From Kordiimonas laminariae (GTDB lineage: Bacteria; Pseudomonadota; Alphaproteobacteria; Sphingomonadales; Kordiimonadaceae), in assembly GCF_023008165.1 (NCBI RefSeq), contig NZ_JAKQZA010000006.1, positions 62,001-126,000 of the forward strand: a stretch of 64,000 nt of DNA, in the 5' to 3' direction. Both the position numbers and the translations under genes were made by a program. The notes under the pieces were generated by a model. It searched no databases and was not told where the DNA came from. It saw nothing but the letters and a program-made list of their open reading frames with translations. Shown one piece after another: positions 1 to 64,000 of the stretch. The first letter of the stretch is position 1. Every line of letters begins with the position of its first letter.

Positions 1-380
1 TTGATATAGCAGAATGTTCACCAGTGGTTATGCCACAAACGCTTGATAACATGGCGGATGTAGCACACCGTATGATTGAAGACATTATGGATGCATACGT
101 GCATCGTAATGCCGATGTTGCCGTGGATGTATGGGAACGCGGCGAAACGCTCGATAATATGCACAATGCTGCATACAGGCAGATTTTGGCACGCATGATG
201 GAAGTGCCAGACCATATCAATGCCTACACACATTATTTGATGATTGCAAAAAATCTGGAACGTATTGGCGACCAAGCCACAAGCATTGCTGAACAGATTT
301 ACTACGCAATCACTGGAGAAATTCTAGAGGACATACGTCCAGTGGAAGAAGAACAACCTGCCACAGAAGCAGGCTTTTAA
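1..380 (+). CDS. phoU: Phosphate-specific transport system accessory protein PhoU (3' part)
   Basis: The reading frame is open from the first bases of the window, so the gene starts upstream. About 126 C-terminal residues remain of a protein that is usually near 235. The segment around LERIGDQATSIAEQIYY is the metal-binding helix typical of the second PhoU three-helix repeat (E/D residues in a LERIGD context). PhoU is a cytoplasmic negative regulator linking the PstSCAB phosphate transporter to the PhoR kinase. The gene ends 32 bp before phoB, in the usual pst-phoU-phoB order of alphaproteobacteria. An internal GTG at 24 is not the true start, because the frame continues upstream with PhoU-like sequence. 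Confidence 0.85.
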   Translation, partial: DIAECSPVVMPQTLDNMADVAHRMIEDIMDAYVHRNADVAVDVWERGETLDNMHNAAYRQILARMMEVPDHINAYTHYLMIAKNLERIGDQATSIAEQIYYAITGEILEDIRPVEEEQPATEAGF

Positions 381-412
381 CATCTACGACAGGGTTACTA
401 AAGGAACTGGCT

Positions 413-1102
413 GTGAAGACACGAATTTTATTAGTTGAAGATGACGAAAACATCACTGAACTGGTGCGCTATAACCTAGAGCGTGCTGGCTATATTGTTG
501 ATTGCGTAGCAGATGGTGAAGAAGGCTTGTACAAAGCCACTGAAGAAACACCAGATGTAATTCTACTGGATTGGATGCTGCCTAACCTTTCAGGTCTGGA
601 GATTTGCCGCCAGTTGCGCCGTAATTCAACAACCGCAAACGTACCTATCATCATGCTAACGGCAAGAGCAGATGAACCTGATCGTATTCGCGGTCTGGAA
701 ACAGGTGCCGATGACTATATGGTAAAACCATTCTCGCCAAAAGAGCTGGTCGTACGCATTCAGGCAGTTCTGCGCCGTGTTCGCCCTGCCCTTGCTGGTC
801 ACGAATTACGGTTTGAAGATATTGCGCTTGATAATGTGTCACACCGTGTTACGCGCGGTGATAATGTTATTCACCTTGGTCCCACTGAGTACCGCCTACT
901 TCGCCATTTTATGGAAAACCCAGGCCGTGTATTCTCGCGTGAACAGCTGCTTGATAGCGTTTGGGGCCGCGATGTGTATGTGGAGCCTAGAACGGTAGAC
1001 GTACATATTCGCCGACTTAGAAAAGCGGTAAACGAAGGTGGTGGTGAAGATTATATTCGCACCGTACGTTCAGCAGGTTATGCGCTTGACGCAAAAAAAT
1101 AG
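413..1102 (+). CDS. phoB: Phosphate regulon response regulator PhoB
   Basis: A 229-aa OmpR/PhoB-family DNA-binding response regulator. The receiver domain (residues 1-120) has the acidic pair D10/D11, the phospho-acceptor D53 in LLDWMLP, T83 and K105 (VKPFSP). The C-terminal winged helix (about 130-226) carries the typical FSREQLLDSVWG and VDVHIRRLRKA motifs. It activates genes for phosphate acquisition when phosphorylated by PhoR. The start is GTG at 413, with AAAGGA about 7 nt upstream. It follows phoU in the same direction. Its stop codon lies inside the terminator hairpin of the convergent exopolysaccharide operon. Confidence 0.92.
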   Translation: MKTRILLVEDDENITELVRYNLERAGYIVDCVADGEEGLYKATEETPDVILLDWMLPNLSGLEICRQLRRNSTTANVPIIMLTARADEPDRIRGLETGADDYMVKPFSPKELVVRIQAVLRRVRPALAGHELRFEDIALDNVSHRVTRGDNVIHLGPTEYRLLRHFMENPGRVFSREQLLDSVWGRDVYVEPRTVDVHIRRLRKAVNEGGGEDYIRTVRSAGYALDAKK

Positions 1103-1120
1103 GGCTAAACACTTAGCCCT
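1093..1120 (-). terminator. Intrinsic terminator of the XrtA operon, overlapping both stop codons
   Basis: Perfect 8-bp inverted repeat AGGGCTAA / TTAGCCCT (1101-1108 and 1113-1120) with a 4-nt loop. On the minus strand it is followed by ATTTTTTT (1100-1093), a standard rho-independent terminator. The left arm contains the TAG of phoB and the TAG of the convergent amidotransferase gene. Confidence 0.8.
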
Positions 1121-2994
1121 AAATGTCTTAATGATCGGTCCAGAGTTAAGAGAGACCAGAGCGTTGTATGATGGTCTCTCACCTCTGTGACATGTTCTTC
1201 AATCATTTCTTTGACACCGTTCATATCGATAAGACCGGTATCGGCAAGAGTCTCACTTTTTTCCAAATCCCTCAATTCAGGCAATAATTCATCCCTGAGC
1301 CAGTTTACTGCGGGTACCATGAAACCCTGTTTGCTTCGGTAAAGTGTTTCATTTGGCACAAAACCTTCTAGTGCCTTCTTAAATACGTGCTTCCCCTCAC
1401 CTTCAACAATTCTGGAAGCCGGGTTAATACGCATCGCATATTCGACAAATTTATGATCCAGAATTGGTACCCGCACTTCCAAAGAATGCGCCATACTCGC
1501 TCGGTCAACTTTTGTAAGGATATCACCGGGCAAATACGTTTTCAGGTCGATATATTGAATGGTGGAAAGCTCATCAGCTCCCTTAACCTCGTCAGCAATC
1601 TTAGTAAACAGGTCATGAGGATGGTACCCGGCAAGCTTCTTCTTCATTCTGTCCGTATGAAGACGGTAACGGTCGCGGTCAGGTGTTTTACTAACACTAT
1701 GACAATAGGCCTCAGCAGATGTTCGTGCTAATGCCTCGAATGTAGATTTAGCGCGAAGAAACTGCGGAGCTCTATCCATCTTTGGATAAAGAGTACCAAG
1801 AGGCTTAAAAATAAGCCTTCGAAGGCCAAGTGGTATATGGCCTCTAAGATTTTCTTCCAACATATGAAAACGGTGACGGCGATATCCGGCAAACAATTCA
1901 TCCCCACCATCACCAGATAACGCAACCTTCACTTTTTCCCTCGCCAAACCACACACTCTGTATGTAGGTAACGCCGATAGATCCGCAAAAGGTTCATCAT
2001 AAACCTGTGCCATGCGGTCAAGAAGAAAGCCATCATTAGCGGAGGCTAACCGCAGCCTATGATGGGTGCCAAAATGATCAGCAATCGACTGAGCATATCC
2101 ACTTTCATCGAAATCATCGTCATCAGAACCAATAGCGCATGTTTCAACAGCATCATCGTTATTACGGCTCATCAAACCAACAACGGCAGAACTATCTACG
2201 CCACCTGACAGAAACGCACCAAGTGGAACATCAGCAATCATTCTAAGCTTAACAGCCTCTTCCAACCGTTCAACGAGCTCACCTTCGTCGACCACTGAAT
2301 TCGCGGAAGGAATAATATCGGGAGCCCAGTAACATGACGACTGCATATTACCCGTATTGGCATTTCTAACCAAAGTATATGCTGGCGGTAATGTATGTAC
2401 ACCTTCCACTAAAGATTTTGGATCAGGCACATACCCAAGCATTAAATAGTCTTCGAGAGCATCAATTCGTAATTTACGGCGAACCGCATCATGGGCAAGA
2501 AGCGCCTTAAGTTCTGACCCAAACAAAAAAGTGCCATCGCTTAGTTCGGTATAGTAAAAGGGTTTAATGCCCAACCGGTCCCGAGCCATGAATAATTCCT
2601 GGCTGCGATTATCCCAGATTGCAAAGGCAAACATACCGCGTAAACGGTTCACACAGTCTTTTCCCCACGCAAGATAACTCTTCAAGAGCACCTCTGTATC
2701 GGAATGCGTGGAAAACTGATAACCCTCCGCCTCAAGTTCTCTCCGAAGACTCTGGAAGTTATATACCTCTCCGTTATAGGTAAGGATCACTTGCCGGCTT
2801 TCACAAGCCATAGGCTGCTGCCCACCTTCAATATCGATAATACTAAGGCGACGATGGCCTAATCCTACCTTCTGCCCGAAATAGAACCCATCCCCGTCAG
2901 GCCCTCTATGTGCAATAGTGGCCGTCATCTTGCGAAGAGTAGATTGATCCACCCCTCCAATTTCAGGGGCCATAATGCCTGTTATTCCACACAT
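1105..2994 (-). CDS. XrtA/PEP-CTERM system amidotransferase (asparagine synthase-like)
   Basis: A 629-aa class II glutamine amidotransferase of the AsnB type. The N-terminal glutaminase begins MCGITGIM, so Cys2 is the nucleophile after Met removal, and is followed by IAHRGPDGDG. The C-terminal synthetase domain has the PP-loop SGGVDSSAVVGL (about 265-276) and SGDGGDELFAGYRRH. Length and locus match the exosortase-A-associated amidotransferase family (TIGR03108 type). Family members probably aminate a sugar acid or acyl group during exopolysaccharide synthesis rather than make free asparagine (inference). It is the last gene of a ten-gene minus operon and overlaps the exosortase gene by 13 bp. 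It ends 2 bp from the convergent phoB. Confidence 0.88.
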   Translation of the reverse strand: MCGITGIMAPEIGGVDQSTLRKMTATIAHRGPDGDGFYFGQKVGLGHRRLSIIDIEGGQQPMACESRQVILTYNGEVYNFQSLRRELEAEGYQFSTHSDTEVLLKSYLAWGKDCVNRLRGMFAFAIWDNRSQELFMARDRLGIKPFYYTELSDGTFLFGSELKALLAHDAVRRKLRIDALEDYLMLGYVPDPKSLVEGVHTLPPAYTLVRNANTGNMQSSCYWAPDIIPSANSVVDEGELVERLEEAVKLRMIADVPLGAFLSGGVDSSAVVGLMSRNNDDAVETCAIGSDDDDFDESGYAQSIADHFGTHHRLRLASANDGFLLDRMAQVYDEPFADLSALPTYRVCGLAREKVKVALSGDGGDELFAGYRRHRFHMLEENLRGHIPLGLRRLIFKPLGTLYPKMDRAPQFLRAKSTFEALARTSAEAYCHSVSKTPDRDRYRLHTDRMKKKLAGYHPHDLFTKIADEVKGADELSTIQYIDLKTYLPGDILTKVDRASMAHSLEVRVPILDHKFVEYAMRINPASRIVEGEGKHVFKKALEGFVPNETLYRSKQGFMVPAVNWLRDELLPELRDLEKSETLADTGLIDMNGVKEMIEEHVTEVRDHHTTLWSLLTLDRSLRHLGLSV

Positions 2995-4493
2995 TTATTA
3001 GGGCCTTCCGCCGAATATTTTAATTCACTCCAAACAAAATCACTTGGAGATAAAGTAGATAAAAATTTACTCAATATTTCTCTAGCATCATCTGAACTAT
3101 CTACTATCTCGGTAGAAAACACAACAATGCCAACAGCAGATTTTCCGTAAAACAATCGTTCCTCTGCAGTTGCTAATTTCACATCTACGTTTGAAGATAG
3201 GAACTTATTATCAACGAAATAGCTGGTCCAAACCAAACGCCTACGGTTGCCAAGTCGATACACTTCCTCCAAAAAGTTATCACCAGCTACATCGAACTGC
3301 CTTATACTCTCCGGGGCAAAACTCCAATTTTTTCCACCCGACGATCCTTGATAAGTCCTTAAACGGTGCCCCTTACGCATCACGCAATACATACCAGAGT
3401 ATGCATAAATATTATCGGCCAATATTCGGTAAGAAGCTGACGCTTCATAATCAACACCAACAAATGTTGGCTGATAGCTATTAGGCCGGGAAGGAAGTTT
3501 ACGGGCCTTGCACGAAATACAATCCGGCAAATCAAATGATGAAACATCATTTGATTTCAACGCCTCCTTTGGAGCAAACATAAATAAAATGATCGGCAAG
3601 ATACCAGCGGCAATCACCCAGTCACCTCTACCTGAATATGTGAAAGGCACCGAAGGGTTGGCAGCGAAATCCACCTGCTCAACATCAGAAAATTTGTACG
3701 CTAAAGAAATTAGAATAATTAAAATGAAAGACAGAAAGCCCCAGCCATAAACGATATGGTCCACACCTTTTGCGAATTTCTGATCGGTGGCTTCTGAAAT
3801 CAATAAAATTCCTAAAACACGTAAGGCATTGGCAAAAACGGGCAATATAGCTGATACAAGGACAATAATAACCCTGCCCTTCCAGCTCTTATAGCAGAGG
3901 TTAGCAAGCAATACGCCCGTTACCAGGCAGGTGAACAAAAACTTAATTCCAGCGCACGCGCGAGCTACCTCATAGATGCCGCTTGATAATGTGATGAGCA
4001 CGCCATCTGCTTCATATTCCACCCCTAATACATCCAGCATGAAAATCGCCATCTGTGCAGTCATATTTTGGAGAGGTGGGATCAGTTGCTCACCAAACGG
4101 TACCATCAAGAATAAAAACAAAGATGGAAACAAGATATTTCTATATACAACAGGGCCGAAGCACATAAGCGCCAGTGCCTGTATTCCAGCAATGAGGGAA
4201 ATATGGCCAATAACATATATCTCTAGGACCTGAGAGCCAAGCCAGGCAAGCGATACCAACACAAATACCAACATCCCCGGCACCCAGAAAACAGGTTCAA
4301 GCGTACTGAGCGCCTCACGCCTCATCCAAATCAGCCAAGCGGATACGAATGGAATAATCAATCCGTGAGAGAACGTGTCTACATTCCAGATCAGGTTGAA
4401 GAAATGGGCGGTTGTCTCTCCCCATGCTAATAGCATGATTGAAACGGCTCCGATAAATACCGCTATATGTTTATAAAACTGATTACCTAGCAT
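2982..4493 (-). CDS. xrtA: Exosortase A (XrtA) fused to EpsI domain
   Basis: A 503-aa polytopic membrane protease/transpeptidase. Residues 1-270 hold about eight hydrophobic segments and the exosortase triad: Cys180 in ARACAGIKFL, Arg225 in ANALRV and His246 in VDHIVYGW. Residues about 290-495 form the periplasmic EpsI (DUF3485-like) domain, here fused to the enzyme instead of being a separate gene. XrtA recognises C-terminal PEP-CTERM tags (PEP motif, TM helix, basic tail) and cleaves or transfers the protein during export, in parallel with exopolysaccharide secretion. The gene overlaps the upstream glycosyltransferase by 11 bp and the downstream amidotransferase by 13 bp, implying translational coupling. 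A likely substrate lies at 21471-23765. Confidence 0.93.
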   Translation of the reverse strand: MLGNQFYKHIAVFIGAVSIMLLAWGETTAHFFNLIWNVDTFSHGLIIPFVSAWLIWMRREALSTLEPVFWVPGMLVFVLVSLAWLGSQVLEIYVIGHISLIAGIQALALMCFGPVVYRNILFPSLFLFLMVPFGEQLIPPLQNMTAQMAIFMLDVLGVEYEADGVLITLSSGIYEVARACAGIKFLFTCLVTGVLLANLCYKSWKGRVIIVLVSAILPVFANALRVLGILLISEATDQKFAKGVDHIVYGWGFLSFILIILISLAYKFSDVEQVDFAANPSVPFTYSGRGDWVIAAGILPIILFMFAPKEALKSNDVSSFDLPDCISCKARKLPSRPNSYQPTFVGVDYEASASYRILADNIYAYSGMYCVMRKGHRLRTYQGSSGGKNWSFAPESIRQFDVAGDNFLEEVYRLGNRRRLVWTSYFVDNKFLSSNVDVKLATAEERLFYGKSAVGIVVFSTEIVDSSDDAREILSKFLSTLSPSDFVWSELKYSAEGPNKCVE

Positions 4494-5682
4494 CAGCTAA
4501 TACCTTGGTAATATCTTGGTTGAGCTGCTTGCATGCGCTATCCCAGGAAAATTCTGTCTCAACAAATTGACGTGCCTGTTGACCAACAAGTTCACGCAGT
4601 GCAGGCTTTTCAAGCAGGGTCAACAGATGCATTTTGAAGTCTGCCGCTGTATCGCCGACATATATTGCTTTACCGTGTTCAGCCTCAATCCCCTCATTCG
4701 CGGCGGTTGACGCCACAACAGGTAATGCACACGCCATAGCCTCAAGTACTTTATTCTGAATACCTCGGGCCGTAAGAAGAGGAGCAACGGCAATATCAGC
4801 GCTTTGAAGCATCTCGGGCATTGAGTCCACATATCCTGTAACCTCAACCCCTTCATAGCCTTCAAGTTTTCTCACAACAGGATTTTCTGGGCCCCCAGCA
4901 ACAACAAACTTCGCCGATGGTTCAGCTATTCTTACCCCTTCCCAAACTTTCTCCACGAACCAGGTCACAGCCTCTACATTTGGTCTATAATCCATCGCTC
5001 CAGTGAAAATGATAATTTTCTGAGCATCTCGGTTTTGAGCTGGGGAAAATAACTCAATATCAACACCATTCTTTAATCCACGAACAGCTGTGATAGAACG
5101 CTTGAAATCTTTCTTAAAAACCGCAACTTCCTGATCGCTTACCAGATATGCCACTTTACTTCGATCCGCTAAATTGCGTTCGTAATGGGCTAATAACTTT
5201 CCTTCCCGTGCATATACCCAAGACATTGGAAAAGATGCATTTTCGGCGTATGCACCCCACTTCGCTGAATCTACATCTACAAGATCTGTGATTACTGGGA
5301 TCTCAATATCATTTGGGACAATTGGTCCTGTTGCCGCTGAGAACAGAAAAATGAGATCAATCTCTTTCTTTTCAATAAGCGACCTAACATACTTTTGAAG
5401 CTTACCGTATGGGTAAGCCCCGACCGTTAAGGCGTCATTGGTCAGGAATGAACGCAAACATAGTAGTTTCTGTTTAAAGGGCGTAACAGTTTCAAAACAA
5501 AGCGATGCAGTATGGTTTTCAAGGAAAGAGACATGAACTTCATCATCTGGGTTATCTATAAAAAAACCTAAGTGAACAGTATGCTCTTTGGCCAATTCTT
5601 TGAGGAAATTCCATGAACGGATTTTATCCCCCTTGTTTGGAGGATAAGGAATTCGGTGAGCAAGAAATAGAATATTCGCCAT
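4483..5682 (-). CDS. XrtA/PEP-CTERM system glycosyltransferase (TIGR03087-type, GT4)
   Basis: A 399-aa GT-B fold glycosyltransferase. The N-terminus ILFLAHRIPYPPNKGDKIRS is diagnostic of the exosortase-associated subfamily. The C-terminal nucleotide-sugar domain has ALLTARGIQNKVLEAMACALP, including the Glu-containing acceptor loop of GT4 enzymes. It probably adds one sugar of the exopolysaccharide repeat unit on the cytoplasmic face of the membrane; donor and acceptor cannot be read from sequence. It lies 3 bp after the FemAB-like gene and overlaps xrtA by 11 bp. Confidence 0.87.
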   Translation of the reverse strand: MANILFLAHRIPYPPNKGDKIRSWNFLKELAKEHTVHLGFFIDNPDDEVHVSFLENHTASLCFETVTPFKQKLLCLRSFLTNDALTVGAYPYGKLQKYVRSLIEKKEIDLIFLFSAATGPIVPNDIEIPVITDLVDVDSAKWGAYAENASFPMSWVYAREGKLLAHYERNLADRSKVAYLVSDQEVAVFKKDFKRSITAVRGLKNGVDIELFSPAQNRDAQKIIIFTGAMDYRPNVEAVTWFVEKVWEGVRIAEPSAKFVVAGGPENPVVRKLEGYEGVEVTGYVDSMPEMLQSADIAVAPLLTARGIQNKVLEAMACALPVVASTAANEGIEAEHGKAIYVGDTAADFKMHLLTLLEKPALRELVGQQARQFVETEFSWDSACKQLNQDITKVLADAR

Positions 5683-5685
5683 ACC

Positions 5686-6723
5686 TTACCCCAGATGCCT
5701 GGCAATTGGGGGCCCAAGAATATTTGCCACAGGAAGAGGCAACTTCTTCCAAACCTTTACCATCAGCTCAAACTTTTTGTTCTGAGGGCTGATTTCTTTC
5801 CGTTCCTCCCCCTCTTTTAAGCGGAATTGATAATTCAGTGGAATTGGCTCGAATCCCCAATTCTTTTTGAACTTATAAGGCCCGGTTCCTACCTTACTGC
5901 GCCCGAAATCGTAGACCTTAAAACCATTCTTTGCAGAACGCACCATTAACTCATAATACATGAAATCATGGGCACCGTATAAACGTGCTTTTGCGTTTCC
6001 ACCTGCATAATAAGGAAGAATATGGTCGTTATGATAAAAAGTCATCAAGCTGGCAATTGCCTCACCTTCAGGAGAGTAGACAATCTGAATATCTGTTTCT
6101 TTTTCAAATACTTCCAGAAATTCCCTAAACAACTTCTTCGGAAAAACAGGCGTCCCCAAATTACGAACACTTTCTGCGTATAGCGCATAAAAGGTATCTA
6201 AATCTTTTTCCCAGGAGCAGTGCAAACCATGCTTCAAAGACTTCCGAACAACTGCACGCTGTTTTCTTGGGATATCCAACAGAATATCTTCAGCTGTTTC
6301 TTTCAGTTCCTTCTGAAAACTGGCGGCAACGCCTGTTTCAGTAACCCAACCTTCAAAAGATGAAGACTGGATTGTCCGATATTCGAGGCTATTTGCACCG
6401 CTTTCGCGGGTAATTTTCCATGCTTTTTCATTAAGTAGTGATAGCGCTTTTTCACTTACAGACAACGGCCCGCCATAAACCGCAAACATGCTTGAAATTG
6501 CGGCCTTACCAAAAAGAAAACTATCACGAATACTTAGAGGAAGAGTACCAACTACCTGTCCACCAGATAACGCGACCAAATACGGGCATTTTTGCCCTGT
6601 CCCCGCTTCTAGAACTGCTTTCCAGCCATAACGATGGCAAAAAGTGCCATCTGGATGATCACTAACAAAGGCATCCCACGAGGCACTATCCTCATCGGTA
6701 GCCTCTCTGATGATGATATCCAT
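5686..6723 (-). CDS. FemAB-like XrtA/PEP-CTERM system-associated protein
   Basis: A 345-aa protein with the GNAT-like fold of FemAB peptidyltransferases (TIGR03019 type). Recognisable parts are the N-terminal DEDSASWDAFVSDHPDGTFC, the central LDIPRKQRAVVRKSLKHGL and the C-terminal YDFGRSKVGTGPYKFKKNWG, which matches the conserved FGRS...G..FKKxWG signature. FemAB relatives transfer aminoacyl groups from tRNA to cell-wall precursors. In exosortase loci the role is unknown and may be aminoacylation of the polysaccharide or a lipid-linked intermediate (inference). It sits between the deacetylase and glycosyltransferase genes with 2-3 bp gaps. ATG start at 6723. Confidence 0.86.
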   Translation of the reverse strand: MDIIIREATDEDSASWDAFVSDHPDGTFCHRYGWKAVLEAGTGQKCPYLVALSGGQVVGTLPLSIRDSFLFGKAAISSMFAVYGGPLSVSEKALSLLNEKAWKITRESGANSLEYRTIQSSSFEGWVTETGVAASFQKELKETAEDILLDIPRKQRAVVRKSLKHGLHCSWEKDLDTFYALYAESVRNLGTPVFPKKLFREFLEVFEKETDIQIVYSPEGEAIASLMTFYHNDHILPYYAGGNAKARLYGAHDFMYYELMVRSAKNGFKVYDFGRSKVGTGPYKFKKNWGFEPIPLNYQFRLKEGEERKEISPQNKKFELMVKVWKKLPLPVANILGPPIARHLG

Positions 6724-6725
6724 AC

Positions 6726-7634
6726 CTAGTCCTCTTGAAGCAGATCAGCATATATGTTTTCCATGCTATCCCACTGAAACGCATTAAACAATTTTATTAA
6801 TTTTAGAGGGAGTTGTGCTTGCCCCTGATAATGGCGGAACCGCGAAAGCCACGGAGCTTCAGCTACATAAGGCTGGCCCAGATCCATTTCCCAGGGGTGC
6901 ATATAAAAAATACCCGGCGAAGATGCCTGCTCAGCCCCCTTAGATAATAAATACTTCGATAGAAAATAAGGAAGCAGCCGAAAATAACCGCCGCCTGAGG
7001 CTGGCAGCCTCTTGAATGGCATATCACATACCGTGAGAGGGATTTCCAGTATTCCGTCTCGGCCTGCGGGATAAAATGGTTGCCGGGGCGCAGTAGCTAA
7101 ACCGTAATGGTCAGTTTTCACAGGATAAAGACTAGAAGAATATCTAAAACCAGCTTCTTTTAGTTCATCGTACGCCCACCATACATTTGGGGTCAGAGAA
7201 AAACTTGGTGCTCGGTAACCTAAAACAGGTTGTCCACTTGCTCGTTCAAGCAATTCTTTGGAAGCCCGTACTTCACTTCTGAACTCTTCACGGGACATAG
7301 TAAAAAGACGCTGATGTGCCATTCCATGGCACCCCACTTCATGACCTGCATCCGCAATTTCCTTAATTAAAGATGGAACACGCTCAGCTACCCATCCTAA
7401 ACAAAAGAAAGTACCTGTAATCTCATACTTTTTCAGAAGCTTAAGAATATTACGTGTTTGCAATTCAACACGACTTTCAAGTTCAGGCCAATTTTCAGTG
7501 GAAAAGGTATTTTCAAAAGCCCCGACCTGAAACCACTCCTCGACATCCACAGTAAAAGACTGCCTCTGAAGAGGTGCCAAAGAAGACAAGTCCGCTTTCA
7601 TAAACTTGTCTTCGGAAAATTTGTTAGCTGTCAT
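6726..7634 (-). CDS. XrtA system polysaccharide deacetylase (DUF3473 family)
   Basis: A 302-aa NodB-fold carbohydrate esterase. The first motif, SFTVDVEEWFQVGAFE (about residues 26-41), holds the catalytic and metal-binding Asp residues, and the metal-binding histidines are in HEVGCHGMAHQRLF (HxxxH). RAPSFSLT and the C-terminal FYMHPWEMDLGQP are typical of the PEP-CTERM subfamily with a DUF3473 C-terminus. It would remove acetyl groups from N-acetylated sugars of the exopolysaccharide. The ATG at 7634 overlaps the ATPase stop by 11 bp. A later Met (7601) would give an N-terminus closer to other family members. Confidence 0.87.
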   Translation of the reverse strand: MTANKFSEDKFMKADLSSLAPLQRQSFTVDVEEWFQVGAFENTFSTENWPELESRVELQTRNILKLLKKYEITGTFFCLGWVAERVPSLIKEIADAGHEVGCHGMAHQRLFTMSREEFRSEVRASKELLERASGQPVLGYRAPSFSLTPNVWWAYDELKEAGFRYSSSLYPVKTDHYGLATAPRQPFYPAGRDGILEIPLTVCDMPFKRLPASGGGYFRLLPYFLSKYLLSKGAEQASSPGIFYMHPWEMDLGQPYVAEAPWLSRFRHYQGQAQLPLKLIKLFNAFQWDSMENIYADLLQED

Positions 7635-8676
7635 CGCCTTTACTACCGCCAGCCGCTAGTTGAGCCATAATACTGGTAAGCTTTTGCAGGGTTTCATCCT
7701 GCGATTTCATCATGTTCTCAAGCTTATCCATGCGGTTTTCCATTTCCTCAGCACTTTTACCGCCAGACGCTTCAAGAGGAATGGTTGCATCATTCTGACG
7801 ATTTACTGGTGGAGGCATTTGAGACTGAACAGGACGAGCAGATGAAACAGCTTGAACCGGACGTTGATCAGTCGCCATATCCGACACAACTGCCCTGATA
7901 ACATCAGCATCAATCTCGTGGATTTCCTCAAGGGCACCATAAAGCAGAACCCGAGAGCACAAAGTATTCAGACGACGCGGTACGCCCTGACATTGATTAT
8001 AAATTTCTTCTACAGCATCTACTGTAAAGCAGGGATCATTATCCCAACCAACGAGGCGCAGGCGGTGCTCAATATAATAAGCAAGTTCTTCCTGTTCCAT
8101 TGGCTCAAGATGGTGTGTCGCGATCACTCGCTGGCGAAGCTGCTCAAGCTCAGGAGCCGCAAAAATACGCTCACGGAACTCAGGCTGCCCAACAAGGAAG
8201 CTTTGGATAAGCGCTTTATCACCTTCCTGAAAATTAGAAAGCATACGCATTTCTTCCAGCGCAGCGTTCGATAGGTTTTGTGCTTCATCAACTACAAGAA
8301 GTGCCCTGCGCCCCATGGCATATTGTTCACGTAAATGACGTTCAAGGCGGGACAGCAGCTGCCCTTTATCATCCGCCTGCGCATCAAGCCCAAAGGCCGC
8401 TACAACGCTACGCAATAGATCTTCCGCGCTAAGCTGCGTACTCACGATCATTGCGGCAATAAATTCATTACGGTCAAGGGTGTCAAACAGGTGGCGAACT
8501 AGCGTTGTTTTACCAGTACCAATATCACCCGTTACAATGATGAATCCTTCCCCTTGATTCAAACCATAGCTCAGATACGCCATCGCTTTTTTATGTGTGC
8601 GTGAACTGAAATAAAATCGCGGGTCCGGCGTTAACTGGAAAGGGCGTCCCTGAAGATTATAAAAGCTTTCATACAT
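7624..8676 (-). CDS. XrtA-associated ExeA-like ATPase
   Basis: A 350-aa AAA+ ATPase of the ExeA/GspA type (TIGR03015). The N-terminal MYESFYNLQGRPFQLTPDP is the family signature. Walker A is GDIGTGKTTL at residues 50-59, Walker B is LLVVDEAQNLS near 123-133, and sensor and arginine-finger regions follow (GQPEFRERI, GVPRRLNTLC). The C-terminal 80 residues are low-complexity, ending in a short coiled coil (ENRMDKLENMMKSQDETLQK). Its exact role in exosortase loci is not established. It may couple ATP hydrolysis to envelope assembly of the polysaccharide machinery. It lies 6 bp after the beta-barrel gene. Confidence 0.88.
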   Translation of the reverse strand: MYESFYNLQGRPFQLTPDPRFYFSSRTHKKAMAYLSYGLNQGEGFIIVTGDIGTGKTTLVRHLFDTLDRNEFIAAMIVSTQLSAEDLLRSVVAAFGLDAQADDKGQLLSRLERHLREQYAMGRRALLVVDEAQNLSNAALEEMRMLSNFQEGDKALIQSFLVGQPEFRERIFAAPELEQLRQRVIATHHLEPMEQEELAYYIEHRLRLVGWDNDPCFTVDAVEEIYNQCQGVPRRLNTLCSRVLLYGALEEIHEIDADVIRAVVSDMATDQRPVQAVSSARPVQSQMPPPVNRQNDATIPLEASGGKSAEEMENRMDKLENMMKSQDETLQKLTSIMAQLAAGGSKGDDS

Positions 8677-8682
8677 AACTAA

Positions 8683-10155
8683 TCAGAATGTCCCTCTTAA
8701 ATACAACGTTAGAGCATTTTCTTCCAAATCTGCTCCTTGTTCACTCGACTGTCTTTCACTATGAGTGAAATTTATAGATGCCCGAAAATATTCCGAGATA
8801 GTTTTCGACCAATCTAGACTACCAACTATGAAGTCGTCTACCCTTGTTTGACCTTCAAAGCGACTTCTACGATAACTTAATCCTGTTTCGAGTGTAGTTT
8901 TTCTATCAATTTCATGTATCCATCGCCCTGAAACACCATATGATTTAGCTGTACCTGAATCATTGTCAAATGTTCGCCATTCAGCATCGGCAGAGATAAA
9001 TGCCCTGTCTCGCTTGTGCCGCCATGTTAAGGTCCCTCTCAGGCTCCTGCGGCGGAAATCAATATCAGAGAATGAAAATCGAGGATCAGTTTCATCAACA
9101 GGAATTCCCTGCGGATCAACCAAACCAAGCTCTTGATCAAATCGAAACCCCTGTAAGTCATTGTTCGTCAAAAGCGTATTGGCAGTGATGGTATCAGAGT
9201 AAGTGCCCAAGAAATCCAAACGTTTGGTGAAGAAATACTGAAGATTTCCGCTCCAGGTCGTACGGTCTCCAGTTTTACCACCCGTTAATGTAAGGTCCAA
9301 TTTACGGCCAGGTGTCCAGCGGAAACCTGTTTCCCAACCGAAACCCTGCTGGTTAAGTACTGCATTTTGGAAATCATTATTTGAGTAGCTAAGATTACCA
9401 ATTAGCTGAAAATGACGATTAAACTTGTAGATCAACTCTGCGAAGGCGTTCTGATCTTTAAAGTCATTCGACTGCTCAAGATTACGAAGCACCTGACGGT
9501 GAGAAACACCAACACGCCATGAAAAATTATTAAATCTGTTACCCGACCCAACAGTTGCGTTCAATTCGTGGGACTTGGTATCTGAGAAGTTAATCGTCAG
9601 TGTTTCATCTTCGAGGTTATCTGCTGGAGAGAACTGCAAACCAAAGCGGTAATTGATGCGCCAATCAGCGAAGTTGCCCAAACCACCTCGCAGCAGAGCT
9701 GAAGTAGTATAGGTTTGCAGTGCACGTCTGTTATTTGTTCTATTTGCAAAATTACTAGATAAACTTCCGCGTTGATTGAGGAAACGCTGTTCGATGCTAC
9801 CTCTAGCGCCAATAAACAGATGATCTTCAATTACTTCAGCATCAAGGGAACCAAATAATTCTTGCCTAAAATCTGTTTCACCATCAGATAGGAAATAAAG
9901 ATAATCGATTGAATAATCGATAGCAGCCTGCACTCTATTACCTTCATAGCGAGAGTTTAATCCCCCACCAAGGTTCAACACAACATCACCAGTGCGATTA
10001 GATTCCGTTAGGTTTACGTTATCGGTAAGTGTAATTCTGCCTTCAACGCGAGGGTCAAGCCATCTGTGCTGTGCCTGAGCTTCTTGGCTCATACTCAGAA
10101 ACAGTCCGCCCCCTATAAGCAGATATAAAGGAAATGTTGGCTTTAAAACCGCCAC
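8683..10155 (-). CDS. PEP-CTERM system-associated outer-membrane beta-barrel protein (TIGR03016 type)
   Basis: A 490-aa protein with a signal peptide (hydrophobic LLIGGGLFLS, cleavage near AQAQ, residues 26-29). The rest alternates polar and aromatic residues as in transmembrane beta-strands and ends in LYLRGTF, a terminal Phe as required for BAM insertion. No catalytic motif is visible. Family members occur next to exosortase A and are assumed to form an outer-membrane channel or scaffold for exopolysaccharide export; this is inference from location. It follows the tyrosine autokinase by 11 bp. Confidence 0.84.
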   Translation of the reverse strand: MAVLKPTFPLYLLIGGGLFLSMSQEAQAQHRWLDPRVEGRITLTDNVNLTESNRTGDVVLNLGGGLNSRYEGNRVQAAIDYSIDYLYFLSDGETDFRQELFGSLDAEVIEDHLFIGARGSIEQRFLNQRGSLSSNFANRTNNRRALQTYTTSALLRGGLGNFADWRINYRFGLQFSPADNLEDETLTINFSDTKSHELNATVGSGNRFNNFSWRVGVSHRQVLRNLEQSNDFKDQNAFAELIYKFNRHFQLIGNLSYSNNDFQNAVLNQQGFGWETGFRWTPGRKLDLTLTGGKTGDRTTWSGNLQYFFTKRLDFLGTYSDTITANTLLTNNDLQGFRFDQELGLVDPQGIPVDETDPRFSFSDIDFRRRSLRGTLTWRHKRDRAFISADAEWRTFDNDSGTAKSYGVSGRWIHEIDRKTTLETGLSYRRSRFEGQTRVDDFIVGSLDWSKTISEYFRASINFTHSERQSSEQGADLEENALTLYLRGTF

Positions 10156-10166
10156 AATAAATACCT

Positions 10167-11270
10167 TTAACGACCCCCATAGCCATAATAAGAAGCAAAC
10201 TTCTTATTACTACCGCTATATCTGGTTTGGTTTAGTAACAAATTAATATTATCGCAAGCACTGATCATATTCAGGCTTTCTTTAATTTGTGGCTCTGTTG
10301 TTTGCTCAGCTTCGATAACAAAGACACACTGCCCCATATAAAGCGCAAGCACTGACGCCGCAGAACTTGCAAGGACTGGTGGGCTATCAAAAATAATTAA
10401 GCGGTCTGGGTATCTATTTGCCAACTCTTCAACAATCGTTTGCATACGTTCAGACGCAAGTAACTCTGTTGTAAGGTTGTGTTGCCGGCCAGCAGGCAGC
10501 AGAACCAAATTGGGTATATTTGTTCTGATTAGACAATCACCCAATTCAAGGTCTTCGTCTGCCACAACATCCATCAAGCCTCTACCGCCTGCAACACCCA
10601 GACGGTTTAGGACTTCAGGCTTCGAGAAGTCAGCGTCGATAAGAAGAACCGTTGTATCTTGCTCAGTTGCAATTGATAGAGCCAGGTTGATAGTACAAAA
10701 TGTCTTACCTTCGCCTGGATTAGAGCTGGTAACCAAGATAACGTTACTATTTTTATCTCTCTGAACACCTTTGGAAAAAGCGTTTAGAAGAATGGAACGT
10801 TTGATAATCCTGAATTCTTCCGACATTAAGTTTGGCGGCATATCCGGAGTAATGTATCCACCTTCACGCAAAGCAACCAAATCAACTTCTTCCTCTCGCC
10901 TTTTTTGTCTGCGAGGTGCCGATAAATTCGACTGCTGGGGCTGTTCCTCTTTCCCTGCTGCAGGCTTCTCATCAGATAAAGAGGTTTCGTCAGCCCTCTC
11001 TTCTTTAGAGGCAATGCGGGGTTGCTTTACCGCATCAGGGTCATAAGCCCCGATCCCCTTAAACACTTTAGGTTCAGCGTTGTTTTCGTCACCGGCCAAA
11101 GCAGGATTTAAAGAAGAAGGATCTCTTTTATCGGAAGGTTCCAGCTTACTTTTTGGTACGCCCAAACCAGGCGCTACAGGCGCACCTGATAATTCAGCTG
11201 CACGCTCTACAAGCGAAACACCTTTTTTCTTTTTTTCTTCTTTCTTATTGGCTCGTTCAATCAAGTCCAT
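10167..11270 (-). CDS. XrtA-associated tyrosine autokinase (BY-kinase)
   Basis: A 367-aa cytoplasmic BY-kinase (TIGR03018 type). Residues 1-130 are a charged, low-complexity linker beginning with a Lys-rich helix. Walker A is SSNPGEGKT (182-190), Walker A' is VLLIDAD (208-214) and Walker B is LIIFDSPPV. The C-terminal tail carries a Tyr cluster (Y361, Y362, Y364) suited to trans-autophosphorylation. Together with the adjacent Wzz-like chain-length protein it forms a split Wzc. Phosphorylation cycles of such pairs control polymer length and export. It lies 17 bp after the chain-length gene. Confidence 0.9.
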   Translation of the reverse strand: MDLIERANKKEEKKKKGVSLVERAAELSGAPVAPGLGVPKSKLEPSDKRDPSSLNPALAGDENNAEPKVFKGIGAYDPDAVKQPRIASKEERADETSLSDEKPAAGKEEQPQQSNLSAPRRQKRREEEVDLVALREGGYITPDMPPNLMSEEFRIIKRSILLNAFSKGVQRDKNSNVILVTSSNPGEGKTFCTINLALSIATEQDTTVLLIDADFSKPEVLNRLGVAGGRGLMDVVADEDLELGDCLIRTNIPNLVLLPAGRQHNLTTELLASERMQTIVEELANRYPDRLIIFDSPPVLASSAASVLALYMGQCVFVIEAEQTTEPQIKESLNMISACDNINLLLNQTRYSGSNKKFASYYGYGGR

Positions 11271-11287
11271 AAATACTACTCTTTACC

Positions 11288-12913
11288 TTAGCCAACCGAT
11301 GGCGCACCGAAGATATCGAAAGCGACAAACACCGCAAATACCACGAATAACAATAAGAACGCCCCTGCAAAGCCCAGAAGCTCCACACTCCGTTTCTTAC
11401 TTTCATCTTCTGAAATCGTTTTTGATACGTTGCCTAGAACTGGTAGATCAAAATGGCTACGTAGTTGCTCAACTGTAACGATGACAGGGCGAAGCTGTGA
11501 CAAAATAATTGCTGTAGCCAAGCCAGAAACTAAACCACCTACCAGTATAAAACTTAAGAACAACAGACGTGGAGGCCCGACAGGGCTTTGAGGAACAACT
11601 GGTTCCTCGAGGATATTAAAGGAGAGGCTTTCATCTGCCCCTTCGATTTCTACCTGTAAATCAAGATCCTGTTTCTGGCTCAATAATTCTTCATACTGAC
11701 GATTGATAGTAGAATAATCACGCTCTAACTGTGCAAGTTCAGCTTCCAATTCCGGAACTCGAAGCGCTTTTTCCTCCATCTCCTTAACGAGCGAGGTTTG
11801 ATCAACTTCACGCTGCTCTAAGCTTCTGATCTGCGTGAGGTAATTAATGTTTTGCACAGTTAAGTCTTCATACAAACGGTTAGGTACTTCAGTACGGTTT
11901 GTTGATTTTTTCCCGGCCTTACCAGATGCTTTGATTTCACTTTCAATGGCTTCTAGCTCTTTGCGAGCCTCTTCTTTAACAGCATTAATCTGCCGTGTAA
12001 GGTTCACCACATCAGGGTGACGATCCTTAAGGCCCAAGCTCTTTAACTGGTCAAGCTTCTTACGAAGATCTGCAAGCCGCTCTTCATGCTCACTTTTATC
12101 AGAGCCTCCCCTCAGCCCTCTAGAAGCTGCTTGTGATAAAGTGGGAGGTACGTTTTTCAATTGCTCAAGAATTGTTTGTTGAGCAACTCTTAGTTCTGAT
12201 ATTTGACGACGTGTGTCCCGAAGGCCAAGCTGAGCTTGTTCAAGTCTTTCTACAAAGTTACCCTGTCCAAGGTACTCGAGATTATCCTGCCTGAATTTCG
12301 CTCTAATTCTATCGGCTTCGGATAAGCGTTCTTCATAATCCCTCAAGCTCTGCTGTAAAAGATCACGGGCTGAATCAATGTTATCAACGCTTGTTTCATC
12401 TCTGCTTTGAATAAATGCGTTTAACAGTTCATTTACAACATTACGTACGACTTCGGCGCGCTGTCTGTCGCTGAGGCGTTTATCGCTATTTTCATACTGA
12501 ATTCGGTAAATACCGCCATCTAAAGAAACGATACGAATACTCTGCATCATATCGGAAATAAGAGCATTCCGATCAGCATCATTATTTACCAAACGGTCCA
12601 GATAATCTGACCTTCTGACGATACCTTCAAGATTTGGGCGTGTTACGAGTGTACGCCGAATAATATCTACACGGCGTGCCACATCAATTTTAATACCCAA
12701 ACGATCGGCAATGGCAGGAAGAACCGTTTCAGAATTCACAAATACACGTGCATTAGCTTCGTAATTATATGGAAGCGTAGAAACACCACCCCAACCTAAA
12801 AGGCTTATAACCCACGCAGTAACCAACATATACCATCGCTTACGCCAAACACCGTAAGCAACGGTTTTAATCTGTTGATAAACATCGTGTAACCCAAGGC
12901 CTTGAGCAGCCAT
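11288..12913 (-). CDS. XrtA system polysaccharide chain-length determinant (Wzz/PCP family)
   Basis: A 541-aa polysaccharide co-polymerase (TIGR03007 type). It has an N-terminal TM helix (about 32-52), a large periplasmic domain and C-terminal TM segments (about 445-465 and 515-537). The middle (about 180-420) is rich in heptad Leu/Ala/Glu, giving long coiled coils. The Pro-rich EPVVPQSPVGPPR just before the C-terminal TM is the classic PCP motif. It spans the periplasm between polymerase and export lipoprotein and sets chain length, with the kinase gene downstream supplying the ATPase half. It lies 45 bp after the export lipoprotein gene. Confidence 0.9.
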   Translation of the reverse strand: MAAQGLGLHDVYQQIKTVAYGVWRKRWYMLVTAWVISLLGWGGVSTLPYNYEANARVFVNSETVLPAIADRLGIKIDVARRVDIIRRTLVTRPNLEGIVRRSDYLDRLVNNDADRNALISDMMQSIRIVSLDGGIYRIQYENSDKRLSDRQRAEVVRNVVNELLNAFIQSRDETSVDNIDSARDLLQQSLRDYEERLSEADRIRAKFRQDNLEYLGQGNFVERLEQAQLGLRDTRRQISELRVAQQTILEQLKNVPPTLSQAASRGLRGGSDKSEHEERLADLRKKLDQLKSLGLKDRHPDVVNLTRQINAVKEEARKELEAIESEIKASGKAGKKSTNRTEVPNRLYEDLTVQNINYLTQIRSLEQREVDQTSLVKEMEEKALRVPELEAELAQLERDYSTINRQYEELLSQKQDLDLQVEIEGADESLSFNILEEPVVPQSPVGPPRLLFLSFILVGGLVSGLATAIILSQLRPVIVTVEQLRSHFDLPVLGNVSKTISEDESKKRSVELLGFAGAFLLLFVVFAVFVAFDIFGAPSVG

Positions 12914-12958
12914 ATTCGTTTCTCCTGAAGCAAAAAGCTTCGTTACGCCAACATCATA

Positions 12959-13591
12959 CTACAAAATACTCTCAGGGATGATCAAAACATCACCCGGCAG
13001 GATTTTTACGTTTGCGTCAATTTCACCGTCTTTGATCAAATCTTCAATATGAACACTATATTCTTTTTGAACGCCATCTTCAAATCTAACGAGTGTAGCT
13101 CTATTACCAGCAGCAAATTCTGTCAGGCCACCAACTTGTATCATAACGTCCAAAAGTGTCATATTTGCGCGGTATGGAATAGATTGTGGGCTTGCTGCCT
13201 CACCAACAACACGTACCTGTTGCGAAAAAGGCCCAACAAAGTTCTGAACGACAACTGTTACGATAGGCTGTTGAATGAAAGCATCAAGAGCTTCTTCAAT
13301 GGTGCGGGCCAACTCACTCGGAGTTTTGCCTGTCGCAGGCAGGTCATCAATAAGCGGCATAGATAAGCGGCCATCAGGACGAACTGTAACCGTTGTAGAT
13401 AGCTCAGGATTACGCCAAACAAAGATATTCAAGCCATCTAAAGGGCCAATCAGGTAATTTGGCCCAGGACCTTCATTTGGCGGTACAAAAGGAGCTGGTG
13501 GCAGTTCCGGATGATCCGAGCAAGCAGATACAATTAAAACACCAAGAGACAAAACTGCCAATTTAATTGAACCAAAAAGTGTAGTTCGCAC
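12959..13591 (-). CDS. XrtA/PEP-CTERM system exopolysaccharide export lipoprotein (Wza-like OPX)
   Basis: A 210-aa outer-membrane polysaccharide export protein. It has a lipoprotein signal with lipobox VSAC (Cys24), a Poly_export domain (YLIGPLDGLNIFVWRNPELS, then VTVRPDGRLSMPLIDDLPATG) and a SLBB domain (VRVVGEAASPQSIPYRANMTLLDV). The length matches the short exosortase-locus OPX subfamily (TIGR03027 type), which lacks the long Wza C-terminal helix region; the beta-barrel protein downstream may substitute. It is the first gene of the ten-gene operon. Its upstream region (13592-13708) is AT-rich and probably holds the operon promoter, but I could not fix one confidently. Confidence 0.89.
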   Translation of the reverse strand: MRTTLFGSIKLAVLSLGVLIVSACSDHPELPPAPFVPPNEGPGPNYLIGPLDGLNIFVWRNPELSTTVTVRPDGRLSMPLIDDLPATGKTPSELARTIEEALDAFIQQPIVTVVVQNFVGPFSQQVRVVGEAASPQSIPYRANMTLLDVMIQVGGLTEFAAGNRATLVRFEDGVQKEYSVHIEDLIKDGEIDANVKILPGDVLIIPESIL

Positions 13592-13708
13592 GTCTACGCC
13601 CTTCCCATCAAAGCTGCATAACTATTTACATCTAAGTAAATTTTATAAAATTAGACTTATCTAATACATAAATTTAATACTATCAACACTTGCAACTGAA
13701 TTAATCAG

Positions 13709-13864
13709 TTAAGACTTGTCCATTTCAGTCTTTTCTTTCTTTACAGGTGTGAAGCGTTTATCTCGTTTCTGACCTTCATACTCGTCTTTATCATCATACC
13801 GAAAACACCAGAAAATAATGAAAGCATTCACCAGGCAAAAGAACATAAAATATAATGCTAACAT
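13709..13864 (-). CDS. Small single-pass membrane protein, function unknown
   Basis: A 51-aa ORF on the minus strand, ATG at 13864 and TAA at 13709-13711, with a good ribosome-binding site (AGAAGG, 7 nt before the ATG). The product begins MLALYFMFFCLVNAFIIFWC, one hydrophobic helix with two Cys, followed by a charged tail (FRYDDKDEYEGQKRDKR...KKEKTEMDKS). Positive and negative charges are mixed, so topology is uncertain. The start lies 11 bp after the galE stop, in the same operon. I recognise no family. Small proteins of this shape often regulate or anchor envelope enzymes, but that is speculation. An inverted repeat AACTGA-N5-TCAGTT (13694-13710) covers its stop codon. Confidence 0.6.
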   Translation of the reverse strand: MLALYFMFFCLVNAFIIFWCFRYDDKDEYEGQKRDKRFTPVKKEKTEMDKS

Positions 13865-13875
13865 TAACTTACCTT

Positions 13876-14883
13876 CTAATTTTGTTCTGTCTTACTGAGC
13901 CAATCAAGCGATGATCTGATTATTTTGTCTATACTATCATATTTAGGTGCCCAACCCAATTCGTCTACAAGGCTTGTATTATCAGCTACCACCTCCGGCG
14001 CCTCCCCTTCACGAGGAGCACCAAACACGTGTGGCACCTTTTCTCCAGACACTTGTTCTAAAGTATCAATCACTTCAAGAACACTAAGCCCTCTTCCGTA
14101 GCCAAGGTTATACAACGCACTTTTTGTTTTTTCCCTCAAATAGCTAAGCAAACCCACATGCGCTGAGGCCAAGTCTTGTACATGAATATAATCACGCACA
14201 CCGGTGCCATCTCTGGTTGGTAAGTTATTTCCGAAAACAGTTAATGGAGGTACCACACCACGCATGGCATCAATAGCGCGACCAATCAAATGCACAGGCT
14301 TTTCCAGATACTGCCCATGTCGCCCTGACATATCTGCGCCTGCTACATTAAAGTATCTCAAAATACCATATTGCAGACCATGTGCTCTGTTAACGTCTAT
14401 CAGTTGCCGTTCGGTAAATAATTTAGACCAGCCATAAGGATTGAGAGGCTCAGTATTAGCCTTTTCAGTTACCTTTTGTCCCTGCGGAACCTGACCGTAA
14501 ACCGCGGCAGTAGAGGAGAAGATAAAACGCTCCACCCCTTTATTCACAGCCGCTTCAATTAAGAGTCTGCTACCCTCTGTATTATTATTGTAATACTTCA
14601 AGGGGTTAGAGATAGATTCATCGACCTTAATGGAACCTGCAAAATGCATAATGGAACGGACATGGTGGCGCTCGATAATCTGCTCCACCAACACTTGGTC
14701 GTGAACTTTACCTTCATAAAAAACGGTTAGTTCATGGAAAGGACAGATACGACCGGTAGATAAATCATCTAAAACTACAACATTATAACCAGCATCAAGT
14801 AAACATAAAACAGTCTGTCCGCCAATATATCCAGCGCCGCCAGTTACCAACACTGTTTCCGCAGTTTTATTTTTCTGTTCCAT
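13876..14883 (-). CDS. galE: UDP-glucose 4-epimerase GalE
   Basis: An extended SDR of about 335 aa from the ATG at 14883 (MEQKNKTAETVLVTGG). The NAD-binding motif is GGAGYIGG. The catalytic set is Ser/Thr in FIFSSTAAVYG and YxxxK in YGWSKLF, and the substrate region is YFNVAGAD. It interconverts UDP-glucose and UDP-galactose (or the GlcNAc pair) and feeds precursors to the polysaccharide. The frame is open to 14958, but the extra 25 residues (RRILIGMLHLMGRC...) do not look like GalE and overlap the glycosyltransferase, so I prefer the internal Met, which overlaps that gene by 17 bp. Confidence 0.9.
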   Translation of the reverse strand: MEQKNKTAETVLVTGGAGYIGGQTVLCLLDAGYNVVVLDDLSTGRICPFHELTVFYEGKVHDQVLVEQIIERHHVRSIMHFAGSIKVDESISNPLKYYNNNTEGSRLLIEAAVNKGVERFIFSSTAAVYGQVPQGQKVTEKANTEPLNPYGWSKLFTERQLIDVNRAHGLQYGILRYFNVAGADMSGRHGQYLEKPVHLIGRAIDAMRGVVPPLTVFGNNLPTRDGTGVRDYIHVQDLASAHVGLLSYLREKTKSALYNLGYGRGLSVLEVIDTLEQVSGEKVPHVFGAPREGEAPEVVADNTSLVDELGWAPKYDSIDKIIRSSLDWLSKTEQN

Positions 14884-16051
14884 TATAGTCCCGAATAGCT
14901 TTTTCGAAAATCTGCATCTGCCCATCAGATGTAGCATGCCAATCAAAATTCTGCGCAAAGTCTCTCACGGCCTTACGCTCAGGTAAATTATTCAACAAGT
15001 CCTTCACCGCTTCTGCGATGTCTGAAGGTGTTTCACTGTCCACAACACGTCCCGCTACATCATCTGTTACAAGATCAGGGGCTCCCCCAATGGCCCTAGT
15101 AACAACGGGCGTGCCACATGCCATAGCCTCAAGCAATACATTGGCCCAACCTTCTCTATCAGATGGAAGTAACAAAACATCGCCGGAACTATATACTTCC
15201 GGCATCTGCTCTGGCGTTTGTTGTCCAACAAAAAATACCCGATCCGCAATACCGAGGCTGTCAGCCCTGCTTTCCATTTCAGCTCTTAGTGGTCCATCTC
15301 CAGCAATAATTGTCTGTAAATCAGGTATCAGATTTGTAACTTCTAATACCAAATCAATGCGCTTTCTAGGGATTAACCAACCGGCAAATACCATTGTAGG
15401 CTTACTGCCGTAGCGCGCACGTACCTCAGAGCGTCCCTTTTCCTGAAATCGCGTTAAGTCAACTCCATTTCTCAACGTCGTTATCTTATTGCCATCAACA
15501 CCCATTTCCATGAGGTCGCGCTTAAGATTGTTACTCACTGTGATAACATGTTGTGCATTGTCAGCGGCTTCACAAATCATAGCTGCTGGTTTATTCATCA
15601 ATCCAATCTCAGTTACGTCGCTACCACGCGCAGTCATTACAAATGGTAGATTAAACTCTCTGGCTAAATTTGATCCGGCAATTCCGTCTGGATACAAATA
15701 ATGAGCATCAATAATATCAAACTTCATCCCCTTCTTTAACAGCTTGGATATCAAGCGCTTGGCGGAACGAAATAGAAGCCATGGAGTGAAAAGCATCCCG
15801 ACCTTAGGGATAACAAGATATCGAGGGTGATAAACCGTAACGCCTTTTCTGACCTCCACCTTAGGCGCTGAAGCAGAACGACCATAGCTTCCAAAAACTT
15901 TCCCTTTAAAAGGAAACCAGGGAACTGGCGCAACCACTGTAACCTGAACACCCTTATGTGCTAGAAGATGTTGCATTCGATTTTCAACAAATATCCCTAG
16001 TGTCGGCTCCGCCCCATGAGGGAAAAGTGTTGAAAAAAGAAGAATATTCAA
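14867..16051 (-). CDS. Glycosyltransferase family 4 protein
   Basis: A GT-B glycosyltransferase of about 394 aa. The N-terminal domain begins LNILLFSTLFPHGAEPTLGIFVENR, and the C-terminal donor site has SDREGWANVLLEAMACGTPVV with the EX7E-type Glu residues. It probably adds an internal sugar of the XrtA-locus polysaccharide. I place the start at TTG 16051, 22 bp after the TPR gene's stop, because homologues begin near this residue. An ATG at 16132 in the same frame would add 27 untypical residues and overlap the TPR gene by 59 bp. It lies between prsT and galE in the second minus operon. Confidence 0.85.
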   Translation of the reverse strand: MNILLFSTLFPHGAEPTLGIFVENRMQHLLAHKGVQVTVVAPVPWFPFKGKVFGSYGRSASAPKVEVRKGVTVYHPRYLVIPKVGMLFTPWLLFRSAKRLISKLLKKGMKFDIIDAHYLYPDGIAGSNLAREFNLPFVMTARGSDVTEIGLMNKPAAMICEAADNAQHVITVSNNLKRDLMEMGVDGNKITTLRNGVDLTRFQEKGRSEVRARYGSKPTMVFAGWLIPRKRIDLVLEVTNLIPDLQTIIAGDGPLRAEMESRADSLGIADRVFFVGQQTPEQMPEVYSSGDVLLLPSDREGWANVLLEAMACGTPVVTRAIGGAPDLVTDDVAGRVVDSETPSDIAEAVKDLLNNLPERKAVRDFAQNFDWHATSDGQMQIFEKAIRDYNGTEK

Positions 16052-16073
16052 TGGCTTGCCTGACAAAGTAAAT

Positions 16074-18914
16074 CTAATATTCCAAGAGTTGAACTTGGCG
16101 TTTAGCTTCTTCAACGCCAACAAAACTATCATCTAGGTTGATAGCCTGCGTTAGATATCTACGAGCATTAGAGCGACTACCTTGTGCAAGATAGGCCATT
16201 CCTAAATGATATTTATAAAGTGCATTAGAAGGCGCTTTACGAACAGCTTTACTCAGCGCATCAATCGCCTTCTTTGTATCCCTATCCGCTTGAAGAAGTA
16301 CCCAACCATAAACATCCAAAATATAAGGATCATCCGGCAGCACCAAATAAGCCCGTTCGGCTAATCTCGAACTTAGTTTATTTCCTCTACGCAGATATAC
16401 CATAGCTAACCGAGCCGCTATTTCTGCATCCACAAGGCCAGTATTCAATATAATTTCATATTGGTGCCCGGCGCTTTCATCATCACCGATCTCTTCATAG
16501 TATCGCCCAAGAAGTGAGCGCACTATCCTACTATTTGGGTAGGCCGTGACGTACGTACGCAATTCAGAAACGGCTTCTTCTTGCTTACCTTGTTCCTTTA
16601 ATGCACTAGCTAAGCCAATAATCACATCATCAGCTGGATATTTTCCAAGGACTTCACGATATGCCTTTTCTGCAGCAACAACCTCACCTGAGGCAAATAA
16701 TAGTTTCCCGACAATACCAGCCAAGACATCATCAGGTCTTTTCTCATCTACAAGCGTGGAGAGCATTTTTTTTGCTACAGAGAATTGCTGCCCTTCCGCA
16801 AGACTTGCGAAAATATACCAGTTTACAACATCCTGATCGGGCTTATCTTCCGAAGCCTTTGCTGCTCGTTCAAAAGACATTCGAGCGCCAGTATATAGCC
16901 CCACTTGTAGCATGGCCCTACCATGCAGCATATGAGCTTCTCCTGAGGAAAAATTAAAGGCGGCATGTCTCGACAAAGGCCTTTCTGCTGCTTTAGGTTG
17001 CCCAAGGTCTAACAGCAGTTCTCCCATACGCTTTAATATTTCAGGTTTTTCTTCCGCCAAGATACTTGTAAAGCGAGCCTGTTCTATAGCTTTGGTCGTT
17101 ATCCCCGCTTCACTCAGTGCTTGTGCATAATCAGCTGACAACTGTGCAGACCTAGGATATGCCCTGATTGCTTCCCGGAAGTAATCTACAGCTTCCCTTG
17201 CTTCACCCAGAGCTAACAAAGTACGCCCTAGAACAGCCTTCGAACGGCTATCATTAGGCTGGAAATCAAGTAATCTTTTTAAATCTCGCTCAGCTTCCGC
17301 ATATTGCTGCAAACGGTAGTGTGCAAGAGCTCTGTTTCTATATGCAGCATAATAATCGCCATTTCGATCAATAGCGCCAGTATAAGATTTCACCGCGTCA
17401 GAAAACTTACCTAATCTATAAAACAAAGTGCCCTGAATATTGTATCCCAGAGCTCTATCTGGAGCATTATCAAGAATACGTTCGACAGTGGCTTTAGCAC
17501 CTTCATAATCCTTATTTTTAAGCTGCATGCTTCCCAAAACACCAAGTTCTCTCAGCTCAGCTTCTCTGCCAGCAACGACATTAGAAAAAGAAGCTAATGC
17601 TTGTTCTGGCGCACCGTCTATATATGTAGCTAACGCAATACGGGCATCAAAATTACTTACTATATTCCCAGAAGCATCCCCTCCAAGTTCCGCAATCTTG
17701 TTGAGATATTGCTTACTTAGCTCAAGATCACCCGCAGAAGCTGCTGCTGTGGCCGCCATAGACCATAGCGAAACATCTGCCTTTCCACCTTCAGTCGCCA
17801 ACATAGGCTCAAGAATATCAAGTGCAGCTCGAGACTGCCCTATCTTCATGTAAGCACCAGAAAGGGCTACACGAGTGGTGGTATTCCCAGGGCGTATTTC
17901 ATAAACGCGTTTTAAATATCTTGCTGCTTCTTCAAAGCGTTCCAACTGATAGGAAACAAGACCACGCACGTACATAGCAGGCAAGTAATTATCAACAATC
18001 TGACGTGAACGGTTCAGATATGCATCTGCATCTTCATACTGCTTTTTCTGTGCGGAAATTACCCCAGACAGATATATAGCCATAGGCTGTCGAGGTGCCA
18101 CCGAATATACTGTATCCAAATACTCTTCAGCTGCTGGTAAATCTCCTTTACCAATCATTAGCGAAGCCAACTCAAGGTTAGACATCAAATTACCAGAGAA
18201 CAGATTCAGGGATTCTCTAAATCGCTGTTCTGCAAGCTCCAGATTGCCTTGATATTTAGCAATTAACCCACGCGTAAACTGCACCATGGTATTTTCCGGC
18301 GCTCGCTTAAAAGCCTCTTCTACAAGCGTGGCTGCGCCAGCTAAATTATCCTTTCTGAGTTCAAGACGAGATAAACCAAGATATGGTTCAAATGCAGTGT
18401 CATTCAGCTTTCTGGCTTGCTCATAATCCGCTTCAGCATTTTCATATCTCCGAAGTGCAAAACTAGCATCCCCAGACACAATAAAAGAATCTGCCAGAAA
18501 TGTCTGAGGGATTGTTACACCTCTAAGTGCCTCCAAGGCAGCATTGTATTTGGATTGCAAAAGCAGGGATTTAGCGTAAAGAACCGAAGTCGCTGCATAA
18601 TCTGCTCCAAACCTGCGAGCACGCTCCACAGCAGCTTCCGCAGGAATGCCAGCACCTGACCGCAGGTAGGTATCTGCCAATAGTAAGTACTTTTGAACTG
18701 CTACTTCACCGACTGCATCGATACCATTCAATAATGTTATTGCTCGTTCATAATCACGAGCAGCAACAGCATCCCTAACTTCTGAAAAACCATCCGCCTG
18801 TGCAAATGCCACGGAAGAAGTACTTAGCAACAAGGCGAGCATCAAACCCTTGGTTACAGAAAACTTTTTTCTTCTCTCAGGCAAGATACTCTCCATCAAA
18901 TTCTTATCTAACAC
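16074..18914 (-). CDS. prsT: PEP-CTERM system TPR-repeat protein PrsT
   Basis: A 946-aa exported protein with more than 20 tetratricopeptide-like repeats over nearly its whole length (for example ALGYNIQGTLFYRLGKFSDA and AVLGRTLLALGEAREAVDYF). Length and position match the PrsT family of exosortase loci (TIGR02917 type). Family members are often lipoproteins. Here a hydrophobic signal (GLMLALLLSTSSVAFA) ends in AFAQA without a lipobox Cys, so a soluble periplasmic form is likely. The start may be the second Met (MESILPERRKKF, 18896) instead of 18914. TPR proteins of this type act as scaffolds for polysaccharide polymerisation or export (inference). Confidence 0.87.
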   Translation of the reverse strand: MLDKNLMESILPERRKKFSVTKGLMLALLLSTSSVAFAQADGFSEVRDAVAARDYERAITLLNGIDAVGEVAVQKYLLLADTYLRSGAGIPAEAAVERARRFGADYAATSVLYAKSLLLQSKYNAALEALRGVTIPQTFLADSFIVSGDASFALRRYENAEADYEQARKLNDTAFEPYLGLSRLELRKDNLAGAATLVEEAFKRAPENTMVQFTRGLIAKYQGNLELAEQRFRESLNLFSGNLMSNLELASLMIGKGDLPAAEEYLDTVYSVAPRQPMAIYLSGVISAQKKQYEDADAYLNRSRQIVDNYLPAMYVRGLVSYQLERFEEAARYLKRVYEIRPGNTTTRVALSGAYMKIGQSRAALDILEPMLATEGGKADVSLWSMAATAAASAGDLELSKQYLNKIAELGGDASGNIVSNFDARIALATYIDGAPEQALASFSNVVAGREAELRELGVLGSMQLKNKDYEGAKATVERILDNAPDRALGYNIQGTLFYRLGKFSDAVKSYTGAIDRNGDYYAAYRNRALAHYRLQQYAEAERDLKRLLDFQPNDSRSKAVLGRTLLALGEAREAVDYFREAIRAYPRSAQLSADYAQALSEAGITTKAIEQARFTSILAEEKPEILKRMGELLLDLGQPKAAERPLSRHAAFNFSSGEAHMLHGRAMLQVGLYTGARMSFERAAKASEDKPDQDVVNWYIFASLAEGQQFSVAKKMLSTLVDEKRPDDVLAGIVGKLLFASGEVVAAEKAYREVLGKYPADDVIIGLASALKEQGKQEEAVSELRTYVTAYPNSRIVRSLLGRYYEEIGDDESAGHQYEIILNTGLVDAEIAARLAMVYLRRGNKLSSRLAERAYLVLPDDPYILDVYGWVLLQADRDTKKAIDALSKAVRKAPSNALYKYHLGMAYLAQGSRSNARRYLTQAINLDDSFVGVEEAKRQVQLLEY

Positions 18915-20292
18915 CGACAGGAAACAATACCACTCGTAATGTTTGCAGGATAATCAGTAAATCAAGAAAAATAGAATAATTTTTAATATAGTATAAATCG
19001 TATTCTAGCTTACGCTTGCTATCTTCAATTGAGGCACCGTAAGGATACTGGATTTGAGCCCAACCGGTAATACCTGGTTTCAAGCAATGACGCTCTTTAT
19101 AGAACGGGATTTCCTTCTCAAGCTGATCAACGAAGAAAGGCCTCTCTGGTCTAGGCCCAACAAAGCTCATATCACCTCGGAACACATTGATAAGTTGAGG
19201 TAATTCGTCGATACGTGTGCGGCGCAGAAAGCCACCAATTTTCGTAATACGCGGGTCAGCTTCCTTAGCCCATTCTGGCCGCCCTTCTTTTTCCGCGTCC
19301 ACTGTCATACTTCTGAATTTAAGCAGATTGAAGGTTTCGCCGTTAAGACCAACTCGTTCCTGCCGATAAAAAATTGGCCCTTTACTGGTGAGAGCAACGC
19401 CGATTGCTGCAAAAATCATCAATGGGATAGTCAAGAAAAGAACAAGCGAACTCACAGCAATATCAAGGACACGTTTCAACGCCCTCTCAAAATAGTTTCC
19501 ACCTTTAAAGCCATCAGAAAAGATGATCCACTCTGCTTTAACGGATTCCAAATCCACATAGCCCCGAACCTGCTCGAAGAAGCTTAAACGGTCTTTCACC
19601 TCAATTCCTGATAACTTGCAGGAAATTAAAGCATCCACTGGCAACTCCTGTTTACCAGAACTGGCAATCAGAATTAATTCTGCATCGGAATTTCGCGCGA
19701 ATTCATCAAACGCACCTATATCTTCAATGCTTTTAGCACCTGGAACTTCTACCTCTTGCCCAGGTAATGCAATCGTATCAATAATATTAAGGCCAGCTTC
19801 TTTTGCTTTAGAAGCATACTCCTTAAGTTCTACGCCGGCCTTACCAGCCCCAAGAACGATCACTTGGCGGTTTAAAAAGTTGGTATTCGAAAACTTTAAA
19901 AACAGCGCATGAACCAACATAACCAAAGCAAACGAAAGCGAGAGAGCTAACACCAAAATAGAACGCCAAAGCGGTAGCATAGGAAGGAAGTATAATAATG
20001 CTGATACCGCTACACTTACAGCAACAACAGAAACAACCAACCGTATAATGAAAACTCTTAAATCCCTTACGGCATCGGATTGATAACCACCAACTCCCAA
20101 CAATACGGGTACCATAAATACTGGCACCAACACCTTAGCTACAACAGCTTGCAGACCTAATTCAAAAGGAAAATCAATTACGTAAAACCTAAGCCATTCA
20201 GCAAAGAACACACATGCTGTTATCACAACAAAGTCGGTGATAGCCAAAGCCAATTTAATGGGTGAAACATAATGGCGAAATATTCGAACCAT
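18904..20292 (-). CDS. XrtA/PEP-CTERM system sugar transferase (polyprenyl glycosylphosphotransferase)
   Basis: A 462-aa membrane enzyme (TIGR03013 type). Four to five N-terminal TM helices (about 10-135) are followed by a Rossmann-like region (QVIVLGAGKAGVELKEY), a further TM near 270-300 and the bacterial sugar transferase catalytic domain (KRVLDIAVSS, FYRQERVGLNGETFNLLKFR, RIDELPQLINVFRGDMSFVG, PGITGWAQI). It transfers a sugar-1-phosphate onto undecaprenyl phosphate, the first step of the repeat unit. It is the first gene of the second exopolysaccharide operon and overlaps prsT by 11 bp. The 108-bp upstream gap should hold the promoter; no clear box was found. Confidence 0.91.
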   Translation of the reverse strand: MVRIFRHYVSPIKLALAITDFVVITACVFFAEWLRFYVIDFPFELGLQAVVAKVLVPVFMVPVLLGVGGYQSDAVRDLRVFIIRLVVSVVAVSVAVSALLYFLPMLPLWRSILVLALSLSFALVMLVHALFLKFSNTNFLNRQVIVLGAGKAGVELKEYASKAKEAGLNIIDTIALPGQEVEVPGAKSIEDIGAFDEFARNSDAELILIASSGKQELPVDALISCKLSGIEVKDRLSFFEQVRGYVDLESVKAEWIIFSDGFKGGNYFERALKRVLDIAVSSLVLFLTIPLMIFAAIGVALTSKGPIFYRQERVGLNGETFNLLKFRSMTVDAEKEGRPEWAKEADPRITKIGGFLRRTRIDELPQLINVFRGDMSFVGPRPERPFFVDQLEKEIPFYKERHCLKPGITGWAQIQYPYGASIEDSKRKLEYDLYYIKNYSIFLDLLIILQTLRVVLFPVGVR

Positions 20293-20400
20293 GAACCTCT
20301 ATGTCCTAATAGATCTACTCTCACGCCCCACAACCAAGTTAGGGTTAATAAAACGTTAGGGCAAGTATTTGTTCAGAATTACTTTTTTAGCAACAAAGAA

Positions 20401-21309
20401 TTAATCCAATAGATCAAGACTGGCCTTCATAACCCCCTGCGCTATCGCAACAGAACAACCTGCATCAACGGGTGTAGTAAGATTCAGCAGTGGTTGTTTA
20501 TGAATTTGCTCCATAATTGCTTCTTGTAAGTGATCTTGTGCTGCTGCTATTTTCACATGATCACAAGCCCCAACTTTAAGCGTTTCCAATAAAACAATAG
20601 CAGCCAGAGCGGCCCAGCCTTCGGCAATTACAGGCAAGCGGCGACTTCTGGCCGCGATAATCGCACCTACAGACGCAGCAATTTCACGTCCGCCGTACTT
20701 ACGTAATACATCAAGAGGGCCTTCATCACTCTCTATGCCAGCAAGGTAGGTTTGCGATTTTCCAATCCACTCCTCATTTTGCCACAACCGTGCTTCCTGC
20801 AATGTTTGGCCTAAACATGACGCAATAAGTGTATATGAGCTTGCTTCAACACCAGGAGCGAGGCTCCCCAACCCCAATAAATGGCCCCCCGCGGCAGTTG
20901 CTTCCATGCCAAACGCTATCGCGGCCATACATTCCGATTCTGTCCAGTCTGAGTTAACTTCATGTGGAATTTCAGGCGCCATTTCGAGAACTCGAAGACC
21001 TATTCCGTTACCCACACACAATTTATTCACCGGAGCCTGCCCTTTTGAGGCGGCTGCAATAAACGTAGTTGCAGCTTCTGCATCATACCCGGAATATGAA
21101 GACGCCAGAACGCAAATATGCGTTTCGTTTACTGAAGGCTTTTTTGTCCCTTGCCACCCGGCCAACCAAGAAGAAAGTTCTTCAAGTTCAGATAGTTGAG
21201 AACCTTTCACATTTTGAAGTTCTTTAACTTTCCTCTCACCACAAGCATCAACAGCTGGTAATTGCTCAAGCAGGCTTTTCAAATCTTCAAAAGGTGTTTT
21301 TGTTTTCAT
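20401..21309 (-). CDS. CobT-like protein (nicotinate-nucleotide:DMB phosphoribosyltransferase family), divergent
   Basis: A 302-aa protein with the CobT fold, shorter than the usual 340-350. Clear similarity is in residues 205-245 (YGGREIAASVGAIIAARSRR then LPVIAEGWAALAAIVLLE). CobT activates the lower ligand of cobalamin. Here the canonical GEMGIGNTT loop reads LGLGSLAPG (146-152 region), and the C-terminal loop that should carry the catalytic Glu (LGEG type) reads VDAGCSVAIAQG (281-292), with no acidic residue at the expected place. It may bind another base or act as a non-catalytic paralogue. No other cobalamin gene is nearby. Start ATG 21309. Confidence 0.7.
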   Translation of the reverse strand: MKTKTPFEDLKSLLEQLPAVDACGERKVKELQNVKGSQLSELEELSSWLAGWQGTKKPSVNETHICVLASSYSGYDAEAATTFIAAASKGQAPVNKLCVGNGIGLRVLEMAPEIPHEVNSDWTESECMAAIAFGMEATAAGGHLLGLGSLAPGVEASSYTLIASCLGQTLQEARLWQNEEWIGKSQTYLAGIESDEGPLDVLRKYGGREIAASVGAIIAARSRRLPVIAEGWAALAAIVLLETLKVGACDHVKIAAAQDHLQEAIMEQIHKQPLLNLTTPVDAGCSVAIAQGVMKASLDLLD

Positions 21310-21470
21310 GAGGAAGATCTTTTCTTTAATTCACGACAAATATTCAGGGTCAAATGGGCTTGTAACCCGCCTAAACTGTTTAGTTCAATGAATAAATAGC
21401 TAGAATTATTTTAAATACCAATGTAAATTAGAATGATTTCTCATTTAGGTGGCATGGAGTATGTTTACTA

Positions 21471-23765
21471 ATGTTCGCAAGTAATAAATCTCTAGTGATC
21501 GCGACGTTGCTTACTGGCACAGCCGTAGCAACGGGCACTATCCTATACGGCATTCATAGCAGTGAAACACCGGAACTTGTTATTCTGGATGATACGCTCC
21601 CCCCGGTGATTGGAAATGGCTTGCTGCCGCCACCGGCAACATATGCTATGACCACGCCACCACCAAAAGAAATTCCGGGCATTCGACGTCTTAAAATCTC
21701 CCGACCAACCTTGCAGGGGGGAGAAAGCACTAATGAAGCTGATTTTTACCTGACTGGAACACGCAGCGCGGACCTAATCCGGAAACCAGTGGAAGCCCGT
21801 ATTGAAACATTCCCATCCGTAACGCTTGAAGAGGCTGTGGAAGGTGCTCTCGCTGTTGATGAATGGGGTTTTCAGGTTGTTCAATCATATCTAAACCAAG
21901 CTATGGGCGATGCGGACGAGCTCAAGCGGCGAATGGATGCTCTACTTGCGAAGATCGAAGAAGTAGCTGGCGATTATGACCTGACCACAATTTCTGATGC
22001 TGCAAACCTAATTATTGAAGCAGGTGGCAGAACACACTGGACTGCCTTTATGTCTCCATTTGTTCTGGATCGTTCCTTCAAACTACAAGACGATGCTATC
22101 GGATGGGATTTAGGCCCGTCAAATTACGAACCTTATGACAAGTTTATCAGGGTGGGCTCTGAAAGTAAGATGCTCATTGGTGATAACATTAATGATGAAG
22201 GTGATACCGCGGGCCCTTCTATCTTGCGTAATGGTGTGCGTAATGTGGAGCAATTTGTAGCCTCTGGCCTGAAAAATGGCAGGTACCGCGTTGTTATCCT
22301 AACAGCACCTCGTCAAAATGGTTCAGCACCACTGTATCCATTCGGGGTAGATGTGAAAAGGAACGACGGTAAGATCAATATGGTTGATACGCGCGCCACC
22401 GACGATATCGTACCATTGATGAAGCTTTCCACAGAAGGCCCCGGTCGACTGACAGACGCTGGTGGTGAAGCAGCCTCATATCAGAATGGTGAAGTGAAAT
22501 TTAGCCTTTCGGGCTCAAGTTCAGCTCCATTAATTGCTTCAGCGGACCCTTACATTACCCAAGGACGCTTAAGCAATACATACGGCAGCGCATCTTTAAG
22601 ACTTCTTGAGCCTATGGCACAAGCAGGCCCTAACCTACTTCAGTCTGGTGGTGATAATTATAGACCATCTACAGGTCATATGCTTGTTACACGTGCAGAA
22701 GTAGTTGATGGCACACTTCGAATAAGTTTTCGTCAATTAGGTGGGCAAGACACATATGTAACTGCTGTAATTATCTATCCTGAAGCAGACACCAATATTG
22801 ATGAAGAATTGGCAGAACAGGTTGTTGAGTTTATTCAGCGCATCGCTCCTGCGGCGGGTGAAAACTTAACGGCTGAGAATATTCTCAAAACTGATTTGCC
22901 TATCGTTGATGCGCGTGTCGTTTTCTCTGATGCGTCTGGCGGTCTACCAACGCCAGAAGCAGACGCTGCCACTCCTGAAGCTCCGGTAACAGGTGGTGGA
23001 GGAACACCGCCGACGGAAGAGGATGATACCCCGGAACCAGAACCAGATGGAACACCAGACATCGGTGCACCAAACGAGCCTGAGCCTGAGCCAACACCGG
23101 ACCCTGAACCAGACCCTGAGCCGCCAACTACGCCGGACCCTGAACCAGAGCCACCAACTACACCGGACCCTGAGCCAGAGCCGCCAACTACGCCGGACCC
23201 TGAGCCAGAGCCACCAACTACGCCGGATCCTGAGCCAGAGCCGCCAACTACGCCGGACCCTGAGCCAGCCCCAGAACCAGACCCAGAACCACTGAGACTT
23301 GTTTTAGATGCTGGTGGTGGTGACGATGAGGTTTACGACCCGGTTACACTAGGTGAAGACTTTTTACTTGATGGTTGTGGATCTACATTTGAGAGTGAAT
23401 TGGTTTGTAGCCTAACCGACAGTTCTGACTTCGAAATGGTATGGATTCTTGATGGTCAGGAGATTGGCACAGGTAGCCAATTAACTGTACAAACCGGCGA
23501 AGGAACGCTCTTTGATGAAACTGGTAATGTGAATATTACCATCCAAGTACGTTATGATGGCCGTCTACTAGATGATGGTGAAGTTCTAAATATTATCACA
23601 GGGGGCTCAGTATTCCTTCCGGGTGATATTATCTTCACGAGCCTGGATACTGCTATTATTAGCATTGTGGCAGCCGTACCTGAGCCGGGTGCCCTCTTCC
23701 TGTTGGCCCCTGCGCTCGCTTATGGTGTTCGTCGTCAACGTAAGAAAAAGAAAACACCAGCCTAA
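21471..23765 (+). CDS. PEP-CTERM sorting-domain protein with proline-rich repeat linker
   Basis: A 764-aa secreted protein. An N-terminal hydrophobic segment (LVIATLLTGTAVATGTILYG) is the export signal or anchor. Residues about 35-500 are a globular region of unknown fold, and residues 510-605 are an acidic Pro/Glu/Asp linker with five PPTTPDPEPE-type units. An Ig-like segment follows (about 610-725). The C-terminus is a tripartite PEP-CTERM tag: VPEPG (736-740), a hydrophobic helix ALFLLAPALAYGV, then basic RRQRKKKK. This is a textbook exosortase substrate and the only one in the window. It probably travels to the outer membrane or matrix with the polysaccharide. GGAG lies about 11 nt before the ATG. 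It is monocistronic, with a terminator at 23792. Confidence 0.85.
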   Translation: MFASNKSLVIATLLTGTAVATGTILYGIHSSETPELVILDDTLPPVIGNGLLPPPATYAMTTPPPKEIPGIRRLKISRPTLQGGESTNEADFYLTGTRSADLIRKPVEARIETFPSVTLEEAVEGALAVDEWGFQVVQSYLNQAMGDADELKRRMDALLAKIEEVAGDYDLTTISDAANLIIEAGGRTHWTAFMSPFVLDRSFKLQDDAIGWDLGPSNYEPYDKFIRVGSESKMLIGDNINDEGDTAGPSILRNGVRNVEQFVASGLKNGRYRVVILTAPRQNGSAPLYPFGVDVKRNDGKINMVDTRATDDIVPLMKLSTEGPGRLTDAGGEAASYQNGEVKFSLSGSSSAPLIASADPYITQGRLSNTYGSASLRLLEPMAQAGPNLLQSGGDNYRPSTGHMLVTRAEVVDGTLRISFRQLGGQDTYVTAVIIYPEADTNIDEELAEQVVEFIQRIAPAAGENLTAENILKTDLPIVDARVVFSDASGGLPTPEADAATPEAPVTGGGGTPPTEEDDTPEPEPDGTPDIGAPNEPEPEPTPDPEPDPEPPTTPDPEPEPPTTPDPEPEPPTTPDPEPEPPTTPDPEPEPPTTPDPEPAPEPDPEPLRLVLDAGGGDDEVYDPVTLGEDFLLDGCGSTFESELVCSLTDSSDFEMVWILDGQEIGTGSQLTVQTGEGTLFDETGNVNITIQVRYDGRLLDDGEVLNIITGGSVFLPGDIIFTSLDTAIISIVAAVPEPGALFLLAPALAYGVRRQRKKKKTPA
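23121..23270 (+). repeat. Five tandem 30-bp repeats coding PPTTPDPEPE
   Basis: Five consecutive 30-bp units starting at 23121, 23151, 23181, 23211 and 23241, each coding Pro-Pro-Thr-Thr-Pro-Asp-Pro-Glu-Pro-Glu (the last unit ends in Ala). The units differ only at a few third positions (CCG/CCA, GAA/GAG, GAC/GAT), so the array is recent or homogenised and likely to vary in length between strains. It forms a rigid acidic spacer in the protein. Confidence 0.92.
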
Positions 23766-23791
23766 ACCTGGCAATAGAGTTTTACTTAAAA

Positions 23792-23820
23792 AAAAGGCGC
23801 GAATAATATTCGCGCCTTTT
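23792..23820. terminator. Bidirectional terminator between the PEP-CTERM gene and the XRE gene
   Basis: Perfect inverted repeat AAAAGGCGCGAATA / TATTCGCGCCTTTT (23792-23805 and 23807-23820), GC-rich in the middle, with A-tract before and T-tract after it. It sits between two convergent genes and should stop transcription in both directions. Confidence 0.85.
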
Positions 23821-23841
23821 CTTATTCTTTATTGGTATATT

Positions 23842-24243
23842 TTACATGCCGTATTCATCAACGCCGCTAGAAAGCAAACGAGCCAAGCCAAGTACCTTCT
23901 TGCGGATGCGTGGGTCTGCAATACGGTAATAAGCTTCTACAAGCTCTTGTGTTTCCTGCTTTTCAAAAGTTTCCTCGGTTAGTGCCTCTACAGATTCACT
24001 ATAACCAGGAAGTTTTGTTTCAGCGCCTTCAAAGAAATATGCCACAGGTACATCAAGGGTAGTAGACATTCTAAATAGTCTGCTAGACCCGATACGGTTT
24101 GTACCACGTTCATATTTTTGAACTTGTTGGAAAGTCACACCCAATTCTTTACCAAGTTGAGTTTGCGACAAGCCAAGCATCTTACGGCGGGCGCGAACCC
24201 TTTGACCAACATGCACATCGATTGGATCAGGGTTTTTAATCAT
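23842..24243 (-). CDS. XRE-family transcriptional regulator, PraR/PhrR-like
   Basis: A 133-aa protein. A Cro/C1 helix-turn-helix spans residues 12-70 (VGQRVRARRKMLGLSQTQLG, VTFQQVQKYERGTNRI). The N-terminal PNPIDVHVG-like sequence (NPDPIDVHVG) and the C-terminal LVEAYYRIADPRIRKKVLGL match the alphaproteobacterial PraR/PhrR group. PraR in rhizobia controls quorum sensing, adhesion and biofilm genes, and family members often repress their own gene. Lying just downstream of a surface-protein and exopolysaccharide locus, it may control matrix production (inference). It is transcribed alone from the AT-rich 24244-24497 gap. Confidence 0.83.
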   Translation of the reverse strand: MIKNPDPIDVHVGQRVRARRKMLGLSQTQLGKELGVTFQQVQKYERGTNRIGSSRLFRMSTTLDVPVAYFFEGAETKLPGYSESVEALTEETFEKQETQELVEAYYRIADPRIRKKVLGLARLLSSGVDEYGM

Positions 24244-24497
24244 TCCACTCTCTCTCCGGTGATTGGCAATTTAATTATAAGCGTCAACCTGTATTAATGC
24301 TAGTTTTATTACAACCAGTCGTTTGATTACAGGCTACGATACAACACTTACAAACATGCCATTTTGTTATTAAACAAGATTGTTCATTGCCCCCACGCCG
24401 AGGCGCAAATTACATCTTTTTGTAATAAGAAGCAATATTTTCTATTACTCCTTTCATCTAAGCAATAACTATACTGTTATCTCTCAGAGTTTGCCCT

Positions 24498-27125
24498 TTA
24501 AGCTACTGATTTTTCACAAAGTTCCCGAACGTCATCACTCAATGAAGATGTATTCAACAAAGAGCTCAAACACTTTTTCATTAAATCAGCATTGTTTTTT
24601 GGTTGTTTTTGCCACCGTCCAAGCGGAGCAACTAGCTTAGCAGCTGTTTGCGGATTCTTTTTGTCCACTTCGGCAATAACATTAGCCAAAAACTTGTACC
24701 CTGCCCCATCTGCTGCATGAAACCCTCTCTGGTTTAAAAGGGAAAAGCTCATCACAAGCGAACGCAACCGGTTAGGGTTTGTATATGAAAAATCACTATG
24801 ATTCGACAATTCTTTTACTAAGGACAATGTATCAATACGTTTACTTTGTGCCTGAACAGCGAACCATTTATCTATAACCAACTCATTTTCACACCACTGC
24901 TTATAGAAATCATCAAATATTTCCTGACGATAATCAAAATTGCTGTGCGATACCTCAATCAGCGCTGCTATTTGATCTGTCATGTTATCAGCATCATGAT
25001 AATGCGTTTTTACAATCTGATCACCACCATCTACCAATGACAGGTAGGAAAGCACGCGATTTCTTAATCTGCGCTTACCTTTGGCTTGCTCAGATAATTC
25101 ATAATCTGATTGCTTCAACTCGCTATAAATATCAATAAAGCGGTGTTTATTTCCTTCAGCAATTTCAACAAGCAAAGCCTCTCGCGCTATATGCAAACGC
25201 TCCACATCAAGCTCTGAAATTTTTTGCCCCACTTCCAACTCACTTGGAACGGAGATCAACTCAGCGAGCAGCGCAACATCCTGTAAATCCTGAGACAAAC
25301 AGCCAGAAATAGCCTCTAAGTAAACCGGTCTACTTGTACTATCCACGCCTTCATATGCCGCGATTAAAACATCAGCCGCTAAAGTCTGCGCTGCTTCATA
25401 GCGAGCAAAAGCATCTGTGTCGCATTTAATCAAATGCGCCAATTCTCTTTCGTTATAATCTGATTTCACCAACACGGGAGCCGAAAAGCCTCGAAGAAAA
25501 CTTAGAACAGCACCTTCGGGTACGTCTCTAAATACAAATTCTTGCATGGTTTCCGTTAACTGCAATAAACAGCTGGTACCGTTCCAGTTCCCCGGGCCTT
25601 CAACAGCAGGGGTAATTTCTTTACCACTGGCATCCAACCATCCAATAACAATCGGCATATGATTAGCTTTTTTAGTGGCTTGGCCAGGTGTTGCGGGACA
25701 GGCTTGTTCTAGCCTAAGAGAAACATCATTACCTTTTCTACGGCGCTCAAATGAAACTGTCGGTGTGCCTGCTTGAGAGTACCAAAGACGGAATTGTCTG
25801 AGATCCATCCCGCTAGCACTTTCCATAGCTTTGACAAAATCCTCACATGTCACAGCTTGTCCATCATGACGTTCAAAATAAAGATCCATACCATCACGGA
25901 AGGCTGATGCACCAATAAGGGTATGCATCATTCGAATAACTTCAGCACCTTTATTATAGACGGTTGCCGTGTAGAAATTATTGATCTCTACATATTTCTC
26001 GGGACGTACTGGATGCGCGAGCGGGCTTCCATCTTCCGGAAATTGAGAAAACCTAAGAGCCTTAACATCTTCGATCCGTTTTAAAGAACGAGATCCTAGA
26101 TCAGCAGAAAACTCCTGATCCCGAAATACTGTAAGTCCTTCTTTAAGGCTTAACTGGAACCAGTCCCGGCACGTAACCCTGTTCCCAGTCCAATTATGAA
26201 AATACTCATGACCGATAACACCTTCAACATGTCCAAAATCAGCGTCTGTAGCTGTATACTGATCAGCAAGCACATATTTAGTATTGAAGATATTTAGCCC
26301 TTTATTTTCCATCGCTCCCATATTGAAATCTGATACTGCAACGATGTTATAGATATCTAGATCATACTCCAGACCATAAACATCTTCATCCCACTTCATC
26401 GAGCGCTGAAGCGCCCCCATAGCATATTCGCTACGTTCCATATCTTCGGGGCGTACATATATGTTCAGCTCAACAGTTTTACCGCTCATGGTAACAAAAG
26501 AGCTTTTGCGTTCTGCCAAATCGCCAGCGACTAAAGCAAATAGATAACTCGGTTTTGGATGAGGATCATGCCATTCAGCAAAATGGCGCCCACTCTCAAG
26601 GTCGCCATTTTCGCCCCTATTACCGTTTGCCAGTAGAACTGGATACCGGGCTTTATCTGCCTCTATTCGCACATCATAGCTCGCAAGCACATCTGGCCTG
26701 TCGAGAAAATAGGTAATATGTCTAAAGCCTTCGGCCTCACACTGGGTACAAAAATTACCCCCGGAATAATAAAGGCCCTCAAGACGTGTGTTTTCTTTCG
26801 GCTTTAGCTTTGTTTTTACGGTGAGTTCGAATACTTCAGGTACACTATGGATAACGAGAGCAGTATCTGTAAGAGAATAATCATTTGGAGAAAGTTGGCG
26901 CCCATCAAGCTCTATTGCTAGGAGCTCCATATATTGGCCGCCATCAAGCGTTAGTGTAGTTTCGCTTGGTATTGTTCTTCGAAACACCGATTTCGCTGTC
27001 ACTATTGCGCTTTCATCAAACAGCTCAAATAACAGCGAAATTTTTTCAATTGAAAAAGTTGGTGTAGAATAATCCTTCAAAAAAATCTCTTTTTTTGAAG
27101 CAGGTGATACCAAGCTTGCGTCCAA
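24498..27125 (-). CDS. pepN: Aminopeptidase N (M1 family)
   Basis: A zinc metallopeptidase of the PepN subfamily, about 875 aa from the TTG at 27125 (E. coli PepN has 870). It has the exopeptidase motif GAMEN (in MGAMENKGLNIFN), the zinc site HEYFHNW with the downstream Glu in KEGLTVFRDQEF, and the N-terminal LKDYSTPTFSIEKISLLFEL. It removes N-terminal residues from peptides in the cytoplasm. I choose TTG 27125 because AGAGGG lies just upstream and the lrp stop codon ends one base before it. The in-frame ATG at 27167 has no visible SD and overlaps lrp by 41 bp. The gene is translationally coupled to lrp. Confidence 0.92.
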   Translation of the reverse strand: MDASLVSPASKKEIFLKDYSTPTFSIEKISLLFELFDESAIVTAKSVFRRTIPSETTLTLDGGQYMELLAIELDGRQLSPNDYSLTDTALVIHSVPEVFELTVKTKLKPKENTRLEGLYYSGGNFCTQCEAEGFRHITYFLDRPDVLASYDVRIEADKARYPVLLANGNRGENGDLESGRHFAEWHDPHPKPSYLFALVAGDLAERKSSFVTMSGKTVELNIYVRPEDMERSEYAMGALQRSMKWDEDVYGLEYDLDIYNIVAVSDFNMGAMENKGLNIFNTKYVLADQYTATDADFGHVEGVIGHEYFHNWTGNRVTCRDWFQLSLKEGLTVFRDQEFSADLGSRSLKRIEDVKALRFSQFPEDGSPLAHPVRPEKYVEINNFYTATVYNKGAEVIRMMHTLIGASAFRDGMDLYFERHDGQAVTCEDFVKAMESASGMDLRQFRLWYSQAGTPTVSFERRRKGNDVSLRLEQACPATPGQATKKANHMPIVIGWLDASGKEITPAVEGPGNWNGTSCLLQLTETMQEFVFRDVPEGAVLSFLRGFSAPVLVKSDYNERELAHLIKCDTDAFARYEAAQTLAADVLIAAYEGVDSTSRPVYLEAISGCLSQDLQDVALLAELISVPSELEVGQKISELDVERLHIAREALLVEIAEGNKHRFIDIYSELKQSDYELSEQAKGKRRLRNRVLSYLSLVDGGDQIVKTHYHDADNMTDQIAALIEVSHSNFDYRQEIFDDFYKQWCENELVIDKWFAVQAQSKRIDTLSLVKELSNHSDFSYTNPNRLRSLVMSFSLLNQRGFHAADGAGYKFLANVIAEVDKKNPQTAAKLVAPLGRWQKQPKNNADLMKKCLSSLLNTSSLSDDVRELCEKSVA

Positions 27126-27126
27126 G

Positions 27127-27618
27127 TTACCCTCTCTTGCGGCGATTTTTCGTATTTTCAACAGCATAGTCCAAAGGAAGCGCTGTTGTATATTTAATAC
27201 GTTCCATCGCGAAGGAAGAACTCACGTCAGTAAGCTGAACTTTCTTGATCAGACTTTTATAAAATACGTCATAAGCTGCCATATCTGGCACAACTACACG
27301 CATCAAATAATCAATTTCGCCGCTCATGCGGTATAGTTCAACGACCTCAGGGAAATCACAAACCATTTCCGCGAATTCATCTAGCCACTCAAAATTATGC
27401 TCATTTGTTCGAATAGCGACAAAAACATCAAGAGGAACATTAACTTTGTTACGGTCAACAAGAGCGACACGGCGAGTGATATAGCCTTCTTGCTCAAGTA
27501 TCTGAATACGACGCCAACAAGGTGTTGTAGAAAGACCTACAGCTTCAGCAATCTCTGCTGTGCTCATAGTTGCATCTTTTTGCAACAAATTTAATATCTT
27601 GCGATCAATTTCATCCAT
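27127..27618 (-). CDS. Lrp/AsnC family transcriptional regulator
   Basis: A protein of about 163 aa from ATG 27618 (MDEIDRKILNLLQKDATMST), with GAGG 8 nt upstream; an in-frame TTG four codons earlier is less likely. The N-terminal winged HTH (AEIAEAVGLSTTPCWRRIQI) is followed by a RAM/AsnC ligand-binding domain (about 65-150) with the typical VVELYRMSGEIDYLMRVVV. It is likely a local or global sensor of amino acids. Directly upstream of and coupled to pepN, it may control peptide use. It is not close enough to a named Lrp paralogue to assign a symbol. Confidence 0.88.
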   Translation of the reverse strand: MDEIDRKILNLLQKDATMSTAEIAEAVGLSTTPCWRRIQILEQEGYITRRVALVDRNKVNVPLDVFVAIRTNEHNFEWLDEFAEMVCDFPEVVELYRMSGEIDYLMRVVVPDMAAYDVFYKSLIKKVQLTDVSSSFAMERIKYTTALPLDYAVENTKNRRKRG

Positions 27619-27684
27619 AAAACACCTCAACTTCGGCTTGTCAGCCGGTACTGGAAACAGATAGCTGCTTTTTAATATAATAAT

Positions 27685-27714
27685 CCTTCACAGCTTCGCA
27701 AGAAGCCATGAAGG
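27685..27714. terminator. Compound hairpin downstream of the bufferin operon
   Basis: Outer arms CCTTCA/TGAAGG (27685-27690, 27709-27714), a symmetric CA/CA internal loop, inner arms GCTTC/GAAGC and a 4-nt loop (GCAA on plus). It follows the DoxX stop on the minus strand. There is no clear T-tract (ATTATTATATT follows), so termination is likely but not certain. Confidence 0.45.
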
Positions 27715-27727
27715 AACTTCATTTAAG

Positions 27728-28399
27728 CTATTTTTCGCCTTTGATCAAAAGGTTATCGAAAGATAGTTTTCCTGCACCAAGTAATGCAATTGGAAGAAGA
27801 GCTGCAAACCATGTTGCGTGATCAGCAAACATACCTGGATATACCAGTATTTGGATAAAGAGCGTCATTCCTAAAAGACCAAAAGCACCCAAACGAGCAC
27901 CAATGCCAAACAAAATCATTAGCGGTAAAAATGTCTCTGCATAAAGTGCAAGCTGCCCCATAAATTCTGGGTCGATATAATCAATACCATACTCATCTTC
28001 AAACAATGATGTTGTGCTATCATTGATAGAGAAAAATGCACTTACATGGTCACCGAAAGATGGTTCGAACTGCTGCTGGAATTTTTCAGCAACACCAGCA
28101 TCAGGAAACAGTTCAGAAGCTGTATCTACGATATCAGAAACATAGTATGTTTCTTCTTCATCCAAGTTTTCCTGAATAGTCGCTACAACGCTGTCATCCA
28201 GTGAAGCACCTTTTAGCGCCTCGATTACCTGATCGACCTCAAGTTCCGGATCAGTATCAATTGCGGCCGCTTTTGTCCGACCAGATTGATAAAAAATCTT
28301 TGCAGCCCATGCCCGCAAAAATAACAGGAAATAATCTTGTGTAGAAAAACGATTACCAAATTCAGTTAACTTGGCAAACAAAGATCTAATTTGTTCCAC
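27728..28399 (-). CDS. DoxX-family membrane protein of the bufferin operon
   Basis: A protein of about 223 aa from GTG 28399 (AAAGG about 9 nt upstream); an in-frame TTG at 28435 lies inside bufC. The N-terminal part has the DoxX-like FLLFLRAWAAKIFYQSGRTK. A long acidic, probably extracytoplasmic insert (about 55-140) is followed by three hydrophobic segments (FLPLMILFGIGARLGAFGLL, LGMTLFIQILVYP, WFAALLPIALLGAG). DoxX proteins are quinone- or redox-linked inner-membrane proteins and are regular members of DUF2282/DUF692/DUF2063 operons (HvfD position in Haemophilus). It may handle electrons or copper during bufferin maturation or export (inference). Confidence 0.8.
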   Translation of the reverse strand: MEQIRSLFAKLTEFGNRFSTQDYFLLFLRAWAAKIFYQSGRTKAAAIDTDPELEVDQVIEALKGASLDDSVVATIQENLDEEETYYVSDIVDTASELFPDAGVAEKFQQQFEPSFGDHVSAFFSINDSTTSLFEDEYGIDYIDPEFMGQLALYAETFLPLMILFGIGARLGAFGLLGMTLFIQILVYPGMFADHATWFAALLPIALLGAGKLSFDNLLIKGEK

Positions 28400-28412
28400 T
28401 TTCTTTGACCTT

Positions 28413-29108
28413 TCATGGCTCGCTAGCGAGCACAACTCCTTTAAGTGTCAAAGCATCTAACCCTACCATAGAAGCATTAACAGTCACATCTTCGAGATCA
28501 TCCTCAAGAGTTTGAAGTAAAGCCTTCTCTTCCGTAGTCAGCGGATATAGCTTTATTTCACCACCATCAAGAACAACACATACAGTCTGTCCACCTTGTT
28601 CTAAATGAACAGCCTCCGGCATTAACTGCCCCTGCCCAACCATCCACAGGTTTAAAAGCGGATAATCACTTTCAATAATCCTGACATGAGGGTTAAGCAT
28701 TAATTTATCTGCAATAGCAGAAATAGGACTTACATACTGTAACCGATGTATAGCCCATTCGATACGGATGATATCTGCTATATAGACAACATCTTCCGCA
28801 TGCTCATAGTTTTCAAAAAAACCAGCAAATTCAGCGCCATATTCATCCAAAGCAGCTTCTCTGGGCGGATGTGCACGAATAAATTGCTTAATAGCTTCCC
28901 TCAGGAAAGCCTCCCCCACAAAATTTTCTGCGAGAGGGAAAACAGCCTGAAGGTTATCAGCAAGCGTTAGCAGAAAGTTATTCTGATACACCTGAAGACG
29001 TTGCTCTGGAGCAATTGCCCCGTCATTAACAACCGCAGGAAGAATGCCGGTTGAGGCATCACCCTGCTGAATAGCCAATCTGAAATTTTTCTGTAGTTCC
29101 TCAAGCAT
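28413..29108 (-). CDS. bufC: Bufferin maturation partner BufC/HvfC (DUF2063)
   Basis: A protein of about 231 aa from ATG 29108, overlapping the bufB stop by 8 bp (ATGCTTGA), with AGGAG 10 nt upstream; an upstream in-frame TTG at 29117 is too close to that SD. The N-terminal DUF2063 domain shows LQVYQNNFLLTLADNLQAVFPL, and YPLLNLWMV lies in the C-terminal half. It is the partner subunit that binds the precursor peptide and presents it to the DUF692 (MNIO) enzyme. Operon order bufA-bufB-bufC-doxX supports the call. Confidence 0.85.
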   Translation of the reverse strand: MLEELQKNFRLAIQQGDASTGILPAVVNDGAIAPEQRLQVYQNNFLLTLADNLQAVFPLAENFVGEAFLREAIKQFIRAHPPREAALDEYGAEFAGFFENYEHAEDVVYIADIIRIEWAIHRLQYVSPISAIADKLMLNPHVRIIESDYPLLNLWMVGQGQLMPEAVHLEQGGQTVCVVLDGGEIKLYPLTTEEKALLQTLEDDLEDVTVNASMVGLDALTLKGVVLASEP

Positions 29109-29982
29109 AGCGAGCAAGCTCCTGCTCTCCAGCTTGACGTTCCAAAATAGATTTTGCTTTTTCTGCCTCTGTCATCAACACCTGAAAGCTAGGGATATTG
29201 CTATCCCATTCAACAAGTGTCGGCACAGCGCCCGCTTCTGCGATGACGCGGCGATAAATATCCCAAACATCATCACACACAATACTGCCGTGATCATCAA
29301 TAAGCAGAGGTGTTCCTTCCACATCTCGGATTGCATGACCTGCTAAATGAATTTCCTTTACTCTATCAAGAGGGAAATCATCTAAATAGCTATCCGTGTT
29401 CCAGTGCATGTTAGTGCCTGAAACATAAACATTATTTACATCAAGCAACAAACCGCAGTCTGTTTTCTCAGCAATAGTCGCCAAGAATTCAGGCTCTGGT
29501 ATCTCGCTTTGTTCAAATGCCAAATAAGCGGAAGGGTTTTCTACCAAAATCTGCCGGCCTAAAGTCTGCTGCATAGTATCGACATTGTTTATAACAATCT
29601 GCAAACTTTCTTTATTCAAAGGAAGTGGTAACAGATCGCTAAGATAATACCCATCATGAACAGACCAAGCCAGATGTTCAGACACTAAAGCCGGATTATA
29701 GCGCTCAACAAGAGCACTAAATCGCTTTAAATGATCAGCATCCAAACCTTGAGCTGAGCCAAGAGACATGCCCACGCCATGAATAGAGAGGGCATAATTT
29801 TCCAGAACAGCCTCAAGGTACCGATGGTGAGCACCACCATCAGACATATAGTTTTCAGCATGCACTTCAAAGAAAGCCAAATCTGGTTGAGAATGTAAAA
29901 CATCCTCGAAATGTTGGCTTTTCAAGCTCACGCCAACAGGCAAATTGCTGCTGGATAGTAAGTGAATGGGCTGTTTAACCAT
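29101..29982 (-). CDS. bufB: Multinuclear non-heme iron oxidase BufB (DUF692/MNIO)
   Basis: A 293-aa TIM-barrel enzyme of the MbnB/HvfB family. Recognisable family motifs are FFEVHAENYMSDGG, SIHGVGMSLGS, LVSEHLAWSV, LLLDVNNVYVSG, EIHLAGH and LIDDHGS, which supply the His/Asp/Glu ligands of the iron cluster. MNIOs oxidise Cys side chains of ribosomal peptides; bufferin enzymes convert Cys to thiooxazole rings that bind copper. Its substrate is probably the upstream bufA product. It lies 33 bp after bufA, with ATG at 29982. Confidence 0.9.
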   Translation of the reverse strand: MVKQPIHLLSSSNLPVGVSLKSQHFEDVLHSQPDLAFFEVHAENYMSDGGAHHRYLEAVLENYALSIHGVGMSLGSAQGLDADHLKRFSALVERYNPALVSEHLAWSVHDGYYLSDLLPLPLNKESLQIVINNVDTMQQTLGRQILVENPSAYLAFEQSEIPEPEFLATIAEKTDCGLLLDVNNVYVSGTNMHWNTDSYLDDFPLDRVKEIHLAGHAIRDVEGTPLLIDDHGSIVCDDVWDIYRRVIAEAGAVPTLVEWDSNIPSFQVLMTEAEKAKSILERQAGEQELARYA

Positions 29983-30015
29983 AATAAATAACCACTACCC
30001 AGCAACTAATTCAGC

Positions 30016-30294
30016 TTAGGCTTTTTTAGGCTTTTTAGTGCTGCCTGCGATACGCTTACATAGGCCTTTTGTTACATAAATCCACTCTTCTGGGTGGTTA
30101 TCAACTTTTGCCTGACCTGCACAGCTGTGTGTAGAAGTACCGCAATCGTTCATGCCTTTAGCAACGATACCGTAGCACTTCTCTTTTTTAGCTTTCTTAT
30201 CTGCAGCAACAGCAGAAGTAGAAGCAGCCGCCATTGCGAAAGCTACAACACCAGTAGTAGCAACAGCCGTTTTAGCAATACGATTGATTTTCAT
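30016..30294 (-). CDS. bufA: Bufferin precursor BufA1 (DUF2282 peptide)
   Basis: A 92-aa precursor peptide. A Sec signal (MKINRIAKTAVATTGVVAFA, cleavage near AVAAD, residue 31) is followed by a core with four Cys (40, 51, 58, 79) in the bufferin pattern KCYGIVAKGMNDCGTSTHSC then AGQ. The tail is very Lys-rich (STKKPKKA). Known bufferins are periplasmic copper-chelating RiPPs whose central Cys residues become thiooxazoles, while the outer Cys can form a disulfide. Here Cys51 and Cys58 are the expected modification sites (inference from family). It is the first gene of the four-gene operon, preceded by an inverted repeat at 30326-30348. Confidence 0.88.
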   Translation of the reverse strand: MKINRIAKTAVATTGVVAFAMAAASTSAVAADKKAKKEKCYGIVAKGMNDCGTSTHSCAGQAKVDNHPEEWIYVTKGLCKRIAGSTKKPKKA

Positions 30295-30325
30295 CGTTCA
30301 TTTCCTTCAATAAGTTGCGTAAACC

Positions 30326-30348
30326 TAAGCGATATCCTGCGTCGCTTA
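30326..30348. promoter_or_regulatory. Inverted repeat in the bufferin operon leader
   Basis: Perfect 7-bp inverted repeat TAAGCGA-N9-TCGCTTA, 32-54 bp upstream of the bufA ATG. It could be an operator for a copper- or stress-responsive regulator or a 5'-UTR hairpin. No matching regulator gene is adjacent. Confidence 0.5.
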
Positions 30349-30424
30349 CGTCCAATATATTGCCTCTTTTTCATGAAAATAAAAATAATATAACTTTCAC
30401 GAGTTAGTGAGGCTAATGTTAACC

Positions 30425-30463
30425 ATAAGAAAAACAGAAAACACAAGCATTTCCGGGGCTTGT
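30425..30463 (-). terminator. Terminator of the fliL-fliM-cheZ operon
   Basis: Stem ACAAGC/GCTTGT (30443-30448, 30458-30463) with a 9-nt loop. On the minus strand it is followed by GTTTTCTGTTTTTC. It lies 16 bp after the stop of the last operon gene, and it is placed before the bufA leader so that the two units are insulated. Confidence 0.65.
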
Positions 30464-30478
30464 ACCGATATAAAAAAT

Positions 30479-33400
30479 TTACCTGCCAGAAAAATCACTG
30501 CGATATTCACGCATAAATGTCTGAAGTTTCTCTACACTCGCGATTTGACTGGCGATAGCGCCAAGCTCTCTACCACTAAGTTCTTGATCATTAGTCAACA
30601 GCTCAAAGGCATTGGCAAAATCACCACTACGCATCTGATTGCCATATCGGCGACGCATTTCAATAAGCCCTGCCCGGTCATCCATGAAAGTCATACCAAT
30701 AGTAAGTCTGATCAAATTCAAACGCTGAAGGCTATTAAGCGCCTGATTTCTGCGCCAGCCATCACCAAGGATACGTTGCACCGTGTTAATCAATTTCGGC
30801 CATTCTTTACTACCCCAGAAGATATCAGTGCGCAGAACTTCCGCGTCAGCACTACTGTCATCTTCCAGCATCACCTCCGCTTCTTCATAACGCCCCTGCT
30901 CCACAAGAGCGCGCGCTTCAACATGTCGGCGATTGGAAACAATATCATTGGGCAGGCGAGGTTCACGGGTGGCACGTAGTATCTCAATCGCCTGCTCAGG
31001 CCTCGAATCCATAATATAGATTTTAGCAAGTTGCGCAGCAATCTGTGCTCTTGCAGCACCTTCTGTACGCTGAGACACCTGATACTCAAGAAGACTTGCA
31101 GCATTATCTAATAGATCAACAGAAACCATTCGTGCAGCTAGTCGGCGCACCATAAAATCACCTTCAGGTCCCAGCGGTGTAAGATCCTGGAACTGGTAAA
31201 ACAGGCTGATAGCTGCCACAGGTGTCATTTCATCTGCGCCGTTATTAACAAATAGATCCTTAAAGACCTGCCCCATACGAAGAAGCATTTTCAGTTCACT
31301 TGCTTCCTCAGGATAGTAAGAAACACCAGCACGAAGCGCCGAAAGTCCTGCGGTATACTGTTTTGTTGCAAAATAATACTCAGCAAGATCGTTCAAAAGC
31401 GTAATTTCAAACTTATCGCCTCGCCATGCGTACCGGAGCCGTTCCAACTGATCGATCGCATCAGTGTAATTAAGGTCACCATTCCTAAGCCCATAACGAA
31501 TACGGGCATATCTCGCACGTGCCGAAATCCAACGATTTGATGCACCCGTTAATTCGTCATATTGGGCAAATGCCGTATCAAAATCACCTTGCATCTCTGA
31601 AATACGAGCAGCTTGGAAAAGCGTTTCCAACAATTGGTCTTCATTAAGGTCAACGCCATTTAAAAGAGCCAATTCTTGTTGAGCTAGTTCGATGTCGCCA
31701 GTTTCAATTGCAGAACGGACCGCCGCCAGAGAGATTTCAGCACGATCATTCGTGTCATAAGTCCCCATAACATCTTTACCACGGCGGTAATGTTCCAATG
31801 CCTTTTCGTAATGGCCTTTCTTTTCCTCAACGAGTAACAGCCAAAGCTCTGCATCCTGTTCAGCTTCCAGTTCTCTTGCTGAAAGATCAGCGAGAGCAGC
31901 ATCCAATCTGCCTTGCTTGAAGTTTGCTACACCTCGAACAGCAAGAAATTCCGTATTCTGCGACAATAACGGATCTTCTTCTAGCATCCTTTCAAGAATA
32001 CCGAGTGCTTCAGCAGCCCTACCATGAGCCAGGTAATAACGAGCTAGCTTCCAGCGCACTTCGTTGCGATCATCTAACTGACGCAGCGAAAGCTCATACA
32101 ATAAACGGGTTTTATTTTTCCGGTATTCCCAAGAAGGACCAATGCGCCAATTGGCGAAATCAATCAATCGCGCGAAGCCCGTTTGTAAATCACTACCGAT
32201 CCCCGTAGCACGAGAAAGCCTTGAAGAAGATAGAAAATCATTTCCTGAGGAGCTGATGGCCACACCATCAGTGTAACGCTCAACATTTACAAAATCTGTC
32301 AATGGCGTGATCACTATACCCTGCGCAGTTTCAGCAAGTTCCGCGGACGCATAACTAAAGTCCTGTGCTAAACCACTTCCCTGTCGAGCAAGCGGCATAA
32401 CAACAAAATAATCGCCAATGTCCGGGTCTTCCACCTCAATTTTACGCCCAACGTCAGATGCCGCCACAAATATCTGCTGCCCATTTGCACCTTCGTTACG
32501 GCGTTCTGGTATGATAGGAAAACGAGGTTTTGCAGGTGTATCTTTTAGATAAACAATCCAGCGCCGAGCATCCTTTTCAACCACGTAATTTTGATTAGTT
32601 CTCACAGACATTCTAAGAACCAAGGCATCAAGGTGTTCTAATTGTTCAACGGTATGAATACGGTCGGAAACCAATGATCCGGCATCAATCATACCTTTTG
32701 GGTCGAAAGCATATGTTTGGTCAAATACGACCCAAAGGTATTCACCACGTTCAAATACGGCTGCTGCTGCGTCTATCGGCCAATTGAAGGAAAGTGAAAT
32801 ACCATTCTCAACCTCGGTAACAGCAACATCGACAGCCTCCTGATCAGGATTAGTAACCTCCGGCAACCCTAAGAGCCTTATAGGTCCACTTTGTTCCTGC
32901 CTGCTAACAGTACTGATATCGGTCGTGCTTCCAAGTTCATCATCGTTTTGAAGATTATTTTCCGCTGGTACACCCTCTCCGCCACTTGTATCAGTATTTT
33001 CTTCAATCGGTTCACCTGTTTCAGGTTCATCTCCTGTTGCAGGAGGTGGCGTAAAGGCTCCTGAATCAACAAATGCAGGCAAAGAAGCTGTCTGGTCTCC
33101 GCCATAAACATCAACAATCAAAAAGTTGCCAGAGCGGAAGTCACGTGGCGACACCCCCGGCAACACATCAAAATCAATGAGTGTTCTACCGCCAATATAG
33201 CTCACTCGGGGATTGCCAATTTGCCTTAAGTTTGCAGCTCCAAAGGCACTAAAGTCCGGAGAAAAAACACTATCAAGTGTAATTCGCAAAACCCGATCAT
33301 TCACTGTAATTGAGTATGTCGCATCACCAGGGATATCTACAGCAATCCGGGCATGATTTGCTAACTGTCCACTCTGGAAGGTGATAGCAGGCCCACTAAC

Positions 33401-33502
33401 CTGAGCCAGAGATTCTGGCGCAAATAAAGTGGGCGCCACAAGAAATGTGGCGGTAAGCGCTGTTGTCATACACAGCTTTTTCACCCACTTAGAAGAGGTC
33501 AT
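30479..33502 (-). CDS. Exported AMIN-like/TPR protein at the end of the flagellar operon
   Basis: A protein of about 1007 aa from ATG 33502 (MTSSKWVKKLCMTTALTATF), with AAGGGA just upstream; the frame is open to 33544 but that extension lies in the motB-like gene. A signal peptide ends near SLAQ. An N-terminal beta-rich segment (residues about 35-140, for example ARIAVDIPGDATYSITV and LLIDFDVLPGV-like) resembles an AMIN domain. A low-complexity acidic linker (145-205), a second beta segment and many TPR-like helical repeats (about 470-1000) follow. It is probably a periplasmic scaffold that binds peptidoglycan or a motor part (inference). The gene overlaps the MotB-like gene by 14 bp. Confidence 0.72.
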   Translation of the reverse strand: MTSSKWVKKLCMTTALTATFLVAPTLFAPESLAQVSGPAITFQSGQLANHARIAVDIPGDATYSITVNDRVLRITLDSVFSPDFSAFGAANLRQIGNPRVSYIGGRTLIDFDVLPGVSPRDFRSGNFLIVDVYGGDQTASLPAFVDSGAFTPPPATGDEPETGEPIEENTDTSGGEGVPAENNLQNDDELGSTTDISTVSRQEQSGPIRLLGLPEVTNPDQEAVDVAVTEVENGISLSFNWPIDAAAAVFERGEYLWVVFDQTYAFDPKGMIDAGSLVSDRIHTVEQLEHLDALVLRMSVRTNQNYVVEKDARRWIVYLKDTPAKPRFPIIPERRNEGANGQQIFVAASDVGRKIEVEDPDIGDYFVVMPLARQGSGLAQDFSYASAELAETAQGIVITPLTDFVNVERYTDGVAISSSGNDFLSSSRLSRATGIGSDLQTGFARLIDFANWRIGPSWEYRKNKTRLLYELSLRQLDDRNEVRWKLARYYLAHGRAAEALGILERMLEEDPLLSQNTEFLAVRGVANFKQGRLDAALADLSARELEAEQDAELWLLLVEEKKGHYEKALEHYRRGKDVMGTYDTNDRAEISLAAVRSAIETGDIELAQQELALLNGVDLNEDQLLETLFQAARISEMQGDFDTAFAQYDELTGASNRWISARARYARIRYGLRNGDLNYTDAIDQLERLRYAWRGDKFEITLLNDLAEYYFATKQYTAGLSALRAGVSYYPEEASELKMLLRMGQVFKDLFVNNGADEMTPVAAISLFYQFQDLTPLGPEGDFMVRRLAARMVSVDLLDNAASLLEYQVSQRTEGAARAQIAAQLAKIYIMDSRPEQAIEILRATREPRLPNDIVSNRRHVEARALVEQGRYEEAEVMLEDDSSADAEVLRTDIFWGSKEWPKLINTVQRILGDGWRRNQALNSLQRLNLIRLTIGMTFMDDRAGLIEMRRRYGNQMRSGDFANAFELLTNDQELSGRELGAIASQIASVEKLQTFMREYRSDFSGR

Positions 33503-34193
33503 ATGGTCCCTTACTTGATTCTTCAGCTCTAATGACAATATCAACTCGCTCAGAGTTTGCCAAATCTTTGCGATAACTCAGGTTTTCCTGCGTATCAGCA
33601 TATCCCAATACCGTTATAGGCTTACTATATCCATACTCAGTCAAGGCCCCTGCGACGATACGAGCACGCGCCATTGACAGTTCCCAATTTGATCGAAATT
33701 TACCTGAACTAACAGGAACGGCATCGGTATGCCCTGCCACGCGAATGCTATTGCGAATTTGAACCAATGTGCCCGCTAATGCTCTTAAACTTCTTTCTGC
33801 ATCAGGCACTAGTTCTATATCTTTACGCTGAAAGAACATTTCGGCTGGAAATGAAACCAACACTTCATCTCCGTGGCGAATAACTTCGGTGCCTTCAAAC
33901 CCTGGGAAGTTCTCAAGCATTTGCTCCATTGATTCCCTTAAATAGGTTAAATTCAATCCTGCTGTTGGATTTCTCTGTAATTCTTTAGCAGCCTCATTCG
34001 GTGTCACCCGGCTTACATTACGCTCGGGATTAAACTGCCTTGCCATAGAATCAATTACGTTTTGCCAAGTTTCCTGCCGAACACTGCTCACTGAAAACAT
34101 TAAAACAAAAAAAGTAAGTAGCAGAGATAAAAGGTCAGCAAATGTTACCATCCATGAAGCGCTTGAAACTTCATCTTGTACATTCTTTTTCAT
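33489..34193 (-). CDS. MotB-like OmpA-family flagellar motor protein
   Basis: A 234-aa protein. One N-terminal TM helix (about 16-38) contains FADLLSLLLTFFVLMFS, where the Asp corresponds to the proton-accepting Asp of MotB (D32 in E. coli). The C-terminal OmpA/MotB peptidoglycan-binding domain (about 110-225) has VAGHTDAVPV, NWELSMARARIVAGAL and VLGYADTQ. Such a protein anchors the stator to the cell wall. No motA is adjacent; the neighbour on the 5' side is a second MotB-like gene overlapping by 4 bp. It could be a motB paralogue used with a distant MotA. Confidence 0.85.
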   Translation of the reverse strand: MKKNVQDEVSSASWMVTFADLLSLLLTFFVLMFSVSSVRQETWQNVIDSMARQFNPERNVSRVTPNEAAKELQRNPTAGLNLTYLRESMEQMLENFPGFEGTEVIRHGDEVLVSFPAEMFFQRKDIELVPDAERSLRALAGTLVQIRNSIRVAGHTDAVPVSSGKFRSNWELSMARARIVAGALTEYGYSKPITVLGYADTQENLSYRKDLANSERVDIVIRAEESSKGPYDLF

Positions 34194-34879
34194 GGGATTT
34201 CGCCCCCATTTTCAAAACGTACCGGCGGAACATTCCTGAATGCTGCCAATATCTTACCTTCAGGTATCTGTATAAAGCCAGTATGAAACATACCGTCAGG
34301 TACCCCCTGAAGTTTCATAAAGCGAGCAATGGCCCCTGCTCTTCTAACTGCGAATTCCTGACTACGGGTTAAATCGCGAGACACTAATCCTTCACCAGAA
34401 CCAAACATAAAAGCAACATTCCGTGTTTCATTGTTTTCACGGTCCAAGACAAGTTTCGCTATGCGGTCAAGAAATGGCTCCATATCAGGACGAATTCTAA
34501 AAGAACCTTTTTCGAAGAAGCTATCAGCTGGCAATTCCACCTCATATACCAAACCTTTATTGATGGAAAACTTGCCATTAACATCAAATTCACCTCCAAA
34601 AGAACGACTTAATTCGATTAGAAGTGGGTCGTTTTCAGGTTTTACTTCATCGTTAGGGAGTGTTGTTTGCTCGCCAGGTTGACGGCTTTGATCATCACTT
34701 TCCTTAGAAAACGCAGCATTCACTCCCTTCATGACTTCTTGTGCTTTTGATGTTTTTTGTTCAGAAACAGCATTAAGCATTATGAAAAAAGCCAGCAAAA
34801 TCATATACAAGGCAACAAAAAGCCCCATGGTAGTATCCGTACCAAAGAGCCTTTTCGTATGCTGATCTTCGTTAAACAT
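34190..34879 (-). CDS. Second MotB-like protein, ion-binding Asp not conserved
   Basis: A 229-aa protein with one TM helix (MGLFVALYMILLAFFIMLNA, about 18-37), an acidic linker, and a degenerate OmpA-like C-terminal domain (SFFEKGSFRIRPDMEPFLDR, SQEFAVRRAGAIARFM). Aligning its AFF with the MotB TM helix puts Ala where MotB has the essential Asp. It therefore probably does not conduct ions and may be a structural partner of the MotB-like protein that follows. It is the sixth gene of the fliL operon, 19 bp after cheZ. Confidence 0.72.
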   Translation of the reverse strand: MFNEDQHTKRLFGTDTTMGLFVALYMILLAFFIMLNAVSEQKTSKAQEVMKGVNAAFSKESDDQSRQPGEQTTLPNDEVKPENDPLLIELSRSFGGEFDVNGKFSINKGLVYEVELPADSFFEKGSFRIRPDMEPFLDRIAKLVLDRENNETRNVAFMFGSGEGLVSRDLTRSQEFAVRRAGAIARFMKLQGVPDGMFHTGFIQIPEGKILAAFRNVPPVRFENGGEIP

Positions 34880-34898
34880 CTAGGGAGCGCCGTGCACC

Positions 34899-35549
34899 TT
34901 AATCAAAACTAGCAAGAAGGGCGTCAATTTCATCTTGAGTATTCCCTTCACCTTCCAGTTGAGGACCGTGAAGAAGATCTGTGTCATTCACAGCAACCCC
35001 TTCAGCATCGGTTTCAATTTCATCTTCTGATTCCGCAATAAAATCATCGCCAATTGCGTCTGCGAGCGAATTGAGACGTGTTTCCAATTCTACCAACGTG
35101 CGGTTTACTTTAGTAATTCGTTGTCCGGTGATATCTTGGAAGCTAGAAGCCTGAAATAGGTTTAGGGACAGTTCAGAGAGCTTGTCCGATTGTTCTCCTT
35201 CAGTATCTTCAGACATTTTTTCAAGCTGTTCAGCCGCATCCATAATAGTATTTGCAGCCTCATCAGTTGCTGTCACTACAGCATCCAATTGAACATTAGC
35301 ATCAGGAATATCGCGATTAGATAAAGACTTAGCTTGAACACCAAAGAGTTCATCTTTCGCTGCGCCAATAAACGAGAGTAACTCTCGAAGTTCCTCCGCT
35401 ACTTGCCCCAACTCATTGTCGTGATGGCTACCTTTGACAAGAGATTCCACAACACTGGCAATATCAGAAACAGGTACATTATCGCCTAAATCCTGTTTAA
35501 GTGCCGCCGTTCGCTCTTCTAAACTGATTGTATTTGCCTGATTTAACAT
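34899..35549 (-). CDS. cheZ: Protein phosphatase CheZ
   Basis: A 216-aa helical protein. The catalytic motif ASSFQDITGQRI places Asp139 and Gln143 as in E. coli CheZ (D143, Q147). It lies on a long four-helix-bundle hairpin (about 45-170), followed by an acidic disordered linker and the C-terminal CheY-binding helix TQDEIDALLASFD. It dephosphorylates CheY-P and so controls motor switching. CheZ occurs in a minority of alphaproteobacteria. Its place inside the fliL-fliM operon suggests a switch-localised phosphatase. Confidence 0.87.
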   Translation of the reverse strand: MLNQANTISLEERTAALKQDLGDNVPVSDIASVVESLVKGSHHDNELGQVAEELRELLSFIGAAKDELFGVQAKSLSNRDIPDANVQLDAVVTATDEAANTIMDAAEQLEKMSEDTEGEQSDKLSELSLNLFQASSFQDITGQRITKVNRTLVELETRLNSLADAIGDDFIAESEDEIETDAEGVAVNDTDLLHGPQLEGEGNTQDEIDALLASFD

Positions 35550-35583
35550 TTCTTACTCCGTGCCTGCTAGATGCAGGTTATTG

Positions 35584-36249
35584 TTATTGATTTAGCGGCT
35601 GCAAATCAGAGATATCTGGCGGGGCAGCACGTGTCGCCAATTCTGTCGTTAACCTCGAAGCCTTTGCTGCGGTCATTTTCCCCATAAGCGCAGCAACCTT
35701 AGGCGCCTTCATTCGTGTAACCAGATCGACCTGAGTTTGAAGGCTAAGTTGTTCGAAGCGAGGAGCGGCATCTTTCGGCTTCATCTTTTCATACACATCA
35801 ACGATGGCTTTTAATTTTTCATTTTCACGTTCATCGTAAATGCGAAGCTGTTCTTTGATGCTTTTTTCAAGAAGCTCAAGCTGCGTAATTTTCTTTTCTA
35901 TGCGCTGTTCGGTGGAAGACAACAGTTGCTCTTGCAACTCAAGTTGTTTTTCACGCTGTTCCAGCTCAAGGCGGCGTTGTCTGAGCTGTGTTAAAAGCTT
36001 TTCTTCTTCATTAGCTCTTAACCCAACAATCTTAGGCATTTGTGGCGCGGGCTCAGCCTGTTCAGCAGCTGGTTTTTGGTCTTCCTGAGGTTGGTTATCA
36101 TTCTGTTCAGTTTCCTGAGCAGCCTGAACTGGTGCACCTAACAATTCTACGCCCGTGTATATATCCACTGCCCGCATGGTTAGCGCCACAGCTGCACAAC
36201 CGATCAGCATTGGAAATAATCTAACTCGGCTTAATGAAACACCACTCAT
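35584..36249 (-). CDS. MotE-like flagellar protein (MgtE N-terminal-like)
   Basis: A 221-aa protein with a short N-terminal TM segment (LFPMLIGCAAVALTMRAVDI), a Gln/Glu-rich linker, a long charged coiled coil (about 75-150, LRQRRLELEQREKQLELQEQ) and a C-terminal helical domain (about 150-210, PKDAAPRFEQLSLQTQVDLV, MKAPKVAALMGKM) like the MgtE N-domain and FliG middle domain. Sinorhizobium MotE is a periplasmic chaperone for the motor protein MotC, and alphaproteobacterial flagellar operons often carry this family. It lies between cheZ and the DUF6468-like gene. Confidence 0.75.
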   Translation of the reverse strand: MSGVSLSRVRLFPMLIGCAAVALTMRAVDIYTGVELLGAPVQAAQETEQNDNQPQEDQKPAAEQAEPAPQMPKIVGLRANEEEKLLTQLRQRRLELEQREKQLELQEQLLSSTEQRIEKKITQLELLEKSIKEQLRIYDERENEKLKAIVDVYEKMKPKDAAPRFEQLSLQTQVDLVTRMKAPKVAALMGKMTAAKASRLTTELATRAAPPDISDLQPLNQ

Positions 36250-36270
36250 TGCCTTATCCTCATCTATCCC

Positions 36271-36687
36271 TTAGCGCGCCTCGCGAAGCGCTGCTAAAAT
36301 TTCTTCCTGCTGCTTTTTACTCGCGCTTGTTTCAGCAGGAGCTTGCTGTTTTTTTGCAGCGGTAGCGCCAGAAAGGCCGCGCTCAATCCGATCTGCTAAA
36401 TTGTTACCGGCCTCAGTTATCAATCCAAGCTCATCCGCAATAGCAGAAGCTTTCTTACCCTCGATTTGAAGCCTGCCTTCTATTTCAGTCGCAGATGTCT
36501 TCAAATTAGCTACACTCCTCTGCGCATCCACCACTGCAGTATTCAGTTGATCTACCAGTGCACGTAATTCTGCCTGACCAGATTTAATAGTTCCTAAACG
36601 TCGGTAAACAATTGTGCATACAACGATCACCGAAACTAGAAGAACGGCTAAAATGCCATCAACAATCAGTGTTGATATCTCTGTCAC
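36271..36687 (-). CDS. DUF6468-like flagellar-operon membrane protein
   Basis: A 138-aa protein with an N-terminal TM helix (IVDGILAVLLVSVIVVCTIV, about 8-27) and a coiled-coil cytoplasmic or periplasmic part (about 35-100), followed by an Ala/Gln/Lys-rich tail. Position between fliM and motE, and sequence shape, fit the uncharacterised DUF6468 family of alphaproteobacterial flagellar loci. Function is unknown. It might dock FliM or the stator (speculative). It starts 11 bp after the fliM stop. Confidence 0.65.
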   Translation of the reverse strand: MTEISTLIVDGILAVLLVSVIVVCTIVYRRLGTIKSGQAELRALVDQLNTAVVDAQRSVANLKTSATEIEGRLQIEGKKASAIADELGLITEAGNNLADRIERGLSGATAAKKQQAPAETSASKKQQEEILAALREAR

Positions 36688-36698
36688 ACCAAAGCCCT

Positions 36699-37850
36699 CT
36701 ATTCTATTTCCAGATTCTGCAAACGTTCAGCCTGTTGACGAACCTGTACCGCAACATGCTGCCCTGAACGGCCAATGGCACCGCTCAACATGGCAACTTC
36801 ACCACATTTTAGCACAACATCATCTTTAGGTGTCTTATTAAATACGATGGTTTGGCCGACTTCCATATTCATCACTTCACGAAGCGACATACTGGTTTCA
36901 TCCATAATCGCACGAAGTTCCACATTTGCGCGCCATAACTCTGTCGCCAAGTGTGTTTCCCAGATGGTATCTCGTCCAAACTTCTCCCCCATAAAGCGCT
37001 GTAGAAGAAGCTCACGAACTGGTTCAAGCGTAGCGTATGGGAATAGAATTTCGCAGCGGCCACCACGATCTTCCATATCAACACGCAGCTTGATCAGAAC
37101 CGCAGCGTTAGGTGGCCGTGCAATAGTTGCAAACCTCGGGTTTGTCTCCAGTCTATCAAACGTGAAGTTAACCGGGCTAAGCGGTTCAAACGCACCACAC
37201 ATATCCCTGAGGATTACAGAAATCATCCGCTCAACAAGTGTTTGCTCGATCGTTGTATAAGGACGTCCTTCAATCCGCATTGCAGCCGTACCACGACGCC
37301 CACCAAGAAGCACGTCCACAATGGAATAGATCAAACTGGAATCAATAGTCATCAGACCATAGTTATCCCACTCTTCCGCTCGAAATACCGCCAACATAGC
37401 TGGTAAGGGAATAGAGTTCAGATAATCACCAAAACGAACCGATGTAATGTTATCAAGAGAAACTTCAATATTGTCCGAAGTGAAATTCCGAAGAGAGGTA
37501 GACATCATACGGACCATACGGTCAAAGATGATATCAAGCATCGGCAAGCGTTCGTAGGAAACCAGCGCGCTATTAATTAGCGCATGGATACCAGTCATCT
37601 CACCATCGGCGCCATCGCCGTCAAACCCTAGAAGGCTATCGATTTCATCCTGATCAAGCACCCGGCCCGGTGAAGGACCACTACCATCATCATCTTCAGC
37701 AGCATCCCCGTCGCCGTCACCACCGGCCATGGCTTCCCATTCCGCAGCCATTTCATCCTGATCGACTTCATCTTCATCATCGCCGCCAGCCATAGCTGCC
37801 CACTCGGCTGCTACCGCTTCATCATCAATTGGTTCGTCATCTTCAGCCAT
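36699..37850 (-). CDS. fliM: Flagellar motor switch protein FliM with acidic N-terminal extension
   Basis: A 383-aa C-ring protein; E. coli FliM has 334. The CheY-binding peptide DQDEIDSLLGF, normally at the extreme N-terminus, is at residues 66-76. It follows an acidic extension with two near-identical units (AAEWAAMAGGD at 14-24, AAEWEAMAGGD at 35-45). The CheC-like middle domain (about 90-280) and the SpoA/FliN-like C-terminal domain (about 300-375, MEVGQTIVFNKTPKDDVVLK) are complete. It receives CheY-P and switches rotation. It is the second gene after fliL, with a 35-bp gap. Confidence 0.93.
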   Translation of the reverse strand: MAEDDEPIDDEAVAAEWAAMAGGDDEDEVDQDEMAAEWEAMAGGDGDGDAAEDDDGSGPSPGRVLDQDEIDSLLGFDGDGADGEMTGIHALINSALVSYERLPMLDIIFDRMVRMMSTSLRNFTSDNIEVSLDNITSVRFGDYLNSIPLPAMLAVFRAEEWDNYGLMTIDSSLIYSIVDVLLGGRRGTAAMRIEGRPYTTIEQTLVERMISVILRDMCGAFEPLSPVNFTFDRLETNPRFATIARPPNAAVLIKLRVDMEDRGGRCEILFPYATLEPVRELLLQRFMGEKFGRDTIWETHLATELWRANVELRAIMDETSMSLREVMNMEVGQTIVFNKTPKDDVVLKCGEVAMLSGAIGRSGQHVAVQVRQQAERLQNLEIE

Positions 37851-37885
37851 ACATAACCCTCAAGCAGCGCCAACACGCCAACTTA

Positions 37886-38467
37886 TTACCCCTGAATCAG
37901 AAACTCTTGAAAGAGCACATCTTTAACACGCGTAGGAGCAACCGCCTGATTAATTCTCATCAATAATTCTTCTTTGAGCCTGAATACACCAGCAGCGCCT
38001 TCAAGGTCACTCGGACGCAACTCTCTCATATAAGTATTAAACTCATCTAAAATGCGTGGAAGCTTCACTTCAAGATCAGCTCTGTAGCTTTCTCGATCAA
38101 TCTCGAGAGAAATTTGTGTCTTAAGAAAGCTTGTACCATCACCACCGGTATTCAGGTTATATAATTGCGGCGGCAATTCATAAAACAACAAGGCGAGTTC
38201 TTCTTGTGGTTTATCCTGCTCAAGCTTTTCTGCATCTCGCTTATCAGCGGCTTCTTGTGCCAACTGTTCCAGTTCAGCATCATCAGAAGGTTCATCCGCG
38301 ACATCATCACCGCCCAAAAGGGACATCACAATAAATCCGACAGCAAGCAACACTACAGCCCCACCACCAAGCATGATGATTTTCTTGCCGCTAAACTTCT
38401 TCTTTTCCAAACCTTCGACTAGCTCTGCTTCACCTAAGGTTTCTTCTGCCTGATTGTCGTCTGCCAT
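37886..38467 (-). CDS. fliL: Flagellar basal body-associated protein FliL
   Basis: A 193-aa protein with one TM helix (IIMLGGGAVVLLAVGFIVMS, about 30-50), an acidic periplasmic linker and the FliL domain (about 95-193) showing FYELPPQLYNLN, SLEIDRESYRADLEVKLPRI and LFQEFLIQG. FliL rings surround the stator and increase torque. It is the first gene of the eight-gene minus operon that ends at 30479. The promoter should lie in 38468-38600, but no sigma-54 box was found on that strand. Confidence 0.92.
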   Translation of the reverse strand: MADDNQAEETLGEAELVEGLEKKKFSGKKIIMLGGGAVVLLAVGFIVMSLLGGDDVADEPSDDAELEQLAQEAADKRDAEKLEQDKPQEELALLFYELPPQLYNLNTGGDGTSFLKTQISLEIDRESYRADLEVKLPRILDEFNTYMRELRPSDLEGAAGVFRLKEELLMRINQAVAPTRVKDVLFQEFLIQG

Positions 38468-38772
38468 TTGAGCCTCTCATACAAAAGCAAAATACTTTTA
38501 CCGTATTCTCCCAACTTTATCTTGAATTACACATGGTTAACAACCCGTGAAGGGAAAAAAACTTATTCGTGAAACTCCTCACACATTTTTTGCCCGCTAA
38601 CAGGCAATTTTTGTGGGTATTTTTTGCTCCTCACGCTCAAACTCGCTCCCTGAATTATAATTAAACACTTGATATATATAGATTTTATAAACTGGCACGC
38701 TTCCTGCTAGTTAATGGTCCAAACAATAAATTCTGTGACAAACAGTAAAAACTGTGACTACAGGAGAGAAAA
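38468..38772. other. Divergent fliL/flgF intergenic region
   Basis: 305 bp without a gene. The right half carries the sigma-54 element for flgF (38693-38707). A hairpin TTGCC-N8-GGCAA (38590-38594, 38603-38607) followed by TTTTT reads as a terminator on the plus strand, although no plus-strand gene lies upstream. It may insulate flgF from transcription entering from the left, or form a leader hairpin of fliL. The left part should hold the fliL promoter. Confidence 0.5.
38693..38707 (+). promoter_or_regulatory. Sigma-54 promoter of flgF operon
   Basis: -24/-12 element TGGCACGCTTCCTGC, GG and GC 12 bp apart, preceded by AAAC. It lies 66 bp before the flgF ATG and fits class-II flagellar genes of alphaproteobacteria. 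Confidence 0.75.
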
Positions 38773-39519
38773 ATGGATACGGCTTTATTCGTAGGCATGG
38801 CCCATAGAGAGGCCCTCAAAAGAAGAATGGATGTTGTGGCACACAACATCGCTAACATGTCTACCACCGCCTTTAACAAGGAACGCGTGGTATTTCGTCA
38901 GTTGTTGATTGACGCACCCGGTGCTGATGCAACAAAAGGCGGCAAGATTTCCTATGTGCAGGATCACGGCATTGTCCGTAACCTGGATATTGGCACACCT
39001 ATTCCTTCAAATAATCCTCTTGATGTATTTATTAATGGCCGCGGGTATCTATCCGTTCAGGGTAGTGACGGAGAGACCGTCTATACACGTAATGGCCGGA
39101 TGACCATTGATATTGACCGCAACTTAGCGCTTCTTTCTGGAGAAAAAGTGCTCGATGAAAATGGCCAAACAATCGATTTTGATGATGATGATGTGAATAT
39201 TACCATTGCCGATGATGGCACCATTTCCACAAATAATGGCGAAAAAGGTAAAATTACCATTGTTCAATTCCAAAACGAACAGGCCATGAAACGCCGCGGC
39301 GCATCATTATACGAAACTGATCAAACTCCTATCGAACCTGAAAATGTTACGGATGTTATGATCAAAAGCAAAGCTTATGAAAGCTCCAACGTGAACGCCG
39401 TTGAATCTATGGTTGAGATGATTGACGTCCTTCGCGCTTATCAAAAAGCCGATAAAACCAGCAACGATTATCAAGAGATGCGTGAAGACGCCCTCAGAAG
39501 ATTGGCACGCGTTCAATAA
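38773..39519 (+). CDS. flgF: Flagellar basal-body rod protein FlgF
   Basis: A 248-aa proximal rod protein. The N-terminal rod motif is VAHNIANMSTTAFNKERVVF, the central region has PLDVFINGRGYLSVQ and TRNGRMTIDID, and the C-terminal rod domain has SSNVNAVESMVEMIDVLRAY. It assembles in the periplasmic rod through the flagellar export gate, so it has no Sec signal. GGAGAG lies 7 nt before the ATG. It is the first of four genes flgF-flgG-flgA-flgH under a sigma-54 promoter. Confidence 0.94.
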   Translation: MDTALFVGMAHREALKRRMDVVAHNIANMSTTAFNKERVVFRQLLIDAPGADATKGGKISYVQDHGIVRNLDIGTPIPSNNPLDVFINGRGYLSVQGSDGETVYTRNGRMTIDIDRNLALLSGEKVLDENGQTIDFDDDDVNITIADDGTISTNNGEKGKITIVQFQNEQAMKRRGASLYETDQTPIEPENVTDVMIKSKAYESSNVNAVESMVEMIDVLRAYQKADKTSNDYQEMREDALRRLARVQ

Positions 39520-39550
39520 CGCCAATCATAATTGAGGAAAGGAAAGACCA

Positions 39551-40336
39551 ATGAAAGCACTTAGTACAGCAGCAACAGGCATGTTAGCGCAGCAACTGAA
39601 TATTGATGTTGTTTCAAACAATATCGCCAACCTGAACACCACCGGCTTCAAGCGCCAGCGCGCGGAGTTTCAGGATCTACTCTACCAGAATATTGAACGT
39701 GTTGGTGCCAACTCCTCTAACGCAGGCACAGTTGTTCCAAGCGGTATTCAAGTGGGCGTAGGTGTTCGCACAGCAGGTGTCTACAGAATTACAGATCAAG
39801 GTGCTCTCCAAAACACTGGCAACATCTATGATATAGCCATTAACGGCAAAGGCTTTTTCCAGATCCAGCTTCCTGACAACACTGAATCTTATACACGTGC
39901 AGGGTCATTCCAGATCGACAACCAAGGCCGTTTGGTAACACCTCAAGGTTACCCTGTTCAGCCAGGCATTAACATTCCTCAAGGTGCTGTTGACGTAACT
40001 ATCAACGAGCAAGGCGAAGTGTTTGCTATTCAGGATGGTCAGGTTGCACCAACACAGATTGGACAGCTTGACCTTGCGATCTTCCCGAACGAAGTTGGCC
40101 TTGAAGCGATCGGTAACAACATGTTCCTCGAATCTCAGGCGTCAGGTGCACCAATCATCTCCAATCCGGGAGAGATCGGATACGGAAGTGTTGTTCAGGG
40201 TTTCCTTGAAAATGCAAACGTGAACGCCGTGAACGAGATTACAGCGATGATCTCCGCGCAGCGTGCATACGAGCTAAACTCCAAGGTGATCCAGACAGCT
40301 GATGAGATGCTTTCTGCTGCCAACAACCTTCGTTAA
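39551..40336 (+). CDS. flgG: Flagellar distal rod protein FlgG
   Basis: A 261-aa protein of standard FlgG length (E. coli 260). It has N-terminal MKALSTAATGMLAQQLNIDV, the motif VSNNIANLNTTGFKRQRAEF, the FlgG-specific LYQNIERVGANSS insertion, and C-terminal ENANVNAVNEITAMISAQRA. It forms the stiff distal rod passing through the P and L rings. The start is 31 bp after flgF with a GAGGAAAGG Shine-Dalgarno region. Confidence 0.95.
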   Translation: MKALSTAATGMLAQQLNIDVVSNNIANLNTTGFKRQRAEFQDLLYQNIERVGANSSNAGTVVPSGIQVGVGVRTAGVYRITDQGALQNTGNIYDIAINGKGFFQIQLPDNTESYTRAGSFQIDNQGRLVTPQGYPVQPGINIPQGAVDVTINEQGEVFAIQDGQVAPTQIGQLDLAIFPNEVGLEAIGNNMFLESQASGAPIISNPGEIGYGSVVQGFLENANVNAVNEITAMISAQRAYELNSKVIQTADEMLSAANNLR

Positions 40337-40349
40337 TTAGGAGGCACTG

Positions 40350-41315
40350 ATGCGGTTCCATAAGACTATAAGTAACTTCCTACTTAGTTCAGCGCTTATC
40401 GCGGCAGCCACAACAACAACATGGGCAGCCGACCTTCAGGAGCGACTAGTTGTAGACGAAGGAGTTATTCGCCTTTCTGACATCTTCACAGATACTGGTA
40501 TTCACGGTGATGAAATTATTATGGAGGCCCCTGCTCCGGGCAAACGCACACAGCTAAGCAATTACCAGCTCACCCAGCTTGCAGAAAAGTATGAACTTGA
40601 CTGGAACCGGCCAGCTTATCTGAAACGCATCTACATTGAGCGAGGAGGCATCCCTTTTAAAGGTAAAGACTTACAACAACTGGTAATGAACGCAATTCGA
40701 AACCAAGGGGTTGAAAGTGAACTTAATGTAAGAATTCATGGTCGCGTAAGAGGTATGTATCTGCCAACGGATGCCACATTTGATGACGTGTATTTCGAGG
40801 AGTTCGAGATCAATGATCAACGTACCCGTTTTACAGCAAACATGATTTTGCCAACTGGTACAAAAGAACGTTCTGAACTCAGGATTTCTGGTGCGATTGA
40901 AGAAGTACGCCTTATCCCAATGTTGAACAGTGTTGTTGGCCCAGGTGAAATCATAACCGCAGATCACATCAGCTGGGTTCGGTATCCTGTTAAACGGATT
41001 AACAGAAATACAATCCAATCCAGTAAAGAACTTATTGGTCATACTGTTCGTCGAGCACAGCAATCTGGCAAAGCCCTGATTAAAAATGACATTCGAGTAC
41101 CAGTAACAGTGACACGAGGCTCAACGGTTACCATGCAGATCAGAGCTGGAAAGATGCTCCTTACTGCCGAAGGCCGTGCACTGGAAGAAGGCGGCAAAGG
41201 CGATGTAATTCGCGTCATGAATGAGAAATCTCATACCAGTGTAAACGCAAAAATCATCCATGCCGGATTAGTAGAAGTTCAATCAAACAGCACAAAGCTT
41301 GTTGCATCTCGCTAG
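40350..41315 (+). CDS. flgA: Flagellar basal body P-ring assembly chaperone FlgA
   Basis: A 321-aa Sec-exported protein (signal FLLSSALIAAATTTTWAA) with a C-terminal SAF domain (about 195-318, LIPMLNSVVGPGEIITADHI, GHTVRRAQQSGKALIKNDI, MQIRAGKMLLTAEGRALEEG). It is the periplasmic chaperone for FlgI polymerisation. The N-terminal half (30-190) is longer than in E. coli FlgA (219 aa) but usual for alphaproteobacteria. It lies 13 bp after flgG; GGAGG lies 5 nt before the ATG. Confidence 0.92.
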   Translation: MRFHKTISNFLLSSALIAAATTTTWAADLQERLVVDEGVIRLSDIFTDTGIHGDEIIMEAPAPGKRTQLSNYQLTQLAEKYELDWNRPAYLKRIYIERGGIPFKGKDLQQLVMNAIRNQGVESELNVRIHGRVRGMYLPTDATFDDVYFEEFEINDQRTRFTANMILPTGTKERSELRISGAIEEVRLIPMLNSVVGPGEIITADHISWVRYPVKRINRNTIQSSKELIGHTVRRAQQSGKALIKNDIRVPVTVTRGSTVTMQIRAGKMLLTAEGRALEEGGKGDVIRVMNEKSHTSVNAKIIHAGLVEVQSNSTKLVASR

Positions 41316-41325
41316 GAGAATGAAA

Positions 41326-42129
41326 ATGCTAAAGAATACCTTAAAGAAAACAGGGTTGCTTATTGCGGTTACTTCTCTGGCGGCATGCGGCGCTGGTGAT
41401 AGAATAGCCAACATTGGTAAAGCACCAGATTTAACACCAATTAAAGATGTAAAAGCCCCACCGGCACAGCGATCTATCAGTCTTCCAATGCCTGATACAA
41501 GAGCAACGCGCCCGAATGCAAACTCCCTCTGGCGCACCGGAGCTAAGGCATTTTTTAAAGATCAACGCGCATCAAAGATAGGCGATATCCTTACAGTAAA
41601 TATCGCCATTCAAGATAATGCACAAATTGGTAACACCTCTACCAGAGGCCGAACCACAACAGAGGGTGCAGGCCTGCCTAATTTCTTGGGGTTAGAACAG
41701 GCTATCCCAAATGTGCTTTACGGTAACAACAGCCGCACAGCTGGCAATAACAACACTTCCAGTAATGCAGCTGCGAACGCATTTGATGCTGATAGCATCG
41801 TAAGTGCAAATTCATCTTCATCCTATAACGGCACAGGTTCAGTAAACCGCAGTGAAGCGATTAACTTAACCCTTGCCGCTATCGTAACTGACGTTCTTCC
41901 AAACGGTAATTTGGTAATTCAGGCACGTCAGGAAGTACGCGTAAACTTTGAGAAACGTGAAATGCTGCTAGCTGGCATCATCCGGCCGGAAGACATTTCG
42001 TCCAGCAACCAGATTTCGCACACTCAAATTGCTGAAGCCCGTATCTCTTACGGAGGTAAAGGCCAAATTACCGATGTGCAGCAACCGCGCTATGGCCAAC
42101 AGCTGTACGACATAGTTTTCCCATTCTAA
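41326..42129 (+). CDS. flgH: Flagellar L-ring lipoprotein FlgH
   Basis: A 267-aa outer-membrane lipoprotein. The signal ends in lipobox SLAAC (Cys near residue 20). The L-ring motifs are SLWRTGAKAFFKDQRASKIG, DILTVNI, LNLTLAAIVTDVLPNGNLVI-like (in NLTLAAIVTDVLPNGNLVI) and RPEDISSSNQISHTQIAEAR. I choose ATG 41326, 7 nt after AGGAG at the flgA end; upstream in-frame codons overlap flgA. It ends the flgFGAH operon and is followed by a terminator. Confidence 0.94.
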   Translation: MLKNTLKKTGLLIAVTSLAACGAGDRIANIGKAPDLTPIKDVKAPPAQRSISLPMPDTRATRPNANSLWRTGAKAFFKDQRASKIGDILTVNIAIQDNAQIGNTSTRGRTTTEGAGLPNFLGLEQAIPNVLYGNNSRTAGNNNTSSNAAANAFDADSIVSANSSSSYNGTGSVNRSEAINLTLAAIVTDVLPNGNLVIQARQEVRVNFEKREMLLAGIIRPEDISSSNQISHTQIAEARISYGGKGQITDVQQPRYGQQLYDIVFPF

Positions 42130-42186
42130 TCAAACAAGGAGGTTTGAACCGAACAGTTACATTTATCGAATAAAAGCCAACTTTAT

Positions 42187-42213
42187 AGCCGGTCCTATGG
42201 ATCGGCTTTTTTC
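42187..42213 (+). terminator. Terminator of the flgF-flgG-flgA-flgH operon
   Basis: Hairpin AGCCGGTCC/GGATCGGCT (42187-42195, 42199-42207; one G-T pair) followed by TTTTTT on the plus strand, 58 bp after the flgH stop. Confidence 0.8.
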
Positions 42214-42233
42214 TATCTGCATATTGCAGGCAT

Positions 42234-42256
42234 AAAAAAAGGGAGCCAAAGCTCCC
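42234..42256 (-). terminator. Terminator of dksA
   Basis: Perfect GGGAGC-CAAA-GCTCCC hairpin (42241-42256). On the minus strand it is followed by TTTTTTT (42240-42234). It lies 25 bp after the dksA stop and faces the flgH terminator. Confidence 0.82.
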
Positions 42257-42280
42257 ATTTTCATACTCAAAAAAGATCGC

Positions 42281-42712
42281 TTAATCGTCGCGATGAACTT
42301 TTTCTGCCCGTTCATGCGCTTCTTGCGCTTCAAGGGTCATAGTCGCAATCGGACGAGCATCCAGACGACGAAGACTGATTGGGTCACCAGTTACTTCACA
42401 ATAACCATATTCGCCCTCTTCTATCCGGCGGAGCGCAGAATCAATTTTTGATACCAGTTTCCGCTGACGATCTCTCGTCCGCAACTCAACTGACCAATCT
42501 GTTTCTGACGAAGCACGATCAGCAATATCTGGTTCACGTAAATTATCTTGCTGCAAATTTTGCAAAGTTTCCGCAGAATCACGAAGTAGATCGTCCTTCC
42601 AATCATTTAGTTTACGATGGAAGTAAGCGAGCTGACGCTCATTCATGAATTCTTCTTCTTGAGATGGAATATAATCTTCTGGCAATTCTATCATTGTCAT
42701 TGTTTCGGACAT
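42281..42712 (-). CDS. dksA: RNA polymerase-binding protein DksA
   Basis: A protein of about 143 aa from ATG 42712 (MSETMTMIELPEDYIPSQEE), with GGGGAG 6 nt upstream; the eight extra residues of the longer frame have no SD. A coiled-coil domain (about 25-100) carries the acidic tip DIADRASSETDW, which enters the RNA polymerase secondary channel. The zinc-finger region reads GEYGYCEVTGDPISLRRLDA, with one of the four usual Cys, so it does not bind zinc in the standard way. It acts with ppGpp on rRNA and stress promoters. It is monocistronic between flgH and fliX. Confidence 0.9.
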   Translation of the reverse strand: MSETMTMIELPEDYIPSQEEEFMNERQLAYFHRKLNDWKDDLLRDSAETLQNLQQDNLREPDIADRASSETDWSVELRTRDRQRKLVSKIDSALRRIEEGEYGYCEVTGDPISLRRLDARPIATMTLEAQEAHERAEKVHRDD

Positions 42713-42856
42713 TGTCACTCCCCAACAAACACTCAAACAAAGCCCTTGCCGTTAATTCCCCCAAAGGCTTCGACGTCTATATAATGATTTCAACGCCTCG
42801 GCACAAGACGTAATAAAATTGTCAATTTTAAAGAGAAGTTTTTAAAGAAAATTTAA

Positions 42857-42882
42857 GGTGCAAATAGTTGTATTTACACACC
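42857..42882 (-). terminator. Possible fliX terminator hairpin
   Basis: Imperfect hairpin GGTG(C)AAATA / TATTTACACACC (42857-42882) that includes the fliX stop codon and is followed on the minus strand by an AT-rich, T-containing tract. The stem has a bulge, so confidence is limited. Confidence 0.4.
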
Positions 42883-43293
42883 AAATTTAGCAAGTTCCAC
42901 TTCAGCACGCAATTCAATCTCAGCAAGAATTTCATTGAGGCGGCTGTCATCAGTGCTGTTTTTGTGATTCCTTGCCATGTCAGCAAGGCTTCTAAGATTG
43001 GGCATTGAAATCGCACCTAACAATATCCCTTTTCTAACCTCATCCAGAAGATCGAGCATCTCTTCCGCGCGAGCTAGACCTTTAGAACGACCATTCGTAC
43101 TATCGGGCACCCCTTGCAATGCCAGAAGGGAATCTAAAGACGCAATGGGACCAGAGCCACTAACCGACGCCGTTTGTGAAGATGTTTCAGTATCTGAAAT
43201 TTCCGCACTAAAGCTTGCGCCAGATGATCTGCCTTTTGAAGCAGTCTTCTTAATGCCGCTGGATTGAATCTGTCCTGGACCTGAAATTTTCAT
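42874..43293 (-). CDS. fliX: Flagellar assembly regulator FliX
   Basis: A 139-aa protein. N-terminal MKISGPGQIQSSGIKKTAS and the C-terminal helical part (AEEMLDLLDEVRKGILLGAI, LRSLADMARNHKNSTDDSRL, NEILAEIELRAEVELAKFGV) are characteristic of FliX. In Caulobacter, FliX couples class II basal-body assembly to the sigma-54 activator FlbD and to FlgI (P-ring) expression. Here it diverges from flgI as in Caulobacter, which supports FlbD-type control of the sigma-54 promoters in this window. Confidence 0.88.
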   Translation of the reverse strand: MKISGPGQIQSSGIKKTASKGRSSGASFSAEISDTETSSQTASVSGSGPIASLDSLLALQGVPDSTNGRSKGLARAEEMLDLLDEVRKGILLGAISMPNLRSLADMARNHKNSTDDSRLNEILAEIELRAEVELAKFGV

Positions 43294-43422
43294 ACTCTAA
43301 ATTTAATCCCTAGAAGCTATAGAGGCAACTATTGCTACAACGGCTCGGCAACAAATTCCACTTTCTTCCTCAGTTTCGCATAAAAGCCCATATTTTTCAA
43401 TTAGTTAAAGACGAATAAAAAC

Positions 43423-43437
43423 TGGCACAAATATAGC
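43423..43437 (+). promoter_or_regulatory. Sigma-54 promoter of flgI operon
   Basis: -24/-12 element TGGCACAAATATAGC with GG-GC distance 12 bp, 60 bp before the flgI ATG, in the fliX/flgI divergent gap. The -12 box (TAGC) is one base off TTGC. Confidence 0.7.
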
Positions 43438-43496
43438 ATTAATCACTGCAAACATGGAAACAGGCAAAAATGCCGACCAAATGCGGATGAAATGCA

Positions 43497-44621
43497 ATGA
43501 AAAAGACAATGCGATTCTTGAAAGCAGCAGCAAGCGCTATTCTTCTTACAGTTCTGGCGATCCCAGCAACTGCAGCGCCTTCCCGCATCAAGGATATTGT
43601 TTCCATTGAAGGTATCCGGGAAAACCAATTGGTTGGATATGGCTTGGTTGTCGGCCTTAACGGCACAGGTGATACACTTCGTAACTCACCTTTTACCGAA
43701 CAGAGTTTAACCGCAATGCTTGAACGCCTTGGGGTTAACGCTAAAGGCACAAACATGCGAGCGGAAAATGTTGCCGCAGTCATGATTACCGCAGAGCTAC
43801 CTGCCTTCGCTCGTAACGGTACTCGCATTGATGTAAATGTAAGTTCACTAGGTGATGCATCTGATCTTAAAGGTGGAACGCTAGTCGCAACCGCCCTACT
43901 CGCTGCTGATGGTAATGTTTATGCTATGGCACAAGGCGCAGTAGCTGTGGCCGGTTTTAACGTTCAAGGTGAAGCAGCATCTGTTGTGCAAGGCGTTCCA
44001 ACAAATGGCCGCATCGCTAACGGTGCTATCGTTGAGCGCGAAATTGATTTTGAAATGTCTGATCTGAAATCAGTGAAACTCTCACTGCACAATCCTGATC
44101 TTACAACTGCGCGCCGTATTGCTGCAGCTATCAACAACCATCTTCAAGTTGGTATCGCACGCCCACTGGATCCATCAACTGTTCTTTTGGACCGTCCGAT
44201 CGGCTTCCGTCTTACGACCGTTGATCTTCTTACAAATATTGAAAACCTTACAGTTGAGCCTGAACAACGCGCTCGTGTTCTTATTGATGAACGTACTGGT
44301 ATTATCGTAATCGGTTCTGAGGTTCGCATTAATCCATTAGCGATTGCTCAAGGTAACCTGACTATCAGCATCACGGAAGAACCTCAGGTATCACAGCCTG
44401 GCGCATTTGCAGAAGGCGGTACAACAGAAACTGTTCCGCGTACTGGTATTGAGGTAACTGAATCTGGGACTGAAAAGTTAACTCTGCTTCCACCTACAGT
44501 AACTCTCAAAGAATTAGTGGATGGCCTGAATGCCCTTGGTGTTGGTCCTCGCGATATGATTTCAATCCTGCAGGCGATTAAAGCCGCTGGTGCGATGCAA
44601 GCTGATATCGAGGTGATGTAA
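43497..44621 (+). CDS. flgI: Flagellar P-ring protein FlgI
   Basis: A 374-aa periplasmic P-ring subunit with a Sec signal (AAASAILLTVLAIPATAA). Conserved FlgI motifs are RIKDIVSIEGIRENQLVGYG, GLVVGLNGTGDT, NVAAVMITAELPAF, VQGVPTNGRIANGAIVEREI, ARVLIDERTGIIVIGSEVRI and LKELVDGLNALGVGPRDMIS. It surrounds the distal rod in the peptidoglycan layer. Its TAA overlaps the ATG of the next gene (TAATG), so the two are translationally coupled. Confidence 0.95.
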   Translation: MKKTMRFLKAAASAILLTVLAIPATAAPSRIKDIVSIEGIRENQLVGYGLVVGLNGTGDTLRNSPFTEQSLTAMLERLGVNAKGTNMRAENVAAVMITAELPAFARNGTRIDVNVSSLGDASDLKGGTLVATALLAADGNVYAMAQGAVAVAGFNVQGEAASVVQGVPTNGRIANGAIVEREIDFEMSDLKSVKLSLHNPDLTTARRIAAAINNHLQVGIARPLDPSTVLLDRPIGFRLTTVDLLTNIENLTVEPEQRARVLIDERTGIIVIGSEVRINPLAIAQGNLTISITEEPQVSQPGAFAEGGTTETVPRTGIEVTESGTEKLTLLPPTVTLKELVDGLNALGVGPRDMISILQAIKAAGAMQADIEVM

Positions 44622-44962
44622 TGCAAGTTCAAGCTTTTGATATTGGTCAGACCCAAGCTCAGATATTTGGCGCTCAATCTAAAGCAGCGACAGATAAGCT
44701 AAACGCGCTGGCGAACAACGTTCCTGCAAACGAAAAGCAGCTACGTAAAACAGCAGAAGATTTTGAAGCCGTCTTTCTTGGGCAAATGCTAAAGCCGATG
44801 TTTGAGACCATTGAGTCAGATGGCTTCTTTAGCGGAGGCCATGCAGAAGAAGTTTACCGCGGTATGATGGTTGAAGAAGTAGGTAAATCTATTTCAAAAG
44901 CTGGCGGTGTCGGTATTGCTGAATCTGTTTATCAAGAACTCTTAAAACTACAACAGGTGTAA
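44621..44962 (+). CDS. flgJ: FlgJ-type rod-binding protein (no muramidase domain)
   Basis: A 113-aa protein with the rod-binding domain only: KTAEDFEAVFLGQMLKPMFE (about 46-65), FFSGGHAEEVYRGMMVEEVG and ISKAGGVGIAESVYQELL. Gammaproteobacterial FlgJ adds a C-terminal glucosaminidase that is absent here, as in most alphaproteobacteria (Caulobacter FlgJ/CheL-like). It acts as a cap or chaperone for rod assembly. It is coupled to flgI by a 1-bp overlap and followed 2 bp later by the FlgN-like gene. Confidence 0.88.
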   Translation: MQVQAFDIGQTQAQIFGAQSKAATDKLNALANNVPANEKQLRKTAEDFEAVFLGQMLKPMFETIESDGFFSGGHAEEVYRGMMVEEVGKSISKAGGVGIAESVYQELLKLQQV

Positions 44963-44964
44963 GT

Positions 44965-45447
44965 ATGCCTCTTGATACGTTGCCAATGGAAACTAATTCT
45001 GAAGCAAATACACCAATGCTAACAGGGCATGGGGCCAAGCTAGTAAAAATAACTATCGCCCTAACAGATTTGATTAGGCAGGAAACCGAATTGCTTAAGC
45101 AACGGTTCGCACGCGAAGCTCAAAAACTTCACGGTCAAAAAAACCGATTAATGGCTGAGTACCGAGAAACTCTCAATCATCTTCAGGTGAATGAAAAATT
45201 ACTTGGCCCTAAAAATTCGCCAGCACGCCAGTATATCCGGAAAATCACTGATAAATTCAGGGAAGTTCTCCGAGATCATGCACGAATCGTCCTAAGGCTG
45301 AAATCCGTTGCTGAAGGCATTATCAAAAGTGTTGGCGAGGAAGTTGTTAAGAAAAACAGACCTGTTGTCGGATACGGCAAAAATGCCGCATTTAAAACGC
45401 CTGCACAAATGCAGCCCACCTCCTTGCAGCTTAACCAGGTAATTTAA
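44965..45447 (+). CDS. FlgN-like flagellar export chaperone
   Basis: A 160-aa, highly charged helical protein (about 30-125: LVKITIALTDLIRQETELLK, REAQKLHGQKNRLMAEYRET). Size, helix content and location after flgI-flgJ match the FlgN family, which escorts hook-associated proteins FlgK/FlgL to the export gate. Sequence similarity to FlgN is weak, so the call rests partly on context. It is tightly packed, 2 bp after flgJ and overlapping the next gene by 1 bp. Confidence 0.6.
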   Translation: MPLDTLPMETNSEANTPMLTGHGAKLVKITIALTDLIRQETELLKQRFAREAQKLHGQKNRLMAEYRETLNHLQVNEKLLGPKNSPARQYIRKITDKFREVLRDHARIVLRLKSVAEGIIKSVGEEVVKKNRPVVGYGKNAAFKTPAQMQPTSLQLNQVI

Positions 45448-45785
45448 TGGTTGTCCCACCCATAACTGTTGAACAAGCCGTTCAGCAGTTTTTGGACAAC
45501 TCCACCAAGCCTTCCCCCAACATCCCTCAACAACCACAACCAGCACGTACCTTTGGGGAAGAAGTTATGCGCCATATGGGCGGAAGCAGTGGCGGCACTG
45601 TAACTGCACAGCAGACTCTTATTTTATCGCAAGCTAGCAGGCCACAGACTTTTATACCCTTCACAGGTGATAGCTCAGCAATGGGTGGTTCCACCAATTC
45701 AACCCCTGCACGCAAGCCTAGTAAACACAGGAAGGCAGCCACTGCCTATTCTTCCGCACCGCAAGGCCTTTCAAGTAAAAAATAA
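45447..45785 (+). CDS. Small Pro/Ser/Thr-rich protein of the flgI operon, function unknown
   Basis: A 112-aa protein without signal peptide or TM helix. An N-terminal helix (ITVEQAVQQFLDNS) is followed by disordered Pro/Gln/Ser/Thr sequence and a basic end (ARKPSKHRKAATAY, SSKK). The start overlaps the FlgN-like stop (TAATG), so it is clearly translated with the operon. I recognise no family. A role in flagellar export or hook-length regulation is only a guess from position. Confidence 0.55.
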   Translation: MVVPPITVEQAVQQFLDNSTKPSPNIPQQPQPARTFGEEVMRHMGGSSGGTVTAQQTLILSQASRPQTFIPFTGDSSAMGGSTNSTPARKPSKHRKAATAYSSAPQGLSSKK

Positions 45786-45959
45786 TCATGCAACTGGCTT
45801 TTATTGCCGCCTCACAGACACCTCTGCTCGGCATAAAGTGCATTTTTTTCCAAGAAGCAATATTAAAGCGGAATGAATCTTTTTCCTGATTTAATAGGTA
45901 CATTTTTCAAACTTTACAAAATATCTATTATTTTCAATTACTTACATAAAATAAAAAGT

Positions 45960-45974
45960 TGGCACACCCTTTGC
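45960..45974 (+). promoter_or_regulatory. Sigma-54 promoter of flagellin 1
   Basis: Near-perfect element TGGCACACCCTTTGC (GG-GC 12 bp), 61 bp before the flagellin ATG, within a 249-bp AT-rich gap. Confidence 0.88.
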
Positions 45975-46034
45975 TTATTAATGATCGAAAGCCGAGAACG
46001 GCATGTAGAAACGTCATGAATAAGGAGAGGTTAA

Positions 46035-46865
46035 ATGGCCTTTTCAATTAATGTAAACGCCGGTGCACTAAGCGCCCTTCGTAATCTTTCAGACACTAAC
46101 ACTGAGCTGAATACCACACAGACACGCATTAACACCGGCTTGGAAGTTTCTTCCGCCAGAGATAATGCTGCTGTCTTTTCTATCGCGCAAAAGTTGCGTG
46201 GAGATCTTCGTGGCTTAAGCGCCGTAGATCAATCTCTAGACCGTGGTATTTCAGCAACTGACGTAGCGCTTGCCGCTGCGACAGCAATTTCTGACCTGCT
46301 TCTTGAACTTAAAGAAAAAGCTGTAGCTGCTTCTGACCAAGGTCTTGATACATCAAGCCGTAATGCTCTCGCTGAGGACTTTCAGGCTCTCAGGGATCAA
46401 ATTACCTCTATTACAGCGAATGCAGAGTTCAACGGTACAAACCTTATTGATAGTGGTACTGATGCCATTGTCGCTATTACCAACTCTGATGCTACACAAA
46501 CGCTTTCTGTATTACATGAAAACCTGACACTAGGTTCATCTAATATCGTTATCACTGCAACGCAGGGCATTTCTACACAAACAACAGCTGCAAATGCCGT
46601 GACAGACATCAATCAGGCTATTGATAACCTGAATGCTGTTCTTACTCGTCTTGGCTCTGGCGCAACCGCTCTCGAGCAAAGCCGCGACTTTAACGCACGT
46701 CTTTCTGATGTGATTGAAGTCGGTATTGGTAACTTGGTTGATGCCGATCTTGCGACTGAAAGTGCTAACTTGCAGGCCCTACAGGTACGCCAGCAGCTTG
46801 GTATTCAGGCGCTATCTATCGCCAACCAGTCTCCTCAGCAGATCCTATCTCTCTTCCAGGGATAA
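46035..46865 (+). CDS. Flagellin 1
   Basis: A 276-aa flagellin made almost only of the D0/D1 helices: N-terminal MAFSINVNAGALSALRNLSD through ATAISDLLLELKEKAVAASD, and C-terminal VRQQLGIQALSIANQSPQQI. The central part (about 125-200) is short and Thr/Ser-rich, giving possible O-glycosylation sites on the filament surface. It is very similar to flagellins 2 and 3. AAGGAGAGG lies 6 nt before the ATG. It is followed by a terminator and then by the convergent glycosylation island. Confidence 0.95.
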   Translation: MAFSINVNAGALSALRNLSDTNTELNTTQTRINTGLEVSSARDNAAVFSIAQKLRGDLRGLSAVDQSLDRGISATDVALAAATAISDLLLELKEKAVAASDQGLDTSSRNALAEDFQALRDQITSITANAEFNGTNLIDSGTDAIVAITNSDATQTLSVLHENLTLGSSNIVITATQGISTQTTAANAVTDINQAIDNLNAVLTRLGSGATALEQSRDFNARLSDVIEVGIGNLVDADLATESANLQALQVRQQLGIQALSIANQSPQQILSLFQG

Positions 46866-46896
46866 TAGGCAACTATTTCATGACGTTTTCCTTAAG

Positions 46897-46928
46897 CACC
46901 TCAGCCAAAAATTGGCTGAGGTGTTTTT
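46897..46928 (+). terminator. Terminator of flagellin 1
   Basis: Perfect 12-bp stem CACCTCAGCCAA/TTGGCTGAGGTG (46897-46908, 46912-46923) with a 3-nt loop and then TTTTT. Confidence 0.92.
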
Positions 46929-46970
46929 GTTACAAACGTGTTTCGAGGAAATTGTCGCCCGTTGATACCG

Positions 46971-48164
46971 TTAAACTGTCAACACTTTATGCAACGTATC
47001 AACAACTCTTTTTACATCTGCTTCTTCCATTTGCGGGAACAATGGCAAACTTAAAGTCTTAGAATAATACTCTTCTGCCCCCGGCAAATTCTGCATACCA
47101 TATCTTTCTCTGTAATATGGCTGACTGGAAACAGGGATATAATGCACCTGCGTACCAATACTCTGTTCAGATAACTTTCTCATCACAGTTGCACGCGACT
47201 TACCAACCACCTCAAAATCAATCTGCACAGCATATAAATGCCAAGCAGATAAACAATCTTTTGACCGGTCATTTGGCTTTACAAAATTCCCAATAGAACT
47301 AAGCGCATCATCGTAAAAATCAGCAAGTTTCCGGCGCTTTTCCACAAAAGACTCAAGCTTCTTTAATTGAGAAATCCCTAAGGCACACTGCATATCAGTC
47401 GCTCGGTAATTATAACCAAGCTTATGCATTTCATAGTACCAGGGGTTAGCTTGCCCTGAAACATCCAATGCCATATCGCTATGCTGGAAGCTTTCTTCAT
47501 CTCTGTGCATGTCATGGCTACGGATCAACCGCATCATCTGAGCAGCCTTTAGGTCATTAGTTGTAACGACACCGCCTTCACCCATGGCAATTGATTTTAC
47601 TGGATGCAAGGAATAGCAGGCAAAGTCTTCATACTTGCCGTCTCCGGGTTTTCCCCGATCTGAATATTCAGCCCCTAACGCATGACAACAATCAGTGATA
47701 ATTTTTATGCCCTGCTCTTTCGCATAAGCATAAATTTCAGCCATCCCTTCAGAGTGCCCCGTAAGATGTACAGGCATCACAGCTTTCACCGATCCGTCGA
47801 CGCGTGCGATAGCATCTTTGAGGTTATCCAAGGTCATCAACCCCGTCTCCGGATTAACATCGGCGAAAACGACTTTACCCCCAACCATTTCCACAACATT
47901 CGCCGTTGAAAGAAACGTGACAGCAGGCACAACAACTATGTCATCCCTCTCTATACCAGCTACAATAACCGCTAAATGCAGAGCCGTTGTACCGTTTGAT
48001 ACAACCACCGCCTCCTTTGCTCCAACTTGTGAAGCAAACGCTTTTTCAAATTCCGCTGCTTTCGGACCTGCCGTTAACAAGCCGTTCCGCATCACATCCA
48101 CAACGGCCTCGATATCATCTTCTTCGATGGTGTGCCGTCCATAAGGAAGAAAATCTCTGGTCAT
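46971..48164 (-). CDS. pseC: PseC-like UDP-4-amino-sugar aminotransferase (DegT/DnrJ/EryC1/StrS)
   Basis: A 397-aa PLP enzyme. The PLP-binding Lys190 lies in ACYSLHPVKSIAMGEGG, and other fold motifs are VVVSNGTTALHLAV, VPAVTFLSTANVV and ITDCCHALGAEYSD. N-terminal FLPYGRHTIEEDDIEAVV and the pairing with PseB point to UDP-4-amino-4,6-dideoxy-N-acetyl-beta-L-altrosamine synthesis. It is the last gene of the twelve-gene island, 5 bp after pseB. A related aminotransferase acting on the retaining (LegC-type) route cannot be excluded. Confidence 0.87.
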   Translation of the reverse strand: MTRDFLPYGRHTIEEDDIEAVVDVMRNGLLTAGPKAAEFEKAFASQVGAKEAVVVSNGTTALHLAVIVAGIERDDIVVVPAVTFLSTANVVEMVGGKVVFADVNPETGLMTLDNLKDAIARVDGSVKAVMPVHLTGHSEGMAEIYAYAKEQGIKIITDCCHALGAEYSDRGKPGDGKYEDFACYSLHPVKSIAMGEGGVVTTNDLKAAQMMRLIRSHDMHRDEESFQHSDMALDVSGQANPWYYEMHKLGYNYRATDMQCALGISQLKKLESFVEKRRKLADFYDDALSSIGNFVKPNDRSKDCLSAWHLYAVQIDFEVVGKSRATVMRKLSEQSIGTQVHYIPVSSQPYYRERYGMQNLPGAEEYYSKTLSLPLFPQMEEADVKRVVDTLHKVLTV

Positions 48165-48169
48165 TATTA

Positions 48170-49204
48170 CTATCCGTCAGACGAGAGAGTTTTAAGGATA
48201 TCCCTTAATTCTTCGACACTTAGCCACGTATCATTTTTATCACTGGAATATTCAAAACCTTCAGGCATTGCAGGGTGCCCCTCATCTGCAAAACTATCGC
48301 GATCCCAAAAATTCCATTCCGGCTCAATAATATAGCGGTCACCATAATCGACGGTATTTGGCGCATTATGCTCTGTAATCATGATTTCATGAAGCTTCTC
48401 TCCAGGCCGAATGCCAACATGTTTAGTTGGCATACCAGGAGCCATTGCTTCTATGAGATCCGGTAAACGCATAGACGGGATTTTAGGGACAAAAATTTCA
48501 CCACCCCGCATCACATTGGCGCAGGATAACGTGAAAGAAACAGCCTGTTCGAGTGTTACCCAAAAACGTGTCATCCGCTCATCAGTTACAGGAAGCTCTG
48601 TCGCGCCGTTTTTAATCAAGTCCTTAAAAAACGGTATCACGCTACCTCGAGACCCTAGTACATTCCCGTACCGCACCACTGAAAAACGAGTACCAGTTCC
48701 AGAAGCCAGGGCGTTGGCTGCAACAAATATCTTATCTGAAGCTAACTTGCTTGCACCATAAAGATTGATCGGGTTCACCGCTTTATCTGTAGACAGAGCA
48801 ACAACTTTTTCAACACCAGCTTCAATGGAGGCTTGTACGATATTTTCTGCACCAATAACATTCGTACGAATACACTCGAATGGATTATATTCTGCCAATG
48901 GCACCTGCTTTTGGGCGGCAGCATGAATAACTAAATTCACGCCCCGCAGTGCCATTTTCAAACGGTCGCGGTCACGCACATCACCAATAAAGAAACGAAC
49001 ACGCTTTCTGTGTTCTTCAGGGAGGCTGTTTTGCGTCACAAAGTGATTATATTCACCTCGAGCAAAAATGATCACTCGTCTTGGTTTATAATCAGCAAGT
49101 AGCCTGTTCAGTAACATTGTACCAAATGAACCAGTACCGCCGGTTATAAGAATAGATTTATTGTTTAAATCCAACTCGGAGCAATCAAAATCGGTCAGCG
49201 CCAC
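48170..49204 (-). CDS. pseB: PseB-like UDP-GlcNAc 4,6-dehydratase (inverting)
   Basis: A 344-aa extended SDR. Rossmann motif is ITGGTGSFG (20-28), the PseB-specific catalytic segment is STDKAVNPINLYGASKLASD (Asp-Lys and YxxxK), and the substrate region is YGNVLGSRGSVIPFF, then RMTRFWVTLEQAV. It is soluble, unlike the membrane-bound FlaA1/WbpM type. It makes the 4-keto-6-deoxy L-arabino intermediate that starts pseudaminic-acid synthesis. A 73-bp gap separates it from the GH57-like gene. Confidence 0.9.
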   Translation of the reverse strand: MALTDFDCSELDLNNKSILITGGTGSFGTMLLNRLLADYKPRRVIIFARGEYNHFVTQNSLPEEHRKRVRFFIGDVRDRDRLKMALRGVNLVIHAAAQKQVPLAEYNPFECIRTNVIGAENIVQASIEAGVEKVVALSTDKAVNPINLYGASKLASDKIFVAANALASGTGTRFSVVRYGNVLGSRGSVIPFFKDLIKNGATELPVTDERMTRFWVTLEQAVSFTLSCANVMRGGEIFVPKIPSMRLPDLIEAMAPGMPTKHVGIRPGEKLHEIMITEHNAPNTVDYGDRYIIEPEWNFWDRDSFADEGHPAMPEGFEYSSDKNDTWLSVEELRDILKTLSSDG

Positions 49205-49277
49205 AATCGCCTCTCCCCAAAATCACTTTTCTTGGCGCCAGCCTAGCATTTGTAAGAGAAGCTTAAAAGCCTTCTTT

Positions 49278-51254
49278 TTATAGAGGCTTACTGTGTTTTA
49301 TAAGTGATATGGAATAGGTGTAATTTAAAGGTGAAACATATGAAACGATATCCCCTGCACTTCTACCAGAGGTCTCATCATTTTCCTGAGCACTCAACAT
49401 AACCCGTGCAAAATAGTTTGTAGCTACCTCTTGGGTATGCATCATAGCAAGAGCTGCAATATCAGTCCTACGGCATTCCAGTTTCACAGCATGGGATGCG
49501 TCCCCCAGTTCCAGAACACCATCAGTTAAACCAAGTGCTGTAGAAGAAGAAACTAATCTAGAGACCGACTTCCCCTGATCTACAGGAAAATCCATCGGGA
49601 ATCTCTCTCGTTGTTCGCCACCGTTATTCACTTCATAATATAATGTGTCTTTATCAAAGGCCTGAGGTATGAGGGTGAGGTTTCCAAACCGAAAGCTCCC
49701 TTCAATCCGGTCAAACCATTCAGCGTCATAAAACACTTCCAACCTAGAGTTATTTGAATCAAGAACGAGGCGTTTGAATAACGGCCCCCACCTGGTCTGT
49801 ATCGTGCCTTCGATCACCAAAAAACCGTCCGAACCATATATTTCTGGTTCTAGATTGCTTAGATCAGTCACCTTATGACTATTTCCGGGTTCACACACCA
49901 TATGACCGCTATAAAAATCGGCTCCAAAAGAGATATCATCGTAATAACCGTGCGCTAAAGTCCCGATAAGCGAGTTGGCGGCAGGTGCTCCGCCTTCAGA
50001 ACCTGCATAATCACCAAACCCAAACGCCTGAATTGCCATACCACGATATAGGTTCAGAACCAGATGTAGGTCTCCGCATTCTACCGTTAAAAACCTGCGA
50101 TCGCGAGAAACCTTATAAATATCCTGAATATGCCCCTGTTTTAAAACAGCCCTATTAGCTTTGATTTCCGGTAGTTTCTTAAGGAGGTTATCCCAACGTT
50201 TTTCAGTGATATGAGTACGAAAGTCGCTGGCCCAAATACCGCATAATTCACGCCAACCCATGGCTGTACTGTCTTCACTGTTTTTAAGCTTTTCAAACTG
50301 TCGCCAACAATGCGTATTCAATTGCAAATCTGCGCGCCCGGTCACCCCCCAACGGGTGATATTATATTTACGTTGCTTCTTTACGGGAACTGGAACTGCA
50401 GATGTTTCAAGTCTAATACTGGTTTCAGCATTATCCAGCAGAGAGAGAGCTTTCGAAGGTAAAACAATTTCCATTTCATTTTGTGCCTCTAAGGTTTTGA
50501 AAAGCATTTCTATACGAGCATGCTCAACTGCACCCGAAAGCTTACTTTCAGCTTCAAACCTACCTGGCCGGTAATCAAACACTTCACCGTCACTGGTATA
50601 CAGAGGAAATGCCTGCACACCTTTTGCCAGTTGAAGATTGATAAATTCCAAATATTCATCAGCTTCTATCTCACCATGGGCATAGCGTTGAAACTTCTGA
50701 AAAGAAATAGCATCAGACCATAAAACAGGCAGCAGAACATTATCCTGACCTTCAAGTATGGCCGGACGGTGCATAATAGAGGCTGGCCATTCCGGATGAT
50801 GGCTTGCGGGTTCTGCCCAATCCATCATCACGGCCTTAAAGCCGGCTTCTTCATAAAGAGGTAATACCCCAGATGAATATGCCTGTTCATTCACCAAGGC
50901 GATTTCAGGCGTAACACCTAATATTTCTTGATAATCTTCAAGGCCCAGTTTCAAGTTCCACCTTGTCACTTCCGCAGGCACAAGCGGAGCAATCATTTGG
51001 GTGAAACCACTACCAATGAGTTCCGCCTTACCTTCGTTCAGCAATTGCTTAAAGGTAGCGATCCACTTCGGGTCAACACTCAAAATAGCTTGTAGTGTAT
51101 AACTTGTTGCCTCAATACCAATTGGTATTCCATTTTCAGCGAGCTTGAGTAAAGGCCAATAGCATTTCTGAATAACCGTATAGTGATCTTTTTCCTCAAT
51201 AGAAGAGAAAGCCAAGTTCAGATGAAATGCTGTATAAAAATATGGGCTGCTCAT
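49278..51254 (-). CDS. Glycoside hydrolase family 57-like protein
   Basis: A 658-aa protein. The N-terminal (beta/alpha)7-like domain has LNLAFSSIEEKDH, IGIEATSYTLQAI, AELIGSGFTQMIAPLVP and VNEQAYSSGVLPLYEEAGFK, where Glu123 matches the GH57 nucleophile position. The C-terminal half (about 320-650) is beta-rich, as in alpha-amylase/4-alpha-glucanotransferase relatives (YKVSRDRRFLTVECGDLHLV). There is no signal peptide, so it acts in the cytoplasm. A hydrolase or transferase on a nucleotide- or lipid-linked glycan would be unusual in a flagellin pathway; the substrate is unknown. It lies 16 bp after the ATP-grasp gene. Confidence 0.68.
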   Translation of the reverse strand: MSSPYFYTAFHLNLAFSSIEEKDHYTVIQKCYWPLLKLAENGIPIGIEATSYTLQAILSVDPKWIATFKQLLNEGKAELIGSGFTQMIAPLVPAEVTRWNLKLGLEDYQEILGVTPEIALVNEQAYSSGVLPLYEEAGFKAVMMDWAEPASHHPEWPASIMHRPAILEGQDNVLLPVLWSDAISFQKFQRYAHGEIEADEYLEFINLQLAKGVQAFPLYTSDGEVFDYRPGRFEAESKLSGAVEHARIEMLFKTLEAQNEMEIVLPSKALSLLDNAETSIRLETSAVPVPVKKQRKYNITRWGVTGRADLQLNTHCWRQFEKLKNSEDSTAMGWRELCGIWASDFRTHITEKRWDNLLKKLPEIKANRAVLKQGHIQDIYKVSRDRRFLTVECGDLHLVLNLYRGMAIQAFGFGDYAGSEGGAPAANSLIGTLAHGYYDDISFGADFYSGHMVCEPGNSHKVTDLSNLEPEIYGSDGFLVIEGTIQTRWGPLFKRLVLDSNNSRLEVFYDAEWFDRIEGSFRFGNLTLIPQAFDKDTLYYEVNNGGEQRERFPMDFPVDQGKSVSRLVSSSTALGLTDGVLELGDASHAVKLECRRTDIAALAMMHTQEVATNYFARVMLSAQENDETSGRSAGDIVSYVSPLNYTYSISLIKHSKPL

Positions 51255-51270
51255 ATAGCTGGATAAGCCG

Positions 51271-52497
51271 TTATTGTTTCTGAATAATCGGATTAAACTC
51301 TAATAACGCGTTTTCTGCATTTTTAACAGCTTCAGAATATGAAGCACCTGTTGCTTGTACCATAGCAATAGAAGCCGCTGCGTTTTGAGGCCTATCAATA
51401 TAAGAACCAGGGCTTACCCAAGTTTCAAAAGCTAACACATTTTTCATTGCTCGAATTTTTTCTGGTTCTTCGAAACTCAGAAGAGTTCCCTCATCAACCA
51501 TACACCACCGCGTACTAACCGGACACTTTGGTTCATTATTCCACTCAGAAGGATCTAAATCTTCGCCAAGAGCCGTTCTTGCAGCTGCTTCAACCAAATG
51601 AATTCCCGTAGAAAACGGAATTTGATGAGTACAGAAGTACCCACCCGATAACCTGGCAGCCAATTCAATAACGTAAGGCTCATTTTCATGAACAACGATA
51701 TCACCTTTCACAATACCGTTTTCCACACCCAAACTTATTGCAGCATGCGAAACCAAGGTTTCTATTTTTTCAGTTATAGCTTCAGGCAAAGCTGAAGGCA
51801 TCGTGCCGCCGTTTTCCACAATAAACGGATGATATTTATCGAGAAACTCATAACTTCTGTCGGATAGCGCAGGCGTAATAGCCTTGCCTTTAATAACAAC
51901 AGATTCCGTACTAACCTGTGGCCCTTCCAAGTAACGCTCAGCCATTACTCGGCCAGATGGAGAGTTTTGTCTCGCGTTCTCAAATGCCCAATCAGCATCA
52001 CCATTTTGGTCTAAAACAGAAACCCCTTTTGACCCTCGGCTATCCACCGGCTTGACAACAAGCCCCTGCCATTCAGAACGTAAACTTCGAAGTTCGCTTG
52101 TGCTTTCAACCTGCCTGTACTCAGGCACAGGCACACCGTCTGCAACAAATTTGTCCTTCATCGCAAGTTTATCCACAGCGCGGTGAGCTGTTTCCAGAGA
52201 GTTACCGGGTAAATCAAGTTTTTCAGCGATTGCAGCAACAATATGCGGCACATCACATGCCAGGCACATAACACCACTTATCGGTTTTTCAGCGTGATAA
52301 GCTAACACCGCCGGTAAACATACTTCCAAGTGGTAAACACTTGCGATAATTTTATCTTCCGCAAAAGCAAACCCGGGAGCATTTTCATCCATATCACAAA
52401 CAACAAGATGAAAGCCCTTTTGCTGTAAGTCTTTCAATCCTTCCGCAGCCTGACGACCACCGCCTAAAACCAGTAAACGTTTCACGTCATTCGTCAT
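51271..52497 (-). CDS. ATP-grasp domain protein
   Basis: A 408-aa ATP-grasp ligase. A PreATP-grasp Rossmann segment (LLVLGGGRQAAEGLKDLQQK) is followed by the ATP-grasp fold with LVVKPVDSRGSKGVSVLDQ, AERYLEGPQVSTESVV and the metal-binding IELAARLSGGYFC. It resembles carbamoyl-phosphate-synthase-like and biotin-carboxylase-like ligases, which join a carboxylate to an amine through an acyl phosphate. In this island it might attach an amino acid or other acid to an amino sugar (inference). Its stop is adjacent to the SDR gene. Confidence 0.8.
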   Translation of the reverse strand: MTNDVKRLLVLGGGRQAAEGLKDLQQKGFHLVVCDMDENAPGFAFAEDKIIASVYHLEVCLPAVLAYHAEKPISGVMCLACDVPHIVAAIAEKLDLPGNSLETAHRAVDKLAMKDKFVADGVPVPEYRQVESTSELRSLRSEWQGLVVKPVDSRGSKGVSVLDQNGDADWAFENARQNSPSGRVMAERYLEGPQVSTESVVIKGKAITPALSDRSYEFLDKYHPFIVENGGTMPSALPEAITEKIETLVSHAAISLGVENGIVKGDIVVHENEPYVIELAARLSGGYFCTHQIPFSTGIHLVEAAARTALGEDLDPSEWNNEPKCPVSTRWCMVDEGTLLSFEEPEKIRAMKNVLAFETWVSPGSYIDRPQNAAASIAMVQATGASYSEAVKNAENALLEFNPIIQKQ

Positions 52498-53238
52498 CTA
52501 AAAATACAGACCACCGTTAACGTTAATTGTCTGAGCTGTTATATAACTTGATTTGTCACTTCCAAGAAAAACGGCGGTTTTGGCCACTTCTTCCGTAGTT
52601 GCAAAACGCTTCATAACCACCTGCTCCGCAGCTGCTTTAACAGCCGGGCTATTCATAGCATTCTCAGCCATTTCCGATGCCACAAGTCCGGCAGCCAATG
52701 TATTGCTACGAATGCCATCGTCAGCAAGGAATCTTGCAATCACCTGCCCGAGCGAAATCAAACCCGCTTTACTTGCAGCATAATGTGCGGTGCGTGGCCC
52801 ACCATACTGGCCAGAAACAGAACCAATATGCACAACACTTGCGTTACCGGATTTACGAAGCAGGCCAAGCGCTTCTTGCGTTACAACAAATGGGCCCTTC
52901 AGATTAACGCCAAGAATTTCATCCCAATCTTCATCAGTGATCTGGTCAAAATCTGTTGGGTTATTAATCCCAGCATTATTTACCAAAACATCAAGTTGCC
53001 CATGTGCAGCTTCAATCGTGTTGAACACATTTTTAAGCGCCTCACGGTCACGTACATCTGCTTTAAACGCTCGCCCTTCACCAAGGCCAATTTCTGAACA
53101 TGTTTCTTTGGCGGCTGCATCATTCGATGAATAGGTAAAATATACCTCAGCGCCTTCTTTAACATACTCAGTAACGATTGCTTTCCCGATACCACGACTA
53201 CCACCAGTTATCAGGGCAATTTTACCTTTGAGGTCCAT
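52498..53238 (-). CDS. SDR family oxidoreductase (FabG-like)
   Basis: A 246-aa classical SDR. It has the cofactor motif TGGSRGIG (11-18), NNAG (87-90), catalytic Ser140, Tyr153 and Lys157 (YAASK), and a C-terminal NVNGGLYF typical of FabG relatives. It is probably NADP(H)-dependent, since the residues after the first glycines include Ser-Arg. In this context it may reduce or oxidise a keto-sugar or a small acid made by the adjacent transketolase rather than serve fatty-acid synthesis (inference). It is 1 bp from both neighbouring genes. Confidence 0.83.
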   Translation of the reverse strand: MDLKGKIALITGGSRGIGKAIVTEYVKEGAEVYFTYSSNDAAAKETCSEIGLGEGRAFKADVRDREALKNVFNTIEAAHGQLDVLVNNAGINNPTDFDQITDEDWDEILGVNLKGPFVVTQEALGLLRKSGNASVVHIGSVSGQYGGPRTAHYAASKAGLISLGQVIARFLADDGIRSNTLAAGLVASEMAENAMNSPAVKAAAEQVVMKRFATTEEVAKTAVFLGSDKSSYITAQTINVNGGLYF

Positions 53239-53239
53239 T

Positions 53240-54196
53240 TTATTTACCTGCTAATTCGCGGCATGCTGCTGCAACACTATCTGCATCAATGCCAAACATT
53301 GTTGGAAGTTCATCATGTTCACCAGATTTACCAAATACATCTTTGATCCCGATAAATTTGACGCGTGCCGGATGATGTTCCGCGAGGCATTCTGCCACCG
53401 CACTTCCCATACCGCCCATAATGTTATGATCTTCCGCAGTTACGATACCGCTGGTTTCCCGGGCTGCAGCAACCACTTCATCCACATCAATCGGCTTAAT
53501 GGTAGAGAGGTTTACCACACGCACACTAATACCCTCTGCCTCCAGCATTTCAGCAGCTTTCAAAGCGCGCGCTACCATAACACCGCAGGCGATCACGGTA
53601 ACATCTGATCCTTCACGAACACGATTAGCTTTACCAATTTTAAATTCAGCATTTGCTTCATACACCACAGGCGTAGGACTTCGGCCAATACGCATATAAA
53701 CTGGGCCATCATGATCAAGAACCGCCTTGAAAGCCTGCATAAATTCATTTGCGTCTGCAGGAACAACCACCGTTACGTTCGGAATAGCGCGCATAGTAGC
53801 GATATCTTCAAACATCTGTGCTGTTGCACCGTCCGGTCCTACATCTACACCAATATGAGAACAACAAAGCTTCACATTGCGTTCTGCATAAGCCACCGCC
53901 GTACGGAACTGTTCATGCGCTCGCATACAGCCGAACGCCGCAAACGTGGAAACAACAGGAATTAACCCTGTATCTGCAACCCCCGCGGAAGCAGCCATCA
54001 TATTCTGTTCTGCAATACCAAATTGCATTACACGGTCAGGATTACTGCCAACAAGCGGTTTTGCACCAGTTCCTCCTGCCACATCAGCATCCAGAAGAAC
54101 CCAGTCTTCACGCTCTGAAGCTTGATCGACAAGTACGCGCCCGAAGGCATCGCGTACAGAAACTTCTTCACCAACATTCCAATATTCGAGCGCCAT
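53240..54196 (-). CDS. Transketolase-like protein, C-terminal subunit
   Basis: About 318 aa from ATG 54196 (MALEYWNVGEEVSVRDAFGR), just after the N-subunit's TAA and with GGGGA upstream; the longer frame overlaps that gene. It holds the pyrimidine-binding domain (ADVAGGTGAKPLVGSNPDRV, FGIAEQNMMAASAGVADTGL with the catalytic Glu, STFAAFGCMRAHEQFR) and the C-terminal domain (DVTVIACGVMVARALKAAEM). With the next gene it forms a two-subunit TPP enzyme, as in archaeal transketolases and some sugar-biosynthesis clusters. Confidence 0.85.
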   Translation of the reverse strand: MALEYWNVGEEVSVRDAFGRVLVDQASEREDWVLLDADVAGGTGAKPLVGSNPDRVMQFGIAEQNMMAASAGVADTGLIPVVSTFAAFGCMRAHEQFRTAVAYAERNVKLCCSHIGVDVGPDGATAQMFEDIATMRAIPNVTVVVPADANEFMQAFKAVLDHDGPVYMRIGRSPTPVVYEANAEFKIGKANRVREGSDVTVIACGVMVARALKAAEMLEAEGISVRVVNLSTIKPIDVDEVVAAARETSGIVTAEDHNIMGGMGSAVAECLAEHHPARVKFIGIKDVFGKSGEHDELPTMFGIDADSVAAACRELAGK

Positions 54197-54197
54197 C

Positions 54198-55025
54198 TTA
54201 CACTTCCCCAAGAGCTGCAAGCGAGTCAGCCAACTGTTCATCTGTCATTGTTACACTGCCATGCCACATAAGAACGTTTTCCATAAAGGAAATACCTTTC
54301 CCTTTAACCGTATCAGCATAAATAAATGTCGGTTTACCTTTGGTAGTTTTAGCTTCTTCAAAAGCGGTTTTCAGCGCATCAATATCATGCCCATCCACAT
54401 TAATTACGTGCCAACCAAATTCCGCTACCTTTTTACCAACATCTCCCATATCCAGTTGCTCTTTAACAGAAGCGTCTCCTTGGAGTTTATTGGCATCATA
54501 AATTGCAACAAGATTATCCATGCCCTTATGGCCTGCACACATGATTGCTTCCCACGTATTGCCTTCCTGCATGTCGCCATCACCAAGGATTACATGGGTA
54601 CGAAAATCTTTCTTTAGGTGTTTAGCACCCATCGCCATACCCAGTCCTTGGCTCAACCCCATGCCAAGTGAACCTGATGGCGCATCAATTCCCGGTATAC
54701 GAACATCAGGGTGCCCCTCAGCAAAACCATCAATCTTGCGAAGTTTCAATGCTTCTTCCATAGGGAAATAACCGCGCATTGCCAACACCACATAAAGCGC
54801 CGGGCATGCATGCCCTTTAGAGAGAATAAATCGGTCCCGGTCAGCCCAATTGGGGTTACCCGGTTCAACATTCATCACATCAAAATAGAGTACCGCAAGC
54901 ATATCTGCGATTGAGAGGGCTCCTCCCGGATGCCCCGAACGACCAGCATGAATGGCTTTAACCGCACCAACACGGATCTGGTGAGCTAAATCTTTAAGAG
55001 GGTAATTCATCATATTCATTTTCAT
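54198..55025 (-). CDS. Transketolase-like protein, N-terminal subunit
   Basis: A 275-aa TPP-binding subunit. It has SGHPGGALSIADMLAVLYFD, LSKGHACPALYVVLAMRGYF and the diphosphate/metal motif GDGDMQEGNTWEAIMCAG, continuing to NLVAIYDANKLQGD. Split transketolases in surface-sugar clusters transfer two-carbon units onto unusual acceptors, for example making a branched or elongated sugar. Whether this pair acts on primary metabolites or on the flagellar sugar is unknown. Several Met codons lie at the start (MKMNMM); the second or third could be used. Confidence 0.85.
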   Translation of the reverse strand: MKMNMMNYPLKDLAHQIRVGAVKAIHAGRSGHPGGALSIADMLAVLYFDVMNVEPGNPNWADRDRFILSKGHACPALYVVLAMRGYFPMEEALKLRKIDGFAEGHPDVRIPGIDAPSGSLGMGLSQGLGMAMGAKHLKKDFRTHVILGDGDMQEGNTWEAIMCAGHKGMDNLVAIYDANKLQGDASVKEQLDMGDVGKKVAEFGWHVINVDGHDIDALKTAFEEAKTTKGKPTFIYADTVKGKGISFMENVLMWHGSVTMTDEQLADSLAALGEV

Positions 55026-55042
55026 TCTCTATCGTAGAGGTA

Positions 55043-56104
55043 TCAATCATCAGCATCTTTGAGGATATTTTCTATACTGGAACGCCCTAGTTTTTTACGA
55101 CTATCAACCTTCCCACTCCAATCCCAGTCTATGCAATCACTACACACACAATCTTTCGGAATTCGATTGGTTAGGTGCTCCCCTCTCAATTGGGCCATCT
55201 TGTCACCCTGCCAAGCTTCAGCAATGGTCATGTCCCTGATATTTCCGACTGATAATTCCCCGTCAATATTCTGGCTACAAGGAACCAGTTCGCCATTCGA
55301 TAAAACCACAAGCCGTTGCCAGAGCTGCCTGCAAGGCAATCTGTCAGCATCAGAACGCTTCATAATGCCTTCCGAATTAACATCCCCTTGAGTTTCCCGA
55401 ATTTTTGCCCGGCCTATATAGTCGAATTGCGGGCTAATATGGAAGTTATTTACTCTATCTTTCCAGAGATTTTTGAAAGTTTCAATCTCTTCATCCGTTT
55501 CACTAGTACGGACATATGTCATTGAAATCCAAGGATTATCCCTACCGTGCTTGGCTTTACACTCTCTAAGGTAATCAAGGTTTCTAATCACTTTATCGAA
55601 ACTGTCTGTACCTCGAATAGCGGCATATTTTTCTCTGTTCAAACCTTCAAATGAGATATGTACAGAATTAAGCCCATCAGTAACCATACGCTCTATTTCT
55701 GAACGCTTGATAGTCGTTAAATTTGTCGTAACAGAAACCACCGGTATATTCTTACGCTTAGCGTAGGCGATATAGTCGATAGTTTTTCGGTTCATAAACG
55801 GCTCACCAAAGAAGAAGAAATGAACAGCGTACACACCAAATTCAGCACACTCATCAATAGCCTTATAAGCAATATCATCTTCTACAAATCCAACTGTGCG
55901 CTGCATATCTGGGTGTACACACATTACACACGTCTGATTACATTTGTTGGTAGGTTCAATATGAACCGTCATAGGTACTTCAGTATTTAACTTCAAATTA
56001 TATGAAAGCTGAGAAAACTTTATATATTCCTCACGCGTGTTAGGAACAAAAGAGGATAACCCTCTAATTTCATCTGCATCCATAAAGTCGCTTAAAGCTT
56101 TCAT
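55043..56104 (-). CDS. Radical SAM/SPASM domain protein
   Basis: About 353 aa from ATG 56104 (MKALSDFMDADEIRG), with GAGGG 9 nt upstream. The [4Fe-4S] SAM-binding motif CNQTCVMC follows EPTNK (Cys55, 59, 62), in the core barrel with FFFGEPFMNRKT and VSVTTNLTTI. A C-terminal SPASM-like domain has Cys in RLPCRQLW, LVPCSQN and CVCSDC. SPASM enzymes modify peptides or sugars through radical chemistry. The placement suggests modification of the flagellin sugar or of flagellin itself (inference). Confidence 0.85.
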   Translation of the reverse strand: MKALSDFMDADEIRGLSSFVPNTREEYIKFSQLSYNLKLNTEVPMTVHIEPTNKCNQTCVMCVHPDMQRTVGFVEDDIAYKAIDECAEFGVYAVHFFFFGEPFMNRKTIDYIAYAKRKNIPVVSVTTNLTTIKRSEIERMVTDGLNSVHISFEGLNREKYAAIRGTDSFDKVIRNLDYLRECKAKHGRDNPWISMTYVRTSETDEEIETFKNLWKDRVNNFHISPQFDYIGRAKIRETQGDVNSEGIMKRSDADRLPCRQLWQRLVVLSNGELVPCSQNIDGELSVGNIRDMTIAEAWQGDKMAQLRGEHLTNRIPKDCVCSDCIDWDWSGKVDSRKKLGRSSIENILKDADD

Positions 56105-56182
56105 ATCAAACACCCTCACAGCAAAATAGCTATTTAATCAAGCAAATATTAAGCCAAACTAAGTACGGCCAAGACGTCAAAC

Positions 56183-57103
56183 TTAGTCATTTGGGAACTG
56201 TGCAAACAACACTACCAACCGCCCCATACCAACATCCGCTAGTGCACGGTAAAAATCTTCATGAAAACCATTTTTATTTACAGCCATATTTAGATCAAAA
56301 TTCTTACGCCAACCATGCAGTTTTCTCCCCAAATCAGGCTTCTGCGTGTAGGCTTGCCCCATTAGCAAAAACATTTCCATAGGGAAGTTAGTAGTTTTAT
56401 CAAATACATCTAACCCAGCCTTTGCGATAAGATTAGCAAGGCTATCAAAATCAAAATAATTCAAATGATGGTTCGGCACTACCCACCAGGGGCTATAGTC
56501 GCAAGCATCAACCAATGCCCGTTGCATAGGACTAAAATCGTTAGGTACGGAAATTGTTAAAATTCCATTTTCTTTCAATAACCCTTTGGCTAATTGAATA
56601 ACTTCAAGAGGATTAGGGACATGTTCCAACACCTCGCTCATATGAACAAAATCAAACTTCGGGAGGTTATTTGCAGCATTTGCATCGAAGAAACCAGTTT
56701 GAACATCAAGCCCCCGGCTTCGAGCATACTTTGATGCCACAGAGGAAGGTTCAATACCCCGCACATCCCATCCTCGGTCTTTGCCATGAGCAAGGAAATC
56801 ACCAGGACCACAACCGATATCAAATGCTGTTAGTCGCTCACCAGATCTATTGGACAGCTTCTTTTCTACAATATCGTAACGCCTACCAAATTCAATATCA
56901 CGCCAACTATCATCGGCGGAACTTGCTGCTATGTATTCTTTTTTATCACTCTGATAAAATTCTTCTTCATAAAGCTTTCTTAATGCTTCTGATGAAGGCA
57001 GCTCAATAACATGCTTATAGCCGCAAACCTGACAATCCATAACGACATCATCAAGTTTTTCTCCCCAGCAGTTTAAACTGTTCTTTGCATTACAATTGCT
57101 CAT
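56183..57103 (-). CDS. Class I SAM-dependent methyltransferase with N-terminal Cys cluster
   Basis: A 306-aa protein. Four Cys at 4, 12, 24 and 27 form a possible zinc site, as in C-methyltransferases acting on NDP-sugars. The Rossmann SAM domain has FDIGCGPGDFLAHGKDRG (about 96-113), GIEPSSVASKYA and HMSEVLEHVPNPLEVI. The C-terminal part includes VVPNHHLNYFDFDSLANLIA. It is probably a methyltransferase for a sugar or lipid-linked sugar of the island. AGGAC lies 8 nt before the ATG. Confidence 0.82.
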   Translation of the reverse strand: MSNCNAKNSLNCWGEKLDDVVMDCQVCGYKHVIELPSSEALRKLYEEEFYQSDKKEYIAASSADDSWRDIEFGRRYDIVEKKLSNRSGERLTAFDIGCGPGDFLAHGKDRGWDVRGIEPSSVASKYARSRGLDVQTGFFDANAANNLPKFDFVHMSEVLEHVPNPLEVIQLAKGLLKENGILTISVPNDFSPMQRALVDACDYSPWWVVPNHHLNYFDFDSLANLIAKAGLDVFDKTTNFPMEMFLLMGQAYTQKPDLGRKLHGWRKNFDLNMAVNKNGFHEDFYRALADVGMGRLVVLFAQFPND

Positions 57104-57115
57104 AAAACTGTCCTG

Positions 57116-58849
57116 TCAGCTAAGAAATCTGTTCTGAATTTCAGATGCAAACCTCTGTGCTCCTTTACGTATCTCATTTGTCACGGACTTTAAGGCCTCT
57201 ATAGAATTTGATTTTTTAGTCGCAATAGCCGCCAGAGCCTCTTCAGCACTATCAAACACAAAATCAGGGAGGTGTTCTTTTAAAGCTTCCCATTCCTCGG
57301 GTAACGCAGCACCAACGGCATCAAACGTGTAGGCAGGCTTACCTGCATAAATAGCCTCAAAGAAACTAACACCGTATACAGAGAAAATAGCATCATGTTC
57401 CGTAATAAGTTTCAGCACATCTGCAGGTGCCTCAACGACGTCTATTCTCTTTTCTTTCTCCGGAACTTCCGGTGCGGAAGCATAAGCCCCTTTCAGCCAA
57501 GTATGCTGTATATCTGAGCCAAGTTGCGACAACAATCTTTCAGGCAAATAACTACCTAATTCTGCAGTATCACTTCCCCCAGTAAGAACCAACAGAGATT
57601 GAACATCTGCAACTATACTTTGGGAGGCGCCTACACGTCTCAATAAATAACTATCCCAACCATAACAGATTTTGGCTGCATACCGAGATATCCGTGCTGG
57701 ATCGACATAAAACGACGGGATCCAAACTAAATCAAAAAAGTCGTCAAACTGCGCATCAAAATCTATACCTATTGTTTTGCAAGAACTCTCACTCTGTTTA
57801 AAATGCTCCACCACGTCATCGGGCATTTTCTTTAAATCAAAAATGAAAACTTCTGTTTCCTTGATCTTCTGTTCCAAAAACTCGCCGGTGAAATCATCCA
57901 CCCACACATGAGGAACCAATGCGAGTTCATCCAAATCCAGAGGTTCCCCGCGGATTATTATCTCCACCTTTGCACTCAAGTAATCCTGTAGTGCGCCGGC
58001 AGCAGCCAGCGAACGCATTAAATGCCCGAGGCCAACCTCTTGGCCAACTTCTGTTAGGATCGTAATTGCGACAGAGGTATCCCTAATCTTCTTTTGCCTT
58101 ACATCAACATTAATAGACGCAAGCTCCTTATCTCTTCCCAACTCCTCAATTACCCAAGTCAGATCAACAATCTTATGCCCGTCGCTATTTCTTGACCACC
58201 GTTCATATACCTCCCTCATAAATCTGTAATCTGAAGGTGTATCTACGGAAACCCTATGCTCTAGGCTACTGAATACTTCTGGCTCTTTAAGTTTAGCGAT
58301 TTTCCTCGGCTCAACCTTTTTTAAGTGATGATATACAGCTCCAATATGCTCTCGCTCGAACGGTTCGTGCGCAACAGCAACCATCTCGTCCCAAAAACGT
58401 TTTCGGTAAATATCGAAGCCTTCATGGATATTCTTGAAACCACTATCCCCCGACAATAATTGGACTATATCAACTTCATCATCTGTTATTACGGCCTCAA
58501 GCATGCGAGAGATTGTTTCAGGTTCTATAAGAGGGCAATCTCCGCATACATATAAAATGATATCTGCCTTATACGCTTGAGTGACCGCATCAACTCGCCC
58601 GACCAAATCATTCACATCGCCTGAAAACGCAAAACAATCTCTACCCTCTTCTTTCGCCCAATCTCTAATCGGCAGGTTGTAGCCATCAGATGTGGTAGCC
58701 AGAACTGACTGAGAAATCCCTTTCACATTATCCAAACGTTCAAAGATATGAGAGATAAGAGGCCTTCCGGCTAGCGGTAAAAGATGCTTTTTCGGTAACC
58801 GCGAAGAATTCAATCTCGCCCCTACAATGGCAACTACTTTTTCTGCCAT
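57116..58849 (-). CDS. Fused cytidylyltransferase (SpsF/PseF-like) and PseG-like hydrolase
   Basis: A 577-aa two-domain protein. Residues 1-245 form a nucleotidyltransferase fold starting VVAIVGARLNSSRLPKKHLL, with ADIILYVCGDCPLIEP as the nucleotide/metal motif (SpsF/PseF type; CMP transfer to a nonulosonic acid). Residues about 262-577 match PseG: VGLGHLMRSLAAAGAL carries the His of the PseG active site, followed by a GT-B-like second domain (SLLVLTGGSDTAELG, ISVYGVSFFEAIYAGKP-like). PseG removes UDP from the diacetamido sugar before condensation. Fusion of two non-consecutive steps around PseI suggests channeling. It overlaps the synthase gene by 16 bp. Confidence 0.82.
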   Translation of the reverse strand: MAEKVVAIVGARLNSSRLPKKHLLPLAGRPLISHIFERLDNVKGISQSVLATTSDGYNLPIRDWAKEEGRDCFAFSGDVNDLVGRVDAVTQAYKADIILYVCGDCPLIEPETISRMLEAVITDDEVDIVQLLSGDSGFKNIHEGFDIYRKRFWDEMVAVAHEPFEREHIGAVYHHLKKVEPRKIAKLKEPEVFSSLEHRVSVDTPSDYRFMREVYERWSRNSDGHKIVDLTWVIEELGRDKELASINVDVRQKKIRDTSVAITILTEVGQEVGLGHLMRSLAAAGALQDYLSAKVEIIIRGEPLDLDELALVPHVWVDDFTGEFLEQKIKETEVFIFDLKKMPDDVVEHFKQSESSCKTIGIDFDAQFDDFFDLVWIPSFYVDPARISRYAAKICYGWDSYLLRRVGASQSIVADVQSLLVLTGGSDTAELGSYLPERLLSQLGSDIQHTWLKGAYASAPEVPEKEKRIDVVEAPADVLKLITEHDAIFSVYGVSFFEAIYAGKPAYTFDAVGAALPEEWEALKEHLPDFVFDSAEEALAAIATKKSNSIEALKSVTNEIRKGAQRFASEIQNRFLS

Positions 58850-59691
58850 TCCAACCTCACGGCTTTTGTTGGACGAAGACCATCAGAAGGATCAGCTCGC
58901 CAAGGCCTATCCGCTATTTCTGCTGCCGTTGGAGTTTTCACACCATCTCCGTCAGCAAGTGCTAAACGTTTTTGCGCAGATATGAGCGGTGCAATTTCAT
59001 CTGGCAACCAACAATGCCCCGCTTGGTATTCCGCACCGTTTTCATCAAGATCAATATGAAACTCAATTACAGATGCATCGTAGCGATCAATTGCTCGGCT
59101 TATAATACCTGGGTCCCGGCTATGATCAGACCAACCCACACGCGCCCCTGCGGCTTCACGTATGGTCTTAATGGCCGATAAATTACAGCTTTCTGGAGGT
59201 GCTGGATACCCGGAGACACAGTGCAATAAAGTCAATTCCGCCCCACCTGCAGTATTAAAAACATTTACCGCATGCAGCACCTCTTCCAACGTGGCCATCC
59301 CAGTTGAAAGAATTAGGGGCTTCCCCGTGCACGCACAAGCAATGATCAGATCATCCCAAGGAAGCTCATAAGATGCGATTTTATAAAAGTCTACATAGGG
59401 CTTCAACTCTTCCACAGCCTTGAGATAGAAAGGCGTACAGGAAAACTGTATATCATGCCGGTCACACTCAGCCTTCAATTCAGGAAGAAATTCCAGTGGA
59501 AGCTCCCAGTTTCTCCGTCTCTGGTGCTCTTTGCTACGAGAGAGAATTTCTGGAGCGAATAATTCATCAATTTTAAAAAGCTGAAACTTAACAGCATCAC
59601 AGCCAATTTCAGCAGAACGCCGAATAAACTCTTTGGCGCGCTCGATATTTTGAGCATGATTGCTGGAAACCTCTGATATAAAAAATGACAT
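58834..59691 (-). CDS. N-acetylneuraminate/pseudaminate synthase-like protein lacking SAF domain
   Basis: A 285-aa NeuB/PseI TIM barrel that condenses a hexose derivative with phosphoenolpyruvate. Motifs: FFISEVSSNHAQNIERAKEF, CDAVKFQLFK, FSCTPFYLKAVEELKPYV, FYKIASYELPW, LILSTGMATLEEVL, LLHCVSGYPAPPESCNL and VGWSDHSRDPG. Usual family members have about 340-350 aa with a C-terminal SAF (antifreeze-like) domain that closes over the active site of the dimer partner. That domain is missing here and the gene ends in frame with the next one. The exact product (pseudaminic acid, legionaminic acid or a relative) is open. Confidence 0.83.
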   Translation of the reverse strand: MSFFISEVSSNHAQNIERAKEFIRRSAEIGCDAVKFQLFKIDELFAPEILSRSKEHQRRRNWELPLEFLPELKAECDRHDIQFSCTPFYLKAVEELKPYVDFYKIASYELPWDDLIIACACTGKPLILSTGMATLEEVLHAVNVFNTAGGAELTLLHCVSGYPAPPESCNLSAIKTIREAAGARVGWSDHSRDPGIISRAIDRYDASVIEFHIDLDENGAEYQAGHCWLPDEIAPLISAQKRLALADGDGVKTPTAAEIADRPWRADPSDGLRPTKAVRLEWQKK

Positions 59692-59699
59692 AAATATCT

Positions 59700-61544
59700 C
59701 TATAAATTCAACTTTTCGCGCACAGCTTTTCCTGTTTTCTCCAAAATCTCAGGCCACGTATCGCCATGAACAACTTTAGCATCTTTCACGAATACTGCAT
59801 CACTGCCATCACCAACCCCGAAGCTCCACCAAATTTCATAAAGCGACATCAATATTGTTGGACACCCACACGACATGGCAAAAATACCCGGCGCTGAAGT
59901 ACTTGAAAGCACCAAATCACAGTTCGTCATAATCGCTAAGTTGGCTTCAATATCCTGCTTAAGGTTAACGTCTTCAAACTGATGGACATCAACACCATAT
60001 AGCTCTTTCATTTGCTTGAGCTCTTCTTCACAATCACCATATTGTAAATTCACAAACTCAACATGATCTTTAAGCGCCATGACCGGCCCCAAATGCTTAG
60101 CTGAGCAATATAAATAACTCCGTTTCTTGTTAAGAATACCACTTCTCCAGGCAAGACCCACCTTAGGTTTATTGCCCAATTTTTTAAAACGCTTAGCAAA
60201 TTTCTCAACAAGTTCCGGATCAGGTATCAGGCTTGGTTGGCCAGCATACTTAACATCTTCAGAAGTCTTCCAGTTGTACCTAGGAGCACTAGCTAACGGG
60301 ACAGAGTAATCAATCTCTAACTCTCCGTCTTTCATCATCTTCTGCATTTTAGGAAAACTACGATAGCGGTACCCTTGCGTAACCACATCTGCCAAAGGAG
60401 AAACAATGGCATTAGGATATGATCTTTCATAGATACTCGCCAAACGAGGTTCACAACCAATTATAATCTGGTCTGCTTGTTTCTCTAATTCCCGAAAATG
60501 GTTACCCCACATCACTTCATCACCAATTCCTTGCTCTGCGGCTAGAAACAGCTTTTTGCCTTTAAGGCTCTCACCTTGCCATTCAGGAATGTTATGGGTA
60601 TAAATCTGCGTCTGATTGCTATCTCTCATCGGAGAGTATCTTGCCTCATAATATTTCCAGGCTTCCTGCAAATCTCCGATCATGAACAAAAGAACGGCCA
60701 GCCCCAATTGTGGCTCAGGTGAATGCGGATTAAGCTCAATTGATTTCCTGTCCGCCTCAATCGCCTTTGGAAATTTCCCCATCTGGGTATAGCTCATTGC
60801 AAGGTTGCTATATATTTTAAAGTCCCCAGGGTTAAGACGTATAGCCTCCTGAAAGAAAACAACGCTTTCTTCCGCACCATCTCTTGCCCTCACCTGCGTT
60901 GCGAGTACATTCCATAAATCAGAGCTCTCTGGAAAAACAGGTATAACCTGCTGCAACATCTCGATGCTTTCATCATAACGTTCTTCAGCAGAGTATGCAG
61001 TGGCCAAGTTCACATAATGACGCGATTCTCGTGGCTCCATACTAACAAGAATATTACCAATTTTCACCGCCACATCATAAATTCGCATATTCAATGCCAA
61101 GTTCATAATAACAGACACAATATCAGGCGTGGGCGTATGATGTTTAAGTGCTCTCTCAATAACTAGTATCGCTTTATCTCGCACTCCAAGGTGATTGAGG
61201 CAATGGGCAATCACGGTAAGCAAATCTAGATCATTGGGCAGATAATCCCAGGCTTCCAGGAAATGGACCAGAGCTTGGTCAAAACGATTTTTTTCAACCA
61301 GCTTTCGGCCATTATTAAGGGTTTTCTGTAGAGCATTAGCCTGTTTGGGAGTTAGAGGCTTTGAAGCAGTATCATCAGCAACGATTTCTCTTGAAATTCC
61401 ACCAATAACTGAGGAAAAATCTCTTCCCCCCAATAAATCTGGCACTTGCAAACCTGCGGCAGCCAGCGGGTCTGGCTTTAGCCCAATAGGACTTTCGCTC
61501 TGCTCGTTAGCTTTCTCAAGATCCGTCATGTTTGCAGGCTGCAT
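59700..61544 (-). CDS. FlmG-like TPR/GT41-type protein, probable flagellin glycosyltransferase
   Basis: A 614-aa cytoplasmic protein. Residues about 75-330 contain TPR repeats (ALVHFLEAWDYLPNDLDLLT, NVLATQVRARDGAEESVVFF, KIYSNLAMSYTQMGKFPKAI). Residues about 340-610 form an OGT/GT41-like domain (LAAEQGIGDEVMWGNHF, KVGLAWRSG, DLVLSSTSAPGIFAMSCGCP). This layout equals Caulobacter FlmG, where the TPR part binds flagellin and the GT part adds pseudaminic acid. It is the first gene of the island, about 100 bp after a sigma-54 promoter. ATG 61544; a second Met (MTDLEKANE) is possible. Confidence 0.78.
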   Translation of the reverse strand: MQPANMTDLEKANEQSESPIGLKPDPLAAAGLQVPDLLGGRDFSSVIGGISREIVADDTASKPLTPKQANALQKTLNNGRKLVEKNRFDQALVHFLEAWDYLPNDLDLLTVIAHCLNHLGVRDKAILVIERALKHHTPTPDIVSVIMNLALNMRIYDVAVKIGNILVSMEPRESRHYVNLATAYSAEERYDESIEMLQQVIPVFPESSDLWNVLATQVRARDGAEESVVFFQEAIRLNPGDFKIYSNLAMSYTQMGKFPKAIEADRKSIELNPHSPEPQLGLAVLLFMIGDLQEAWKYYEARYSPMRDSNQTQIYTHNIPEWQGESLKGKKLFLAAEQGIGDEVMWGNHFRELEKQADQIIIGCEPRLASIYERSYPNAIVSPLADVVTQGYRYRSFPKMQKMMKDGELEIDYSVPLASAPRYNWKTSEDVKYAGQPSLIPDPELVEKFAKRFKKLGNKPKVGLAWRSGILNKKRSYLYCSAKHLGPVMALKDHVEFVNLQYGDCEEELKQMKELYGVDVHQFEDVNLKQDIEANLAIMTNCDLVLSSTSAPGIFAMSCGCPTILMSLYEIWWSFGVGDGSDAVFVKDAKVVHGDTWPEILEKTGKAVREKLNL

Positions 61545-61643
61545 ATTCTATCTCCCTACCCGGCACAAACTACCAACCAACCGGATATTTTCTCCCAAAT
61601 CCTAACGATTTAGTCACCATATTTGCTTTAACTTACCTTTACT

Positions 61644-61658
61644 GCAAGGCAAATGCCA
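61644..61658 (-). promoter_or_regulatory. Sigma-54 promoter of the flagellin-glycosylation island
   Basis: Minus-strand element TGGCATTTGCCTTGC with GG-GC distance 12 bp and a perfect TTGC -12 box, 100 bp before the FlmG-like start. It is the only strong promoter candidate seen for the twelve-gene operon. Confidence 0.7.
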
Positions 61659-61769
61659 AGAAAACACTAGCCTTTTCAAATCATAATTCCTTATGATATA
61701 AAGACTTAGTTTACTTTATTCTGATTTATTGGATTTCTAACGGGCAGAAATAGCTCCGGGGAGGCATGT

Positions 61770-62165
61770 ATGGCACTGAAGCTGTCGTTAAAACCAGACG
61801 AAAAACTCGTCATAAATGGCGCAGTTATTGCTAATGCAGACAGACGTACAACATTGATCGTTCATAACAAGGCATCAATTTTACGCGAAAAAGATATTAT
61901 GCAGGAAGATGAAGTAGACACGCCGGCGCGCCGCATCTATTTCCCAATCATGCTAATGTATATGGATCAGCAAAAGACTGATACGTACTATGAAGAGTTT
62001 ATGAAGAGAATGACAGAATTCATGGCAGTTATTACAACTCCTGAAGCTATCGATCTCTGCGTTAAGATTAGCAAAGATGTGATGGAAAAGAACTTCTATC
62101 GCGCTTTAATGAACTGTAAAAAGCTGTTAGCTTTTGAAACAAGTAGGTTGAATGTGCAGGAATAA
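61770..62165 (+). CDS. flbT: Flagellin synthesis repressor FlbT
   Basis: A 131-aa protein with family motifs MALKLSLKPDEKLVINGAVI, HNKASILREKDIMQEDEVDT, PARRIYFPIMLMYMD and MTEFMAVITTPEAIDLCVKI. In Caulobacter FlbT binds the 5' leader of flagellin mRNA and blocks or destabilises it until the hook is complete. GGGGAGG lies 7 nt before the ATG. It is followed by flaF, its usual partner, and flagellin 2, the likely target. The 225-bp gap upstream (61545-61769) has the island promoter on the other strand but no clear plus-strand box. Confidence 0.93.
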   Translation: MALKLSLKPDEKLVINGAVIANADRRTTLIVHNKASILREKDIMQEDEVDTPARRIYFPIMLMYMDQQKTDTYYEEFMKRMTEFMAVITTPEAIDLCVKISKDVMEKNFYRALMNCKKLLAFETSRLNVQE

Positions 62166-62198
62166 GAGCCTGCATTAGCAAACGAGTTCCGGTGTAGT

Positions 62199-62609
62199 AT
62201 GTCATACCAAGCTTATAAAACAGCGCAAACCAAGACTGAGTCAGCAAGTCAAACTGAGTACAGACTTCTTGCGCAGGTTACCAATGCCCTTATGACAGCT
62301 AAAGACAACGAATACAGCGGCGTTCAGCTTGTGGAGGCTCTGGACTGGAATAGAAGAGTTTGGTCAGTTTTTGCTTCAGATTGCGGAGCAAAGGGCAATC
62401 AACTCCCCCCTCAACTACGTGCGAATATTATATCTCTTTCCATTTGGGTCTCGAAGCACTCCTCAAAAGTAATGCGCAAACAAGCGAAAATCGATGATCT
62501 CATCAACATCAATCGCACCATCATGGAAGGGTTAGCTGACCAAGCTAAACTTCAAGCACAAGCGCAAGCTGAAAGCTCAGCACCCACCACCGTAAATTCT
62601 ACACTATAG
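62199..62609 (+). CDS. flaF: Flagellin synthesis regulator FlaF
   Basis: A 136-aa helical protein with the FlaF motifs MSYQAYKTAQTKTESASQTE, YRLLAQVTNALMTAKD, LVEALDWNRRVWSVFASDCG and LRANIISLSIWVSKHSSKVM. FlaF is needed for flagellin translation and secretion and opposes FlbT. It lies 33 bp after flbT. The C-terminal 20 residues are Gln/Ala-rich and variable. It is probably co-transcribed with flbT, while flagellin 2 has its own promoter. Confidence 0.9.
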   Translation: MSYQAYKTAQTKTESASQTEYRLLAQVTNALMTAKDNEYSGVQLVEALDWNRRVWSVFASDCGAKGNQLPPQLRANIISLSIWVSKHSSKVMRKQAKIDDLININRTIMEGLADQAKLQAQAQAESSAPTTVNSTL

Positions 62610-62771
62610 CCATTAAGTAGGTATTTTTTTCCACCTTTCAGGAAATAAATACCTATAGCAAACCAAACCGATTGCGTGAATGTAGGAAAATTCTGCCTAC
62701 CGACATGTTTCGTTAAATAAAAAGTTTAAAGATATCAGCCACTTATCCATCTCCCCAAAAAAACAACCGTA

Positions 62772-62786
62772 TGGCATAAAATATGC
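62772..62786 (+). promoter_or_regulatory. Sigma-54-like promoter of flagellin 2
   Basis: Element TGGCATAAAATATGC, GG-GC 12 bp, 73 bp before the flagellin 2 ATG. Both boxes deviate slightly from TGGCAC/TTGC, so it may be weaker than the elements before flagellins 1 and 3. Confidence 0.6.
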
Positions 62787-62858
62787 ATCTATGGGTTTGG
62801 TTGCAAAATGCGGCCAAGGACAAAAAGTCCGCCAAAACTCTCAGAATGGAGATGAAAA

Positions 62859-63686
62859 ATGGCGTTTTCTGTAAACACCAACGCAGGTGCGTTTGCCGCC
62901 CTGCAAAATTTGAATCAGACTCAATCAGAGCTGAGGACAACTCAAACACAAATTAATACCGGCCTAAGGGTCGCCTCTGCTAAAGATGATGCTGCGACCT
63001 TCGCAATCGCGCAAACTCTGCGCGGCGAAGTTTCTGGCCTTCAGGCAGTGTCTTCTTCTCTTGATCGCGCACAGTCCACACTAGACGTGGCAATCGCGGC
63101 AGGCGAAGCTGTGTCTGACCTATTAATTGAACTCAAAGAAAAAGCTGTTGCAGCGAAAGACTCCGGTCTAGATGCATCAAGCCGTAATTCTTTGAACGAT
63201 GACTTCGAGCAGCTTCGCGATCAGATTACATCTATCGTACAGAATGCTGAATTCAACGGTACCAATGTAGTAAATTCTGGCGGGGATGCCGTTGTTGCAA
63301 TTACCAACGACACTGGCAGCAACACCATTACCATTGCTGCACAAGACCTCTCTCTTTCAAGCGCTAATGTCACAATTACCTCTTCTCAGGAAATTAGTAC
63401 GGCAACGCTTGCAGCTGATGCGGTTACAAAAATCGAAGCTTCTATTGCGAATGTGAACACTTCACTTTCCGCTTTAGGTTCAGGTTCTAGCCGAATTGAA
63501 CTTCAACAGAACTTTGTGAACTCTCTTTCTGACTCCATTGAAGTCGGTATCGGTAACCTTGTTGACGCTGACCTCGCTGAAACAAGTGCGAACCTTCAGT
63601 CACTTCAAGTAAGACAGCAGCTTGGCCTTCAGGCACTTTCGATTGCCAATCAGGCACCGTCTACAGTCTTGGGCCTATTTAGATAA
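62859..63686 (+). CDS. Flagellin 2
   Basis: A 275-aa flagellin with D0/D1 helices only: MAFSVNTNAGAFAALQNLNQ, RVASAKDDAATFAIAQTLRG and C-terminal VRQQLGLQALSIANQAPSTV. The central region (about 130-200) is short and rich in Ser, Thr and Asn (NDTGSNTITIAAQDLSLSSA), suitable for O-linked nonulosonic acids. It is close to flagellins 1 and 3. Adjacent flbT and flaF regulate its translation. GGAGATG lies about 7 nt before the ATG. Confidence 0.95.
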   Translation: MAFSVNTNAGAFAALQNLNQTQSELRTTQTQINTGLRVASAKDDAATFAIAQTLRGEVSGLQAVSSSLDRAQSTLDVAIAAGEAVSDLLIELKEKAVAAKDSGLDASSRNSLNDDFEQLRDQITSIVQNAEFNGTNVVNSGGDAVVAITNDTGSNTITIAAQDLSLSSANVTITSSQEISTATLAADAVTKIEASIANVNTSLSALGSGSSRIELQQNFVNSLSDSIEVGIGNLVDADLAETSANLQSLQVRQQLGLQALSIANQAPSTVLGLFR

Positions 63687-63710
63687 GCTCATTTTCACGT
63701 AAACAAACGA

Positions 63711-63734
63711 AGAGCCCTCCGGGGCTCTTTTTTT
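63711..63734 (+). terminator. Terminator of flagellin 2
   Basis: Stem AGAGCCC/GGGCTCT (63711-63717, 63722-63728) with loop TCCG, followed by TTTTTT, 25 bp after the stop codon. Confidence 0.9.
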
Positions 63735-63840
63735 GGGTACTTCCTTCCGCTTCGGCAACTATTTCCGGCAGTTTTTACCCCTCTAGTATTAAGAAACTGC
63801 ACCCTTTTGAAATAAGCATTATATTTCAATGCATTACGAT

Positions 63841-63855
63841 TGGCACATCTATTGC
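63841..63855 (+). promoter_or_regulatory. Sigma-54 promoter of flagellin 3
   Basis: Near-consensus element TGGCACATCTATTGC (GG-GC 12 bp), 54 bp before the flagellin 3 ATG. Confidence 0.87.
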
Positions 63856-63908
63856 CATTAGCTGATGCAGAGCAAAAGGCTCACGAAATTCTCAAAAGGA
63901 GACACCCA

Positions 63909-64000
63909 ATGGCTTTTTCAGTTAACACAAACGCCTCTGCATTATCTGCACTTCAAAACTTGAACGGCACTAATGCGAGGTTGAGTACTATTCAGACTCA
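63909..64000 (+). CDS. Flagellin 3 (5' part)
   Basis: The window ends 30 codons into the gene. The visible N-terminus, MAFSVNTNASALSALQNLNG then TNARLSTIQT, is nearly the same as the D0 helix of flagellins 1 and 2. AAAGGAG lies about 8 nt before the ATG. It is a third flagellin paralogue with its own sigma-54 promoter, following flagellin 2 in tandem. Confidence 0.9.
   Translation, partial: MAFSVNTNASALSALQNLNGTNARLSTIQT

Follow-up and report, generated by a model that had tools for sequence, protein, structure and literature searches.

Which sugar decorates a flagellum whose gene cluster keeps PseB and PseC of pseudaminic acid (Pse) synthesis while its genome yields no convincing match to the acetyltransferase PseH? 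We asked this of a 64,000-nucleotide stretch of Kordiimonas DNA (hereafter the window), in which a twelve-gene block beside flagellins appears to swap the flagellar sugar's usual acetyl group for a larger, custom acid.

A twelve-gene operon between flagellin genes

On the minus strand at 46971–61544, twelve open reading frames (ORFs) run head to tail, closely spaced or overlapping, between flagellin genes; ORFs and domains are as an earlier note had described them, bearing out its flagellin-side operon. The last gene, PseC, converges with a plus-strand flagellin gene (46035–46865; PF00669/PF00700), a terminator-like inverted repeat (46894–46926) lying between the two, and beyond the FlmG end domain matches place the flanking flagellar regulators FlbT (at 61770) and FlaF (at 62199) on the plus strand (61770–62609). 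Because the same block is found again in other genomes, the arrangement is not chance.

At the head of the operon, the FlmG-like transferase (59700–61544, minus strand) has the TPR N-terminal domain and the position near flagellins expected of FlmG; its C-terminal part, searched for a GT-B domain, gave no Pfam match, glycosyltransferase families included, and no convincing PDB sequence match. One hundred bp upstream lies a sigma54-type motif, TGGCAT-N5-TTGC (61644–61658, minus strand), the operon's putative promoter, which looks like that of the neighbouring flagellin, preceded by an exact motif at 45960–45974. Of 12 loci scanned, 11 have the motif on the FlmG strand, exact or with a single mismatch. 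Allowing two mismatches brings the pattern to chance level across the window (72 sites against 65.6 expected); exact and one-mismatch sites alone were used, judged by position, and seven further one-mismatch sites in the window were either not so placed or not inspected.

Pse enzymes before and after PseC

Only PseB (48170–49204, minus strand; Polysacc_synt_2 domain) and PseC (46971–48164, minus strand; DegT aminotransferase domain) pass the curated cut-offs for the pathway, with 492.7 bits against 407.75 for the inverting UDP-GlcNAc 4,6-dehydratase model TIGR03589 and 460.3 against 423.5 for TIGR03588, the UDP-4-amino-4,6-dideoxy-N-acetyl-L-altrosamine transaminase. The earlier note had counted steps B, C, F, G and I as present: B and C stand, whereas F, G and I do so only in kind. 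Its statement that PseH is missing holds genome-wide, the best match scoring 39.2 bits against a cut-off of 93.1, with generic GNAT matches only up to that score.

The synthase (58834–59691, minus strand) is a short PseI/NeuB-type protein consisting of a NeuB domain without the SAF domain; it reaches 156.8 bits against the PseI equivalog cut-off of 340.25, its match stopping at model position 263 of 327, and its best solved-structure match is SpsE. It is the sole NeuB-family match in the genome, so that a second NeuB-family gene elsewhere could be rejected. The adjoining ORF (57116–58849, minus strand) is a divergent fusion of a CMP-NulO (nonulosonic acid) synthetase-like half of SpsF/KdsB type (CTP_transf_3; covered by 6oew) with a PseG-like half, which scores 31.1 bits against a cut-off of 153.55 and finds PseG 3hbn at rank 37 among GT-B matches; the PseF model TIGR03584 is absent from matches at E<=0.01. 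SpsF and SpsG types are the nearest kinds to the two halves.

The middle genes

Between these ends lie genes for a GH57-like protein (described below) and five further enzymes, all on the minus strand. An ATP-grasp ligase resembling L-amino-acid ligases (51271–52497; PF02655, ATP-grasp_3, and PF18603, LAL_C2; PDB 4dim and 3vot) is followed by a FabG-like SDR reductase recognized from its domains (52498–53238) and by a split transketolase, whose C-terminal half, TKc (53240–54241; PF02779/PF02780; 6yaj, E 7.3e-82), appears more likely to start at 54196 than at 54241 and whose N-terminal half, TKn, spans 54198–55025 (PF00456; 6yak, E 4.1e-79). The radical SAM/SPASM enzyme (55043–56119; PF04055, PF13186), a candidate for optional tailoring, carries the CxxxCxxC motif as C60-x3-C64-x2-C67 together with a SPASM domain, and its nearest solved relative is BtrN (4m7s, E 3.4e-8). 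The earlier note had placed it in the middle set; the gene is there with the expected domains, but it is a rare add-on and not a core part: among 385 genomes of the class, the window's own is the only one with a match at E<=1e-40, and 4 of 80 named loci have it.

Sugar C-methyltransferases are marked by C-methyltransferase N- and C-terminal Pfam domains. The SAM-dependent methyltransferase of the operon (56183–57103; Methyltransf_23) matches neither at E<=0.01, giving just general methyltransferase domains and MetW, which lends a C-methyl group no specific backing.

Recurrence and replacement of the cassette

Relatives carry at the same flagellar locus either the classical PseB/C/H/G/I/F genes or the ATP-grasp and GH57-like set. 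A locus of the same genus (L162) has PseB, PseC, and PseI, PseG and PseF above their cut-offs (464.9, 168.8 and 292.9 bits), with a PseH match of 71.4 bits, short of the 93.1 cut-off, adjoining PseB, and no ATP-grasp or GH57-like match; one of the same family (L163) is like it (PseG 180.7, PseF 289.1). Twenty fetched GH57-like loci hold no PseH, classical PseF or classical PseG, the short PseI being present in 12 and a classical-type PseI in one (L031, as a second copy). Among 18 GH57-negative PseB loci we find classical PseI in 12, PseF in 9, PseG in 8, PseH in 7 and short PseI in none, four of these loci (L162, L163, L173, L174) matching by construction as the source of the classical queries. 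The middle genes seem to be swappable while PseB and PseC are retained, and flagellar surface chemistry may vary among close relatives.

Across phyla, transketolase, SDR, methyltransferase and ATP-grasp genes recur beside the GH57-like gene: at 67 further, distant loci its neighbours include ATP-grasp (54), SDR (47), flagellin (38), a methyltransferase homologue (36), TKn (32) and TKc (32), and PseH at none; nor does PseH match at any GH57-like locus, whether among the 80 named or the 20 fetched. The genomes with a short PseI are also those with a strong GH57-like match: 4 of 398 in one sample and 3 of 295 in another, with one genome shared between the two. Among 72,556 plasmids, searches for either protein point to one and the same plasmid.

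The association has exceptions. In the stretches examined, 21 of the 67 loci have no NulO gene and 13 no ATP-grasp match; a classical type is the best match for PseG at 7, PseF at 1 and PseI at 1; and a strong short PseI is absent from 10 of the 67 genomes, two cyanobacteria included, with one partial copy scored as present. Four loci (L034, L038, L042, L043) combine GH57-like and ATP-grasp genes without a transketolase match, a GH57-negative locus (L180) has an ATP-grasp match, and at 4 of the 18 GH57-negative loci PseF is nearer to the window's type. L031 has an ATP-grasp protein 81% identical to that of the window yet a quite different middle, so ligase and acid type are not related one to one. 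A link between the PseG half and the kind of middle was rejected: over 10 loci with hand-assigned types, a permutation test showed no significant effect (p 0.15). Outside Kordiimonas the middle genes are in part independent of flagellin genes, a finding that the earlier note would have set against its own reading: a Solidesulfovibrio plasmid carries a nearly complete cassette, flagellin being absent from the 30 kb examined.

A GH57-like enzyme with a probable place in nonulosonic acid synthesis

The GH57-like protein (49278–51254, minus strand) joins a GH57 domain (residues 1–366; PF03065, 62.4 bits against a cut-off of 21.2) to a galactose-mutarotase-like C-terminal domain. Its predicted structure (pLDDT 85.4) superposes on the amylopullulanase 7e1y (Z 30.6, rmsd 3.2, 345 aligned), and its E123 and D222 line up with 1k1w residues E123 and D214, which we take to be the catalytic pair of the T. 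litoralis 4-alpha-glucanotransferase; the glutamate is kept in 82 of 82 and the aspartate in 83 of 83 GH57-like sequences read. Because it travels with the short PseI, we propose that it works in the same pathway, which would tie a GH57-like enzyme to NulO synthesis. It was rejected as a replacement for PseG, a PseG-like ORF directly preceding it in L114, L116, L119 and L125. We know of no NulO pathway of this kind with a GH57-like glycosidase; among the papers listed from a library with few subscription journals, none ties such an enzyme to NulO synthesis, and none is pertinent to transketolase or GH57 with flagellin sugars.

A proposed pathway and its product

We think it probable that the operon's product is a pseudaminic acid, acylated on N7 and activated with CMP, that is placed on flagellin. 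PseB and PseC, both strong family assignments, would convert UDP-GlcNAc to UDP-4-amino-4,6-dideoxy-L-AltNAc. The split transketolase would extend an aldehyde acid by a two-carbon ketol, the SDR would reduce the new ketone to give a polyhydroxy acid, and the methyltransferase, here with the radical SAM enzyme, may decorate that acid before the ATP-grasp ligase couples it to the 4-amine, the site that PseH usually acetylates. Family membership suggests that the PseG-like half then takes off UDP, the short PseI-like synthase carries out the condensation with PEP, the PseF-like half activates the product with CMP, and the FlmG-like protein moves it onto flagellin in the cytoplasm. An unusual acyl group on the flagellin NulO, as the earlier note had suggested, is thereby supported as the most likely outcome, with PseH replaced. 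With this cassette, N7-acylated pseudaminic acids gain a likely genetic basis, and the identity of the acid is now open to direct mass predictions.

A more specific and distinctly doubtful suggestion is that the acyl group is 2-methoxy-4,5,6-trihydroxyhexanoyl, as reported for T. denticola, predicting a gain of 450.18 Da per site, leaving aside anything that the radical SAM enzyme may alter; transketolase, SDR and an O-methyltransferase acting on a four-carbon aldehyde acid would provide the route. Tentatively, and at somewhat less than even chance, these loci may represent a distinct cross-phylum branch of NulO synthesis that parts after PseC, in which acids built and attached by transketolase, reductase and ligase are set on the sugar amine, the GH57-like enzyme is a near-obligate partner of the SAF-less PseI, and the acid module is swapped in the manner of serotypes, so that the flagella of close relatives differ in their acyl groups.

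Weighing other explanations

Plain di-N-acetyl pseudaminic acid could instead be the product, a GNAT encoded elsewhere supplying the acetyl group and the middle genes making a separate residue or decoration that is added on. The genome has generic GNAT matches, and the available portions of a Caulobacter study point to redundancy at this step: C. crescentus cells lacking FlmH, their PseH homologue, do not behave like those lacking the other steps, even when two paralogues are gone as well (PMC7591256), from which it follows that another acetyltransferase could stand in here. A separate decoration would also sit well with a middle that swaps while PseB and PseC stay. We nonetheless regard this as rather improbable, given that PseH is unmatched at the 80 named and 20 fetched loci while classical PseH, PseG and PseI occupy the same locus elsewhere, and that every step after PseC differs in Kordiimonas, which fits an altered intermediate better than late decoration.

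The intact glycosidase fold and invariant residue pair of the GH57-like protein would suit a transglycosidase, the extra unit then being a glycosidically linked second sugar or polyol and the ATP-grasp enzyme adding something small; the formula C9H16O7 in S. oneidensis is, taken alone, compatible with a glycoside (PMC3765264, available portions). No nucleotide-sugar supply is seen among the twelve genes, however, and transketolase, SDR and ATP-grasp better suit acid building and amide formation, making this account unlikely. Divergent equivalents of PseI, PseG and PseF, and a synthase whose top solved match is the legionaminic acid pathway enzyme SpsE (PMC7439481, in the text available), leave a slim chance that the product is another stereoisomer; against it, PseB and PseC exceed their equivalog cut-offs, and plasmid pDCAR1 and genome G1022 pair a PseF closest to the classical type with the short PseI (44–49% identity).

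Comparison with known systems

The sps genes of B. subtilis provide the type, SpsE, nearest to the short PseI by structure match, but differ in having the acetyltransferase SpsD and in making legionaminic acid, on spores (PMC7439481, available text). The clostridia share with our proposal amide-linked acids on flagellin glycans: the accessible parts of two reports describe Leg5GluNMe7Ac in C. botulinum (PMC13317340) and, in C. difficile, type B peptidylamido-glycans with the ATP-grasp carboxylate-amine ligase gene CDR20291_0245 (PMC5207246). They differ in using legionaminic-type or other sugars and amino-acid acyl groups, and the searched text of both lacks any mention of transketolase. Caulobacter resembles Kordiimonas in its PseB/PseC homologues FlmA/FlmB and in FlmG, a TPR-type transferase acting on several flagellins; it differs in possessing FlmH and in a modification described as Pse, and ATP-grasp, transketolase and GH57-like enzymes go unnamed in the text examined (PMC7591256).

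T. denticola is a spirochaete, and its likeness to the Kordiimonas proposal is one of glycan mass and structure. Kurniyati et al. reportedly described, in 2017, a Pse-configured NulO that bears a single acetyl group and, on N7, a polyhydroxy acyl group. The arithmetic, 274.116 + C7H12O5 = 450.185 Da, agrees with a glycan mass given as 450.2 Da in the available part of another report (PMC9481697).

According to the portions of the S. oneidensis study available (PMC3765264), that bacterium has PseB and PseC, lacks clear PseH, PseG, PseI and PseF, and depends on an SDR, a methyltransferase, a ThDP enzyme and a NeuB-type protein (290 aa), with a milder mutant for an ATP-grasp protein; its flagellin glycan is a mono-N-acetyl Pse plus a nitrogen-free moiety of C9H16O7 to C11H20O7 with O-methyl signals. 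Compared by enzyme class, its sfmABCDE system matches the Kordiimonas operon in short NeuB, ThDP enzyme, SDR, methyltransferase, ATP-grasp, PseB/PseC and the lack of PseH. The ThDP enzyme is IlvB-like there and a split transketolase in Kordiimonas, Maf proteins are the suspected transferases in place of a FlmG-like protein, and the operon is described, in the same portions, without a GH57-like or radical SAM gene (PMC3765264). The mass sums add up for S. oneidensis (274 + 236/250/264 Da, giving 510.2/524.2/538.2 Da) as for T. denticola (450.18 Da), and both glycans fit our proposed product in kind. The proposed sugar, which the earlier note thought might be undescribed, accordingly belongs to a class with partial precedents, N7-acylated Pse on flagellin in S. 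oneidensis, as far as the available text goes, and reportedly in T. denticola; what is new is the exact substituent and its genes.

The cassette and its enzymes

The window belongs to a contig of 230,731 bases in a 3.65 Mb genome. The twelve genes of its cassette are all on the minus strand in head-to-tail order, beginning with the FlmG-like gene (61544), a TPR-type candidate transferase, and finishing with PseC (46971). When domains were assigned with Pfam and NCBIfam, PseB and PseC scored above the curated cut-offs and the PseI-, PseG- and PseF-like parts below them; no PseH in the whole genome passed its cut-off, the top score being 39.2 bits against 93.1. The PseI-like protein, the sole NeuB-family match in the genome, is a short form of 285 aa with a NeuB domain only, and its closest solved chains are SpsE (1vli), the 290-residue 6ncs and the pseudaminic acid synthase 8h2c. 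A WRADP-DGLRP tail is common to its relatives, with each of six tail positions checked kept in 41 of 41 sequences (42 loci had a match). PseF and PseG are represented by a single fused chain (structure model pLDDT 89.7), whose N half matches a Leptospira cytidylyltransferase and whose remainder matches GT-B proteins, with PseG 3hbn at rank 37 (TM 0.65 by target length). The split transketolase has 6yaj/6yak as its closest solved match, and the L-amino acid ligase 3vot is among those of the ATP-grasp protein.

The GH57-like protein matches the 4-alpha-glucanotransferase 1k1w in sequence (E 1.4e-6); in its model (pLDDT 85.4) the GH57 domain aligns with 7e1y (Z 30.6, rmsd 3.2, 345 aligned) and the C domain is galactose-mutarotase-like (Z about 17). 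Its E123 lines up with E123 of 1k1w and is kept in 82 of 82 sequences read, and its D222 lines up with D214 and is kept in 83 of 83, so it is probably an active enzyme. It appears independent of transketolase, since it is retained in four loci with no transketolase match (L034, L038, L042, L043). As a replacement for PseG it is ruled out in four loci, where a PseG-like ORF adjoins it. Two cyanobacterial loci (L120, L124) have GH57-like homologues whose neighbours are alike in both and unlike the cassette, with no short PseI (E<=1e-20) in either genome; the enzyme may serve another purpose there.

Two gene sets in one flagellar slot

The GH57-like gene occurs in 21 of 59 genomes, the window's own included, and in 15 of the 19 of the genus. 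We compared 20 stretches out of 19 GH57-positive genomes (G056 was left out), and wherever a stretch was long enough we found the same frame: FlgI, FlgJ and a flagellin, then PseC, PseB and the GH57-like gene through to the PseF/PseG-like fusion, short PseI and FlmG-like gene, then FlbT, FlaF and flagellins. The frame differs in two loci from another family of the order (L046, L047), whose PseB and short PseI lie on other contigs. A classical set occupies the slot in one locus of the same genus (L162) and one of the same family (L163). In L162, PseI (464.9 bits), PseG (168.8) and PseF (292.9) all exceed their cut-offs, while PseH, at 71.4 bits, is under the 93.1 cut-off but adjoins PseB; L163 has PseG at 180.7 and PseF at 289.1 bits.

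Genes were counted by best tblastn match of at least 60 bits. None of the 20 GH57-like loci had PseH, classical PseF or classical PseG, and a classical-type PseI was found in one, as an extra copy (L031). Short PseI was present in 12 and ATP-grasp in 18; the two lacking an ATP-grasp match (L048, L050) are both ended by contig ends, and in the eight lacking short PseI the stretch stops before that region or the gene is on another contig. By contrast, the 18 GH57-negative PseB loci (L162–L181, minus L176 and L177, which come from GH57-positive genomes and have short PseI) held classical PseI in 12, PseF in 9, PseG in 8 and PseH in 7 (L172 at only 67 bits), short PseI in none, ATP-grasp in one (L180) and a PseF nearer the window's type in 4; the four that supplied the classical queries (L162, L163, L173, L174) match by construction. 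Across whole genomes, PseB was over cut-off in 36 of 59 and PseH was found at E<=1e-12 in 8 of 59, 4 of them over cut-off; the one GH57-positive genome among those eight, G022, has a 55.3-bit match on a contig other than its PseB's. In one GH57-negative Kordiimonas (G004), locus L164 (5146-9820) has PseH and a PseF-type gene with paired transketolase genes and an SDR in their vicinity; it may be a relic or a hybrid.

The slot also has recurrent candidate promoters. The window has two exact sigma54-type motifs: one, at 45960-45974, directly precedes the flagellin at 46035, and the other, at 63841-63855, directly precedes the next flagellin (match from 63921). Motifs with one mismatch lie at 61644-61658, on the FlmG strand 100 bp upstream of the FlmG-like operon, and at 43423-43437, upstream of FlgI (43497). 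When the FlmG–FlbT intergenic regions of the window and 11 fetched loci were scanned with one mismatch allowed, 11 of 12 had the motif on the strand of FlmG, exact in six and with a single mismatch in five; L045 had none. The flagellin N-terminal domain has ten matches in the genome, nine over cut-off. Seven of the ten are on the window's own contig, C24: one at 108047 (46047 in the window) and six at 124871-130728 (starting at window position 62871), the six forming an array that adjoins FlbT/FlaF.

A swappable middle

Over 44272-52476 the window shares 84% identity with L031, its closest relative, and over 58206-64000 it shares 74%. The 5.7 kb that separates these blocks gives no blastn match, but at protein level the PseG half can still be aligned, at 40%. 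The simplest middle, in L045, has only ATP-grasp, an SDR and two transketolase halves. This locus is that of Kordiimonas sediminis (also L063), a cultured and harmless species, and its fetched stretch shows neither a radical SAM nor a methyltransferase match; Kordiimonas gwangyangensis (L033/L057), likewise cultured and harmless, does carry the radical SAM gene. Others include a DXS-like enzyme, a DAHP-synthase-family protein, iron alcohol dehydrogenases and a second NeuB with a SAF domain; FkbM and further methyltransferases, an asparagine-synthase-like protein and polysaccharide pyruvyl transferases; and PIG-L and formyltransferase pairs and a sulfotransferase.

Between ATP-grasp and the GH57-like gene, L121 (8383-10004) and L081 (8371-9989) have a PIG-L de-N-acetylase and formyltransferase pair, which suggests N-formyl replacing N-acetyl in some nonulosonic acids (NulOs). 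In L036, L037 and L049 the middle has two each of split transketolases and iron alcohol dehydrogenases, plus a DAHP-synthase-family protein, and looks as if it builds a longer carbon chain. In L031 (8250-10286) the second NeuB (SAF domain) stands beside a TPP_enzyme_C protein of 153 aa and a protein of 178 aa that matches nothing; the two may together form a small split ThDP enzyme.

Recurrence across bacteria

When the GH57-like alignment was used for a pattern-seeded scan of a collection of 84,980 species, 137 relatives were found and the best 80 retained. Among these 80 are 67 loci (L064–L130), many on short contigs and two (L068, L080) repeating L046 and L047. Neighbours in these 67 loci from the best 80 of 137 were ATP-grasp (54), SDR (47), flagellin (38), methyltransferase (36), transketolase halves (32 and 32), short PseI (31), PseC (31), window-type PseF (29), PseB (26) and FlmG-like (24), with classical-type PseG in 7, PseF in 1, PseI in 1, radical SAM in 2 and PseH in none. 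The repeated order is methyltransferase, variable genes, the N and C transketolase halves, SDR, ATP-grasp, GH57-like, PseB, PseC and flagellin. Where short PseI was missing from the stretch (36 of 67 genomes), 25 genomes have a copy elsewhere (E<=1e-120) and one a partial copy; the other 10, two cyanobacteria among them, have none or weaker matches only.

Among 398 Pseudomonadota genomes, 6 gave GH57-like matches (E<=0.001): four are strong, reaching at least 580 bits, while those of 33.5 and 23.9 bits we take for ordinary GH57. Short PseI (E<=1e-60) was in the same four (Fisher p 9.7e-10, weak two as negatives), and among 295 genomes from the order of genome G369 both genes were in the same 3 (p 2.4e-7), one of which is also in the 398 sample; these p values are only a guide because the tests ignore shared ancestry. 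Of 72,556 plasmids, short PseI (E<=1e-40) is on one, pDCAR1 of Solidesulfovibrio carbinolicus, which is also the one carrier of the GH57-like gene (E<=1e-20) and further has PseF, methyltransferase, FabG, transketolase halves, ATP-grasp, PseB and PseC; no flagellin was found in the 30 kb examined.

Proposed mechanism and known systems

Members of this ATP-grasp ligase type couple a carboxylate to an amine. We propose that the cassette's ligase would place a purpose-made acid on the amine normally acetylated by PseH, giving an N7-acylated pseudaminic acid (Pse) on flagellin; the pathway intermediate would then change at the PseH step, and in Kordiimonas every step past PseC departs from the classical pathway, as expected of such a change. 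The split transketolase and SDR could lengthen and reduce an aldehyde acid, and genetics and mass spectrometry in Shewanella oneidensis show the same logic (PMC3765264). Several observations count against this mechanism: the L031 ATP-grasp is 81% identical to the window's despite its other middle; the PseG half does not significantly track the type of middle; and PseF replacement is not constant, since PseF of pDCAR1 and of genome G1022 is nearest the classical type.

The acyl group of the Treponema denticola flagellin sugar is reportedly N7-(2-methoxy-4,5,6-trihydroxyhexanoyl). A mono-N-acetyl Pse core with that group sums to 450.185, which fits the mass of 450.2 given for T. denticola in the available part of PMC9481697. 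The acid could, though we consider it rather unlikely, be the product of transketolase, SDR and O-methylation acting on a four-carbon aldehyde acid. Should this guessed acyl group hold for Kordiimonas, the flagellin would gain about +436.17 Da in K. sediminis and +450.18 Da in carriers of the methyltransferase, with any change by the radical SAM enzyme on top.

A literature search for links of transketolase, GH57 or ATP-grasp to NulOs or flagellin, with most subscription journals outside it, found, among the papers listed, two gene-level parallels in the accessible portions: Shewanella oneidensis (PMC3765264) and Clostridioides difficile, with an ATP-grasp gene beside its flagellin glycan locus (PMC5207246). 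The part of PMC7591256 available describes the Caulobacter PseH homologue as redundant, which also counts against the mechanism; for Caulobacter the paper also gives a reconstitution in E. coli K-12 using FlmG plus flagellin. The S. oneidensis ATP-grasp mutant, as far as the accessible text of PMC3765264 goes, keeps swimming, with a flagellin shift slightly smaller than in other sfm mutants; ligase loss thus need not abolish glycosylation, a further point against. In the same text the glycan has a 274 Da core, mono-N-acetyl Pse, to which C9H16O7, C10H18O7 or C11H20O7 is added, for which we compute 510.206, 524.222 and 538.237 Da. We file the cassette as NulO-based flagellin glycosylation with N-acyl variation.
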